Assembly: GCA_030268105.1 (NCBI GenBank)
Contig: BSDZ01000015.1
Coordinates: forward strand, 1 to 64,000
Direction: 5' to 3'
DNA length: 64,000 bases
Source of the DNA: Volvox africanus
Taxonomy: Eukaryota; Chlorophyta; Chlorophyceae; Chlamydomonadales; Volvocaceae
Positions 1 to 64,000 of this stretch are shown here, piece after piece. Numbering within the stretch: the stretch's first letter is position 1; each line of letters starts with the position of its first letter. A program made the translations under genes and the position numbers. The notes below the pieces were generated by a model. It worked only from the letters and a program-made list of their open reading frames with translations. It was not told the DNA's origin and ran no database searches.

Positions 1-1645
1 TATCGGTGCCGTACCTACTTCCCTCCCGATCTCACTCCCTCCCTCCCGTGTGCCCTCCTTTTCCCCCTTCTCCCCCCACCCTCGTTGTTAGGCATGATGG
101 TGGTGCTTTGGTGGTGGCGGTGGTGGTGGCGATGGCGTTCGTGGAGTCGTCGGTGAAAAGGTAAGTATCGGTGCCGTACCTACTTCCCTCCCGATCTCAC
201 TCCCTCCCTCCCGTGTGCCCTCCTTTTCCCCCTTCTCCCCCCACCCTCGTTGTTAGGCATGATGGTGGTGCTTTGGTGGTGGCGGTGGTGATGGCGATGG
301 CGTTCGTGGAGTCGTCGGTGAAAAGGTAAGTATCGGTGCCGTACCTACTTCCCTCCCGATCTCACTCCCTCCCTCCCGTGTGCCCTCCTTTTCCCCCTTC
401 TCCCCCCACCCTCGTTGTTAGGCATGATGGTGGTGCTTTGGTGGTGGCGGTGGTGATGGCGATGGCGTTCTTGGAGTCGTCGGTGAAAAGGTAAGTATCG
501 GTGCCGTACCTACTTCCCTCCCGATCTCACTCCCTCCCTCCCGTGTGCCCTCCTTTTCCCCCTTCTCTCCCCCCCTCGTTGTTAGGCATGATGGTGGTGC
601 TTTGGTGGTGGCGGTGGTGGTGGCGATGGCGTTCGTGGAGTCGTCGGTGAAAAGGTAAGTATCGGTGCCGTACCTACTTCCCTCCCGATCTCACTCCCTC
701 CCTCCCGTGTGCCCTCCTTTTCCCCCTTCTCTCCCCCCCCCTCGTTGTTAGGCATGATGGTGGTGCTTTGGTGGTGGCGGTGGTGGTGGCGATGGCGTTC
801 TTGGAGTCGTCGGTGAAAAGGTAAGTATCGGTGCCGTACCTACTTCCCTCCCGATCTCACTCCCTCCCTCCCGTGTGCCCTCCTTTTCCCCCTTCTCCCC
901 CCCCCCTCGTTGTTAGGCATGATGGTGGTGCTTTGGTGGTGGCGGTGGTGATGGCGATGGCGTTCGTGGAGTCGTCGGTGAAAAGGTAAGTATCGGTGCC
1001 GTACCTACTTCCCTCCCGATCTCACTCCCTCCCTCCCGTGTGCCCTCCTTTTCCCCCTTCTCCTCCCCCCTCGTTGTTAGGCATGATGGTGGTGCTTTGG
1101 TGGTGGCGGTGGTGATGGCGATGGCGTTCGTGGAGTCGTCGGTGAAAAGGTAAGTATCGGTGCCGTACCTACTTCCCTCCCGATCTCCCTCCCTCCCTCC
1201 CGTGTGCCCTCCTTTTCCCCCTTCTCCCCCCCCCCTCGTTGTTAGGCATGATGATGGTGCTTTGGTGGTGGCGGTGGTGATGGCGATGGCGTTCGTGGAG
1301 TCGTCGGTGAAAAGGTAAGTATCGGTGCCGTACCTACTTCCCTCCCGATCTCACTCCCTCCCTCCCGTGTGCCCTCCTTTTCCCCCTTCTCCCCCCCCCC
1401 TCGTTGTTAGGCATGATGATGGTGCTTTGGTGGTGGCGGTGGTGATGGCGATGGCGTTCGTGGAGTCGTCGGTGAAAAGGTAAGTATCGGTGCCGTACCT
1501 ACTTCCCTCCCGATCTCACTCCCTCCCTCCCGTGTGCCCTCCTTTTCCCCCTTCTCCCCCCCCCCCTCGTTGTTAGGCATGATGGTGGTGCTTTGGTGGT
1601 GGCGGTGGTGGTGGCGATGGCGTTCGTGGAGTCGTCGGTGAAAAG
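1..1645 (+). repeat. Tandem exon-intron module array 1 (10 units, left end cut by window)
   Basis: Ten units of 164-166 bp. Each holds an intron that begins GTAAGTATCGG, has a pyrimidine-rich body and ends TTGTTAG, followed by a 69-nt exon. Donor G positions by direct reading: 161, 326, 491, 655, 821, 986, 1150, 1315, 1480 and 1646; all ten are GTAAGT. Length differences lie in the poly-C run before TCGTTGTTAG. Exon differences are substitutions only: GGT/GAT, ATG/GTG and GTG/TTG codons. The order of variants matches the last ten units of array 3, so this is the end of the same array in another 23-kb copy. The last exon splices in frame into gene A. I read this as coding repeat DNA, not an inert satellite, but no transcript evidence is available. 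Confidence 0.9.
1577..1645 (+). CDS. Representative 69-nt repeat exon (last unit before gene A)
   Basis: This is the exon next to gene A and the model for every array unit. It follows TTGTTAG and ends AAAAG before GTAAGT. Of its three frames, one has TGA at the second codon and another reaches TGA after ATGATGGTG or at GTCGGTGA. Only the frame CAT GAT GGT GGT GCT TTG is open. It encodes 23 residues when the split AG|G arginine codon is counted: RHDGGAL, then a run of Val/Ala/Met/Phe, then ESSVK. The introns on both sides are phase 2, so the exon is symmetric: any number can be added or skipped without changing frame. About 13 consecutive residues are hydrophobic, which could be a short membrane or packed helix/strand segment. 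I do not recognise the family. Confidence 0.75.
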
Positions 1646-1732
1646 GTAAGTATCGGTATCCAAACTCCACAGTCTTCAACACCCCGTCCTGATGGCACTT
1701 TCTTAATCTTGCACTCGGTTGCTGAACCACAG

Positions 1733-3257
1733 GACGCTCAAGAGCCTGTGCGCCAACCGCGTCAACCTCTGTGCGGGGACGCCATTTGAGTTTCCGGCAG
1801 CAGCAGCAGCAGCAGCAGCGACAACAACAAAAACTGGCCCAACAGGGTCCACGCCGATGATGACGGGTGGATCTGGGGGTCACCGGAAGGGCACCTGCTC
1901 CGTGGCCACACAGACAGAGGGGTGGATGATGCCACCCCTTACCCAGGGGCCGTCTCGGGAAGATCTAACAGCCTCCGACACACCGTCAGATGCCAGAACG
2001 AGCGGCGATGGCAACATTGGTTTACGTAGTGGCAGCGCGAGGGGCAACGGCTTTGGTGGAGACGGGAGCAGACTGCGCGGTAAGGTCAACAATTACGCGA
2101 TTGCGCCGTCCCTGTTGCGTATGTGGCTGGCAGACTGCAACTTTGAAGGCGCCCGACCGGAGGAGATGGCGGCCGCACTGCCGGCGTTGCAGACTCTCGT
2201 CATACGGCATGTCAGCAAGCAGGAAGACCTGCCATTGCAGCTCATTAAGGCGCTACATTTACTGAAGGTGAGATAGGGGCTCCGAGGGTCAAGCGAAAAT
2301 CGTTAGAACGAAATATCCGACTCCTCACCACACAAAGCCATGGAAGGTAAAGGGGCGGGTAGAGGGACAGGGACAAGCTTAGGGCTTGGGGTATTAGTAA
2401 ATGCCACCTAGGGCAACGCGCCTGCTTCCGGATTGATGTCCCTGTACCGACTGGAACAATAAATCAACTGGGCTGACGTTCATATATTTGGCAGTATATG
2501 AGGGTTTTCGTTATGCCCAGCTCCGTATGAGATTGCGTTTAGGCCTTTGTGTGTTGAGAGGCAGCGTGCCACTGTCCAAAATCAGAACTGCACCCCAAAG
2601 CACCATGAGCCCTTCTTCCTTCTGATACTATAGTACAAATCTCCACTGCGTGAGTTTGGATCCTGCCGTCGCTTGCAACTTCACTTCCTCTACACAGCTG
2701 ATGCCCGACGTGATAGCCCCGGAGAGCGATCGGTCACGGGCGCTGCACGAATCTCTCTGGTGGTGGCGATGGTTGCAGAAGGAGGATTGACCCGCTTACG
2801 CAGTTTGTGGCTTCCGGACTGGGCGGCGCCCCCTCATCAGCTGGTCCAGTGGCAGATGCAGATCGCACAGGTAAGCTTCCTCAGCAGGTCCGCGATTGCC
2901 TCGACCATTTAGCCGATCTCGCCATCCACAGGCGATACCGTGTGTATAGTGTGTAAAATTCATTCGGCTTCTCAAGTCGTATAATAGTTAATGCCTGTAA
3001 AGGCCATGGCATGGATCTCAGTTCTCAGGCGTCGTAGCACCGTATTTCACCTCCTGGGTTCCGCCAGCCTACCGTCAGTGGCCATGCCCTCTTTACTGAC
3101 ACATGCACTCCACTCATACCGATCGCAGATGGCCCCACTGGTGGCGCTCCGTATGGTTGACCACCACTACTTCTGGCGGCTGCCGGCACCCGTTGGTTGT
3201 CCGGAGGTGCAGGACAGACTGCAGTGGTGGGGCTTTGATGCCTGGAACGTGCTGTGA
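1733..3257 (+). CDS. Gene A, copy 1: leucine-rich-repeat-like protein, three exons downstream of the array
   Basis: Exons 1733-2267, 2698-2870 and 3129-3257 (TGA). The 87-nt intron 1646-1732 starts with the array's GTAAGTATCGGT and ends ACCACAG. Splicing AG|G gives the arginine that starts RTLKSLCANRVNL, so the array exons and this exon share one frame. The first exon has 8 alanines, a low-complexity Gly/Ser/Thr linker, then ALPALQTLVIRHVS and LIKALHLLK, which have leucine-rich-repeat spacing. It ends phase 0 at AAG|GTGAG. Exon 2698-2870 opens LMPDVIAPESDRSRAL and closes LTRLRSLWLPDW...QMQIAQ, but the two halves differ by a -1 shift at about 2785-2789 (GAG GAT TGA against TTG ACC). The final exon starts MAPLVALRM and ends FDAWNVL. 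Function unknown; the frame break may mean a decayed gene, recoding or a consensus error. Confidence 0.65.
1797..1820 (+). repeat. Poly-alanine GCA repeat in gene A
   Basis: Seven GCA codons and one GCG encode eight alanines, followed by an ACA-rich threonine stretch. It is identical in copy 2 (24891-24914) and disrupted in the blended copy 3. Confidence 0.9.
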
Positions 3258-3408
3258 CCTGTGCGGATTGGCAGGTGAAAGGAGCGAAGATGCCAGCGAC
3301 CGGACCACTCTGACTCACTTGTTTGCCTCAGTCCCAGCTGAGATTGCTGAATGCTGTGCCGTGCTCAATGCTGGTAGAGTGAGGACATAAATCATGGCTT
3401 CTGCCCTT
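3258..3408. other. Short spacer between gene A and the 205-codon ORF
   Basis: This is the presumed 3' flank of gene A. No AATAAA polyadenylation hexamer is seen; the only similar A-rich stretch is GACATAAATC near 3388. Confidence 0.4.
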
Positions 3409-4026
3409 CTATGCGATGTTGGTTTGTATTGCGTTGTATATATTTGGACGTGCGTCGAGGAATGCCGCAAGATGGGAGGTGCGGGGTTGGAAGTTGTATC
3501 CATAACTGCCCGTAGGTGCGCCGTGTCGTCGTGTTGAGCCTCGAGGCTCGATAAATGCTGCAGATGCCTTGGAGGGAGGGTATTGGTGAATATAGGGTGT
3601 TGCCGCATGCGCTCCGTTAATTGACTGATGTTGATATACCACATCATGTGATGTAGCCTTATGTGCCGTCCCACTTCTTAATGTTTGAGAAGCGAGTTTT
3701 AGCCGAAGTTTAAGGGACAAAGATGTCAAAGATCTGACCGCTAGCCTGGATGTGGGGAGGGGACTTGGATGAGCGCAAAGTGGCACCGACGCGGCAATCC
3801 AACGGCTTGCATGTTCGACCTGGTTGACCAACGCATTCACGGTCCATGCTTGACCTGTACCCGGTGCGGCGGTATCCCCCACACGACTACACAAGGATAA
3901 CAAATGGCGCACGTGTGAAAGCATGAGTGCGTTACACATCATTGTGAGTACAGCATCAGGGATACTTCCCACGTTAGCAACCATACCCGCTTTCACCGCA
4001 CCGACGGCTCCACCATCCAGTGCCAT
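3409..4026 (-). CDS. Hypothetical 205-codon ORF, intact form
   Basis: An ATG-started frame beginning MALDGGAVGAVKAG and ending NAIQTNIA. It has a moderately hydrophobic N-terminal third with Cys and His (MMCNALML, HVRHLLSLCS) and a basic, Ser/Thr-rich remainder. No family recognised. It is intact here and in copy 2. In copy 3 and every 4.28-kb unit it is split by a 2.5-kb insertion after the codons for TVNA and also shifted by an extra C (GCATGCGCTCC becomes GCATGCCGCTCC). That loss gives no sign of selection for the frame, so it could be a chance ORF. Another minus frame, 3993-4217 (MGSLEGFIPSIPS), overlaps its start and may be an upstream exon. Confidence 0.4.
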   Translation of the reverse strand: MALDGGAVGAVKAGMVANVGSIPDAVLTMMCNALMLSHVRHLLSLCSRVGDTAAPGTGQAWTVNALVNQVEHASRWIAASVPLCAHPSPLPTSRLAVRSLTSLSLKLRLKLASQTLRSGTAHKATSHDVVYQHQSINGAHAATPYIHQYPPSKASAAFIEPRGSTRRHGAPTGSYGYNFQPRTSHLAAFLDARPNIYNAIQTNIA

Positions 4027-4230
4027 GCACTACCGTGTGTCCCACATGCCTCGTGCCCAACACAAGCCTTAAGAACGGCACCTGGTCCCCGTCCGCCGGG
4101 ATATGCCCGTTTGCCAGTGGTCGGTGAAGGTGCGACAAACACCGCACCCCACAACCACGGTATCACCCTGAACAGGATGGACGGAATACTGGGAATGAAG
4201 CCTTCCAGGCTACCCATATCTGCAGCTAAG

Positions 4231-4884
4231 AGACCTAGGCCTCATTCCACGGTGGCACCAGCCATCTACCATGGCCCCATGGCCACTCTGTGTGTGCAGA
4301 ATTCTATATTGCGCAGGTTATGATCAGCCAAAGACCTAACACCCTAACTCCACCTCACATGCACCACACCACCCCTATTTGATTCACCTTCGCAAAAAGC
4401 ACCGTAAGCAAATACACACAGATACAGGACTGCTCTGCTGCGGGCCTTGACGAAACACCCTTCAACCTGGGGCAGTAGTCCCCCCGCCATCATCGCCGCA
4501 ATTTCAAATCTGCCTTGATGTCAGATGGGATAGCTACGGACACGGGTCTGGGGTCGTAGGCGTTCAGAGTTGTGGCCTCGCAGGCGCATCCGGACTCGTA
4601 GCTCAGCTTGGCGGTTCCCAAGATGCGGTAGCTTTGGAGATAGGAGATCTGCGGTAACGGAGAGGGGTGGGCGGCGGATGTGCGGGGATGTGTACCCCGT
4701 ATACGTAATTACCTAGCTGCAATAGAAGTCGCGTGCGTGTGTGTGTGGAACGGTAAAAGGCAACTGTAGGGGTAAGGCAATGCAGAGCAGGGCAGAAATA
4801 AAACGGGAATTATGTCAAGTTTGGTTGAGGGCGACGAAGCTACCACCTCGCAAAGTGACCATCCCATCCAGACCGCCCAGACGC
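4231..4884. other. No convincing gene
   Basis: Between the homology breakpoint shared with the 4.28-kb unit (4230/4231) and the 477-codon frame I see only a short GT run (about 4734-4746) and small overlapping frames. The plus frame 4741-5085 is mostly a shadow of the minus-strand ORF. Confidence 0.5.
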
Positions 4885-6327
4885 TTAAAGGGACATCCCC
4901 AACCCCCCCCCAACCAAGCTCTCAACCATGTGTGCACTTCCTACCGTGGCAGCGTTAGCGCATTGCCGGCCGTCACTGTCCCCGCCATCTCGCCCGCCCA
5001 TTTCATACTGGCCCTCCTGATTCCCCCGGCCATACTCCCCAGCGCGGCCCTGCTGCGTCTCGGGCACCTTCGAAACACTTTTTGAAGCTTCACAGGGCAC
5101 CACAGCAATGCTTGCGGCATACCCCACTGACAAAATGCCCACGTCTCGAGGTGCGAGCGGCAAATTTGGCAATAGCCTGGCAGGCGGCGCCACCATGGGG
5201 CGCTGCATCTCGCTCCCCTCATCCAGGCAGCGTGAACCAGTGGCCCCCTCTCTGCTGGAGCCTTCACGCTGAAACTGGAGCTCCTGTGCGGCGGTGGAGA
5301 TGCTGGGCGCTGTAGACGGCCAGCTGTTCGGCAGCTTACTGCGACTCAGATGGGAAAAGCGTCTCCTCGCTTCCTCCAGCGCGGCCATCATCCGTCGGCG
5401 ACCAGCCGCGGCACGAGCCAGCGCCAAAGCGTGAACTGAATCCGTGCATAACAAACCACCCTCTGAGCTGAAAGCTGCCACGGGAGGGATAAGCCAGAAT
5501 AATGGAGATACAAGACGGTACTTCTGCTTAACATGTCCGCCGACAGGTTGGCCAGACTTCGGCGCTACCGTTGGAAAAGGAGTATTGCCCACAAAGGATG
5601 TGATGAAAGAGCTGGAGGGGAAACAGCCAGATGCATCGCTAATGGAAGCGTCCGTTTCCACTGCCTGTGCCAAATCAGCATTAGCGATGGGCGCTGGAGC
5701 TATTGCACCGCCCGAAATGCAACATGACGCAAAGTAAGCTGGCGTGACCGGAAGAGGGGGCGTGCCTGCATCCATCAAAACCAGCACTTCCACAGTAGCC
5801 GCAGAACAGATAATTGCGCCGCTTGTTTGAAACGTCACACTCTTGGCCTTTCAACGACCTTCACAGGCTGCCTTCGGCTGTGAAAGAGCAGAGCGCCTTG
5901 ACAGGCGGCCCGCTGGCCGGAGCTGCCCACGGGGTGGGTCCAGTATCATAAAAGACGGAGTATGAATGCTATGCGGGCTATGAAGGCTGCACGGCTCATA
6001 ACCGCCTGCAAGTCGGTCATCGTCGCTCCAGTCTGAACTACTGGGAAAGCACCTGCCGTCGCTGTCTCTATCACTGTCGGCGTGTGAGCTGCCTTGACTG
6101 CTGGAGGCGCTGCCCCCGGTGCTGCACGTGGAGCCCATATCGCCGCGCTCATCGACCAGACAGCAAGTACTACTACTGATGTAGCCGCAGATCATAGTGC
6201 CATGCGCGCCACCCAGCGCTGGCACGTGGCATGTTGATGGCGAGGCCGGAACAACGGGCTGTGCTGCTGCTGCAACGTCTAAATGATCCTCATAATATTG
6301 TCGTTGATAAGGACATGTATTAAGCGC
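4885..6327 (-). CDS. Long minus-strand frame with one internal TGA (about 477 codons open), unknown function
   Basis: The frame is open from the codon after a stop at 6328-6330 down to TAA at 4885-4887, with a single in-frame TGA at 5851-5853. The upstream part (to 6327) has a run of four Ala, then acidic Ser/Asp-rich DRDSDGR and SSDWSDDDRLAGG. The downstream part has ALARAAAGRRRMMAALEEAR (helical, basic) and a Gly/Arg-rich tail. No ATG opens the downstream part until VLVLMDAG; an apparent start at 5838 is GTG. Either the TGA lies in an intron I cannot place, or two exons abut, or the gene is broken. A CTTCACAG/CTGTGAAAG inverted repeat (5863-5890) lies next to the stop. No domain recognised. 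Confidence 0.4.
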
Positions 6328-6330
6328 TTA

Positions 6331-6566
6331 CATCTGCGGCGAAGAGCACGAAATTAGCAGCATCCCATCACAGACATAACGATAAAGAGGACAACAGGCA
6401 TATGTATACTGAATCTAATAATCAAGACGATATCAAACGCATTACATCTTCGTCCCTGAAGATTACAGCGCCACCATCGAGACGCCGACACCCCGTGACT
6501 CACCCGTGTGCTCTAATCCCTAGGCGCTGACATATGATGTTATGAAGATAGGTCAATCCAGCCCAA
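6331..6566. other. AT-richer intergenic stretch
   Basis: This lies between divergently oriented candidates (minus frame ending 6327, plus exon at 6567). The composition is visibly richer in A/T than its surroundings. No defined promoter motif identified. Confidence 0.4.
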
Positions 6567-6752
6567 ATGAAGCACAGTAATAATGTATTGGCAAGATTCA
6601 TACCGCCAACACCGCCTCCTGCAGCCAACAGCTCACCATGTAATAACAATGATGTTAACGTTCATTTAGCTCAAGTTGGAGTGAATAGGGTTATTAAGTG
6701 TTACATCATCATTGCGCCCAGGATGTGGGAGGTGATCGCAAAGCTCAAAAAG
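6567..6752 (+). CDS. Possible first exon, Asn/Pro-rich protein, copy 1
   Basis: A true ATG opens MKHSNNVLARFIPPTPPPA, continues through an Asn-rich stretch (CNNNDVNV) and ends IAKLKK exactly at a phase-0 donor, AAAAAG|GTAATATCG. In-frame translation past the donor reaches TGA at 6803. Sixty-two codons before the donor. I could not identify the next exon with confidence; a frame from 7139 (MRKQRLPKGMAATTWQ) on the same strand is one candidate. No family recognised. Confidence 0.4.
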
Positions 6753-7393
6753 GTAATATCGTGCTCAGTGAACGTATTAAACGGCGTTATTCATGGATAC
6801 TGAAAAGATGATCATCCGACACATTTTCTGTTCAGCCGCACGCGAAGCGAAATTAATTTAAAAGGAGGTCTATACCAATCCATCACATCGGACCATGTCG
6901 TAAATCCCATTGAAAGTATGGAAAGTTGTAACAGACCTAAATTTAGGCAATAGAAACAACGCTCTATGCCGCACGTTCGCCTGCGAAAGTCCACTGCGAA
7001 AATTTTCATTTCGACGGCCGCCTGTTATGATACACATTTGATATTTTGCCGTCTAGCACCATATCATCACGTAACGTGCTGACCTTAAACCGATGACTGA
7101 AAGATCACAGAGGATGATGCCGTTTTAGCATTACGTACATGCGCAAACAACGCCTTCCCAAAGGCATGGCTGCTACGACCTGGCAGGTAGCGTCCCTGTT
7201 GACCGCCATATGTAGCTTCACACGGCCAACCCGGGGGAGCAAACTTTTAAGCCGCGCGCTTGCTCGATCCTGCAATCCAAGCGAATCCACAGAACGACGT
7301 TGGTTGAATTCGGCCTTAATCAGGCATAGTAGAAGTATGGCACTCACTTGGAGCATGCAGGCAGACTGCCGTTGTCTCTTCAAAGTCGTTTCC
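6753..7393. other. Unresolved region with overlapping small frames
   Basis: A plus frame (7139-7399) and a minus frame (7105-7431) oppose each other. The minus frame has a plausible donor after MLQ (CAA|GTGAGT). I cannot choose between them. The first part (6800-7080) is AT-rich with no frame of note. Confidence 0.35.
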
Positions 7394-7453
7394 CCCTGAA
7401 ACCCTATCCTTAAGGCCCCTGAGAATGTCACACATGAGAATCTTACCTGAACG
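7394..7453. repeat. 60-bp dispersed repeat, site 1 (copy of an intron 5' end)
   Basis: Sixty bases from CCCTGAAACC to CTGAACG are identical to 9889-9948. On the minus strand both read ...CGTTCAG|GTAAGATTCTCATG, a strong 5' splice site followed by the start of an intron. The flanks differ completely. Confidence 0.9.
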
Positions 7454-7859
7454 CCATAACTAACAAAACAAAGGATGCGATGGCTCAGTCAGTGAGATCG
7501 TCCCGCGCGAACTGGTAGCAACCGAAGTCGCTTACTCTACTACTTCTCTGTTCTCGTACCTAGCACCGTCCTTGAACACCCAGACTATAGGGAGCCTTTT
7601 GCTGCGTCACATGCCTGGAGTATTTCAAGATTTCGAGGTTCATAAGAAGTACCCTGGGGCTTGACCCCGAAGCCTGGGACATGCGCTTCTAAAAGAACCC
7701 GAATTTTCTCTGCCACCAAATACCGCGGTATATATAAACGACCAAACCGTCCCTCGTGCCCAACATAATGCTTTTAAATAGGCAATGGCCTTTGACTGTG
7801 CAGATTGTTTTATCCAAACCCCTACCTTTTTGCAACAACCAGCGCAATCTTGCACATAC
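7454..7859. other. No assignable gene; probable intron of the minus-strand gene at 7860-8168
   Basis: On the minus strand this follows the donor at 7854-7859. No further exon could be chosen. Confidence 0.35.
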
Positions 7860-8168
7860 CTGGAAATCCGCTACTCGCATCAACGGCACGCCTCTCTCCT
7901 CCGCCATAAAGCTCGCTCCCACGCAGCCCCACGCCCCCGCCAGCCGCAAGTCCCCGCTTTGAACCCAAGTTGGGGGCGGGTTCTGCTTCCCATTCCAGTC
8001 CAAGGCGCTGCCGGAGTCAAACTCGGTCCTGCTTATGATCGACTCTACCCCGGGTACCGATGCTGACACCCTGGTATGGTCAGCGTGACCAGATGTAGCC
8101 CCATCCTTACCACCAAACCCAACATCACCACTTCCGTTGTACAGAGCTGCCAGGAAGCGTTTCCACAT
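7860..8168 (-). CDS. Exon of an unidentified minus-strand gene, copy 1
   Basis: One hundred and three codons from MWKRFLAALYNGSGD to LMRVADFQ, ending phase 0 at a strong donor (TTTCCAG|GTATGTGC). Read-through past the donor stops at 7689. The frame stays open upstream of the methionine to about 8235 (PICGGYRRDGCHG), so the true exon may start further up, for example after CTGTCAG near 8213. Gly-rich N-terminal segment, two Cys, Trp-containing middle. No family recognised. Confidence 0.4.
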
Positions 8169-8213
8169 CCCGTGACATCCATCACGGCGGTATCCGCCAC
8201 AGATGGGACCTGA

Positions 8214-8516
8214 CAGGTTACCATGCCGTGGGGGGATTCAGGTACACTCACACTTAGGTAAAATACACTGTTGTGGGATCACAAAGCTTAGGAAGGCTTA
8301 TGGTACACAAAGGATAACATCCCCAGGGACATTCAGTGGGGAAACATATCTTTTCGATCGTAATTCGCGCCAATATGTGCTTGTACGGCAGCTCCAACGC
8401 TATAACGCTATGATCATGCCTCCACGCCCTCCACGACGTTTCGGTAAAATCTGCCCAGCCATCCAACACTCCATCACATGCTTTCAAGTTATAAGGTATT
8501 ACATCTAACCACTAAC
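8214..8516. other. No convincing gene
   Basis: Small opposing frames only (8203-8508 plus, 8254-8487 minus), neither with clear start or splice signals. Confidence 0.4.
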
Positions 8517-8755
8517 AACCACCACAGAAGGCATACAGCCGCAGCGAACACGCAGAGGAAGCATGGGGCCTAAAGCACCGTCCGTCCGCGTCAGGGCCTT
8601 CATGGCCAATCCACCAGGAAGCCAGGGACAGACAGCGCGACGTACCGTATCGCAGCAGGAGGCAGGGGGCCCCGGGAAGATTAGGCGCCGGACGTGTAGC
8701 CGCTAGATCCCTCGTCATGTTGAATAACTGCCCTTCTCGCAACACTTCCAGTATC
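8517..8755. other. Region open in several frames on both strands, copy 1
   Basis: After CCACCACAG (ending 8527) the plus strand is open in two frames (one includes KAYSRSEHAEEAWGLK, another MGPKAPSVRVRAFM), and the minus strand is open too (MTRDLAATRPAPNL). A plus-strand exon starting at 8528 is possible, but I cannot choose a frame. Confidence 0.3.
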
Positions 8756-8932
8756 TAACTTGAACGTTTCTTAATCCATCATCTCTTTTGCGTGGATGCC
8801 TGGAATGGGCAATGGAGGGTGGGCCTTCGTAAAACAATGGCGGGAGCGTACGTCGCGCTAGCATGCGAACAGCAGGATGAATTCCCATCCAAAGCGACTC
8901 GCAGCCACAATAGCCCACAGAGGCGCGCACCC

Positions 8933-8996
8933 ATGCACACACACACGCACACACACACACACATGCACACACACACACACATGCACACGCACGCAC
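8933..8996. repeat. CA microsatellite, copy 1
   Basis: An interrupted (CA)n tract with ATGCACAC and ACGCACGC interruptions, directly downstream of the minus-strand LRR gene stop codon. It appears once here and twice in copy 2. Confidence 0.9.
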
Positions 8997-10105
8997 CTAC
9001 AGAACGGCGCCGCTTCCCTCAGCCCGCTCTGCGTCCTCCTCTTCCATCGCCAAGGTATCACTATCATTCGCCGACCGAACGGTGGACCCCCCCGTGATCC
9101 CCCAGGATCCCTCAGAACCCCCCAGCGCGGGGGGCAGACTGGCCAGGCGGTTGAAGGAGAGGTTGAGCACATACAGATGCTGGGGGGTGATGCCTGCGGG
9201 GCAGGACGGGAAAGGGTACCGCATACAGGTCCGAGGGATACAGTCCGAGGGACTGTCATCATTCGGGCCTCAGGATGAGCGCTGATCGAAAGGAGGCACC
9301 TGTGTGTGTAGGATAGGGGGGTACATCACCCGTGGCCACTAACCTGGCAGTCCCTACCTTCCCCGGTGTTTCGGGGCACCCTCATCCAGTCTCCCATGCC
9401 GACTTCTCCGAAATCAGTGGTTTTCCCAGGTTCAGCACCCACCACCAGCATCCTGTGTGTGTGAATTTGTGGATGTGCCGCAGCAGGAGGATGAGGGTGC
9501 ACATAATGGGGAGTGGCGGACCCCAAACTGCCAAAAGAAGAGACTTCTCTCACCCTCTGCTAACGTCTCAATGTCGTTGCCGGACGCATTAAATACCACC
9601 AGGCCATCCAGTTTGAGCACCTCGGCCGGTACGGAACTCCAGCCATTGTGCCACACATCCGCCACATAGACAGCCTGGCACGGGCTGAGACGGAAGAACG
9701 GTGGAGAAGAGGCTGAGAGTGAAACCCCGCTTTACCCTTCCCCACCCACCCATTGTGTGTGTGTGTGTGTGTCTCGGGGGGGGGGAAGAGAGGAGTAAGG
9801 GGGTTATGCGGCCCCGTGATCCAGTTCCTATCCCCGCAGTTCCCATACTCCTGCGCTTCCGGGCTTCACAACATGTACATGCATACAACCCTGAAACCCT
9901 ATCCTTAAGGCCCCTGAGAATGTCACACATGAGAATCTTACCTGAACGTCCGCAACAACTTGTCGTACGGCTACGACGCTGCGTAAAAATCCTGAAGTTC
10001 GTTGCCGCCGCTCGGCTGCTCACGGATGCAGTAGCGATAAGTGTACGCCAGCGCCGATACCCGGACAAGTAAGGGGGCCCGGGCACAAGGAGGAGATTGC
10101 CGACA
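8997..10105 (-). CDS. Leucine-rich-repeat protein gene, copy 1 (three or more exons)
   Basis: Exons in transcript order: 9942-10105, 9554-9684 and 8997-9193 (TAG at 8997-8999). Exon 9554-9684 gives VLKLDGLVVFNASGNDIETL, and 8997-9193 gives ITPQHLYVLNLSFNRLASLP. Together they read as consecutive leucine-rich repeats with N in the conserved position. Phases agree: AG|C between the first two and G|GC (GAG|GTGAG; CCCGCAG|GC) between the last two. A low-complexity acidic tail (MEEEDAERAEG) follows. In exon 9942-10105 the frame that joins in phase (ELQDFYAAS..PYDKLLRTF) has an in-frame TAG at about 9972. A 53-nt intron (CATCC|GTGAGC to CGTCGTAG) would remove the TAG and keep phase with another open frame (YLSGYRRWRTLIATAS). 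LRR proteins usually mediate protein-protein binding; partner unknown. Confidence 0.65.
9739..9786. repeat. GT microsatellite and G run in the LRR gene intron
   Basis: A (TG)n run of about 17 nt followed by a G-run of about 10. On the gene strand this is CCCCCCCC then (CA)n, within the intron between exons 9942-10105 and 9554-9684. Confidence 0.8.
9889..9948. repeat. 60-bp dispersed repeat, site 2 (spans LRR exon end and intron start)
   Basis: Identical to 7394-7453. Here it covers the last bases of LRR exon 9942-10105 and the first ~53 nt of its intron. Confidence 0.9.
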
Positions 10106-10174
10106 CTGCAACGTGACGTGAGCAAGAGATAAAGCACTCAGGATCCGCTGTCAAAGCGTACAGAAAGCCCTCAA

Positions 10175-10762
10175 CTAGCGTATGGCTACCACTGACATCT
10201 CGGTATCATCGTCCGCACTCGAAGCGGACCAGGGCTCCGTGTGGCTCACCAGGGCCTCCCCAAGGTTGTCCAGGGTGACACGACCGCCTGTGCGACGACG
10301 TCGACGTGGTCTCTCGCGCTCCCTCTGTTTCCGCTTCCGCTGGCCGGCTTCGCCAGTCGCATTAGCGTCGTCTTGCGCGCATGCAGTGCTGTAATCGATT
10401 TTAACGATATATTGTTATTGCTCGCGTCCTCACCTCCATCCGGCGCCGCCAGTTGCTCCCGCTGCTGATCGGTTACCGCCAGCAGCGAATTGTTTGCCTC
10501 ACTGGCGCTATCGTTGCCTCCATCAGAGTACCGCCGTCGCTTGCGACCGAACATATCAGTGGACGTTGCTGCGGTCGATGCGTCTCGGCCGAAAACCGAA
10601 AACCGACTCACCGAACGCCAGGAAAAAACCGCTACCCTCGTCGTCATCGTCTTCCAACAGGACCCGTACATCGGGGGCTTCAAAAACCTCATCGTCGTTG
10701 CTGATCATGCACGGGACGGGTAGGAAAGAGAAAGAAGAGAACGAAAACGATATGGAACCCAT
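10175..10762 (-). CDS. Small protein gene C with acidic and Arg/Lys-rich segments, copy 1
   Basis: Exons 10612-10762, 10434-10568 and 10175-10371. Exon 1 starts MGSISFSFSSFSF, has a second Met at MISNDDEVFEAPDV and the acidic LLEDDDDEGSG, and ends phase 1 at TTCG|GTGAGT. Intron 1 is 43 nt (to GACCGCAG). Exon 2 contains MFGRKRRRYSDGG, a likely nuclear-localisation type cluster, and ends GGAG|GTGAGG. Joining to ACGACGC after a 62-nt intron keeps phase and gives QRKRKQRERERPRRRRR, then GRVTLDNLGEAL, ending VVAIR and TAG. An alternative acceptor (TTACAG, 45-nt intron) leads to another frame ending TGA at 10246. GEAL is also followed by a possible donor (CTG|GTGAGC), so this could be the 5' part of the LRR gene just downstream. 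Confidence 0.5.
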
Positions 10763-11508
10763 AACGGGAGGTACCGCATGATAGCAGCAGGTTGTGAAGA
10801 AGGCAGGGTGTACAAATAATTCGGCGTGCGTGGGTGCATTCAGTTTAAAGTTTTCGTTTGGGTGGACGCATATATGTGTGCGTGGTGGGTACCTGTGTGA
10901 ACCACCTGCTACTACTCGCTGAATCGCAAGAGACTAAGTGGAACGCATCTAGCATTGCGTGAGAGACAGGGGAAAGGACAAGCGAGCGATTACACGCTTA
11001 TCACAAATGCTAACATCCATTTCCTTCATTGTAATTTACCCCATTATGGATAACACGCGTATCATATAATTCATGCTGTTAACTTCATTTTAAAATCAGA
11101 ATTCCTGCGTGGTAAAGCCCCAACCGGCCCGACTCTTGATGGGCCTTATCTAGCGCTGCGTATCTATACATGCATGGCAGCCGAATATCTATACACTGCA
11201 CTAAAAAGCGCCGCCCTCTTATCCATCCCAACTTACAGGTCACGAGGGACTTGGTTTGATGGCCCAGCTGCACCTCTGACCCCCCTCCTGGCGCCTCCTC
11301 CCCGCTGAGTGCCTCCTGAAGGGGGCGTGGGCATGATGGACATCACAACGTTGAAGTGGAGGGTGGCAGCTTAATATGATGGGCAGTTTAGTTCAGCCGT
11401 GGATCTTAGCCGCTTCCCTAAGAGGATGGGTCATGTCGGGCGTGCTTCCATGTCCGCCCTCAAATATCTCCCTTGTCCGTATTCCGATATGCGAATCAGT
11501 CGGTGTTG
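10763..11508. other. Intergenic; contains left edge of the 3.25-kb block (10814)
   Basis: AAATAATTCGG at 10814 is the first base string shared by all three block copies. The stretch is rich in short A/T words. A minus frame of 62 codons (11085-11273) has no supporting signals. Confidence 0.5.
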
Positions 11509-11937
11509 TTATTCGGCGTCGTGTGCCATAGGCCTTATCCCTATGCGTGGTTTCCTGTAGGCCTTATTGCTCGTGTCCCCTTCGGTTTCCTCAAAATGCT
11601 CATGTGGGTCAGCAAGCCCTCCCTGACGCTTCAGCGGCTCAAGTAGAGCTCCAAATCGCCCAGATCTTCGATCTGACCCAGAACGTGGGATGACATCATC
11701 ATCATCATCATATCTGGGACCGTATCTTCCACCAAAGTAATGGCTTCCACCCTGCGAAACCAATGAACACACTGCCGGTGCTGGTCCAGTTGTGGTAAGG
11801 GCCATAAACAGCCATGCCAGGCGGCCCAAATGCCAGCGTGTCAAGGATGACAAATTACAATGCATACACATCGTCCTCCATCTGCCCACTATCTGATTCC
11901 CCGATACCCACACGTCTACTTGCAACCTCACGGCCAC
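11509..11937 (-). CDS. Putative secreted small protein, block copy 1
   Basis: One hundred and forty-two codons to TAA. After candidate methionines at residues 1, 23 and 25 comes a hydrophobic segment LGRLAWLFMALTTTGPAPA ending near AVCSLVSQ, which resembles a signal peptide if translation starts at Met25 (11865). The mature part is Gly/Tyr-rich (GGSHYFGGRYGPRY) with five Asp from a CAT repeat on the plus strand (11697-11711), then charged RSGSDRRSGRFG and HEHFEETEGD. No cysteine framework. Family unknown. The coherent signal-like segment and composition make it a better gene candidate than most ORFs here. Secretion is inference. Confidence 0.5.
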   Translation of the reverse strand: MAVRLQVDVWVSGNQIVGRWRTMCMHCNLSSLTRWHLGRLAWLFMALTTTGPAPAVCSLVSQGGSHYFGGRYGPRYDDDDDVIPRSGSDRRSGRFGALLEPLKRQGGLADPHEHFEETEGDTSNKAYRKPRIGIRPMAHDAE

Positions 11938-12185
11938 TGCCCAAGCCGGCCAGAGGCGCCGAACTCTTATTTTTTCGCTAGGGCTCCCTCAATCAATTCC
12001 ACTCCAGGGTGTTAAGGCCGACCCAGATGGAGATATGGGCGTCCGTGTGCTGAGGGTTTAGCCAGCCTGACGGATCGCCTGCTGTAAAGGCGAGCAGCAA
12101 GCACCAATTGTTGGACATGACAACGAATGAAGCCGTCATACACGCTGCTGGCAAGCGCTAAATGGAATAACAAAAAGACGGGCCC

Positions 12186-12554
12186 ATGCTGCCGGCACAC
12201 AATTACATCCGTGTGCTGCCTTCAAAACGACTCAACGTCAAGGCGGGCCACTTTGCACGGAAACAACAGTGCGTTAGCGAGCAAGCTCAAGAGCTGCTGA
12301 ATTTGGTGCATCACTCGAGTACGCTATGCCGGATGCATACATACATGCATAACCCACCCGGACGTAGCCGGGCGGACCGCACCGCAACTGGTGTTTATGA
12401 GGGTCCAAATATAAGTGACCCATTTTTGGGAGCGGGTGGTAGTTGCACACCTGGGCAAGAAGGGGAGAGGGGATCAAGGACCGCGGGAGGCGCAAGACAG
12501 CGTGAGGAGGGAGGCCCCGGGTACAACCGTCGGCCGTGCATGTTTCCGCACTGA
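12186..12554 (+). CDS. Hypothetical 122-codon ORF, block copy 1
   Basis: ATG-started frame MLPAHNYIRVLPSKRLNVKA, then a glutamine-rich helical-looking QQCVSEQAQELLNLVHHSS, then a Gly/Arg low-complexity C-terminal half ending RRPCMFPH. It lies head-to-head with the putative secreted protein gene, 250 bp apart. No family recognised. The second half overlaps open frames on the other strand, so only the N-terminal half is persuasive. Confidence 0.4.
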   Translation: MLPAHNYIRVLPSKRLNVKAGHFARKQQCVSEQAQELLNLVHHSSTLCRMHTYMHNPPGRSRADRTATGVYEGPNISDPFLGAGGSCTPGQEGERGSRTAGGARQREEGGPGYNRRPCMFPH

Positions 12555-13095
12555 AGCAAACAGTTCTTTCTCTGCCCTCGGCAAACTATTCCCAAAGTGG
12601 ATGCAGGAGGCGTTCGCAGTTATCGCTTAGCTCAGCCGCGACGCAACCATATACCAAGAAGGAAAATGGACTTCTAAAAAGTAAAGAATATGCGTGGTGG
12701 CTTGACCCTTGAAGGATTCTCCTTACTTCAGTTGTCCAAGCTGCCTGGGGGTACGACGGTACGATTAACATTAGCGTTTGCCACAAAGATGGAAAATGCC
12801 AAAACCAAGACGAGAAAATAATAATATCATTAATTCGTTTACAAAGAAAGTATGCATCATGCGAAGCTGGTGATAAAGCTCATAGCCTGAGACTTTCATG
12901 TCCATCACGCAAACCTATAAATGCTGAATACCTTATTGACCATTTCGATATGATAAATCAACTTCTGCTATTATAATACGAGTCATACAGCTTTTATATC
13001 TTTCCCATTTTAGACGCAGCTTGCTAACGGCACGGCGGACTAAGGCGTTTGGTGCCTAAGCGCCCTGGCTTCAGCATAATTACTAGAAATCGAAT
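12555..13095. other. AT-rich intergenic region upstream of gene D
   Basis: The most A/T-rich stretch in the block (12780-13010), with no useful ORFs, ending just before the ATG of gene D. Probably promoter and 5' leader. The segment 13040-13130 is partly duplicated downstream at about 13505-13590. Confidence 0.5.
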
Positions 13096-13441
13096 ATGAG
13101 TACCCCGGAAAGCTCTGATGAATCACCGAGGATGCCTCGCAATGTGTCCGCTACGAATGCTACGGCAACTGACATCACCGCGGATGATTGGAGTAGCTCA
13201 ATCAGACATTAGAAGCAGTCATGCAAGAAGAGCGTGACAACATGAAGCGTTCAGGCAACATCAACAACTGCATGCAACATCAACTGCAAGGGTAAGGTCA
13301 CTGTAATCGGTAAATTTATACGGGCAACTCTCACCTGCGCCTTGGTCGTCCTTTCAGTTATTGTTTACACTTTCCAGGCAGAACCCAGCAAATCCCTGTA
13401 ACTCCTTCCTGCAAGACCTGAAACTCTTGATGGCCAATTAA
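13096..13441 (+). CDS. Small gene D, two exons, block copy 1, with -1 shift in exon 1
   Basis: Exon 1 (13096-13291) starts MSTPESSDESPRMPRNVSAT, Ser/Thr/Asn-rich. The ATG frame stops at TAG (13210) soon after DDWSS. From there the -1 frame continues coherently as LNQTLEAVMQEERDNMKRSG to a donor AAGG|GTAAGG (phase 2). Exon 2 (13378-13441) follows TTTCCAG and in matching phase reads QNPANPCNSFLQDLKLLMAN, then TAA. The phase match and the helical, glutamate-rich continuation argue that the shifted frame is the real one. About 85 residues. Function unknown. The shift is identical in all three copies. Confidence 0.5.
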
Positions 13442-13504
13442 CAGCAAGTTGTTTCACTTGGATTACAATTACACATGAAGCCAGTTGTTGTTTTCCAGTC
13501 TGGG

Positions 13505-13590
13505 TTATTTGCGCCTAAGGGCCCTACTTTTAGTATAATTGCAACTAATCGAATACGGGTAAGCTGAAAAGGAAAGCTGACAACCCAAAT
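13505..13590 (+). repeat. Diverged duplicate of the gene D start region
   Basis: CGCCTAAGGGCCCT, TTAGTATAATTGC, AATCGAATACGGGTAA and GGAAAGCT line up in order with GTGCCTAAGCGCCCT, TCAGCATAATTAC, AATCGAATATGAGTAC and GGAAAGCT around 13050-13117. The ATG of gene D is ACG in the duplicate. Confidence 0.7.
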
Positions 13591-13650
13591 ACACTCAAGC
13601 GATGCTTTCAAGCATTAACCCATAGCCGCAGCTTGTTCTCATCAATTCAG

Positions 13651-13985
13651 GTCAGGAGGTGAAAACATCGGCCACTACGGAAACGACCACCAAGAACGCC
13701 ACCGCCACCGCCGCCACCAACGCCACCAACGCCATAACCGCCATCACCGCTACCACCGCTACCGCCTTCACCACCGCCACCACGGCGACCGACGCCAAGA
13801 CCGCCAACACCGCCTCCATCGCCGCCGTACCGCCATGTCCGCCCCCACAGCCATCATGGCCACCAACGCTGTAAGTATCCTGGGGTATCTACGGGTAGTG
13901 CTCATTATTGGACCTTATACTGACATTTTTCGATTTGGCCTTTGCAGGCGGACACAACAGAGATACACCAATGAAATGAAAACAG
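13651..13985 (+). CDS. Thr/Ala-rich exon and short downstream exon, block copy 1
   Basis: Exon 13651-13870 (after TCAATTCAG, before GTAAGTATCC) reads EVKTSATTETTTKN, then Ala/Thr-rich, ending PPCPPPQPSWPPTL in one frame. A second frame is His/Arg-rich, so the frame is not certain. Exon 13948-13985 follows TTTGCAG, continues the first frame as RTQQRYTNEMKT, and ends at CAG|GTACGT in phase 1. That phase does not match the array exons (phase 2), so direct splicing into the array would break frame. It lies 3' of gene D and may be part of the same transcript. Low-complexity ACC/GCC repeat origin is obvious. Confidence 0.35.
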
Positions 13986-14065
13986 GTACGTAATAGTCCG
14001 GGATTTAGTCTCAATGGTGGCACCTGCATTTTGATACCTTGCTCAACTGAGGGATAACATTAGGG

Positions 14066-15710
14066 TTAAGTATCGGTGCCGTACCTACTTCCCTCCCGAT
14101 CTCACTCCCTCCCTCCAGTGTGCCCTCCTTTTCCCCCTTCTCCCCCCCCCTCGTTGTTAGGCATGATGGTGGTGCTTTGGTGGTGGCGGTGGTGATGGCG
14201 ATGGCGTTCTTGGAGTCGTCGGTGAAAAGGTAAGTATCGGTGCCGTACCTACTTCCCTCCCGATCTCACTCCCTCCCTCCCGTGTGCCCTCCTTTTCCCC
14301 CTTCTCCCCCCCCCCCTCGTTGTTAGGCATGATGGTGGTGCTTTGGTGGTGGCGGTGGTGATGGCGATGGCGTTCGTGGAGTCGTCGGTGAAAAAATAAG
14401 TATCGGTGCCGTACCTACTTCCCTCCCGATCTCACTCCCTCCCTCCCGTGTGCCCTCCTTTTCCCCCTTCTCCCCCCCCCCTCGTTGTTAGGCATGATGG
14501 TGGTGCTTTGGTGGTGGCGGTGGTGATGGCGATGGCGTTCGTGGAGTCGTCGGTGAAAAGGTAAGTATCGGTGCCGTACCTACTTCCCTCCCGATCTCAC
14601 TCCCTCCCTCCCGTGTGCCCTCCTTTTCCCCCTTCTCCCCCCCCCTCGTTGTTAGGCATGATGGTGGTGCTTTGGTGGTGGCGGTGGTGGTGGCGATGGC
14701 GTTCTTGGAGTCGTCGGTGAAAAGGTAAGTATCGGTGCCGTACCTACTTCCCTCCCGATCTCACTCCCTCCCTCCCGTGTGCCCTCCTTTTCCCCCTTCT
14801 CCTCCCCCCCTCGTTGTTAGGCATGATGGTGGTGCTTTGGTGGTGGCGGTGGTGATGGCGATGGCGTTCGTGGAGTCGTCGGTGAAAAGGTAAGTATCGG
14901 TGCCGTACCTACTTCCCTCCCGATCTCACTCCCTCCCTCCCGTGTGCCCTCCTTTTCCCCCTTCTCCCCCCCCCTCGTTGTTAGGCATGATGGTGGTGCT
15001 TTGGTGGTGGCGGTGGTGGTGGCGATGGCGTTCGTGGAGTCGTCGGTGAAAAGGTAAGTATCGGTGCCGTACCTACTTCCCTCCCGATCTCACTCCCTCC
15101 CTCCCGTGTGCCCTCCTTTTCCCCCTTCTCCCCCCCCCTCGTTGTTAGGCATGATGGTGGTGCTTTGGTGGTGGCGGTGGTGGTGGCGATGGCGTTCGTG
15201 GAGTCGTCGGTGAAAAAATAAGTATCGGTGCCGTACCTACTTCCCTCCCGATCTCACTCCCTCCCTCCCGTGTGCCCTCCTTTTCCCCCTTCTCCCCCCC
15301 CCTCGTTGTTAGGCATGATGGTGGTGCTTTGGTGGTGGCGGTGGTGATGGCGATGGCGTTCGTGGAGTCGTCGGTGAAAAGGTAAGTATCGGTGCCGTAC
15401 CTACTTCCCTCCCGATCTCACTCCCTCCCTCCCGTGTGCCCTCCTTTTCCCCCTTCTCCCCCCCCCCTCGTTGTTAGGCATGATGGTGGTGCTTTGGTGG
15501 TGGCGGTGGTGATGGCGATGGCGTTCTTGGAGTCGTCGGTGAAAAAATAAGTATCGGTGCCGTACCTACTTCCCTCCCGATCTCACTCCCTCCCTCCCGT
15601 GTGCCCTCCTTTTCCCCCTTCTCCCCCCCCCTCGTTGTTAGGCATGATGGTGGTGCTTTGGTGGTGGCGGTGGTGATGGCGATGGCGTTCGTGGAGTCGT
15701 CGGTGAAAAG
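14066..15710 (+). repeat. Tandem exon-intron module array 2 (10 units)
   Basis: Starts at the junction ACATTAGGGTTAAGTATCGG and ends at GTAAGTATCGGT joined to the second block copy (15723). Three of ten units have AAAAAATAAG instead of AAAAGGTAAG at the exon end (donors at 14396, 15218 and 15547), which removes the GT donor and puts TAA in frame right after AAA AAA. The first unit has CCAGTG where others have CCCGTG. No gene A copy follows this array. Confidence 0.9.
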
Positions 15711-16417
15711 GTAAGTATCGGTAAATAATTCGGCGTGCGTGGGTGCATTCAGTTTAAAGTTTTCGTTTGGGTGGACGCATATATGTGTGCGTGGTGGGTA
15801 CCTGTGTGAACCACCTGCTACTACTCGCTGAATCGCAAGAGACTAAGTGGAACGCATCTAGCATTGCGTGAGAGACAGGGGAAAGGACAAGCGAGCGATT
15901 ACACGCTTATCACAAATGCTAACATCCATTTCCTTCATTGTAATTTACCCCATTATGGATAACACGCGTATCATATAATTCATGCTGTTAACTTCATTTT
16001 AAAATCAGAATTCCTGCGTGGTAAAGCCCCAACCGGCCCGACTCTTGATGGGCCTTATCTAGCGCTGCGTATCTATACATGCATGGCAGCCGAATATCTA
16101 TACACTGCACTAAAAAGCGCCGCCCTCTTATCCATCCCAACTTACAGGTCACGAGGGACTTGGTTTGATGGCCCAGCTGCACCTCTGACCCCCCTCCTGG
16201 CGCCTCCTCCCCGCTGAGTGCCTCCTGAAGGGGGCGTGGGCATGATGGACATCACAACGTTGAAGTGGAGGGTGGCAGCTTAATATGATGGGCAGTTTAG
16301 TTCAGCCGTGGATCTTAGCCGCTTCCCTAAGAGGATGGGTCATGTCGGGCGTGCTTCCATGTCCGCCCTCAAATATCTCCCTTGTCCGTATTCCGATATG
16401 CGAATCAGTCGGTGTTG

Positions 16418-16846
16418 TTATTCGGCGTCGTGTGCCATAGGCCTTATCCCTATGCGTGGTTTCCTGTAGGCCTTATTGCTCGTGTCCCCTTCGGTTTCCT
16501 CAAAATGCTCATGTGGGTCAGCAAGCCCTCCCTGACGCTTCAGCGGCTCAAGTAGAGCTCCAAATCGCCCAGATCTTCGATCTGACCCAGAACGTGGGAT
16601 GACATCATCATCATCATCATATCTGGGACCGTATCTTCCACCAAAGTAATGGCTTCCACCCTGCGAAACCAATGAACACACTGCCGGTGCTGGTCCAGTT
16701 GTGGTAAGGGCCATAAACAGCCATGCCAGGCGGCCCAAATGCCAGCGTGTCAAGGATGACAAATTACAATGCATACACATCGTCCTCCATCTGCCCACTA
16801 TCTGATTCCCCGATACCCACACGTCTACTTGCAACCTCACGGCCAC
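16418..16846 (-). CDS. Putative secreted small protein, block copy 2
   Basis: Same 142-codon frame as 11509-11937, including the signal-peptide-like segment and Asp run; no difference seen. Confidence 0.5.
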   Translation of the reverse strand: MAVRLQVDVWVSGNQIVGRWRTMCMHCNLSSLTRWHLGRLAWLFMALTTTGPAPAVCSLVSQGGSHYFGGRYGPRYDDDDDVIPRSGSDRRSGRFGALLEPLKRQGGLADPHEHFEETEGDTSNKAYRKPRIGIRPMAHDAE

Positions 16847-17094
16847 TGCCCAAGCCGGCCAGAGGCGCCGAACTCTTATTTTTTCGCTAGGGCTCCCTCA
16901 ATCAATTCCACTCCAGGGTGTTAAGGCCGACCCAGATGGAGATATGGGCGTCCGTGTGCTGAGGGTTTAGCCAGCCTGACGGATCGCCTGCTGTAAAGGC
17001 GAGCAGCAAGCACCAATTGTTGGACATGACAACGAATGAAGCCGTCATACACGCTGCTGGCAAGCGCTAAATGGAATAACAAAAAGACGGGCCC

Positions 17095-17463
17095 ATGCTG
17101 CCGGCACACAATTACATCCGTGTGCTGCCTTCAAAACGACTCAACGTCAAGGCGGGCCACTTTGCACGGAAACAACAGTGCGTTAGCGAGCAAGCTCAAG
17201 AGCTGCTGAATTTGGTGCATCACTCGAGTACGCTATGCCGGATGCATACATACATGCATAACCCACCCGGACGTAGCCGGGCGGACCGCACCGCAACTGG
17301 TGTTTATGAGGGTCCAAATATAAGTGACCCATTTTTGGGAGCGGGTGGTAGTTGCACACCTGGGCAAGAAGGGGAGAGGGGATCAAGGACCGCGGGAGGC
17401 GCAAGACAGCGTGAGGAGGGAGGCCCCGGGTACAACCGTCGGCCGTGCATGTTTCCGCACTGA
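17095..17463 (+). CDS. Hypothetical 122-codon ORF, block copy 2
   Basis: Same as 12186-12554. Confidence 0.4.
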   Translation: MLPAHNYIRVLPSKRLNVKAGHFARKQQCVSEQAQELLNLVHHSSTLCRMHTYMHNPPGRSRADRTATGVYEGPNISDPFLGAGGSCTPGQEGERGSRTAGGARQREEGGPGYNRRPCMFPH

Positions 17464-18004
17464 AGCAAACAGTTCTTTCTCTGCCCTCGGCAAACTATTC
17501 CCAAAGTGGATGCAGGAGGCGTTCGCAGTTATCGCTTAGCTCAGCCGCGACGCAACCATATACCAAGAAGGAAAATGGACTTCTAAAAAGTAAAGAATAT
17601 GCGTGGTGGCTTGACCCTTGAAGGATTCTCCTTACTTCAGTTGTCCAAGCTGCCTGGGGGTACGACGGTACGATTAACATTAGCGTTTGCCACAAAGATG
17701 GAAAATGCCAAAACCAAGACGAGAAAATAATAATATCATTAATTCGTTTACAAAGAAAGTATGCATCATGCGAAGCTGGTGATAAAGCTCATAGCCTGAG
17801 ACTTTCATGTCCATCACGCAAACCTATAAATGCTGAATACCTTATTGACCATTTCGATATGATAAATCAACTTCTGCTATTATAATACGAGTCATACAGC
17901 TTTTATATCTTTCCCATTTTAGACGCAGCTTGCTAACGGCACGGCGGACTAAGGCGTTTGGTGCCTAAGCGCCCTGGCTTCAGCATAATTACTAGAAATC
18001 GAAT

Positions 18005-18350
18005 ATGAGTACCCCGGAAAGCTCTGATGAATCACCGAGGATGCCTCGCAATGTGTCCGCTACGAATGCTACGGCAACTGACATCACCGCGGATGATTGG
18101 AGTAGCTCAATCAGACATTAGAAGCAGTCATGCAAGAAGAGCGTGACAACATGAAGCGTTCAGGCAACATCAACAACTGCATGCAACATCAACTGCAAGG
18201 GTAAGGTCACTGTAATCGGTAAATTTATACGGGCAACTCTCACCTGCGCCTTGGTCGTCCTTTCAGTTATTGTTTACACTTTCCAGGCAGAACCCAGCAA
18301 ATCCCTGTAACTCCTTCCTGCAAGACCTGAAACTCTTGATGGCCAATTAA
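18005..18350 (+). CDS. Small gene D, block copy 2
   Basis: Same two exons (18005-18200, 18287-18350) and the same -1 shift as the copy at 13096. Confidence 0.5.
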
Positions 18351-18559
18351 CAGCAAGTTGTTTCACTTGGATTACAATTACACATGAAGCCAGTTGTTGT
18401 TTTCCAGTCTGGGTTATTTGCGCCTAAGGGCCCTACTTTTAGTATAATTGCAACTAATCGAATACGGGTAAGCTGAAAAGGAAAGCTGACAACCCAAATA
18501 CACTCAAGCGATGCTTTCAAGCATTAACCCATAGCCGCAGCTTGTTCTCATCAATTCAG

Positions 18560-18894
18560 GTCAGGAGGTGAAAACATCGGCCACTACGGAAACGACCACC
18601 AAGAACGCCACCGCCACCGCCGCCACCAACGCCACCAACGCCATAACCGCCATCACCGCTACCACCGCTACCGCCTTCACCACCGCCACCACGGCGACCG
18701 ACGCCAAGACCGCCAACACCGCCTCCATCGCCGCCGTACCGCCATGTCCGCCCCCACAGCCATCATGGCCACCAACGCTGTAAGTATCCTGGGGTATCTA
18801 CGGGTAGTGCTCATTATTGGACCTTATACTGACATTTTTCGATTTGGCCTTTGCAGGCGGACACAACAGAGATACACCAATGAAATGAAAACAG
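18560..18894 (+). CDS. Thr/Ala-rich exon and short exon, block copy 2
   Basis: Exons 18560-18779 and 18857-18894, as at 13651-13985. This is the copy that precedes the longest array and then gene A. Confidence 0.35.
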
Positions 18895-18974
18895 GTACGT
18901 AATAGTCCGGGATTTAGTCTCAATGGTGGCACCTGCATTTTGATACCTTGCTCAACTGAGGGATAACATTAGGG

Positions 18975-21900
18975 TTAAGTATCGGTGCCGTACCTACTTC
19001 CCTCCCGATCTCACTCCCTCCCTCCAGTGTGCCCTCCTTTTCCCCCTTCTCCCCCCCCCTCGTTGTTAGGCATGATGGTGGTGCTTTGGTGGTGGCGGTG
19101 GTGATGGCGATGGCGTTCTTGGAGTCGTCGGTGAAAAGGTAAGTATCGGTGCCGTACCTACTTCCCTCCCGATCTCACTCCCTCCCTCCCGTGTGCCCTC
19201 CTTTTCCCCCTTCTCCCCCCCCCCCTCGTTGTTAGGCATGATGGTGGTGCTTTGGTGGTGGCGGTGGTGATGGCGATGGCGTTCGTGGAGTCGTCGGTGA
19301 AAAAATAAGTATCGGTGCCGTACCTACTTCCCTCCCGATCTCACTCCCTCCCTCCCGTGTGCCCTCCTTTTCCCCCTTCTCCCCCCCCCTCGTTGTTAGG
19401 CATGATGGTGGTGCTTTGGTGGTGGCGGTGGTGATGGCGATGGCGTTCGTGGAGTCGTCGGTGAAAAGGTAAGTATCGGTGCCGTACCTACTTCCCTCCC
19501 GATCTCACTCCCTCCCTCCCGTGTGCCCTCCTTTTCCCCCTTCTCCCCCCCCCCTCGTTGTTAGGCATGATGGTGGTGCTTTGGTGGTGGCGGTGGTGAT
19601 GGCGATGGCGTTCTTGGAGTCGTCGGTGAAAAGGTAAGTATCGGTGCCGTACCTACTTCCCTCCCGATCTCACTCCCTCCCTCCCGTGTGCCCTCCTTTT
19701 CCCCCTTCTCCCCCCCCCCCTCGTTGTTAGGCATGATGGTGGTGCTTTGGTGGTGGCGGTGGTGATGGCGATGGCGTTCGTGGAGTCGTCGGTGAAAAAA
19801 TAAGTATCGGTGCCGTACCTACTTCCCTCCCGATCTCACTCCCTCCCTCCCGTGTGCCCTCCTTTTCCCCCTTCTCCCCCCCCCTCGTTGTTAGGCATGA
19901 TGGTGGTGCTTTGGTGGTGGCGGTGGTGATGGCGATGGCGTTCGTGGAGTCGTCGGTGAAAAGGTAAGTATCGGTGCCGTACCTACTTCCCTCCCGATCT
20001 CACTCCCTCCCTCCCGTGTGCCCTCCTTTTCCCCCTTCTCCCCCCCCCTCGTTGTTAGGCATGATGGTGGTGCTTTGGTGGTGGCGGTGGTGATGGCGAT
20101 GGCGTTCTTGGAGTCGTCGGTGAAAAGGTAAGTATCGGTGCCGTACCTACTTCCCTCCCGATCTCACTCCCTCCCTCCCGTGTGCCCTCCTTTTCCCCCT
20201 TCTCCTCCCCCCTCGTTGTTAGGCATGATGGTGGTGCTTTGGTGGTGGCGGTGGTGATGGCGATGGCGTTCGTGGAGTCGTCGGTGAAAAGGTAAGTATC
20301 GGTGCCGTACCTACTTCCCTCCCGATCTCACTCCCTCCCTCCCGTGTGCCCTCCTTTTCCCCCTTCTCCCCCCCCCTCGTTGTTAGGCATGATGGTGGTG
20401 CTTTGGTGGTGGCGGTGGTGGTGGCGATGGCGTTCGTGGAGTCGTCGGTGAAAAGGTAAGTATCGGTGCCGTACCTACTTCCCTCCCGATCTCACTCCCT
20501 CCCTCCCGTGTGCCCTCCTTTTCCCCCTTCTCCCCCCCCCTCGTTGTTAGGCATGATGGTGGTGCTTTGGTGGTGGCGGTGGTGGTGGCGATGGCGTTCG
20601 TGGAGTCGTCGGTGAAAAAATAAGTATCGGTGCCGTACCTACTTCCCTCCCGATCTCACTCCCTCCCTCCCGTGTGCCCTCCTTTTCCCCCTTCTCCCCC
20701 CCCCTCGTTGTTAGGCATGATGGTGGTGCTTTGGTGGTGGCGGTGGTGATGGCGATGGCGTTCGTGGAGTCGTCGGTGAAAAGGTAAGTATCGGTGCCGT
20801 ACCTACTTCCCTCCCGATCTCACTCCCTCCCTCCCGTGTGCCCTCCTTTTCCCCCTTCTCCCCCCCCCCTCGTTGTTAGGCATGATGGTGGTGCTTTGGT
20901 GGTGGCGGTGGTGATGGCGATGGCGTTCTTGGAGTCGTCGGTGAAAAGGTAAGTATCGGTGCCGTACCTACTTCCCTCCCGATCTCACTCCCTCCCTCCC
21001 GTGTGCCCTCCTTTTCCCCCTTCTCCCCCCCCCTCGTTGTTAGGCATGATGGTGGTGCTTTGGTGGTGGCGGTGGTGATGGCGATGGCGTTCGTGGAGTC
21101 GTCGGTGAAAAGGTAAGTATCGGTGCCGTACCTACTTCCCTCCCGATCTCACTCCCTCCCTCCCGTGTGCCCTCCTTTTCCCCCTTCTCCCCCCCCCCTC
21201 GTTGTTAGGCATGATGGTGGTGCTTTGGTGGTGGCGGTGGTGATGGCGATGGCGTTCTTGGAGTCGTCGGTGAAAAGGTAAGTATCGGTGCCGTACCTAC
21301 TTCCCTCCCGATCTCACTCCCTCCCTCCCGTGTGCCCTCCTTTTCCCCCTTCTCCCCCCCCCCTCGTTGTTAGGCATGATGGTGGTGCTTTGGTGGTGGC
21401 GGTGGTGATGGCGATGGCGTTCGTGGAGTCGTCGGTGAAAAGGTAAGTATCGGTGCCGTACCTACTTCCCTCCCGATCTCACTCCCTCCCTCCCGTGTGC
21501 CCTCCTTTTCCCCCTTCTCCCCCCCCCTCGTTGTTAGGCATGATGGTGGTGCTTTGGTGGTGGCGGTGGTGGTGGCGATGGCGTTCGTGGAGTCGTCGGT
21601 GAAAAGGTAAGTATCGGTGCCGTACCTACTTCCCTCCCGATCTCACTCCCTCCCTCCCGTGTGCCCTCCTTTTCCCCCTTCTCCCCCCCCCCCCCCTCGT
21701 TGTTAGGCATGATGGTGGTGCTTTGGTGGTGGCGGTGGTGATGGCGATGGCGTTCGTGGAGTCGTCGGTGAAAAGGTAAGTATCGGTGCCGTACCTACTT
21801 CCCTCCCGATCTCACTCCCTCCCTCCCGTGTGCCCTCCTTTTCCCCCTTCTCCCCCCCCCTCGTTGTTAGGCATGATGGTGGTGCTTTGGTGGTGGCGGT

Positions 21901-24739
21901 GGTGGTGGCGATGGCGTTCTTGGAGTCGTCGGTGAAAAGGTAAGTATCGGTGCCGTACCTACTTCCCTCCCGATCTCACTCCCTCCCTCCCGTGTGCCCT
22001 CCTTTTCCCCCTTCTCCCCCCCCCTCGTTGTTAGGCATGATGGTGGTGCTTTGGTGGTGGCGGTGGTGGTGGCGATGGCGTTCGTGGAGTCGTCGGTGAA
22101 AAGGTAAGTATCGGTGCCGTACCTACTTCCCTCCCGATCTCACTCCCTCCCTCCCGTGTGCCCTCCTTTTCCCCCTTCTCCCCCCCCCTCGTTGTTAGGC
22201 ATGATGGTGGTGCTTTGGTGGTGGCGGTGGTGGTGGCGATGGCGTTCGTGGAGTCGTCGGTGAAAAGGTAAGTATCGGTGCCGTACCTACTTCCCTCCCG
22301 ATCTCACTCCCTCCCTCCCGTGTGCCCTCCTTTTCCCCCTTCTCCCCCCACCCTCGTTGTTAGGCATGATGGTGGTGCTTTGGTGGTGGCGGTGGTGATG
22401 GCGATGGCGTTCGTGGAGTCGTCGGTGAAAAGGTAAGTATCGGTGCCGTACCTACTTCCCTCCCGATCTCACTCCCTCCCTCCCGTGTGCCCTCCTTTTC
22501 CCCCTTCTCCCCCCCCCTCGTTGTTAGGCATGATGGTGGTGCTTTGGTGGTGGCGGTGGTGGTGGCGATGGCGTTCTTGGAGTCGTCGGTGAAAAGGTAA
22601 GTATCGGTGCCGTACCTACTTCCCTCCCGATCTCACTCCCTCCCTCCCGTGTGCCCTCCTTTTCCCCCTTCTCCCCCCCCCCTCGTTGTTAGGCATGATG
22701 GTGGTGCTTTGGTGGTGGCGGTGGTGATGGCGATGGCGTTCGTGGAGTCGTCGGTGAAAAGGTAAGTATCGGTGCCGTACCTACTTCCCTCCCGATCTCA
22801 CTCCCTCCCTCCCGTGTGCCCTCCTTTTCCCCCTTCTCCCCCCCCCTCGTTGTTAGGCATGATGGTGGTGCTTTGGTGGTGGCGGTGGTGATGGCGATGG
22901 CGTTCGTGGAGTCGTCGGTGAAAAGGTAAGTATCGGTGCCGTACCTACTTCCCTCCCGATCTCACTCCCTCCCTCCCGTGTGCCCTCCTTTTCCCCCTTC
23001 TCCCCCCCCCCTCGTTGTTAGGCATGATGGTGGTGCTTTGGTGGTGGCGGTGGTGGTGGCGATGGCGTTCTTGGAGTCGTCGGTGAAAAGGTAAGTATCG
23101 GTGCCGTACCTACTTCCCTCCCGATCTCACTCCCTCCCTCCCGTGTGCCCTCCTTTTCCCCCTTCTCCCCCCACCCTCGTTGTTAGGCATGATGGTGGTG
23201 CTTTGGTGGTGGCGGTGGTGGTGGCGATGGCGTTCGTGGAGTCGTCGGTGAAAAGGTAAGTATCGGTGCCGTACCTACTTCCCTCCCGATCTCACTCCCT
23301 CCCTCCCGTGTGCCCTCCTTTTCCCCCTTCTCCCCCCACCCTCGTTGTTAGGCATGATGGTGGTGCTTTGGTGGTGGCGGTGGTGATGGCGATGGCGTTC
23401 GTGGAGTCGTCGGTGAAAAGGTAAGTATCGGTGCCGTACCTACTTCCCTCCCGATCTCACTCCCTCCCTCCCGTGTGCCCTCCTTTTCCCCCTTCTCCCC
23501 CCACCCTCGTTGTTAGGCATGATGGTGGTGCTTTGGTGGTGGCGGTGGTGATGGCGATGGCGTTCTTGGAGTCGTCGGTGAAAAGGTAAGTATCGGTGCC
23601 GTACCTACTTCCCTCCCGATCTCACTCCCTCCCTCCCGTGTGCCCTCCTTTTCCCCCTTCTCTCCCCCCCTCGTTGTTAGGCATGATGGTGGTGCTTTGG
23701 TGGTGGCGGTGGTGGTGGCGATGGCGTTCGTGGAGTCGTCGGTGAAAAGGTAAGTATCGGTGCCGTACCTACTTCCCTCCCGATCTCACTCCCTCCCTCC
23801 CGTGTGCCCTCCTTTTCCCCCTTCTCTCCCCCCCCCTCGTTGTTAGGCATGATGGTGGTGCTTTGGTGGTGGCGGTGGTGGTGGCGATGGCGTTCTTGGA
23901 GTCGTCGGTGAAAAGGTAAGTATCGGTGCCGTACCTACTTCCCTCCCGATCTCACTCCCTCCCTCCCGTGTGCCCTCCTTTTCCCCCTTCTCCCCCCCCC
24001 CTCGTTGTTAGGCATGATGGTGGTGCTTTGGTGGTGGCGGTGGTGATGGCGATGGCGTTCGTGGAGTCGTCGGTGAAAAGGTAAGTATCGGTGCCGTACC
24101 TACTTCCCTCCCGATCTCACTCCCTCCCTCCCGTGTGCCCTCCTTTTCCCCCTTCTCCTCCCCCCTCGTTGTTAGGCATGATGGTGGTGCTTTGGTGGTG
24201 GCGGTGGTGATGGCGATGGCGTTCGTGGAGTCGTCGGTGAAAAGGTAAGTATCGGTGCCGTACCTACTTCCCTCCCGATCTCCCTCCCTCCCTCCCGTGT
24301 GCCCTCCTTTTCCCCCTTCTCCCCCCCCCTCGTTGTTAGGCATGATGATGGTGCTTTGGTGGTGGCGGTGGTGATGGCGATGGCGTTCGTGGAGTCGTCG
24401 GTGAAAAGGTAAGTATCGGTGCCGTACCTACTTCCCTCCCGATCTCACTCCCTCCCTCCCGTGTGCCCTCCTTTTCCCCCTTCTCCCCCCCCCCTCGTTG
24501 TTAGGCATGATGATGGTGCTTTGGTGGTGGCGGTGGTGATGGCGATGGCGTTCGTGGAGTCGTCGGTGAAAAGGTAAGTATCGGTGCCGTACCTACTTCC
24601 CTCCCGATCTCACTCCCTCCCTCCCGTGTGCCCTCCTTTTCCCCCTTCTCCCCCCCCCCCTCGTTGTTAGGCATGATGGTGGTGCTTTGGTGGTGGCGGT
24701 GGTGGTGGCGATGGCGTTCGTGGAGTCGTCGGTGAAAAG
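18975..24739 (+). repeat. Tandem exon-intron module array 3 (about 35 units)
   Basis: The longest array. I count 35 exon ends, with the last donor at 24740. Units 2, 5 and 10 carry the donor-destroying AAAAAATAAG (19305, 19800 and 20620). The 25 units from about 20621 to 24739 all keep the GTAAGT donor, TTGTTAG acceptor and a 69-nt open exon, enough for 575 residues if all are spliced. The poly-C run varies between units (shortest near 24160, longest near 21690). The array joins in frame to gene A copy 2. Confidence 0.9.
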
Positions 24740-24826
24740 GTAAGTATCGGTATCCAAACTCCACAGTCTTCAACACCCCGTCCTGATGGCACTTTCTTAA
24801 TCTTGCACTCGGTTGCTGAACCACAG

Positions 24827-26351
24827 GACGCTCAAGAGCCTGTGCGCCAACCGCGTCAACCTCTGTGCGGGGACGCCATTTGAGTTTCCGGCAGCAGCAG
24901 CAGCAGCAGCAGCGACAACAACAAAAACTGGCCCAACAGGGTCCACGCCGATGATGACGGGTGGATCTGGGGGTCACCGGAAGGGCACCTGCTCCGTGGC
25001 CACACAGACAGAGGGGTGGATGATGCCACCCCTTACCCAGGGGCCGTCTCGGGAAGATCTAACAGCCTCCGACACACCGTCAGATGCCAGAACGAGCGGC
25101 GATGGCAACATTGGTTTACGTAGTGGCAGCGCGAGGGGCAACGGCTTTGGTGGAGACGGGAGCAGACTGCGCGGTAAGGTCAACAATTACGCGATTGCGC
25201 CGTCCCTGTTGCGTATGTGGCTGGCAGACTGCAACTTTGAAGGCGCCCGACCGGAGGAGATGGCGGCCGCACTGCCGGCGTTGCAGACTCTCGTCATACG
25301 GCATGTCAGCAAGCAGGAAGACCTGCCATTGCAGCTCATTAAGGCGCTACATTTACTGAAGGTGAGATAGGGGCTCCGAGGGTCAAGCGAAAATCGTTAG
25401 AACGAAATATCCGACTCCTCACCACACAAAGCCATGGAAGGTAAAGGGGCGGGTAGAGGGACAGGGACAAGCTTAGGGCTTGGGGTATTAGTAAATGCCA
25501 CCTAGGGCAACGCGCCTGCTTCCGGATTGATGTCCCTGTACCGACTGGAACAATAAATCAACTGGGCTGACGTTCATATATTTGGCAGTATATGAGGGTT
25601 TTCGTTATGCCCAGCTCCGTATGAGATTGCGTTTAGGCCTTTGTGTGTTGAGAGGCAGCGTGCCACTGTCCAAAATCAGAACTGCACCCCAAAGCACCAT
25701 GAGCCCTTCTTCCTTCTGATACTATAGTACAAATCTCCACTGCGTGAGTTTGGATCCTGCCGTCGCTTGCAACTTCACTTCCTCTACACAGCTGATGCCC
25801 GACGTGATAGCCCCGGAGAGCGATCGGTCACGGGCGCTGCACGAATCTCTCTGGTGGTGGCGATGGTTGCAGAAGGAGGATTGACCCGCTTACGCAGTTT
25901 GTGGCTTCCGGACTGGGCGGCGCCCCCTCATCAGCTGGTCCAGTGGCAGATGCAGATCGCACAGGTAAGCTTCCTCAGCAGGTCCGCGATTGCCTCGACC
26001 ATTTAGCCGATCTCGCCATCCACAGGCGATACCGTGTGTATAGTGTGTAAAATTCATTCGGCTTCTCAAGTCGTATAATAGTTAATGCCTGTAAAGGCCA
26101 TGGCATGGATCTCAGTTCTCAGGCGTCGTAGCACCGTATTTCACCTCCTGGGTTCCGCCAGCCTACCGTCAGTGGCCATGCCCTCTTTACTGACACATGC
26201 ACTCCACTCATACCGATCGCAGATGGCCCCACTGGTGGCGCTCCGTATGGTTGACCACCACTACTTCTGGCGGCTGCCGGCACCCGTTGGTTGTCCGGAG
26301 GTGCAGGACAGACTGCAGTGGTGGGGCTTTGATGCCTGGAACGTGCTGTGA
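24827..26351 (+). CDS. Gene A, copy 2: leucine-rich-repeat-like protein
   Basis: Exons 24827-25361, 25792-25964 and 26223-26351, identical in structure to copy 1, including the -1 shift (about 25879-25883). Preceded in frame by array 3, so this is the copy with the longest uninterrupted run of repeat exons. Confidence 0.65.
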
Positions 26352-26502
26352 CCTGTGCGGATTGGCAGGTGAAAGGAGCGAAGATGCCAGCGACCGGACC
26401 ACTCTGACTCACTTGTTTGCCTCAGTCCCAGCTGAGATTGCTGAATGCTGTGCCGTGCTCAATGCTGGTAGAGTGAGGACATAAATCATGGCTTCTGCCC
26501 TT

Positions 26503-27120
26503 CTATGCGATGTTGGTTTGTATTGCGTTGTATATATTTGGACGTGCGTCGAGGAATGCCGCAAGATGGGAGGTGCGGGGTTGGAAGTTGTATCCATAAC
26601 TGCCCGTAGGTGCGCCGTGTCGTCGTGTTGAGCCTCGAGGCTCGATAAATGCTGCAGATGCCTTGGAGGGAGGGTATTGGTGAATATAGGGTGTTGCCGC
26701 ATGCGCTCCGTTAATTGACTGATGTTGATATACCACATCATGTGATGTAGCCTTATGTGCCGTCCCACTTCTTAATGTTTGAGAAGCGAGTTTTAGCCGA
26801 AGTTTAAGGGACAAAGATGTCAAAGATCTGACCGCTAGCCTGGATGTGGGGAGGGGACTTGGATGAGCGCAAAGTGGCACCGACGCGGCAATCCAACGGC
26901 TTGCATGTTCGACCTGGTTGACCAACGCATTCACGGTCCATGCTTGACCTGTACCCGGTGCGGCGGTATCCCCCACACGACTACACAAGGATAACAAATG
27001 GCGCACGTGTGAAAGCATGAGTGCGTTACACATCATTGTGAGTACAGCATCAGGGATACTTCCCACGTTAGCAACCATACCCGCTTTCACCGCACCGACG
27101 GCTCCACCATCCAGTGCCAT
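26503..27120 (-). CDS. Hypothetical 205-codon ORF, copy 2 (intact)
   Basis: Same as 3409-4026. Confidence 0.4.
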   Translation of the reverse strand: MALDGGAVGAVKAGMVANVGSIPDAVLTMMCNALMLSHVRHLLSLCSRVGDTAAPGTGQAWTVNALVNQVEHASRWIAASVPLCAHPSPLPTSRLAVRSLTSLSLKLRLKLASQTLRSGTAHKATSHDVVYQHQSINGAHAATPYIHQYPPSKASAAFIEPRGSTRRHGAPTGSYGYNFQPRTSHLAAFLDARPNIYNAIQTNIA

Positions 27121-27978
27121 GCACTACCGTGTGTCCCACATGCCTCGTGCCCAACACAAGCCTTAAGAACGGCACCTGGTCCCCGTCCGCCGGGATATGC
27201 CCGTTTGCCAGTGGTCGGTGAAGGTGCGACAAACACCGCACCCCACAACCACGGTATCACCCTGAACAGGATGGACGGAATACTGGGAATGAAGCCTTCC
27301 AGGCTACCCATATCTGCAGCTAAGAGACCTAGGCCTCATTCCACGGTGGCACCAGCCATCTACCATGGCCCCATGGCCACTCTGTGTGTGCAGAATTCTA
27401 TATTGCGCAGGTTATGATCAGCCAAAGACCTAACACCCTAACTCCACCTCACATGCACCACACCACCCCTATTTGATTCACCTTCGCAAAAAGCACCGTA
27501 AGCAAATACACACAGATACAGGACTGCTCTGCTGCGGGCCTTGACGAAACACCCTTCAACCTGGGGCAGTAGTCCCCCCGCCATCATCGCCGCAATTTCA
27601 AATCTGCCTTGATGTCAGATGGGATAGCTACGGACACGGGTCTGGGGTCGTAGGCGTTCAGAGTTGTGGCCTCGCAGGCGCATCCGGACTCGTAGCTCAG
27701 CTTGGCGGTTCCCAAGATGCGGTAGCTTTGGAGATAGGAGATCTGCGGTAACGGAGAGGGGTGGGCGGCGGATGTGCGGGGATGTGTACCCCGTATACGT
27801 AATTACCTAGCTGCAATAGAAGTCGCGTGCGTGTGTGTGTGGAACGGTAAAAGGCAACTGTAGGGGTAAGGCAATGCAGAGCAGGGCAGAAATAAAACGG
27901 GAATTATGTCAAGTTTGGTTGAGGGCGACGAAGCTACCACCTCGCAAAGTGACCATCCCATCCAGACCGCCCAGACGC

Positions 27979-29421
27979 TTAAAGGGACATCCCCAACCCC
28001 CCCCCAACCAAGCTCTCAACCATGTGTGCACTTCCTACCGTGGCAGCGTTAGCGCATTGCCGGCCGTCACTGTCCCCGCCATCTCGCCCGCCCATTTCAT
28101 ACTGGCCCTCCTGATTCCCCCGGCCATACTCCCCAGCGCGGCCCTGCTGCGTCTCGGGCACCTTCGAAACACTTTTTGAAGCTTCACAGGGCACCACAGC
28201 AATGCTTGCGGCATACCCCACTGACAAAATGCCCACGTCTCGAGGTGCGAGCGGCAAATTTGGCAATAGCCTGGCAGGCGGCGCCACCATGGGGCGCTGC
28301 ATCTCGCTCCCCTCATCCAGGCAGCGTGAACCAGTGGCCCCCTCTCTGCTGGAGCCTTCACGCTGAAACTGGAGCTCCTGTGCGGCGGTGGAGATGCTGG
28401 GCGCTGTAGACGGCCAGCTGTTCGGCAGCTTACTGCGACTCAGATGGGAAAAGCGTCTCCTCGCTTCCTCCAGCGCGGCCATCATCCGTCGGCGACCAGC
28501 CGCGGCACGAGCCAGCGCCAAAGCGTGAACTGAATCCGTGCATAACAAACCACCCTCTGAGCTGAAAGCTGCCACGGGAGGGATAAGCCAGAATAATGGA
28601 GATACAAGACGGTACTTCTGCTTAACATGTCCGCCGACAGGTTGGCCAGACTTCGGCGCTACCGTTGGAAAAGGAGTATTGCCCACAAAGGATGTGATGA
28701 AAGAGCTGGAGGGGAAACAGCCAGATGCATCGCTAATGGAAGCGTCCGTTTCCACTGCCTGTGCCAAATCAGCATTAGCGATGGGCGCTGGAGCTATTGC
28801 ACCGCCCGAAATGCAACATGACGCAAAGTAAGCTGGCGTGACCGGAAGAGGGGGCGTGCCTGCATCCATCAAAACCAGCACTTCCACAGTAGCCGCAGAA
28901 CAGATAATTGCGCCGCTTGTTTGAAACGTCACACTCTTGGCCTTTCAACGACCTTCACAGGCTGCCTTCGGCTGTGAAAGAGCAGAGCGCCTTGACAGGC
29001 GGCCCGCTGGCCGGAGCTGCCCACGGGGTGGGTCCAGTATCATAAAAGACGGAGTATGAATGCTATGCGGGCTATGAAGGCTGCACGGCTCATAACCGCC
29101 TGCAAGTCGGTCATCGTCGCTCCAGTCTGAACTACTGGGAAAGCACCTGCCGTCGCTGTCTCTATCACTGTCGGCGTGTGAGCTGCCTTGACTGCTGGAG
29201 GCGCTGCCCCCGGTGCTGCACGTGGAGCCCATATCGCCGCGCTCATCGACCAGACAGCAAGTACTACTACTGATGTAGCCGCAGATCATAGTGCCATGCG
29301 CGCCACCCAGCGCTGGCACGTGGCATGTTGATGGCGAGGCCGGAACAACGGGCTGTGCTGCTGCTGCAACGTCTAAATGATCCTCATAATATTGTCGTTG
29401 ATAAGGACATGTATTAAGCGC
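27979..29421 (-). CDS. Long minus-strand frame with one internal TGA, copy 2
   Basis: Same as 4885-6327; the TGA (28945-28947) is unchanged. Confidence 0.4.
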
Positions 29422-29660
29422 TTACATCTGCGGCGAAGAGCACGAAATTAGCAGCATCCCATCACAGACATAACGATAAAGAGGACAACAGGCATATGTA
29501 TACTGAATCTAATAATCAAGACGATATCAAACGCATTACATCTTCGTCCCTGAAGATTACAGCGCCACCATCGAGACGCCGACACCCCGTGACTCACCCG
29601 TGTGCTCTAATCCCTAGGCGCTGACATATGATGTTATGAAGATAGGTCAATCCAGCCCAA

Positions 29661-29846
29661 ATGAAGCACAGTAATAATGTATTGGCAAGATTCATACCGC
29701 CAACACCGCCTCCTGCAGCCAACAGCTCACCATGTAATAACAATGATGTTAACGTTCATTTAGCTCAAGTTGGAGTGAATAGGGTTATTAAGTGTTACAT
29801 CATCATTGCGCCCAGGATGTGGGAGGTGATCGCAAAGCTCAAAAAG
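29661..29846 (+). CDS. Possible first exon, Asn/Pro-rich protein, copy 2
   Basis: Same as 6567-6752, with the same GTAATA donor. Confidence 0.4.
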
Positions 29847-30487
29847 GTAATATCGTGCTCAGTGAACGTATTAAACGGCGTTATTCATGGATACTGAAAA
29901 GATGATCATCCGACACATTTTCTGTTCAGCCGCACGCGAAGCGAAATTAATTTAAAAGGAGGTCTATACCAATCCATCACATCGGACCATGTCGTAAATC
30001 CCATTGAAAGTATGGAAAGTTGTAACAGACCTAAATTTAGGCAATAGAAACAACGCTCTATGCCGCACGTTCGCCTGCGAAAGTCCACTGCGAAAATTTT
30101 CATTTCGACGGCCGCCTGTTATGATACACATTTGATATTTTGCCGTCTAGCACCATATCATCACGTAACGTGCTGACCTTAAACCGATGACTGAAAGATC
30201 ACAGAGGATGATGCCGTTTTAGCATTACGTACATGCGCAAACAACGCCTTCCCAAAGGCATGGCTGCTACGACCTGGCAGGTAGCGTCCCTGTTGACCGC
30301 CATATGTAGCTTCACACGGCCAACCCGGGGGAGCAAACTTTTAAGCCGCGCGCTTGCTCGATCCTGCAATCCAAGCGAATCCACAGAACGACGTTGGTTG
30401 AATTCGGCCTTAATCAGGCATAGTAGAAGTATGGCACTCACTTGGAGCATGCAGGCAGACTGCCGTTGTCTCTTCAAAGTCGTTTCC

Positions 30488-30547
30488 CCCTGAAACCCTA
30501 TCCTTAAGGCCCCTGAGAATGTCACACATGAGAATCTTACCTGAACG
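30488..30547. repeat. 60-bp dispersed repeat, site 1 in copy 2
   Basis: Same as 7394-7453. Confidence 0.9.
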
Positions 30548-30953
30548 CCATAACTAACAAAACAAAGGATGCGATGGCTCAGTCAGTGAGATCGTCCCGC
30601 GCGAACTGGTAGCAACCGAAGTCGCTTACTCTACTACTTCTCTGTTCTCGTACCTAGCACCGTCCTTGAACACCCAGACTATAGGGAGCCTTTTGCTGCG
30701 TCACATGCCTGGAGTATTTCAAGATTTCGAGGTTCATAAGAAGTACCCTGGGGCTTGACCCCGAAGCCTGGGACATGCGCTTCTAAAAGAACCCGAATTT
30801 TCTCTGCCACCAAATACCGCGGTATATATAAACGACCAAACCGTCCCTCGTGCCCAACATAATGCTTTTAAATAGGCAATGGCCTTTGACTGTGCAGATT
30901 GTTTTATCCAAACCCCTACCTTTTTGCAACAACCAGCGCAATCTTGCACATAC

Positions 30954-31262
30954 CTGGAAATCCGCTACTCGCATCAACGGCACGCCTCTCTCCTCCGCCA
31001 TAAAGCTCGCTCCCACGCAGCCCCACGCCCCCGCCAGCCGCAAGTCCCCGCTTTGAACCCAAGTTGGGGGCGGGTTCTGCTTCCCATTCCAGTCCAAGGC
31101 GCTGCCGGAGTCAAACTCGGTCCTGCTTATGATCGACTCTACCCCGGGTACCGATGCTGACACCCTGGTATGGTCAGCGTGACCAGATGTAGCCCCATCC
31201 TTACCACCAAACCCAACATCACCACTTCCGTTGTACAGAGCTGCCAGGAAGCGTTTCCACAT
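30954..31262 (-). CDS. Exon of an unidentified minus-strand gene, copy 2
   Basis: Same as 7860-8168. Confidence 0.4.
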
Positions 31263-31610
31263 CCCGTGACATCCATCACGGCGGTATCCGCCACAGATGG
31301 GACCTGACAGGTTACCATGCCGTGGGGGGATTCAGGTACACTCACACTTAGGTAAAATACACTGTTGTGGGATCACAAAGCTTAGGAAGGCTTATGGTAC
31401 ACAAAGGATAACATCCCCAGGGACATTCAGTGGGGAAACATATCTTTTCGATCGTAATTCGCGCCAATATGTGCTTGTACGGCAGCTCCAACGCTATAAC
31501 GCTATGATCATGCCTCCACGCCCTCCACGACGTTTCGGTAAAATCTGCCCAGCCATCCAACACTCCATCACATGCTTTCAAGTTATAAGGTATTACATCT
31601 AACCACTAAC

Positions 31611-31849
31611 AACCACCACAGAAGGCATACAGCCGCAGCGAACACGCAGAGGAAGCATGGGGCCTAAAGCACCGTCCGTCCGCGTCAGGGCCTTCATGGC
31701 CAATCCACCAGGAAGCCAGGGACAGACAGCGCGACGTACCGTATCGCAGCAGGAGGCAGGGGGCCCCGGGAAGATTAGGCGCCGGATGTGTAGCCGCTAG
31801 ATCCCTCGTCATGTTGAATAACTGCCCTTCTCGCAACACTTCCAGTATC
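31611..31849. other. Region open in several frames, copy 2
   Basis: Same as 8517-8755, except one base at about 31786 (GGATGTG against GGACGTG), which changes Arg to His in the minus frame. Confidence 0.3.
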
Positions 31850-32020
31850 TAACTTGAACGTTTCTTAATCCATCATCTCTTTTGCGTGGATGCCTGGAAT
31901 GGGCAATGGAGGGTGGGCCTTCGTAAAACAATGGCGGGAGCGTACGTCGCGCTAGCATGCGAACAGCAGGATGAATTCCCATCCAAAGCGACTCGCAGCC
32001 ACAATAGCCCACAGAGGCGC

Positions 32021-32302
32021 GCACCCATGCACACACACACGCACACACACACACACATGCACACACACACACACATGCACACGCACGCACCTACAGAACG
32101 GCGCCGTTTCCCTCAGCCCGCTCTGCGTCCTCCTCTTCCATCGCCAAGGTATCACTATCATGCACCCATGCACACACACACGCACACACACACACACATG
32201 CACACACACACACACATGCACACGCACGCACCTACAGAACGGCGCCGCTTCCCTCAGCCCGCTCTGCGTCCTCCTCTTCCATCGCCAAGGTATCACTATC
32301 AT
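32021..32302. repeat. 141-bp tandem duplication carrying the CA microsatellite (copy 2 only)
   Basis: GCACCCATGCACAC begins at both 32021 and 32162. Each 141-bp unit includes the CA tract and 3' sequence of the LRR gene last exon. The two halves differ at 32107 (GCCGTTTCCC against GCCGCTTCCC). The stop codon of the LRR gene (32232-32234) lies in the half next to the gene, so its coding sequence is unaffected. Copy 1 has one unit. Confidence 0.95.
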
Positions 32303-33340
32303 TCGCCGACCGAACGGTGGACCCCCCCGTGATCCCCCAGGATCCCTCAGAACCCCCCAGCGCGGGGGGCAGACTGGCCAGGCGGTTGAAGGAGAGGTTG
32401 AGCACATACAGATGCTGGGGGGTGATGCCTGCGGGGCAGGACGGGAAAGGGTACCGCATACAGGTCCGAGGGATACAGTCCGAGGGACTGTCATCATTCG
32501 GGCCTCAGGATGAGCGCTGATCGAAAGGAGGCACCTGTGTGTGTAGGATAGGGGGGTACATCACCCGTGGCCACTAACCTGGCAGTCCCTACCTTCCCCG
32601 GTGTTTCGGGGCACCCTCATCCAGTCTCCCATGCCGACTTCTCCGAAATCAGTGGTTTTCCCAGGTTCAGCACCCACCACCAGCATCCTGTGTGTGTGAA
32701 TTTGTGGATGTGCCGCAGCAGGAGGATGAGGGTGCACATAATGGGGAGTGGCGGACCCCAAACTGCCAAAAGAAGAGACTTCTCTCACCCTCTGCTAACG
32801 TCTCAATGTCGTTGCCGGACGCATTAAATACCACCAGGCCATCCAGTTTGAGCACCTCGGCCGGTACGGAACTCCAGCCATTGTGCCACACATCCGCCAC
32901 ATAGACAGCCTGGCACGGGCTGAGACGGAAGAACGGTGGAGAAGAGGCTGAGAGTGAAACCCCGCTTTACCCTTCCCCACCCACCCATTGTGTGTGTGTG
33001 TGTGTGTCTCGGGGGGGGGGAAGAGAGGAGTAAGGGGGTTATGCGGCCCCGTGATCCAGTTCCTATCCCCGCAGTTCCCATACTCCTGCGCTTCCGGGCT
33101 TCACAACATGTACATGCATACAACCCTGAAACCCTATCCTTAAGGCCCCTGAGAATGTCACACATGAGAATCTTACCTGAACGTCCGCAACAACTTGTCG
33201 TACGGCTACGACGCTGCGTAAAAATCCTGAAGTTCGTTGCCGCCGCTCGGCTGCTCACGGATGCAGTAGCGATAAGTGTACGCCAGCGCCGATACCCGGA
33301 CAAGTAAGGGGGCCCGGGCACAAGGAGGAGATTGCCGACA
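32232..33340 (-). CDS. Leucine-rich-repeat protein gene, copy 2
   Basis: Exons 33177-33340, 32789-32919 and 32232-32428. Sequence and the in-frame TAG in the first listed exon are as in copy 1. Confidence 0.65.
33124..33183. repeat. 60-bp dispersed repeat, site 2 in copy 2
   Basis: Same as 9889-9948. Confidence 0.9.
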
Positions 33341-33409
33341 CTGCAACGTGACGTGAGCAAGAGATAAAGCACTCAGGATCCGCTGTCAAAGCGTACAGAA
33401 AGCCCTCAA

Positions 33410-33997
33410 CTAGCGTATGGCTACCACTGACATCTCGGTATCATCGTCCGCACTCGAAGCGGACCAGGGCTCCGTGTGGCTCACCAGGGCCTCCCCAAGG
33501 TTGTCCAGGGTGACACGACCGCCTGTGCGACGACGTCGACGTGGTCTCTCGCGCTCCCTCTGTTTCCGCTTCCGCTGGCCGGCTTCGCCAGTCGCATTAG
33601 CGTCGTCTTGCGCGCATGCAGTGCTGTAATCGATTTTAACAATATATTGTTATTGCTCGCGTCCTCACCTCCATCCGGCGCCGCCAGTTGCTCCCGCTGC
33701 TGATCGGTTACCGCCAGCAGCGAATTGTTTGCCTCACTGGCGCTATCGTTGCCTCCATCAGAGTACCGCCGTCGCTTGCGACCGAACATATCAGTGGACG
33801 TTGCTGCGGTCGATGCGTCTCGGCCGAAAACCGAAAACCGACTCACCGAACGCCAGGAAAAAACCGCTACCCTCGTCGTCATCGTCTTCCAACAGGACCC
33901 GTACATCGGGGGCTTCAAAAACCTCATCGTCGTTGCTGATCATGCACGGGACGGGTAGGAAAGAGAAAGAAGAGAACGAAAACGATATGGAACCCAT
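33410..33997 (-). CDS. Small protein gene C, copy 2
   Basis: Exons 33847-33997, 33669-33803 and 33410-33606. One substitution against copy 1, near 33642, falls in the proposed second intron (or changes Ser to Leu if that intron is not removed). Confidence 0.5.
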
Positions 33998-34743
33998 AAC
34001 GGGAGGTACCGCATGATAGCAGCAGGTTGTGAAGAAGGCAGGGTGTACAAATAATTCGGCGTGCGTGGGTGCATTCAGTTTAAAGTTTTCGTTTGGGTGG
34101 ACGCATATATGTGTGCGTGGTGGGTACCTGTGTGAACCACCTGCTACTACTCGCTGAATCGCAAGAGACTAAGTGGAACGCATCTAGCATTGCGTGAGAG
34201 ACAGGGGAAAGGACAAGCGAGCGATTACACGCTTATCACAAATGCTAACATCCATTTCCTTCATTGTAATTTACCCCATTATGGATAACACGCGTATCAT
34301 ATAATTCATGCTGTTAACTTCATTTTAAAATCAGAATTCCTGCGTGGTAAAGCCCCAACCGGCCCGACTCTTGATGGGCCTTATCTAGCGCTGCGTATCT
34401 ATACATGCATGGCAGCCGAATATCTATACACTGCACTAAAAAGCGCCGCCCTCTTATCCATCCCAACTTACAGGTCACGAGGGACTTGGTTTGATGGCCC
34501 AGCTGCACCTCTGACCCCCCTCCTGGCGCCTCCTCCCCGCTGAGTGCCTCCTGAAGGGGGCGTGGGCATGATGGACATCACAACGTTGAAGTGGAGGGTG
34601 GCAGCTTAATATGATGGGCAGTTTAGTTCAGCCGTGGATCTTAGCCGCTTCCCTAAGAGGATGGGTCATGTCGGGCGTGCTTCCATGTCCGCCCTCAAAT
34701 ATCTCCCTTGTCCGTATTCCGATATGCGAATCAGTCGGTGTTG

Positions 34744-35172
34744 TTATTCGGCGTCGTGTGCCATAGGCCTTATCCCTATGCGTGGTTTCCTGTAGGCCTT
34801 ATTGCTCGTGTCCCCTTCGGTTTCCTCAAAATGCTCATGTGGGTCAGCAAGCCCTCCCTGACGCTTCAGCGGCTCAAGTAGAGCTCCAAATCGCCCAGAT
34901 CTTCGATCTGACCCAGAACGTGGGATGACATCATCATCATCATCATATCTGGGACCGTATCTTCCACCAAAGTAATGGCTTCCACCCTGCGAAACCAATG
35001 AACACACTGCCGGTGCTGGTCCAGTTGTGGTAAGGGCCATAAACAGCCATGCCAGGCGGCCCAAATGCCAGCGTGTCAAGGATGACAAATTACAATGCAT
35101 ACACATCGTCCTCCATCTGCCCACTATCTGATTCCCCGATACCCACACGTCTACTTGCAACCTCACGGCCAC
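34744..35172 (-). CDS. Putative secreted small protein, block copy 3
   Basis: Same as 11509-11937. Confidence 0.5.
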   Translation of the reverse strand: MAVRLQVDVWVSGNQIVGRWRTMCMHCNLSSLTRWHLGRLAWLFMALTTTGPAPAVCSLVSQGGSHYFGGRYGPRYDDDDDVIPRSGSDRRSGRFGALLEPLKRQGGLADPHEHFEETEGDTSNKAYRKPRIGIRPMAHDAE

Positions 35173-35420
35173 TGCCCAAGCCGGCCAGAGGCGCCGAACT
35201 CTTATTTTTTCGCTAGGGCTCCCTCAATCAATTCCACTCCAGGGTGTTAAGGCCGACCCAGATGGAGATATGGGCGTCCGTGTGCTGAGGGTTTAGCCAG
35301 CCTGACGGATCGCCTGCTGTAAAGGCGAGCAGCACGCACCAATTGTTGGACATGACAACGAATGAAGCCGTCATACACGCTGCTGGCAAGCGCTAAATGG
35401 AATAACAAAAAGACGGGCCC

Positions 35421-35789
35421 ATGCTGCCGGCACACAATTACATCCGTGTGCTGCCTTCAAAACGACTCAACGTCAAGGCGGGCCACTTTGCACGGAAACA
35501 ACAGTGCGTTAGCGAGCAAGCTCAAGAGCTGCTGAATTTGGTGCATCACTCGAGTACGCTATGCCGGATGCATACATACATGCATAACCCACCCGGACGT
35601 AGCCGGGCGGACCGCACCGCAACTGGTGTTTATGAGGGTCCAAATATAAGTGACCCATTTTTGGGAGCGGGTGGTAGTTGCACACCTGGGCAAGAAGGGG
35701 AGAGGGGATCAAGGACCGCGGGAGGCGCAAGACAGCGTGAGGAGGGAGGCCCCGGGTACAACCGTCGGCCGTGCATGTTTCCGCACTGA
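35421..35789 (+). CDS. Hypothetical 122-codon ORF, block copy 3
   Basis: Same as 12186-12554. Confidence 0.4.
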   Translation: MLPAHNYIRVLPSKRLNVKAGHFARKQQCVSEQAQELLNLVHHSSTLCRMHTYMHNPPGRSRADRTATGVYEGPNISDPFLGAGGSCTPGQEGERGSRTAGGARQREEGGPGYNRRPCMFPH

Positions 35790-36330
35790 AGCAAACAGTT
35801 CTTTCTCTGCCCTCGGCAAACTATTCCCAAAGTGGATGCAGGAGGCGTTCGCAGTTATCGCTTAGCTCAGCCGCGACGCAACCATATACCAAGGAGGAAA
35901 ATGGACTTCTAAAAAGTAAAGAATATGCGTGGTGGCTTGACCCTTGAAGGATTCTCCTTACTTCAGTTGTCCAAGCTGCCTGGGGGTACGACGGTACGAT
36001 TAACATTAGCGTTTGCCACAAAGATGGAAAATGCCAAAACCAAGACGAGAAAATAATAATATCATTAATTCGTTTACAAAGAAAGTATGCATCATGCGAA
36101 CCTGGTGATAAAGCTCATAGCCTGAGACTTTCATGTCCATCACGCAAACCTATAAATGCTGAATACCTTATTGACCATTTCGATATGATAAATCAACTTC
36201 TGCTATTATAATACGAGTCATACAGCTTTTATATCTTTCCCATTTTAGACGCAGCTTGCTAACGGCACGGCGGACTAAGGCGTTTGGTGCCTAAGCGCCC
36301 TGGCTTCAGCATAATTACTAGAAATCGAAT

Positions 36331-36676
36331 ATGAGTACCCCGGAAAGCTCTGATGAATCACCGAGGATGCCTCGCAATGTGTCCGCTACGAATGCTACGG
36401 CAACTGACATCACCGCGGATGATTGGAGTAGCTCAATCAGACATTAGAAGCAGTCATGCAAGAAGAGCGTGACAACATGAAGCGTTCAGGCAACATCAAC
36501 AACTGCATGCAACATCAACTGCAAGGGTAAGGTCACTGTAATCGGTAAATTTATACGGGCAACTCTCACCTGCGCCTTGGTCGTCCTTTCAGTTATTGTT
36601 TACACTTTCCAGGCAGAACCCAGCAAATCCCTGTAACTCCTTCCTGCAAGACCTGAAACTCTTGATGGCCAATTAA
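36331..36676 (+). CDS. Small gene D, block copy 3
   Basis: Same exons (36331-36526, 36613-36676) and same -1 shift. Confidence 0.5.
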
Positions 36677-36885
36677 CAGCAAGTTGTTTCACTTGGATTA
36701 CAATTACACATGAAGCCAGTTGTTGTTTTCCAGTCTGGGTTATTTGCGCCTAAGGGCCCTACTTTTAGTATAATTGCAACTAATCGAATACGGGTAAGCT
36801 GAAAAGGAAAGCTGACAACCCAAATACACTCAAGCGATGCTTTCAAGCATTAACCCATAGCCGCAGCTTGTTCTCATCAATTCAG

Positions 36886-37220
36886 GTCAGGAGGTGAAAA
36901 CATCGGCCACTACGGAAACGACCACCAAGAACGCCACCGCCACCGCCGCCACCAACGCCACCAACGCCATAACCGCCATCACCGCTACCACCGCTACCGC
37001 CTTCACCACCGCCACCACGGCGACCGACGCCAAGACCGCCAACATCGCCTCCATCGCCGCCGTACCGCCATGTCCGCCCCCACAGCCATCATGGCCACCA
37101 ACGCTGTAAGTATCCTGGGGTATCTACGGGTAGTGCTCATTATTGGACCTTATACTGACATTTTTCGATTTGGCCTTTGCAGGCGGACACAACAGAGATA
37201 CACCAATGAAATGAAAACAG
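36886..37220 (+). CDS. Thr/Ala-rich exon and short exon, block copy 3
   Basis: As at 13651-13985. One substitution (37046, ACC to ATC) changes Thr to Ile in the Thr/Ala frame. Confidence 0.35.
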
Positions 37221-37300
37221 GTACGTAATAGTCCGGGATTTAGTCTCAATGGTGGCACCTGCATTTTGATACCTTGCTCAACTGAGGGATAACATTAGGG

Positions 37301-40300
37301 TTAAGTATCGGTGCCGTACCTACTTCCCTCCCGATCTCACTCCCTCCCTCCAGTGTGCCCTCCTTTTCCCCCTTCTCCCCCCCCCCTCGTTGTTAGGCAT
37401 GATGGTGGTGCTTTGGTGGTGGCGGTGGTGGTGGCGATGGCGTTCGTGGAGTCGTCGGTGAAAAGGTAAGTATCGGTGCCGTACCTACTTCCCTCCCGAT
37501 CTCACTCCCTCCCTCCCGTGTGCCCTCCTTTTCCCCCTTCTCCCCCCCCCCTCGTTGTTAGGCATGATGGTGGTGCTTTGGTGGTGGCGGTGGTGATGGC
37601 GATGGCGTTCTTGGAGTCGTCGGTGAAAAGGTAAGTATCGGTGCCGTACCTACTTCCCTCCCGATCTCACTCCCTCCCTCCCGTGTGCCCTCCTTTTCCC
37701 CCTTCTCCCCCCCCCCCCTCGTTGTTAGGCATGATGGTGGTGCTTTGGTGGTGGCGGTGGTGATGGCGATGGCGTTCGTGGAGTCGTCGGTGAAAAAATA
37801 AGTATCGGTGCCGTACCTACTTCCCTCCCGATCTCACTCCCTCCCTCCCGTGTGCCCTCCTTTTCCCCCTTCTCCCCCCCCCTCGTTGTTAGGCATGATG
37901 GTGGTGCTTTGGTGGTGGCGGTGGTGATGGCGATGGCGTTCGTGGAGTCGTCGGTGAAAAGGTAAGTATCGGTGCCGTACCTACTTCCCTCCCGATCTCA
38001 CTCCCTCCCTCCCGTGTGCCCTCCTTTTCCCCCTTCTCCCCCCCCCCTCGTTGTTAGGCATGATGGTGGTGCTTTGGTGGTGGCGGTGGTGATGGCGATG
38101 GCGTTCTTGGAGTCGTCGGTGAAAAGGTAAGTATCGGTGCCGTACCTACTTCCCTCCCGATCTCACTCCCTCCCTCCCGTGTGCCCTCCTTTTCCCCCTT
38201 CTCCCCCCCCCCCTCGTTGTTAGGCATGATGGTGGTGCTTTGGTGGTGGCGGTGGTGATGGCGATGGCGTTCGTGGAGTCGTCGGTGAAAAAATAAGTAT
38301 CGGTGCCGTACCTACTTCCCTCCCGATCTCACTCCCTCCCTCCCGTGTGCCCTCCTTTTCCCCCTTCTCCCCCCCCCTCGTTGTTAGGCATGATGGTGGT
38401 GCTTTGGTGGTGGCGGTGGTGATGGCGATGGCGTTCGTGGAGTCGTCGGTGAAAAGGTAAGTATCGGTGCCGTACCTACTTCCCTCCCGATCTCACTCCC
38501 TCCCTCCCGTGTGCCCTCCTTTTCCCCCTTCTCCCCCCCCCTCGTTGTTAGGCATGATGGTGGTGCTTTGGTGGTGGCGGTGGTGGTGGCGATGGCGTTC
38601 TTGGAGTCGTCGGTGAAAAGGTAAGTATCGGTGCCGTACCTACTTCCCTCCCGATCTCACTCCCTCCCTCCCGTGTGCCCTCCTTTTCCCCCTTCTCCCC
38701 CCCCCTCGTTGTTAGGCATGATGGTGGTGCTTTGGTGGTGGCGGTGGTGATGGCGATGGCGTTCGTGGAGTCGTCGGTGAAAAGGTAAGTATCGGTGCCG
38801 TACCTACTTCCCTCCCGATCTCACTCCCTCCCTCCCGTGTGCCCTCCTTTTCCCCCTTCTCCCCCCCCCTCGTTGTTAGGCATGATGGTGGTGCTTTGGT
38901 GGTGGCGGTGGTGGTGGCGATGGCGTTCTTGGAGTCGTCGGTGAAAAGGTAAGTATCGGTGCCGTACCTACTTCCCTCCCGATCTCACTCCCTCCCTCCC
39001 GTGTGCCCTCCTTTTCCCCCTTCTCCCCCCCCCTCGTTGTTAGGCATGATGGTGGTGCTTTGGTGGTGGCGGTGGTGATGGCGATGGCGTTCGTGGAGTC
39101 GTCGGTGAAAAGGTAAGTATCGGTGCCGTACCTACTTCCCTCCCGATCTCACTCCCTCCCTCCCGTGTGCCCTCCTTTTCCCCCTTCTCTCCCCCCCCCT
39201 CGTTGTTAGGCATGATGGTGGTGCTTTGGTGGTGGCGGTGGTGATGGCGATGGCGTTCGTGGAGTCGTCGGTGAAAAGGTAAGTATCGGTGCCGTACCTA
39301 CTTCCCTCCCGATCTCACTCCCTCCCTCCCGTGTGCCCTCCTTTTCCCCCTTCTCCCCCCCCCTCGTTGTTAGGCATGATGGTGGTGCTTTGGTGGTGGC
39401 GGTGGTGATGGCGATGGCGTTCGTGGAGTCGTCGGTGAAAAGGTAAGTATCGGTGCCGTACCTACTTCCCTCCCGATCTCACTCCCTCCCTCCCGTGTGC
39501 CCTCCTTTTCCCCCTTCTCCCCCCCCCCTCGTTGTTAGGCATGATGGTGGTGCTTTGGTGGTGGCGGTGGTGATGGCGATGGCGTTCTTGGAGTCGTCGG
39601 TGAAAAGGTAAGTATCGGTGCCGTACCTACTTCCCTCCCGATCTCACTCCCTCCCTCCCGTGTGCCCTCCTTTTCCCCCTTCTCCCCCCCCCCTCGTTGT
39701 TAGGCATGATGGTGGTGCTTTGGTGGTGGCGGTGGTGATGGCGATGGCGTTCGTGGAGTCGTCGGTGAAAAAGTAAGTATCGGTGCCGTACCTACTTCCC
39801 TCCCGATCTCACTCCCTCCCTCCCGTGTGCCCTCCTTTTCCCCCTTCTCCCCCCCCCTCGTTGTTAGGCATGATGGTGGTGCTTTGGTGGTGGCGGTGGT
39901 GATGGCGATGGCGTTCGTGGAGTCGTCGGTGAAAAGGTAAGTATCGGTGCCGTACCTACTTCCCTCCCGATCTCACTCCCTCCCTCCCGTGTGCCCTCCT
40001 TTTCCCCCTTCTCCCCCCCCCTCGTTGTTAGGCATGATGGTGGTGCTTTGGTGGTGGCGGTGGTGGTGGCGATGGCGTTCTTGGAGTCGTCGGTGAAAAG
40101 GTAAGTATCGGTGCCGTACCTACTTCCCTCCCGATCTCACTCCCTCCCTCCCGTGTGCCCTCCTTTTCCCCCTTCTCCCCCCCCCTCGTTGTTAGGCATG
40201 ATGGTGGTGCTTTGGTGGTGGCGGTGGTGATGGCGATGGCGTTCGTGGAGTCGTCGGTGAAAAGGTAAGTATCGGTGCCGTACCTACTTCCCTCCCGATC

Positions 40301-41632
40301 TCACTCCCTCCCTCCCGTGTGCCCTCCTTTTCCCCCTTCTCCCCCCCCCCTCGTTGTTAGGCATGATGGTGGTGCTTTGGTGGTGGCGGTGGTGATGGCG
40401 ATGGCGTTCGTGGAGTCGTCGGTGAAAAAGTAAGTATCGGTGCCGTACCTACTTCCCTCCCGATCTCACTCCCTCCCTCCCGTGTGCCCTCCTTTTCCCC
40501 CTTCTCCCCCCCCCTCGTTGTTAGGCATGATGGTGGTGCTTTGGTGGTGGCGGTGGTGATGGCGATGGCGTTCTTGGAGTCGTCGGTGAAAAGGTAAGTA
40601 TCGGTGCCGTACCTACTTCCCTCCCGATCTCACTCCCTCCCTCCCGTGTGCCCTCCTTTTCCCCCTTCTCCCCCCCCCCCTCGTTGTTAGGCATGATGGT
40701 GGTGCTTTGGTGGTGGCGGTGGTGATGGCGATGGCGTTCGTGGAGTCGTCGGTGAAAAAGGTAAGTATCGGTGCCGTACCTACTTCCCTCCCGATCTCAC
40801 TCCCTCCCTCCCGTGTGCCCTCCTTTTCCCCCTTCTCCCCCCCCCCTCGTTGTTAGGCATGATGGTGGTGCTTTGGTGGTGGCGGTGGTGATGGCGATGG
40901 CGTTCGTGGAGTCGTCGGTGAAAAGGTAAGTATCGGTGCCGTACCTACTTCCCTCCCGATCTCACTCCCTCCCTCCCGTGTGCCCTCCTTTTCCCCCTTC
41001 TCCCCCCCCCTCGTTGTTAGGCATGATGGTGGTGCTTTGGTGGTGGCGGTGGTGATGGCGATGGCGTTCGTGGAGTCGTCGGTGAAAAGGTAAGTATCGG
41101 TGCCGTACCTACTTCCCTCCCGATCTCACTCCCTCCCTCCCGTGTGCCCTCCTTTTCCCCCTTCTCCCCCCCCCTCGTTGTTAGGCATGATGGTGGTGCT
41201 TTGGTGGTGGCGGTGGTGATGGCGATGGCGTTCGTGGAGTCGTCGGTGAAAAGGTAAGTATCGGTGCCGTACCTACTTCCCTCCCGATCTCACTCCCTCC
41301 CTCCCGTGTGCCCTCCTTTTCCCCCTTCTCCCCCCCCCTCGTTGTTAGGCATGATGGTGGTGCTTTGGTGGTGGCGGTGGTGATGGCGATGGCGTTCGTG
41401 GAGTCGTCGGTGAAAAGGTAAGTATCGGTGCCGTACCTACTTCCCTCCCGATCTCACTCCCTCCCTCCCGTGTGCCCTCCTTTTCCCCCTTCTCCCCCCC
41501 CCCCTCGTTGTTAGGCATGATGGTGGTGCTTTGGTGGTGGCGGTGGTGATGGCGATGGCGTTCGTGGAGTCGTCGGTGAAAAGGTAAGTATCGGTGCCGT
41601 ACCTACTTCCCTCCCGATCTCACTCCCTCCCT
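37301..41632 (+). repeat. Tandem exon-intron module array 4 (about 26 units)
   Basis: Same left junction as arrays 2 and 3. Units 3 and 6 have AAAAAATAAG (37798 and 38293). Two units have the last exon base changed G to A but keep GT (39772 and 40429). One unit has an extra A (exon of 70 nt, donor at 40761), the only exon length change I found in any array. The final unit stops at CTCCCTCCCT and runs into the blended region. Confidence 0.9.
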
Positions 41633-42592
41633 GGTGCTGCCGGCCTTCTGAGGGCCCCCCTCGATGTTAGATAAGACGCTGAGGTACCTATATCCCTATA
41701 TCTTCGTATCGTGTTATGGGGCTTTTGTCGTGGCCGTTGTTAGTTGCCATGGCCTTCGTGGATCGTCTGGCGTATGTATCGGCTCCCCCCTAAAGGTTAC
41801 ATGCCCTCCTTGTGTGCCATGCCTGCTCCCGTGCAGCCCTTATTTGTCAAGATCCGTCTATCTACCGTTCTCCCGATCGGCAAGTGCGTGCTTCGTGAAA
41901 ATATTATCCGGTGCCGTGCCTAGTTCCTAGCATGAAATCTATCATGGCTGCCGTGGTTCACCCCCACGTCAGCCTGCTGATCTCTTGTATCCCCGTGTAA
42001 ACTCCAAATAATACTTCGTCCCCCAACCCTTTTATTCCCAGATCCCCCCGTGCCCTCGCTGGTCCCAGAGATGGCTCGTGGTTAGGTGGGTGTGGCGGCA
42101 GGTTATGGCTCGGTGCTGTACCACAAAACGGCGCTACAGTCCCTGATACTGCCTATGTACCGTTCTCCGTCCCCTACTTCGTTGTTAGGCATGATGGCAC
42201 TTCATGGTCGGTGGTGGTGCCGATCGTTCGTGGAGTCGTCGGTGAAAAGGTAAGTATCGGTATCCAAACTACAGTCATCAACACCCCGTGCTGTGGCACT
42301 TTCTTAATGCATGGTGCTGAACCACAGGACGCTCAAGAGCCTGTGCACGGTCCACCTTCAACCTGTACCCGGTGCGGCGGTATCCGGCACACGCAGCAGC
42401 ACAACAACAACAAACTGGCGCAACAGGGTCCACGCCGATGATGCGGGTGGATCTGGGGGTCACCGGAGGGCAGCTGCTCAGTGGACACACACAGGTGGAT
42501 GATGCCACCCCTTACCCGCCGTCTCGGGACCTAACAGCCTCCGACACATCCAGTGCCAGAACGAGCGTGTGATGCCACATTGGCTTACGTAG
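41633..42592. other. Blended sequence: probable assembly consensus artefact
   Basis: Reads as an alternation, every few bases, of two unrelated parents. One is array 4 followed by gene A intron 1 and exon 1 (equivalent of the last array units to about 2030). The other is the 4.28-kb unit (about 46183-47110). Example: CCGGCCTTCTGAGGGCCCCCC mixes the array's CCTTCTCCCCCCC with the unit's CCGGCAATCTGAGGGCCACC. Near 42350, CACGGTCCACCTTCAACCTG mixes CACGGTCCATGCTTGACCTG with AACCGCGTCAACCTCTG. Near 42405 an ACAACAACAAACTGGCGCAAC mix appears. No biological recombination alternates parents at this scale. ORFs called here (for example 41664-41930) should not be trusted. Confidence 0.8.
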
Positions 42593-43820
42593 TGGCAGCG
42601 CGAGGGGCAACGGCTTTGGTGGAGACGGGAGCAGACTGCGCGGTAAGGTCAACAATTACGCGATTGCGCCGTCCCTGTTGCGTATGTGGCTGGCAGACTG
42701 CAACTTTGAAGGCGCCCGACCGGAGGAGATGGCGGCCGCACTGCCGGCGTTGCAGACTCTCGTCATACGGCATGTCAGCAAGCAGGAAGACCTGCCATTG
42801 CAGCTCATTAAGGCGCTACATTTACTGAAGGTGAGATAGGGGCTCCGAGGGTCAAGCGAAAATCGTTAGAACGAAATATCCGACTCCTCACCACACAAAG
42901 CCATGGAAGGTAAAGGGGCGGGTAGAGGGACAGGGACAAGCTTAGGGCTTGGGGTATTAGTAAATGCCACCTAGGGCAACGCGCCTGCTTCCGGATTGAT
43001 GTCCCTGTACCGACTGGAACAATAAATCAACTGGGCTGACGTTCATATATTTGGCAGTATATGAGGGTTTTCGTTATGCCCAGCTCCGTATGAGATTGCG
43101 TTTAGGCCTTTGTGTGTTGAGAGGCAGCGTGCCACTGTCCAAAATCAGAACTGCACCCCAAAGCACCATGAGCCCTTCTTCCTTCTGATACTATAGTACA
43201 AATCTCCACTGCGTGAGTTTGGATCCTGCCGTCGCTTGCAACTTCACTTCCTCTACACAGCTGATGCCCGACGTGATAGCCCCGGAGAGCGATCGGTCAC
43301 GGGCGCTGCACGAATCTCTCTGGTGGTGGCGATGGTTGCAGAAGGAGGATTGACCCGCTTACGCAGTTTGTGGCTTCCGGACTGGGCGGCGCCCCCTCAT
43401 CAGCTGGTCCAGTGGCAGATGCAGATCGCACAGGTAAGCTTCCTCAGCAGGTCCGCGATTGCCTCGACCATTTAGCCGATCTCGCCATCCACAGGCGATA
43501 CCGTGTGTATAGTGTGTAAAATTCATTCGGCTTCTCAAGTCGTATAATAGTTAATGCCTGTAAAGGCCATGGCATGGATCTCAGTTCTCAGGCGTCGTAG
43601 CACCGTATTTCACCTCCTGGGTTCCGCCAGCCTACCGTCAGTGGCCATGCCCTCTTTACTGACACATGCACTCCACTCATACCGATCGCAGATGGCCCCA
43701 CTGGTGGCGCTCCGTATGGTTGACCACCACTACTTCTGGCGGCTGCCGGCACCCGTTGGTTGTCCGGAGGTGCAGGACAGACTGCAGTGGTGGGGCTTTG
43801 ATGCCTGGAACGTGCTGTGA
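42245..43820 (+). pseudogene. Gene A, copy 3: 5' part damaged by the blend, 3' part intact
   Basis: From 42593 the sequence matches copy 1 with offset 40563. The second half of the first exon (to 42830), exon 43261-43433 and final exon 43692-43820 are present with the same -1 shift. The start of the first exon, including the poly-alanine run, is scrambled. Whether the real locus is damaged or only its consensus is unknown. Confidence 0.7.
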
Positions 43821-44404
43821 CCTGTGCGGATTGGCAGGTGAAAGGAGCGAAGATGCCAGCGACCGGACCACTCTGACTCACTTGTTTGCCTCAGTCCCAG
43901 CTGAGATTGCTGAATGCTGTGCCGTGCTCAATGCTGGTAGAGTGAGGACATAAATCATGGCTTCTGCCCTTCTATGCGATGTTGGTTTGTATTGCGTTGT
44001 ATATATTTGGACGTGCGTCGAGGAATGCCGCAAGATGGGAGGTGCGGGGTTGGAAGTTGTATCCATAACTGCCCGTAGGTGCGCCGTGTCGTCGTGTTGA
44101 GCCTCGAGGCTCGATAAATGCTGCAGATGCCTTGGAGGGAGGGTATTGGTGAATATAGGGTGTTGCCGCATGCCGCTCCGTTAATTGACTGATGTTGATA
44201 TACCACATCATGTGATGTAGCCTTATGTGCCGTCCCACTTCTTAATGTTTGAGAAGCGAGTTTTAGCCGAAGTTTAAGGGACAAAGATGTCAAAGATCTG
44301 ACCGCTAGCCTGGATGTGGGGAGGGGACTTGGATGAGCGCAAAGTGGCACCGACGCGGCAATCCAACGGCTTGCATGTTCGACCTGGTTGACCAACCTAG
44401 GTAG

Positions 44405-44797
44405 TCAATGACGGGGGCGGCGACTTCCCTTCTGGGGCGCGGTGGTTGGTGAAGGTGCTCGGTCGCATTTTGCCCGTCTTCCCGAAACGAACAAGAAGCG
44501 TTCGTCCCTAGGGACGAGACGCAGAAAGCCAAGAAGGGATGTGAACCGTGAAGCTGTTGCCGGCTGCGGTTCAGTCGCCCCAACGGCTCCCTCCAACGAG
44601 GCAGGAGGAGAAGAAATCGCTATTAGGGGCGTTATTCCGTTGTGCCACCTTGTTCCACCCAAGATGCCGCCCAGTCGTACGACGCGCCTCCTGGACGAGT
44701 TCTGGAAGGGATGAGTCAAAGCCGCTGCTGGAGATGCCTGGGGTATGAAATCGATTTTACCGTTAGATGTGAATTGATGGCTCGGCTCGCCTTGCAT
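44405..44797 (-). CDS. Hypothetical 130-codon ORF, U1
   Basis: ATG-started (MQGEPSHQFTSNGKIDF) to TGA; basic C-terminus SRRPRH. The opposite strand is also open, with a GTG-opened frame ending MPPSRTTRLLDEFWKG then TGA, so either or neither may be coding. No family assigned. Confidence 0.3.
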   Translation of the reverse strand: MQGEPSHQFTSNGKIDFIPQASPAAALTHPFQNSSRRRVVRLGGILGGTRWHNGITPLIAISSPPASLEGAVGATEPQPATASRFTSLLGFLRLVPRDERFLFVSGRRAKCDRAPSPTTAPQKGSRRPRH

Positions 44798-44883
44798 TAA
44801 GTGTTTTGCATTTGTTTGTTGGAATAAGGTTACGAGCAGACGACGTCTCTAATAAAACAGTGTTTTACCGGTGGACTTCTTAG

Positions 44884-45286
44884 GTCAAGCCAAAGCCGGT
44901 GCGGGTCAGCTGGCGGTTGCCGCGAAGGGTTACCGGAGGTCCAAGGTTAAATGGATTGGTTGGTTACGGTCGAATGGATGGTGAACCAAATGTGGTTTCA
45001 GAGCGGGTCACTTCGGACAGGAACTTTAACAGGACTTCAAGTATATGTATACTAGAGAATCAACCGGTTTTGCTAGGTATCTGCTGTGTCAGTCCAGTAT
45101 CGCGAACCGTCGGCGGGGGCGATGGAATCAGAGGACGTAACGGGTGTCGCAGTGTGGCGCGGGCAACTTGCACTGTCTTTTCAGAGTGTCACCGTTGACT
45201 GCCTATTTTGGTTGGAAATTCATGTGATACTGTACGAGGCGTGTAAGACTCACAGCATTATTGAAAAGTTGTTTTCTGTGCGCTGA
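44884..45286 (+). CDS. Candidate exons with unresolved frame, U1
   Basis: After GGACTTCTTAG a frame reads VKPKPVRVSWRLPRRV and ends NQPVLL at CTAG|GTATCT (45076). A separate ATG frame at 45122 reads MESEDVTGVAVWRGQLALSF and ends KLFSVR, TGA at 45286. Both are undisturbed in U1-U4; the second is shifted in U5 by an extra G near 62320. How they join is not clear. Confidence 0.35.
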
Positions 45287-45355
45287 TTTTCGATTTTCAA
45301 AGAACCTCAAAGTTTAGCTGGCCACTGCTGGCCTTCCCTTGCTTGCTGCTCTCAG

Positions 45356-46085
45356 GAGATGTCGGACGTCACTTTCGCGGGCATCTATCCAGAAAGCTGC
45401 AACTACAGCAACATTTCAATCATGCTGTCCTCAATAAGCGCTGATGGTTGCGAGGAACAGATAACAGGCCTTGATGCGGTGTCTTGGGGACTGGCACGGT
45501 ATTTTGCAATAAACACGTCTTTCCTATATATTCCAGTTAACCGACCGTTGAAGCCGGAGTAAACTCTAACCGGTCGTTCGGATATGAAGCTTCCCATGGC
45601 CGCACCAGATAATCTAGTGCTAATAGATACCGGATTCATTTGGAGAGTAAGTGGGGCATGCTGGGCGTGTCTGGGGCGGTCGGTCGTCGATGATGCAGTG
45701 AGCCATTCATCCTCGATCCGCAGAGCTCATGGGCAACCAGTTTCAGCTTTCAGGAAGGGAGGGTAGCGTGCAGTATGGCCAAGCAAGCAGCTCCCACGCT
45801 AGAATTCTCCTTCTTTGGGATTAGAAGCTGACATTGGACCCCCGCACCAACCATCTGCTCCGTTGGTCCATCTCTGATCATGGCGGGCAAAAGCTTAATG
45901 GTAGGCTGGCCCAGGACGGGGCCGGGGCCGGGGACGGGGACGGGGACGGGGACGGGGACGGGGACGGGGACGGGGACGGGGACGGGGACGGGGACGGGGA
46001 CGGGGACGGGGGCGGGGGCGGGGGCGGGGGCGGGGGCGGGGGCGGGGATGGGACTGGGGCTTCCCTCCTCCATCTCGGATGCTGA
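45356..46085 (+). CDS. Gene E, U1: two exons with one in-frame TAA and a Gly-Asp/Gly repeat tail
   Basis: Exon 1 follows GCTCTCAG, starts EMSDVTFAGIYPESCNYS and continues to RPLKPE, then TAA (45560-45562). It stays open in the same frame through MKLPMAAPDNLVLIDTGF to a phase-0 donor, TGGAGA|GTAAGT (45646). Exon 2 (from 45825, after GGATTAG) continues in phase as KLTLDPRTNHLLRWSISD, enters the GGGGAC/GGGGGC repeat as (Gly-Asp)n(Gly-Gly)n, and ends LLHLGC, TGA. Another frame downstream of the repeat (ISDAEMTAVLEAMSPNKADL) also looks coding, so the repeat may be intronic or the frame may change there. Function unknown. Confidence 0.4.
45914..46047 (+). repeat. GGGGCC/GGGGAC/GGGGGC hexanucleotide repeat, U1
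   Basis: Begins with two GGGGCC, then a long run of GGGGAC, then about six GGGGGC, ending GGGGATGGG. All three plus frames are open (Gly-Asp, Thr-Gly/Ala-Gly, Gly-Arg), and so are the minus frames (Pro-rich). Strong G-quadruplex potential on the plus strand. Confidence 0.95.
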
Positions 46086-46810
46086 GATGACTGCTGTCCT
46101 GGAGGCCATGAGCCCCAATAAGGCGGATCTCAAGCGTACCTCTCAGTGCACGGGTTGCCGGAGAGACTTCGCAAGCACTTGACAGCTGTGCTGCTGCCGG
46201 CAATCTGAGGGCCACCATAGATGATAGATAAGACGCTGAGGCAACTATATCAATATATCTTATATCTTGTTATGGGGCTTTTGTCGATCGAAATTGTTAG
46301 TTGCCAAGCCCTTGCTTGCATCGGCTGGCAGTATGTAACGGCTCCCCATAAAGGTTACATGCGCTCCTTGTAACGCCATGCCTGCTCCACGCAGCAGCCC
46401 ATTATATTGTCAAGATACATCTATCTACCGTTCTAACATCGGCAAGTGCGTACTTAGTGATAAATATTAACCGGTCAGCCCTGCATAGAATTCCTAGCAG
46501 GAAATCTATCATGGCTGCCAGTGGTTCACCCCCACAGTCAGCCTGCTGATCAATCTTGCTTATCCCCAGAAATAAACTGCAAATAATACATTACGTAGAT
46601 CAACCATTTTATTAACAGAATAACCAGAAGAATCGCTGGTCCCAGAGAAACGGACTCGTGGAAAGGAAGGGTGTGGCGGCAGGTTATGGCTCAGTAGCTG
46701 TACAACACAAAACGCGCGCTACAGTTTTGATACTGCCTATGTACAGTAGTACGATCACCTAATTTTGTACGACCGCAATTCATGTCAATTAAAGCCTATC
46801 ATCATGACTT
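46086..46810. other. Noncoding part of the unit, U1
   Basis: AT-rich with CTATATCAATATATC and repeated stop codons; no frame of interest. This is one parent of the blended region at 41633. Confidence 0.6.
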
Positions 46811-47293
46811 TCAACGTTTAACGTTCTTACTAAGACATAAGCTGCTGCGGTGTTTTTGTGGAATGAATGGTGGTAAGTGAGGGCTGCGGTGAGCTGCATT
46901 CACGGTCCATGCTTGACCTGTACCCGGTGCGGCGGTATCCCCCACACGACTACACAAGGATAACAAATGGCGCACGTGTGAAAGCATGAGTGCGTTACAC
47001 ATCATTGTGAGTACAGCATCAGGGATACTTCCCACGTTAGCAACCATACCCGCTTTCATCGCACCGACGGCTCCACCATCCAGTGCCATGCACTACCGTG
47101 TGTCCCACATGCCTCGTGCCCAACACAAGCCTTAAGAACGGCACCTGGTCCCCGTCCGCCGGGATATGCCCGTTTGCCAGTGGTCGGTGAAGGTGCGACA
47201 AACACCGCACCCTACAACCACGATATCACCCTGAACAGGATGGACGGAATACTGGGAATGAAGCCTTCCAGGCTACCCATATCTGCAGCTAAG

Positions 47294-47954
47294 GAACACA
47301 CATTATGACTCGGACCGAATGAAGCCCGAAGCAGACGGACCCGCACTGGACTAATGTAAAACATGGTGCCTTCCATATCACACAAACTTAGGAAACAGCA
47401 CAATTTAGTTAAGCCAGGCCAAGCAGGTCGGAGACGACCGCACTCCGCTGTAGGCTGCCGAACTTGAAAACAAACTTGAACAAACAACAGGACATCACCA
47501 TATCCCAATCACCGACTTGGGCCGATCAGAAGGGCAAATGTCCGCACGCTTTTCTCCCGCTAGTTTGGCGTTACTACAGCGGTTCGTCTGGTTGCCTCAC
47601 ATGTACTGCACGCAGAAAATATATACCTAATGCTGTGGGCAAATGAAAGGGATGCGACGAAACAGGTCCCCTCATGCCCCCATCGGCAAGCCCAAAACAG
47701 TTGTTGCAATGGCGCTGTTGTGGTGTGCGCTTGCTGAGGCTATGGAAGCGTGGTTTGCCCCGCAAACCAACAAGCCAGCCTCTAGCGTTAGCCGCCATCG
47801 GCAGATTAATCGTTGCAAACACCGTGGAACGAATTTTTCGCTGTCCCAAACACACATATTTGTTTCAATCAGATACTTATCCAAGAACCTATCCTAAAAT
47901 CCATAGACATCCAAATTGATGCATAAAAAACTAGACCTCAACCTTGTTTCCCAG
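47294..47954. other. Unit linker, U1: overlapping small frames and a new 3' splice site
   Basis: Ends CTTGTTTCCCAG directly before ATGGCCCC of the gene A last exon, so the joint preserves (or recreates) a pyrimidine tract and AG acceptor. Several ORFs of 60-98 codons overlap on both strands (47212-47508 minus, 47643-47897 plus, 47574-47855 minus); none is persuasive. Confidence 0.5.
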
Positions 47955-48667
47955 ATGGCCCCACTGGTGGCGCTCCGTATGGTTGACCACCACTACTTCT
48001 GGCGGCTGCCGGCACCCGTTGGTTGTCCGGAGGTGCAGGACAGACTGCAGTGGTGGGGCTTTGATGCCTGGAACGTGCTGTGACCTGTGCGGATTGGCAG
48101 GTGAAAGGAGCGAAGATGCCAGCGACCGGACCACTCTGACTCACTTGTTTGCCTCAGTCCCAGCTGAGATTGCTGAATGCTGTGCCGTGCTCAATGCTGG
48201 TAGAGTGAGGACATAAATCATGGCTTCTGCCCTTCTATGCGATGTTGGTTTGTATTGCGTTGTATATATTTGGACGTGCGTCGAGGAATGCCGCAAGATG
48301 GGAGGTGCGGGGTTGGAAGTTGTATCCATAACTGCCCGTAGGTGCGCCGTGTCGTCGTGTTGAGCCTCGAGGCTCGATAAATGCTGCAGATGCCTTGGAG
48401 GGAGGGTATTGGTGAATATAGGGTGTTGCCGCATGCCGCTCCGTTAATTGACTGATGTTGATATACCACATCATGTGATGTAGCCTTATGTGCCGTCCCA
48501 CTTCTTAATGTTTGAGAAGCGAGTTTTAGCCGAAGTTTAAGGGACAAAGATGTCAAAGATCTGACCGCTAGCCTGGATGTGGGGAGGGGACTTGGATGAG
48601 CGCAAAGTGGCACCGACGCGGCAATCCAACGGCTTGCATGTTCGACCTGGTTGACCAACCTAGGTAG

Positions 48668-49060
48668 TCAATGACGGGGGCGGCGACTTCCCTTCTGGGG
48701 CGCGGTGGTTGGTGAAGGTGCTCGGTCGCATTTTGCCCGTCTTCCCGAAACGAACAAGAAGCGTTCGTCCCTAGGGACGAGACGCAGAAAGCCAAGAAGG
48801 GATGTGAACCGTGAAGCTGTTGCCGGCTGCGGTTCAGTCGCCCCAACGGCTCCCTCCAACGAGGCAGGAGGAGAAGAAATCGCTATTAGGGGCGTTATTC
48901 CGTTGTGCCACCTTGTTCCACCCAAGATGCCGCCCAGTCGTACGACGCGCCTCCTGGACGAGTTCTGGAAGGGATGAGTCAAAGCCGCTGCTGGAGATGC
49001 CTGGGGTATGAAATCGATTTTACCGTTAGATGTGAATTGATGGCTCGGCTCGCCTTGCAT
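48668..49060 (-). CDS. Hypothetical 130-codon ORF, U2
   Basis: Same as 44405-44797. Confidence 0.3.
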   Translation of the reverse strand: MQGEPSHQFTSNGKIDFIPQASPAAALTHPFQNSSRRRVVRLGGILGGTRWHNGITPLIAISSPPASLEGAVGATEPQPATASRFTSLLGFLRLVPRDERFLFVSGRRAKCDRAPSPTTAPQKGSRRPRH

Positions 49061-49618
49061 TAAGTGTTTTGCATTTGTTTGTTGGAATAAGGTTACGAGC
49101 AGACGACGTCTCTAATAAAACAGTGTTTTACCGGTGGACTTCTTAGGTCAAGCCAAAGCCGGTGCGGGTCAGCTGGCGGTTGCCGCGAAGGGTTACCGGA
49201 GGTCCAAGGTTAAATGGATTGGTTGGTTACGGTCGAATGGATGGTGAACCAAATGTGGTTTCAGAGCGGGTCACTTCGGACAGGAACTTTAACAGGACTT
49301 CAAGTATATGTATACTAGAGAATCAACCGGTTTTGCTAGGTATCTGCTGTGTCAGTCCAGTATCGCGAACCGTCGGCGGGGGCGATGGAATCAGAGGACG
49401 TAACGGGTGTCGCAGTGTGGCGCGGGCAACTTGCACTGTCTTTTCAGAGTGTCACCGTTGACTGCCTATTTTGGTTGGAAATTCATGTGATACTGTACGA
49501 GGCGTGTAAGACTCACAGCATTATTGAAAAGTTGTTTTCTGTGCGCTGATTTTCGATTTTCAAAGAACCTCAAAGTTTAGCTGGCCACTGCTGGCCTTCC
49601 CTTGCTTGCTGCTCTCAG

Positions 49619-50366
49619 GAGATGTCGGACGTCACTTTCGCGGGCATCTATCCAGAAAGCTGCAACTACAGCAACATTTCAATCATGCTGTCCTCAATAA
49701 GCGCTGATGGTTGCGAGGAACAGATAACAGGCCTTGATGCGGTGTCTTGGGGACTGGCACGGTATTTTGCAATAAACACGTCTTTCCTATATATTCCAGT
49801 TAACCGACCGTTGAAGCCGGAGTAAACTCTAACCGGTCGTTCGGATATGAAGCTTCCCATGGCCGCACCAGATAATCTAGTGCTAATAGATACCGGATTC
49901 ATTTGGAGAGTAAGTGGGGCATGCTGGGCGTGTCTGGGGCGGTCGGTCGTCGATGATGCAGTGAGCCATTCATCCTCGATCCGCAGAGCTCATGGGCAAC
50001 CAGTTTCAGCTTTCAGGAAGGGAGGGTAGCGTGCAGTATGGCCAAGCAAGCAGCTCCCACGCTAGAATTCTCCTTCTTTGGGATTAGAAGCTGACATTGG
50101 ACCCCCGCACCAACCATCTGCTCCGTTGGTCCATCTCTGATCATGGCGGGCAAAAGCTTAATGGTAGGCTGGCCCAGGACGGGGCCGGGGACGGGGCCGG
50201 GGACGGGGACGGGGCCGGGGACGGGGACGGGGACGGGGACGGGGACGGGGACGGGGACGGGGACGGGGACGGGGGCGGGGGCGGGGGCGGGGGCGGGGGC
50301 GGGGGCGGGGGCGGGGGCGGGGGCGGGGATGGGACTGGGGCTTCCCTCCTCCATCTCGGATGCTGA
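49619..50366 (+). CDS. Gene E, U2
   Basis: As U1 with the same TAA. The repeat tail is longer and its hexamer order differs (GGGGCC interspersed in the GGGGAC run, about nine GGGGGC). Confidence 0.4.
50177..50328 (+). repeat. Hexanucleotide repeat, U2
   Basis: 18 bp (three hexamers) longer than U1. The pattern is identical to U3. Confidence 0.95.
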
Positions 50367-52948
50367 GATGACTGCTGTCCTGGAGGCCATGAGCCCCAAT
50401 AAGGCGGATCTCAAGCGTACCTCTCAGTGCACGGGTTGCCGGAGAGACTTCGCAAGCACTTGACAGCTGTGCTGCTGCCGGCAATCTGAGGGCCACCATA
50501 GATGATAGATAAGACGCTGAGGCAACTATATCAATATATCTTATATCTTGTTATGGGGCTTTTGTCGATCGAAATTGTTAGTTGCCAAGCCCTTGCTTGC
50601 ATCGGCTGGCAGTATGTAACGGCTCCCCATAAAGGTTACATGCGCTCCTTGTAACGCCATGCCTGCTCCACGCAGCAGCCCATTATATTGTCAAGATACA
50701 TCTATCTACCGTTCTAACATCGGCAAGTGCGTACTTAGTGATAAATATTAACCGGTCAGCCCTGCATAGAATTCCTAGCAGGAAATCTATCATGGCTGCC
50801 AGTGGTTCACCCCCACAGTCAGCCTGCTGATCAATCTTGCTTATCCCCAGAAATAAACTGCAAATAATACATTACGTAGATCAACCATTTTATTAACAGA
50901 ATAACCAGAAGAATCGCTGGTCCCAGAGAAACGGACTCGTGGAAAGGAAGGGTGTGGCGGCAGGTTATGGCTCAGTAGCTGTACAACACAAAACGCGCGC
51001 TACAGTTTTGATACTGCCTATGTACAGTAGTACGATCACCTAATTTTGTACGACCGCAATTCATGTCAATTAAAGCCTATCATCATGACTTTCAACGTTT
51101 AACGTTCTTACTAAGACATAAGCTGCTGCGGTGTTTTTGTGGAATGAATGGTGGTAAGTGAGGGCTGCGGTGAGCTGCATTCACGGTCCATGCTTGACCT
51201 GTACCCGGTGCGGCGGTATCCCCCACACGACTACACAAGGATAACAAATGGCGCACGTGTGAAAGCATGAGTGCGTTACACATCATTGTGAGTACAGCAT
51301 CAGGGATACTTCCCACGTTAGCAACCATACCCGCTTTCATCGCACCGACGGCTCCACCATCCAGTGCCATGCACTACCGTGTGTCCCACATGCCTCGTGC
51401 CCAACACAAGCCTTAAGAACGGCACCTGGTCCCCGTCCGCCGGGATATGCCCGTTTGCCAGTGGTCGGTGAAGGTGCGACAAACACCGCACCCTACAACC
51501 ACGATATCACCCTGAACAGGATGGACGGAATACTGGGAATGAAGCCTTCCAGGCTACCCATATCTGCAGCTAAGGAACACACATTATGACTCGGACCGAA
51601 TGAAGCCCGAAGCAGACGGACCCGCACTGGACTAATGTAAAACATGGTGCCTTCCATATCACACAAACTTAGGAAACAGCACAATTTAGTTAAGCCAGGC
51701 CAAGCAGGTCGGAGACGACCGCACTCCGCTGTAGGCTGCCGAACTTGAAAACAAACTTGAACAAACAACAGGACATCACCATATCCCAATCACCGACTTG
51801 GGCCGATCAGAAGGGCAAATGTCCGCACGCTTTTCTCCCGCTAGTTTGGCGTTACTACAGCGGTTCGTCTGGTTGCCTCACATGTACTGCACGCAGAAAA
51901 TATATACCTAATGCTGTGGGCAAATGAAAGGGATGCGACGAAACAGGTCCCCTCATGCCCCCATCGGCAAGCCCAAAACAGTTGTTGCAATGGCGCTGTT
52001 GTGGTGTGCGCTTGCTGAGGCTATGGAAGCGTGGTTTGCCCCGCAAACCAACAAGCCAGCCTCTAGCGTTAGCCGCCATCGGCAGATTAATCGTTGCAAA
52101 CACCGTGGAACGAATTTTTCGCTGTCCCAAACACACATATTTGTTTCAATCAGATACTTATCCAAGAACCTATCCTAAAATCCATAGACATCCAAATTGA
52201 TGCATAAAAAACTAGACCTCAACCTTGTTTCCCAGATGGCCCCACTGGTGGCGCTCCGTATGGTTGACCACCACTACTTCTGGCGGCTGCCGGCACCCGT
52301 TGGTTGTCCGGAGGTGCAGGACAGACTGCAGTGGTGGGGCTTTGATGCCTGGAACGTGCTGTGACCTGTGCGGATTGGCAGGTGAAAGGAGCGAAGATGC
52401 CAGCGACCGGACCACTCTGACTCACTTGTTTGCCTCAGTCCCAGCTGAGATTGCTGAATGCTGTGCCGTGCTCAATGCTGGTAGAGTGAGGACATAAATC
52501 ATGGCTTCTGCCCTTCTATGCGATGTTGGTTTGTATTGCGTTGTATATATTTGGACGTGCGTCGAGGAATGCCGCAAGATGGGAGGTGCGGGGTTGGAAG
52601 TTGTATCCATAACTGCCCGTAGGTGCGCCGTGTCGTCGTGTTGAGCCTCGAGGCTCGATAAATGCTGCAGATGCCTTGGAGGGAGGGTATTGGTGAATAT
52701 AGGGTGTTGCCGCATGCCGCTCCGTTAATTGACTGATGTTGATATACCACATCATGTGATGTAGCCTTATGTGCCGTCCCACTTCTTAATGTTTGAGAAG
52801 CGAGTTTTAGCCGAAGTTTAAGGGACAAAGATGTCAAAGATCTGACCGCTAGCCTGGATGTGGGGAGGGGACTTGGATGAGCGCAAAGTGGCACCGACGC
52901 GGCAATCCAACGGCTTGCATGTTCGACCTGGTTGACCAACCTAGGTAG

Positions 52949-53341
52949 TCAATGACGGGGGCGGCGACTTCCCTTCTGGGGCGCGGTGGTTGGTGAAGGT
53001 GCTCGGTCGCATTTTGCCCGTCTTCCCGAAACGAACAAGAAGCGTTCGTCCCTAGGGACGAGACGCAGAAAGCCAAGAAGGGATGTGAACCGTGAAGCTG
53101 TTGCCGGCTGCGGTTCAGTCGCCCCAACGGCTCCCTCCAACGAGGCAGGAGGAGAAGAAATCGCTATTAGGGGCGTTATTCCGTTGTGCCACCTTGTTCC
53201 ACCCAAGATGCCGCCCAGTCGTACGACGCGCCTCCTGGACGAGTTCTGGAAGGGATGAGTCAAAGCCGCTGCTGGAGATGCCTGGGGTATGAAATCGATT
53301 TTACCGTTAGATGTGAATTGATGGCTCGGCTCGCCTTGCAT
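52949..53341 (-). CDS. Hypothetical 130-codon ORF, U3
   Basis: Same as 44405-44797. Confidence 0.3.
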   Translation of the reverse strand: MQGEPSHQFTSNGKIDFIPQASPAAALTHPFQNSSRRRVVRLGGILGGTRWHNGITPLIAISSPPASLEGAVGATEPQPATASRFTSLLGFLRLVPRDERFLFVSGRRAKCDRAPSPTTAPQKGSRRPRH

Positions 53342-53899
53342 TAAGTGTTTTGCATTTGTTTGTTGGAATAAGGTTACGAGCAGACGACGTCTCTAATAAA
53401 ACAGTGTTTTACCGGTGGACTTCTTAGGTCAAGCCAAAGCCGGTGCGGGTCAGCTGGCGGTTGCCGCGAAGGGTTACCGGAGGTCCAAGGTTAAATGGAT
53501 TGGTTGGTTACGGTCGAATGGATGGTGAACCAAATGTGGTTTCAGAGCGGGTCACTTCGGACAGGAACTTTAACAGGACTTCAAGTATATGTATACTAGA
53601 GAATCAACCGGTTTTGCTAGGTATCTGCTGTGTCAGTCCAGTATCGCGAACCGTCGGCGGGGGCGATGGAATCAGAGGACGTAACGGGTGTCGCAGTGTG
53701 GCGCGGGCAACTTGCACTGTCTTTTCAGAGTGTCACCGTTGACTGCCTATTTTGGTTGGAAATTCATGTGATACTGTACGAGGCGTGTAAGACTCACAGC
53801 ATTATTGAAAAGTTGTTTTCTGTGCGCTGATTTTCGATTTTCAAAGAACCTCAAAGTTTAGCTGGCCACTGCTGGCCTTCCCTTGCTTGCTGCTCTCAG

Positions 53900-54647
53900 G
53901 AGATGTCGGACGTCACTTTCGCGGGCATCTATCCAGAAAGCTGCAACTACAGCAACATTTCAATCATGCTGTCCTCAATAAGCGCTGATGGTTGCGAGGA
54001 ACAGATAACAGGCCTTGATGCGGTGTCTTGGGGACTGGCACGGTATTTTGCAATAAACACGTCTTTCCTATATATTCCAGTTAACCGACCGTTGAAGCCG
54101 GAGTAAACTCTAACCGGTCGTTCGGATATGAAGCTTCCCATGGCCGCACCAGATAATCTAGTGCTAATAGATACCGGATTCATTTGGAGAGTAAGTGGGG
54201 CATGCTGGGCGTGTCTGGGGCGGTCGGTCGTCGATGATGCAGTGAGCCATTCATCCTCGATCCGCAGAGCTCATGGGCAACCAGTTTCAGCTTTCAGGAA
54301 GGGAGGGTAGCGTGCAGTATGGCCAAGCAAGCAGCTCCCACGCTAGAATTCTCCTTCTTTGGGATTAGAAGCTGACATTGGACCCCCGCACCAACCATCT
54401 GCTCCGTTGGTCCATCTCTGATCATGGCGGGCAAAAGCTTAATGGTAGGCTGGCCCAGGACGGGGCCGGGGACGGGGCCGGGGACGGGGACGGGGCCGGG
54501 GACGGGGACGGGGACGGGGACGGGGACGGGGACGGGGACGGGGACGGGGACGGGGGCGGGGGCGGGGGCGGGGGCGGGGGCGGGGGCGGGGGCGGGGGCG
54601 GGGGCGGGGATGGGACTGGGGCTTCCCTCCTCCATCTCGGATGCTGA
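53900..54647 (+). CDS. Gene E, U3
   Basis: Same as U2. Confidence 0.4.
54458..54609 (+). repeat. Hexanucleotide repeat, U3
   Basis: Same as U2. Confidence 0.95.
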
Positions 54648-57229
54648 GATGACTGCTGTCCTGGAGGCCATGAGCCCCAATAAGGCGGATCTCAAGCGTA
54701 CCTCTCAGTGCACGGGTTGCCGGAGAGACTTCGCAAGCACTTGACAGCTGTGCTGCTGCCGGCAATCTGAGGGCCACCATAGATGATAGATAAGACGCTG
54801 AGGCAACTATATCAATATATCTTATATCTTGTTATGGGGCTTTTGTCGATCGAAATTGTTAGTTGCCAAGCCCTTGCTTGCATCGGCTGGCAGTATGTAA
54901 CGGCTCCCCATAAAGGTTACATGCGCTCCTTGTAACGCCATGCCTGCTCCACGCAGCAGCCCATTATATTGTCAAGATACATCTATCTACCGTTCTAACA
55001 TCGGCAAGTGCGTACTTAGTGATAAATATTAACCGGTCAGCCCTGCATAGAATTCCTAGCAGGAAATCTATCATGGCTGCCAGTGGTTCACCCCCACAGT
55101 CAGCCTGCTGATCAATCTTGCTTATCCCCAGAAATAAACTGCAAATAATACATTACGTAGATCAACCATTTTATTAACAGAATAACCAGAAGAATCGCTG
55201 GTCCCAGAGAAACGGACTCGTGGAAAGGAAGGGTGTGGCGGCAGGTTATGGCTCAGTAGCTGTACAACACAAAACGCGCGCTACAGTTTTGATACTGCCT
55301 ATGTACAGTAGTACGATCACCTAATTTTGTACGACCGCAATTCATGTCAATTAAAGCCTATCATCATGACTTTCAACGTTTAACGTTCTTACTAAGACAT
55401 AAGCTGCTGCGGTGTTTTTGTGGAATGAATGGTGGTAAGTGAGGGCTGCGGTGAGCTGCATTCACGGTCCATGCTTGACCTGTACCCGGTGCGGCGGTAT
55501 CCCCCACACGACTACACAAGGATAACAAATGGCGCACGTGTGAAAGCATGAGTGCGTTACACATCATTGTGAGTACAGCATCAGGGATACTTCCCACGTT
55601 AGCAACCATACCCGCTTTCATCGCACCGACGGCTCCACCATCCAGTGCCATGCACTACCGTGTGTCCCACATGCCTCGTGCCCAACACAAGCCTTAAGAA
55701 CGGCACCTGGTCCCCGTCCGCCGGGATATGCCCGTTTGCCAGTGGTCGGTGAAGGTGCGACAAACACCGCACCCTACAACCACGATATCACCCTGAACAG
55801 GATGGACGGAATACTGGGAATGAAGCCTTCCAGGCTACCCATATCTGCAGCTAAGGAACACACATTATGACTCGGACCGAATGAAGCCCGAAGCAGACGG
55901 ACCCGCACTGGACTAATGTAAAACATGGTGCCTTCCATATCACACAAACTTAGGAAACAGCACAATTTAGTTAAGCCAGGCCAAGCAGGTCGGAGACGAC
56001 CGCACTCCGCTGTAGGCTGCCGAACTTGAAAACAAACTTGAACAAACAACAGGACATCACCATATCCCAATCACCGACTTGGGCCGATCAGAAGGGCAAA
56101 TGTCCGCACGCTTTTCTCCCGCTAGTTTGGCGTTACTACAGCGGTTCGTCTGGTTGCCTCACATGTACTGCACGCAGAAAATATATACCTAATGCTGTGG
56201 GCAAATGAAAGGGATGCGACGAAACAGGTCCCCTCATGCCCCCATCGGCAAGCCCAAAACAGTTGTTGCAATGGCGCTGTTGTGGTGTGCGCTTGCTGAG
56301 GCTATGGAAGCGTGGTTTGCCCCGCAAACCAACAAGCCAGCCTCTAGCGTTAGCCGCCATCGGCAGATTAATCGTTGCAAACACCGTGGAACGAATTTTT
56401 CGCTGTCCCAAACACACATATTTGTTTCAATCAGATACTTATCCAAGAACCTATCCTAAAATCCATAGACATCCAAATTGATGCATAAAAAACTAGACCT
56501 CAACCTTGTTTCCCAGATGGCCCCACTGGTGGCGCTCCGTATGGTTGACCACCACTACTTCTGGCGGCTGCCGGCACCCGTTGGTTGTCCGGAGGTGCAG
56601 GACAGACTGCAGTGGTGGGGCTTTGATGCCTGGAACGTGCTGTGACCTGTGCGGATTGGCAGGTGAAAGGAGCGAAGATGCCAGCGACCGGACCACTCTG
56701 ACTCACTTGTTTGCCTCAGTCCCAGCTGAGATTGCTGAATGCTGTGCCGTGCTCAATGCTGGTAGAGTGAGGACATAAATCATGGCTTCTGCCCTTCTAT
56801 GCGATGTTGGTTTGTATTGCGTTGTATATATTTGGACGTGCGTCGAGGAATGCCGCAAGATGGGAGGTGCGGGGTTGGAAGTTGTATCCATAACTGCCCG
56901 TAGGTGCGCCGTGTCGTCGTGTTGAGCCTCGAGGCTCGATAAATGCTGCAGATGCCTTGGAGGGAGGGTATTGGTGAATATAGGGTGTTGCCGCATGCCG
57001 CTCCGTTAATTGACTGATGTTGATATACCACATCATGTGATGTAGCCTTATGTGCCGTCCCACTTCTTAATGTTTGAGAAGCGAGTTTTAGCCGAAGTTT
57101 AAGGGACAAAGATGTCAAAGATCTGACCGCTAGCCTGGATGTGGGGAGGGGACTTGGATGAGCGCAAAGTGGCACCGACGCGGCAATCCAACGGCTTGCA
57201 TGTTCGACCTGGTTGACCAACCTAGGTAG

Positions 57230-57622
57230 TCAATGACGGGGGCGGCGACTTCCCTTCTGGGGCGCGGTGGTTGGTGAAGGTGCTCGGTCGCATTTTGCCC
57301 GTCTTCCCGAAACGAACAAGAAGCGTTCGTCCCTAGGGACGAGACGCAGAAAGCCAAGAAGGGATGTGAACCGTGAAGCTGTTGCCGGCTGCGGTTCAGT
57401 CGCCCCAACGGCTCCCTCCAACGAGGCAGGAGGAGAAGAAATCGCTATTAGGGGCGTTATTCCGTTGTGCCACCTTGTTCCACCCAAGATGCCGCCCAGT
57501 CGTACGACGCGCCTCCTGGACGAGTTCTGGAAGGGATGAGTCAAAGCCGCTGCTGGAGATGCCTGGGGTATGAAATCGATTTTACCGTTAGATGTGAATT
57601 GATGGCTCGGCTCGCCTTGCAT
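57230..57622 (-). CDS. Hypothetical 130-codon ORF, U4
   Basis: Same as 44405-44797. Confidence 0.3.
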   Translation of the reverse strand: MQGEPSHQFTSNGKIDFIPQASPAAALTHPFQNSSRRRVVRLGGILGGTRWHNGITPLIAISSPPASLEGAVGATEPQPATASRFTSLLGFLRLVPRDERFLFVSGRRAKCDRAPSPTTAPQKGSRRPRH

Positions 57623-58180
57623 TAAGTGTTTTGCATTTGTTTGTTGGAATAAGGTTACGAGCAGACGACGTCTCTAATAAAACAGTGTTTTACCGGTGGA
57701 CTTCTTAGGTCAAGCCAAAGCCGGTGCGGGTCAGCTGGCGGTTGCCGCGAAGGGTTACCGGAGGTCCAAGGTTAAATGGATTGGTTGGTTACGGTCGAAT
57801 GGATGGTGAACCAAATGTGGTTTCAGAGCGGGTCACTTCGGACAGGAACTTTAACAGGACTTCAAGTATATGTATACTAGAGAATCAACCGGTTTTGCTA
57901 GGTATCTGCTGTGTCAGTCCAGTATCGCGAACCGTCGGCGGGGGCGATGGAATCAGAGGACGTAACGGGTGTCGCAGTGTGGCGCGGGCAACTTGCACTG
58001 TCTTTTCAGAGTGTCACCGTTGACTGCCTATTTTGGTTGGAAATTCATGTGATACTGTACGAGGCGTGTAAGACTCACAGCATTATTGAAAAGTTGTTTT
58101 CTGTGCGCTGATTTTCGATTTTCAAAGAACCTCAAAGTTTAGCTGGCCACTGCTGGCCTTCCCTTGCTTGCTGCTCTCAG

Positions 58181-58928
58181 GAGATGTCGGACGTCACTTT
58201 CGCGGGCATCTATCCAGAAAGCTGCAACTACAGCAACATTTCAATCATGCTGTCCTCAATAAGCGCTGATGGTTGCGAGGAACAGATAACAGGCCTTGAT
58301 GCGGTGTCTTGGGGACTGGCACGGTATTTTGCAATAAACACGTCTTTCCTATATATTCCAGTTAACCGACCGTTGAAGCCGGAGTAAACTCTAACCGGTC
58401 GTTCGGATATGAAGCTTCCCATGGCCGCACCAGATAATCTAGTGCTAATAGATACCGGATTCATTTGGAGAGTAAGTGGGGCATGCTGGGCGTGTCTGGG
58501 GCGGTCGGTCGTCGATGATGCAGTGAGCCATTCATCCTCGATCCGCAGAGCTCATGGGCAACCAGTTTCAGCTTTCAGGAAGGGAGGGTAGCGTGCAGTA
58601 TGGCCAAGCAAGCAGCTCCCACGCTAGAATTCTCCTTCTTTGGGATTAGAAGCTGACATTGGACCCCCGCACCAACCATCTGCTCCGTTGGTCCATCTCT
58701 GATCATGGCGGGCAAAAGCTTAATGGTAGGCTGGCCCAGGACGGGGCCGGGACGGGGCCGGGGCCGGGGACGGGGCCGGGGACGGGGACGGGGACGGGGA
58801 CGGGGACGGGGACGGGGACGGGGACGGGGACGGGGGCGGGGGCGGGGGCGGGGGCGGGGGCGGGGGCGGGGGCGGGGGCGGGGGGCGGGGATGGGACTGG
58901 GGCTTCCCTCCTCCATCTCGGATGCTGA
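58181..58928 (+). CDS. Gene E, U4: repeat read in a different frame but tail restored
   Basis: As U2/U3 outside the repeat. Inside it a one-base loss (GGGGCCGGGACGGGG) switches Gly-Asp to Thr-Gly/Ala-Gly, and an extra G in CGGGGGGCGG returns the frame to DGTGASLLHLGC. Confidence 0.35.
58739..58891 (+). repeat. Hexanucleotide repeat, U4 (with compensating 1-bp changes)
   Basis: Contains one 5-base and one 7-base period among hexamers. Confidence 0.95.
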
Positions 58929-61512
58929 GATGACTGCTGTCCTGGAGGCCATGAGCCCCAATAAGGCGGATCTCAAGCGTACCTCTCAGTGCACGGGTTG
59001 CCGGAGAGACTTCGCAAGCACTTGACAGCTGTGCTGCTGCCGGCAATCTGAGGGCCACCATAGATGATAGATAAGACGCTGAGGCAACTATATCAATATA
59101 TCTTATATCTTGTTATGGGGCTTTTGTCGATCGAAATTGTTAGTTGCCAAGCCCTTGCTTGCATCGGCTGGCAGTATGTAACGGCTCCCCATAAAGGTTA
59201 CATGCGCTCCTTGTAACGCCATGCCTGCTCCACGCAGCAGCCCATTATATTGTCAAGATACATCTATCTACCGTTCTAACATCGGCAAGTGCGTACTTAG
59301 TGATAAATATTAACCGGTCAGCCCTGCATAGAATTCCTAGCAGGAAATCTATCATGGCTGCCAGTGGTTCACCCCCACAGTCAGCCTGCTGATCAATCTT
59401 GCTTATCCCCAGAAATAAACTGCAAATAATACATTACGTAGATCAACCATTTTATTAACAGAATAACCAGAAGAATCGCTGGTCCCAGAGAAACGGACTC
59501 GTGGAAAGGAAGGGTGTGGCGGCAGGTTATGGCTCAGTAGCTGTACAACACAAAACGCGCGCTACAGTTTTGATACTGCCTATGTACAGTAGTACGATCA
59601 CCTAATTTGTACGACCGCAATTCATGTCAATTAAAGCCTATCATCATGACTTTCAACGTTTAACGTTCTTACTAAGACATAAGCTGCTGCGGTGTTTTTG
59701 TGGAATGAATGGTGGTAAGTGAGGGCTGCGGTGAGCTGCATTCACGGTCCATGCTTGACCTGTACCCGGTGCGGCGGTATCCCCCACACGACTACACAAG
59801 GATAACAAATGGCGCACGTGTGAAAGCATGAGTGCGTTACACATCATTGTGAGTACAGCATCAGGGATACTTCCCACGTTAGCAACCATACCCGCTTTCA
59901 TCGCACCGACGGCTCCACCATCCAGTGCCATGCACTACCGTGTGTCCCACATGCCTCGTGCCCAACACAAGCCTTAAGAACGGCACCTGGTCCCCGTCCG
60001 CCGGGATATGCCCGTTTGCCAGTGGTCGGTGAAGGTGCGACAAACACCGCACCCTACAACCACGATATCACCCTGAACAGGATGGACGGAATACTGGGAA
60101 TGAAGCCTTCCAGGCTACCCATATCTGCAGCTAAGGAACACACATTATGACTCGGACCGAATGAAGCCCGAAGCAGACGGACCCGCACTGGACTAATGTA
60201 AAACATGGTGCCTTCCATATCACACAAACTTAGGAAACAGCACAATTTAGTTAAGCCAGGCCAAGCAGGTCGGAGACGACCGCACTCCGCTGTAGGCTGC
60301 CGAACTTGAAAACAAACTTGAACAAACAACAGGACATCACCATATCCCAATCACCGACTTGGGCCGATCAGAAGGGCAAATGTCCGCACGCTTTTCTCCC
60401 GCTAGTTTGGCGTTACTACAGCGGTTCGTCTGGTTGCCTCACATGTACTGCACGCAGAAAATATATACCTAATGCTGTGGGCAAATGAAAGGGATGCGAC
60501 GAAAACAGGTCCCCTCATGCCCCCATCGGCAAGCCCAAAACAGTTGTTGCAATGGCGCTGTTGTGGTGTGCGCTTGCTGAGGCTATGGAAGCGTGGTTTG
60601 CCCCGCAAACCAACAAGCCAGCCCTCTAGCGTTAGCCGCCATCGGCAGATTAATCGTTGCAAAACACCGTGGAACGAATTTTCGCTGTCCCAAACACACA
60701 TATTTGTTTCAATCAGATACTTATCCAAGAACCTATCCTAAAATCCATAGACATCCAAATTGATGCATAAAAACTAGACCTCAACCTTGTTTCCCAGATG
60801 GCCCCACTGGTGGCGCTCCGTATGGTTGACCACCACTACTTCTGGCGGCTGCCGGCACCCGTTGGTTGTCCGGAGGTGCAGGACAGACTGCAGTGGTGGG
60901 GCTTTTGATGCCTGGAACGTGCTGTGACCTGTGCGGATTGGCAGGTGAAAGGAGCGAAGATGCCAAGCGACCGGACCACTCTGACTCACTTGTTTGCCTC
61001 AGTCCCAGCTGAGATTGCTGAATGCTGTGCCGTGCTCAATGCTGGTAGAGTGAGGACATAAATCATGGCTTCTGCCCTTCTATGCGATGTTGGTTTGTAT
61101 TGCGTTGTATATATTTGGACGTGCGTCGAGGAATGCCGCAAGATGGGAGGTGCGGGGTTGGAAGTTGTATCCATAACTGCCCGTAGGTGCGCCGTGTCGT
61201 CGTGTTGAGCCTCGAGGCTCGATAAATGCTGCAGATGCCTTGGAGGGAGGGTATTGGTGAATATAGGGTGTTGCCGCATGCCGCTCCGTTAATTGACTGA
61301 TGTTGATATACCACATCATGTGATGTAGCCTTATGTGCCGTCCCACTTCTTAATGTTTGAGAAGCGAGTTTTAGCCGAAGTTTAAGGGACAAAGATGTCA
61401 AAGATCTGACCGCTAGCCTGGATGTGGGGAGGGGACTTGGATGAGCGCAAAGTGGCACCGACGCGGCAATCCAACGGCTTGCATGTTCGACCTGGTTGAC
61501 CAACCTAGGTAG

Positions 61513-61905
61513 TCAATGACGGGGGCGGCGACTTCCCTTCTGGGGCGCGGTGGTTGGTGAAGGTGCTCGGTCGCATTTTGCCCGTCTTCCCGAAACGAAC
61601 AAGAAGCGTTCGTCCCTAGGGACGAGACGCAGAAAGCCAAGAAGGGATGTGAACCGTGAAGCTGTTGCCGGCTGCGGTTCAGTCGCCCCAACGGCTCCCT
61701 CCAACGAGGCAGGAGGAGAAGAAATCGCTATTAGGGGCGTTATTCCGTTGTGCCACCTTGTTCCACCCAAGATGCCGCCCAGTCGTACGACGCGCCTCCT
61801 GGACGAGTTCTGGAAGGGATGAGTCAAAGCCGCTGCTGGAGATGCCTGGGGTATGAAATCGATTTTACCGTTAGATGTGAATTGATGGCTCGGCTCGCCT
61901 TGCAT
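61513..61905 (-). CDS. Hypothetical 130-codon ORF, U5
   Basis: Same as 44405-44797. Confidence 0.3.
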   Translation of the reverse strand: MQGEPSHQFTSNGKIDFIPQASPAAALTHPFQNSSRRRVVRLGGILGGTRWHNGITPLIAISSPPASLEGAVGATEPQPATASRFTSLLGFLRLVPRDERFLFVSGRRAKCDRAPSPTTAPQKGSRRPRH

Positions 61906-62465
61906 TAAGTGTTTTGCATTTGTTTGTTGGAATAAGGTTACGAGCAGACGACGTCTCTAATAAAACAGTGTTTTACCGGTGGACTTCTTAGGTCAAGCCA
62001 AAGCCGGTGCGGGTCAGCTGGCGGTTGCCGCGAAGGGTTACCGGAGGTCCAAGGTTAAATGGATTGGTTGGTTACGGTCGAATGGATGGTGAACCAAATG
62101 TGGTTTCAGAGCGGGTCACTTCGGACAGGAACTTTAACAGGACTTCAAGTATATGTATACTAGAGAATCAACCGGTTTTGCTAGGTATCTGCTGTGTCAG
62201 TCCAGTATCGCGAACCGTCGGCGGGGGCGATGGAATCAGAGGACGTAACGGGTGTCGCAGTGTGGCGCGGGCAACTTGCACTGTCTTTTCAGAGTGTCAC
62301 CGTTGACTGCCTATTTTGGGTTGGAAATTCATGTGATACTGTACGAGGCGTGTAAGACTCACAGCATTATTGAAAAGTTGTTTTCTGTGCGCTGATTTTC
62401 GATTTTCAAAGAACCTCAAAGTTTAGCTGGCCACTGCTGGCCCTTCCCTTGCTTGCTGCTCTCAG

Positions 62466-63219
62466 GAGATGTCGGACGTCACTTTCGCGGGCATCTATCC
62501 AGAAAGCTGCAACTACAGCAACATTTCAATCATGCTGTCCTCAATAAGCGCTGATGGTTGCGAGGAACAGATAACAGGCCTTGATGCGGTGTCTTGGGGA
62601 CTGGCACGGTATTTTGCAATAAACACGTCTTTCCTATATATTCCAGTTAACCGACCGTTGAAGCCGGAGTAAACTCTAACCGGTCGTTCGGATATGAAGC
62701 TTCCCATGGCCGCACCAGATAATCTAGTGCTAATAGATACCGGATTCATTTGGAGAGTAAGTGGGGCATGCTGGGCGTGTCTGGGGCGGTCGGTCGTCGA
62801 TGATGCAGTGAGCCATTCATCCTCGATCCGCAGAGCTCATGGGCAACCAGTTTCAGCTTTCAGGAAGGGAGGGTAGCGTGCAGTATGGCCAAGCAAGCAG
62901 CTCCCCACGCTAGAATTCTCCTTCTTTGGGATTAGAAGCTGACATTGGACCCCCGCACCAACCATCTGCTCCGTTGGTCCATCTCTGATCATGGCGGGCA
63001 AAAAGCTTAATGGTAGGCTGGGCCCAGGACGGGGCCGGGACGGGGACGGGACGGGGCCGGGGCCGGGGCCGGGGACGGGGACGGGGACGGGGACGGGGAC
63101 GGGGACGGGGACGGGGACGGGGGCGGGGGCGGGGGCGGGGGCGGGGGCGGGGCGGGGGCGGGGGCGGGGGCGGGGCGGGGAATGGGACTGGGGCTTCCCT
63201 CCTCCATCTCGGATGCTGA
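62466..63219 (+). CDS. Gene E, U5 (repeat region frame disturbed)
   Basis: Exon 1 as in other units, including TAA. In exon 2 extra bases before the repeat (AAAAAGCTT, GGGCCCAGG) and irregular periods inside it shift the frame more than once. The final LLHLGC is reached only in one register. Confidence 0.35.
63028..63180 (+). repeat. Hexanucleotide repeat, U5 (irregular)
   Basis: GGGGAC then GGGGGC with several 5-base periods (GGGAC, GGGGC), likely homopolymer miscalls. Confidence 0.9.
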
Positions 63220-64000
63220 GATGACTGCTGTCCTGGAGGCCATGAGCCCCAATAAGGCGGATCTCAAGCGTACCTCTCAGTGCACGGGTTGCCGGAGAGA
63301 CTTCGCAAGCACTTGACAGCTGTGCTGCTGGCCGGCAATCTGAGGGCCACCATAGATGATAGATAAGACGCTGAGGCAACTATATCAATATATCTTATAT
63401 CTTGTTATGGGGCTTTTGTCGATCGAAATTGTGTAGTTGCCAAGCCCTTGCTTGCATCGGCTGGCAGTATGTAACGGCTCCCCATAAAGGTTACATGCGC
63501 TCCTTGTAACGCCATGCCTGCTCCACGCAGCAGCCCATTATATTGTCAAGATACATCTATCTACCGTTCTAACATCGGCAAGTGCGTACTTAGTGATAAA
63601 TATTAACCGGTCAGCCCTGCATAGAATTCCTAGCAGGAAATCTATCATGGCTGCCAGTGGTTCACCCCCACAGTCAGCCTGCTGATCAATCTTGCTTATC
63701 CCCAGAAATAACTGCAAATAATACATTACGTAGATCAACCATTTTATTAACAGAATAACCAGAAGAAATCGCTGGTCCCAGAGAAACGGACTCGTGAAAG
63801 GAAGGGTGTGGCGGCAGGTTATGGCTCAGTAGCTGTACAACACAAACGCGCGCTACAAGTTTTGATACTGCCTATGTACAGTAGTTACGATCACCTAATT
63901 TTGTACGACCGCAATTCATGTCAATTAAAGCCTATCATCATGACTTTCAACGTTTAACGTTCTTACTAAGACATAAGCTGCTGCGGTGTTTTTGTGGAAT

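Follow-up and report, generated by a model that had tools for sequence, protein, structure and literature searches.

The stretch of DNA analyzed here (hereafter the window) is the first 64 kb, that is, the end, of contig C15, a 3.98-Mb contig of Volvox africanus (Thai strain). Genome searches covered 141.0 Mb in 126 contigs. The assembly of Thai strain 1101-NZ-11 is described in PMC10291315 as 141.0 Mb in 129 contigs, built from PacBio reads with Canu and polished with Pilon, and for the regions studied in that paper stranded RNA-seq from the Thai strain was turned into gene models with StringTie and TransDecoder. Since long arrays in an assembly of this type may contain collapsed copies and small indels, copy numbers are given throughout as assembled.

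Tandem Repeats Finder (TRF) located four arrays of a 165-bp unit in the window, with 10.0, 10.1, 35.1 and 26.3 copies, respectively, and a match of 97-98%, in agreement with an initial annotation of this DNA that had counted about 80 units in four arrays. The arrays lie beside an exon of a gene family (designated exon A) that is matched by three deposited V. africanus proteins, VaNZ11_012076, VaNZ11_012015 and VaNZ11_010803 (contigs C76, C75 and C41), of which VaNZ11_012015 is referred to as P0002; P0001 and P0003 are likewise deposited proteins. The features are as follows, with a slash marking an exon boundary.

1..1657, + strand: array 1, 10 units of 165 bp (TRF and sequence); cut by the contig end, exon A next
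1577..1645, + strand: 69-nt segment of the last unit of array 1 (HDGGALVVAVVVAMAFVESSVKR plus the next G); its counterpart is an exon in P0002
1646..1732, + strand: intron from the last unit to exon A, GTAAGTATCGGTATCC...CCACAG; its C75 counterpart is removed in P0002
1733..2267, + strand: exon A, open and in frame with the 69-nt segment (R/TLKSLCANRVNL...LLK)
2698..2790, + strand: next exon according to P0001 (LMPDVI...WLQKED, stop); the leucine-rich frame of a relative on contig C11 is apparently broken here
13948..13985, + strand: 38-nt exon-like segment upstream of array 2 (GCGGACACAACAG...AAAACAG/GTACGTAATAG), frame read by eye
14067..14077, + strand: 5' word TAAGTATCGGT with GGGT before it, where array 2 begins; in the ancestral unit the opposite end is formed by the donor word
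14067..15722, + strand: array 2, 10 units (TRF); stops at the breakpoint of a 4.9-kb duplication
18976..24751, + strand: array 3, 35 units (TRF); exon A next, at 24827
37302..41632, + strand: array 4, 26 units (TRF); runs into a scrambled stretch
42189..42249, + strand: lone degenerate unit with a 61-nt segment; TTGTTAG and donor retained

The initial annotation had read the units as an intragenic exon amplification; the four arrays do not lie in one gene copy, and an undamaged exon A follows only arrays 1 and 3. In the scrambled stretch (41632-42700) the locus is present in an indel-rich form, with a single degenerate unit and an exon A that is damaged and has 5 stops, unlike the near-identical other copies.

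The window holds several further repeats. Within 1-38960 there is a 23-kb segmental duplication (1-9067 vs 23096-32161, 99.97%) that carries an array, and a 4.9-kb tandem duplication (10814-15722 vs 15723-20631) carries another. A 141-bp CA/TGCA-repeat segment at 32021-32302 stands twice in tandem in one copy of the 23-kb duplication and once in the other. From 43686 to 64000 runs a tandem repeat with a period of 4.26-4.29 kb, carrying the last exon of the same gene, its 3' part and a (GGACGG)n run; the last exon recurs at similar spacing on C15 to ~142 kb, and also on contigs C96 and C97. No Rfam family and no tRNA were found in the window. A mobile element was considered and rejected, as nine window open reading frames gave no Pfam match save a weak, below-cut-off one on a simple-repeat frame. 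Long TTTTAGGG runs, of the kind known as the Chlamydomonas telomere repeat, stand at the starts of C19 and C20 and also on C44 (among the matches listed, 100 of 234 places). A subtelomeric location is not claimed, since the ends of C75 and C76, where read, do not consist of telomere repeat, even though arrays are situated near the ends of contigs.

The 165-bp unit and the adjoining exon

Each unit consists of the donor GTAAGTATC, a C-rich tract, the acceptor-like TTGTTAG/G and a 69-nt segment open in a single frame (G/CAT GAT GGT ... AAA AG). This architecture, proposed in the initial annotation, was confirmed by TRF and by a strict pattern, and the CTCAC word is present in the consensus, its A being altered in 6/330 units. 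The length is not uniformly 165 bp as had been supposed, but varies from 164 to 166 bp through the C run. In the window the strict pattern recovered 72 units, of which 70 have a 69-nt segment, one has 70 nt and one 61 nt, and the putative introns between them are 95-97 nt long, with one of 100. Ten neighbor gaps are one unit longer (259-262 nt), because the intervening unit has lost its GT (8 cases) or has a changed last exon base (2 cases). The segment is phase-symmetric, as the initial annotation had it, and its frame continues into exon A. Across the genome, the segment start plus TTGTTAG gave 1,085 matches at up to 1 mismatch, while the reversed control gave 0. The first 16.3 kb of contig C6 alone holds 99 matched units with one gap; at C32:904 kb the copy number is 3.

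A set of 330 units was drawn from 21 of 22 non-overlapping stretches, and 305 of them combine AG and GT with an open frame and a length that is a multiple of three. Among the others, the donor is dead in 10 units and the acceptor in 8, the latter all from two C76 loci, and the frame is shifted in 7, of which 6 lie at the start of C6. The AG is invariant across the 322 TTAG-type units. The length is divisible by three in 323 units, although such lengths may also be expected from slippage in the GTG/GGC-rich stretch.

Array 3' ends, lone units included, were found at 19 places, and in 18 of these exon A comes next, the exception being locus L048. The unit directly before the 19 exon A copies is an intact 69-nt TTAG-type unit in 14 cases and a CGG-type unit (TGTCGG for TGTTAGG) in 3; of the remaining two, one is a damaged 61-nt unit and the other is cut off. 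Exon A itself is stop-free in 15/17 full copies, the other 2 being damaged, and its length differences of 3 and 93 nt are both in frame. With the scrambled copy (C15:42328) dropped, the other 16 full copies show 12 nonsynonymous and 7 synonymous changes and no clear signal of selection on exon A; the expected synonymous share of 0.262 was computed with the scrambled copy included.

The gene family has a distant relative on contig C11 that reads as a leucine-rich repeat protein and matches a leucine-rich repeat repebody chain (E 0.0013); leucine-rich repeat models stay below cut-off for both P0003 and the C11 relative. In exon 2 the apparently broken frame is identical in 15/15 copies found, and P0001 ends in that exon. 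We therefore take the family to be decaying, with transcripts likely still made.

Evidence on splicing of the unit and on coding constraint

Splicing of one unit to the next would join GTGAAAAG to GCATGATGG (AAAAG/GCATGATGG), and splicing of the last unit to exon A would join GTGAAAAG to GACGCTCA, while an unspliced read-through has the sequence TCGTTGTTAG. P0002 is a partial protein of 118 aa, with two members on C75, and reads PPLVV-R-HDGGALVVAVVMAMAFVESSVKR-TLKSLCANRVNL. Its first 31 residues correspond to the last unit from within the C-rich tract, and the remainder is exon A; since it begins PPLVVRHDGG, upstream of TTGTTAG, the donor AAAAG/GTAAG is used and the putative acceptor TTGTTAG is unused in the P0002 gene model. 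The exon use envisaged in the initial annotation is therefore borne out for the in-frame joint between the last unit and exon A, and fails at the acceptor, through which P0002 reads. P0001 and P0003 link exon A to two different next exons, and all three proteins start or finish within exons, as assembled transcripts do. Removal of three different introns in the three deposited proteins suggests that these loci are transcribed.

Proteins with two units were sought with a seven-unit query in the range of 89-282 aa, and none turned up among the 7,994 candidates with the most words in common with it; P0002, which has a single unit, was the only protein recovered from these. Searches of the genome that allowed 2 mismatches gave no processed unit-unit joint and, likewise, no processed joint between unit and exon A. 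Since the latter joint occurs in a deposited protein yet lacks a genomic copy, the absence of processed copies is weak evidence.

Variation among the units was examined for traces of coding constraint. The 8 CGG-type C76 units were left out of the variant and codon counts, unit positions 71-87 (the C run) were left out of the intron variant count, and the 11 units that are not 69 nt long were left out of the codon count. Variants per site amounted to 0.377 in the 69-nt segment vs 0.321 in the intron outside the C run (322 units). Third codon positions were the least variable (3/22 sites vs 18/44, P = 0.028), which is the opposite of the expectation under coding constraint. A count by codon, made on the 311 units whose segment is 69 nt long, gave 17 nonsynonymous changes and 3 synonymous ones, with 5.9 synonymous expected (P = 0.12), so that no constraint was detected from these few independent changes. 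The same units contain 0 stops, a count with little power as only ~0.5 stop-making changes were expected. An apparent nonsynonymous excess in a single-site count (20 nonsynonymous, 2 stop, 2 synonymous, P = 0.014) was dropped after the codon recount; of its two "stops", one proved to be just one of two bases that changed together to give E, and the other comes from a unit with a shifted frame. The proposal that every unit is a working module encoding a run of 23-residue repeats is thus unsupported by the search of the best 7,994 protein candidates, the genomic joints at this threshold and the codon counts (at low power), and the units with a dead donor or shifted frame also speak against it, as does the lack of the AG in single-copy and sister units described below.

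A single-unit locus and the AG acceptor

At 266 kb on C15, on the minus strand, lies a locus (L044) with a single unit, in which a 172-bp segment stands between two 11-bp words TAAGTATCGGT, one of which is the donor. The layout is ...GGGT TAAGTATCGGT GCCGTACC ... TTGTCGGCGATGATGG ... GTGAAAAGG TAAGTATCGGT ATCC ... exon A. The internal junction of the arrays, AAAAGG TAAGTATCGGT GCCGTACC, is the product expected from a tandem duplication between words of this kind. We read this locus as probably unexpanded: its unit departs from those of the arrays both in sequence and in length (78 nt), which makes contraction from an array the less likely history.

The single-unit locus lacks TTGTTAG and has TGTCGG in place of TGTTAGG, as do 8/8 C76 units of the unit set. 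Genome-wide, the TGTCGG type was found at 2,374 places at up to 1 mismatch, the single-unit locus included. GT and AG bound the stretch between copies in TTAG-type units, and the CGG-type units are without the AG; the TTGTTAG acceptor of the initial annotation stands for the TTAG-type array units and is missing from the single-copy and sister units and the wider family. On grounds of parsimony, its absence from the single-unit locus, the C76 units and the larger related family makes the AG likely to be derived. Since TGTCGG-type places outnumber TTGTTAG matches (2,374 vs 1,085), the AG was unneeded for amplification.

A second exon-intron-like repeat lies beside the 165-bp one at L061 (C15:145.7-148.7 kb) and L083 (C32:83.7-86.7 kb), in the form of 543/660-bp tandem modules in which a threonine/alanine-rich segment from upstream and its intron are combined with the 38-nt segment. 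With up to 3 mismatches allowed, their junctions match at 256 places, a number that includes array starts, and the modules read have TGTCGG, without AG. The 38-nt segment was rejected as the exon preceding the array, its open frame (read by eye) being out of phase with the 69-nt segment. Large related repeats built from the same blocks occur at L098, C23:2.18-2.23 Mb and C36:0.54-0.69 Mb. Among the matches listed they are regularly spaced, often at 860-876 or 1,234-1,251 bp; L098, the sole such stretch read, is of the TGTCGG type and lacks both an AG acceptor and a donor leading to exon A.

A frame fitting exon A is open through the tract for 88 codons in C76 and for 67 codons at the single-unit locus. 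Openness of the C76 kind was reached by 80 of 2,000 dinucleotide shuffles (4%), by which measure the tract may possibly once have been coding sequence. Among the 150 of 6,123 candidates that were scored, there was no relative outside the repeat family.

Interpretation of the arrays

Our preferred explanation, held with somewhat better than even confidence, is that the arrays are young and satellite-like, expanded from a 165-base gene segment whose end coincides exactly with the splice donor of an exon, and that their exon-intron look is likely inherited and not selected for coding. Recombination between the pair of 11-base words TAAGTATCGGT on either side of the segment likely gave rise to the unit. 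Repeated unequal exchange would then have multiplied it, up to the tens of units at the start of C6, and a change from TGTCGG to TGTTAGG would have completed the AG acceptor in the lineage that formed the 165-bp arrays. Upstream of its last unit the array would remain mostly unspliced or untranslated, within a leucine-rich-repeat-like gene family that is decaying. Units that are nearly identical and stand head to tail in long arrays are what the window (~81 units) and the genome present. In favor of the satellite explanation we count the single-unit locus with both words, the TGTCGG found there and in the C76 units, modules and related places, the start of P0002 upstream of TTGTTAG followed by its use of the donor, the broken frame in exon 2, the lack of detected coding constraint (at low power) and the amplification of other pieces, namely the 543/660-bp modules, the 4.26-4.29-kb repeat and the 23-kb and 4.9-kb duplications. 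Against it we count the 305/330 intact units, the 0 stops and the invariant AG, which young age and homogenization also explain, as well as the open exon A in 15/17 full copies and the intact TTAG-type unit before 14/19 exon A copies. The 88-codon open frame in C76 likewise counts against it, as it would make the tract former coding sequence.

Some of these observations would be expected of a functional tandem-exon gene, in which the units are spliced together to encode consecutive hydrophobic repeats of 23 residues, the run being longer or shorter according to copy number. The symmetric 69-nt segments with one open frame in the phase of exon A, the intact units, the 0 stops in 311 units of 69 nt and the last unit spliced to exon A in P0002 all speak for such a gene. 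We nevertheless find it doubtful, since P0002 runs through the acceptor, the seven-unit query gave nothing but P0002 in its size range among the best 7,994 candidates, the genome search allowing 2 mismatches gave no processed unit-unit joint, coding constraint was undetected (at low power), the upstream 38-nt segment is out of phase and the copy number ranges from 3 to 99 matched units. At the other extreme, the open frame and splice signals might be wholly irrelevant, in an untranscribed satellite of a repeat region. Nested tandem repeats and duplications in the same regions agree with this, but the three deposited proteins with three different introns removed suggest transcripts and make it quite improbable.

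The origin of the AG allows a further reading, in which introns were born in bulk: the duplication would have put a real donor before former coding sequence, the gain of the AG would have made a putative removable intron of each copy, and extra copies, then neutral to the transcript, would have left the array free to grow. The frame open through the tract in the phase of exon A, for 88 codons in C76 and 67 at L044, and the missing AG at that single-copy locus agree with it, but the openness is matched by 4% of shuffles and the AG is not needed for amplification, the TGTCGG type being commoner; we regard it as unlikely. An intron-making satellite, in which recombination at a splice donor multiplied the end of an exon and the step from TGTCGG to TGTTAGG gave about a thousand newborn putative introns and symmetric exons in one gene family, likewise has a small chance of being right. 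If it is, each added unit could be spliced or skipped without frame loss, so that the array would grow freely as a reservoir of length-variable exons.

Spider silk genes and schistosome micro-exon genes are built of near-identical exon-intron units with symmetric exons that evolve in concert, and they encode expressed repeat proteins. The Volvox array shares the units, the symmetry and the concerted evolution with them; unlike them, it gave no unit-unit joint in the searches above and no detected coding constraint. Satellite DNA derived from gene fragments is head-to-tail, homogenized and present in many copies of several related unit types, as is the family described here, whose unit differs from such satellites in general by ending at a splice donor used in a gene model and by staying beside the same exon. 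A title-level search for Volvox satellite or exon arrays returned, among the papers listed, no title on the 165-bp family. In the intron gain by tandem duplication reported for potato, as here, the duplicated stretch crosses an exon-intron boundary, the copied sequence supplies the splice signals and the stretch between the copies acquires intron borders; L044, with its one unit and no TTGTTAG, would be the copy before duplication. As reported, the potato case is one duplication with the new intron detected in that gene, whereas here there are more than 1,000 copies, the AG likely came later and the introns are putative. Introners are described as transposable elements that create introns (PMC9860276), and bulk intron birth here would resemble them in giving many introns of one sequence. 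Unlike introners, the 165-bp unit was not seen dispersed into unrelated genes: 18/19 array 3' ends enter exon A, and growth is in tandem at one place.

Overall, these arrays are a caution that exon-intron modules may look perfect in an array and yet represent inherited signals, not a working gene. One genome presents a graded series of one unit, three, seven, ten and tens, in which the recombination words and the acceptor-completing step are readable. The series makes it testable whether introns can be created in bulk by tandem duplication at a splice site, and whether spliceability may aid the spread of a satellite inside a gene.
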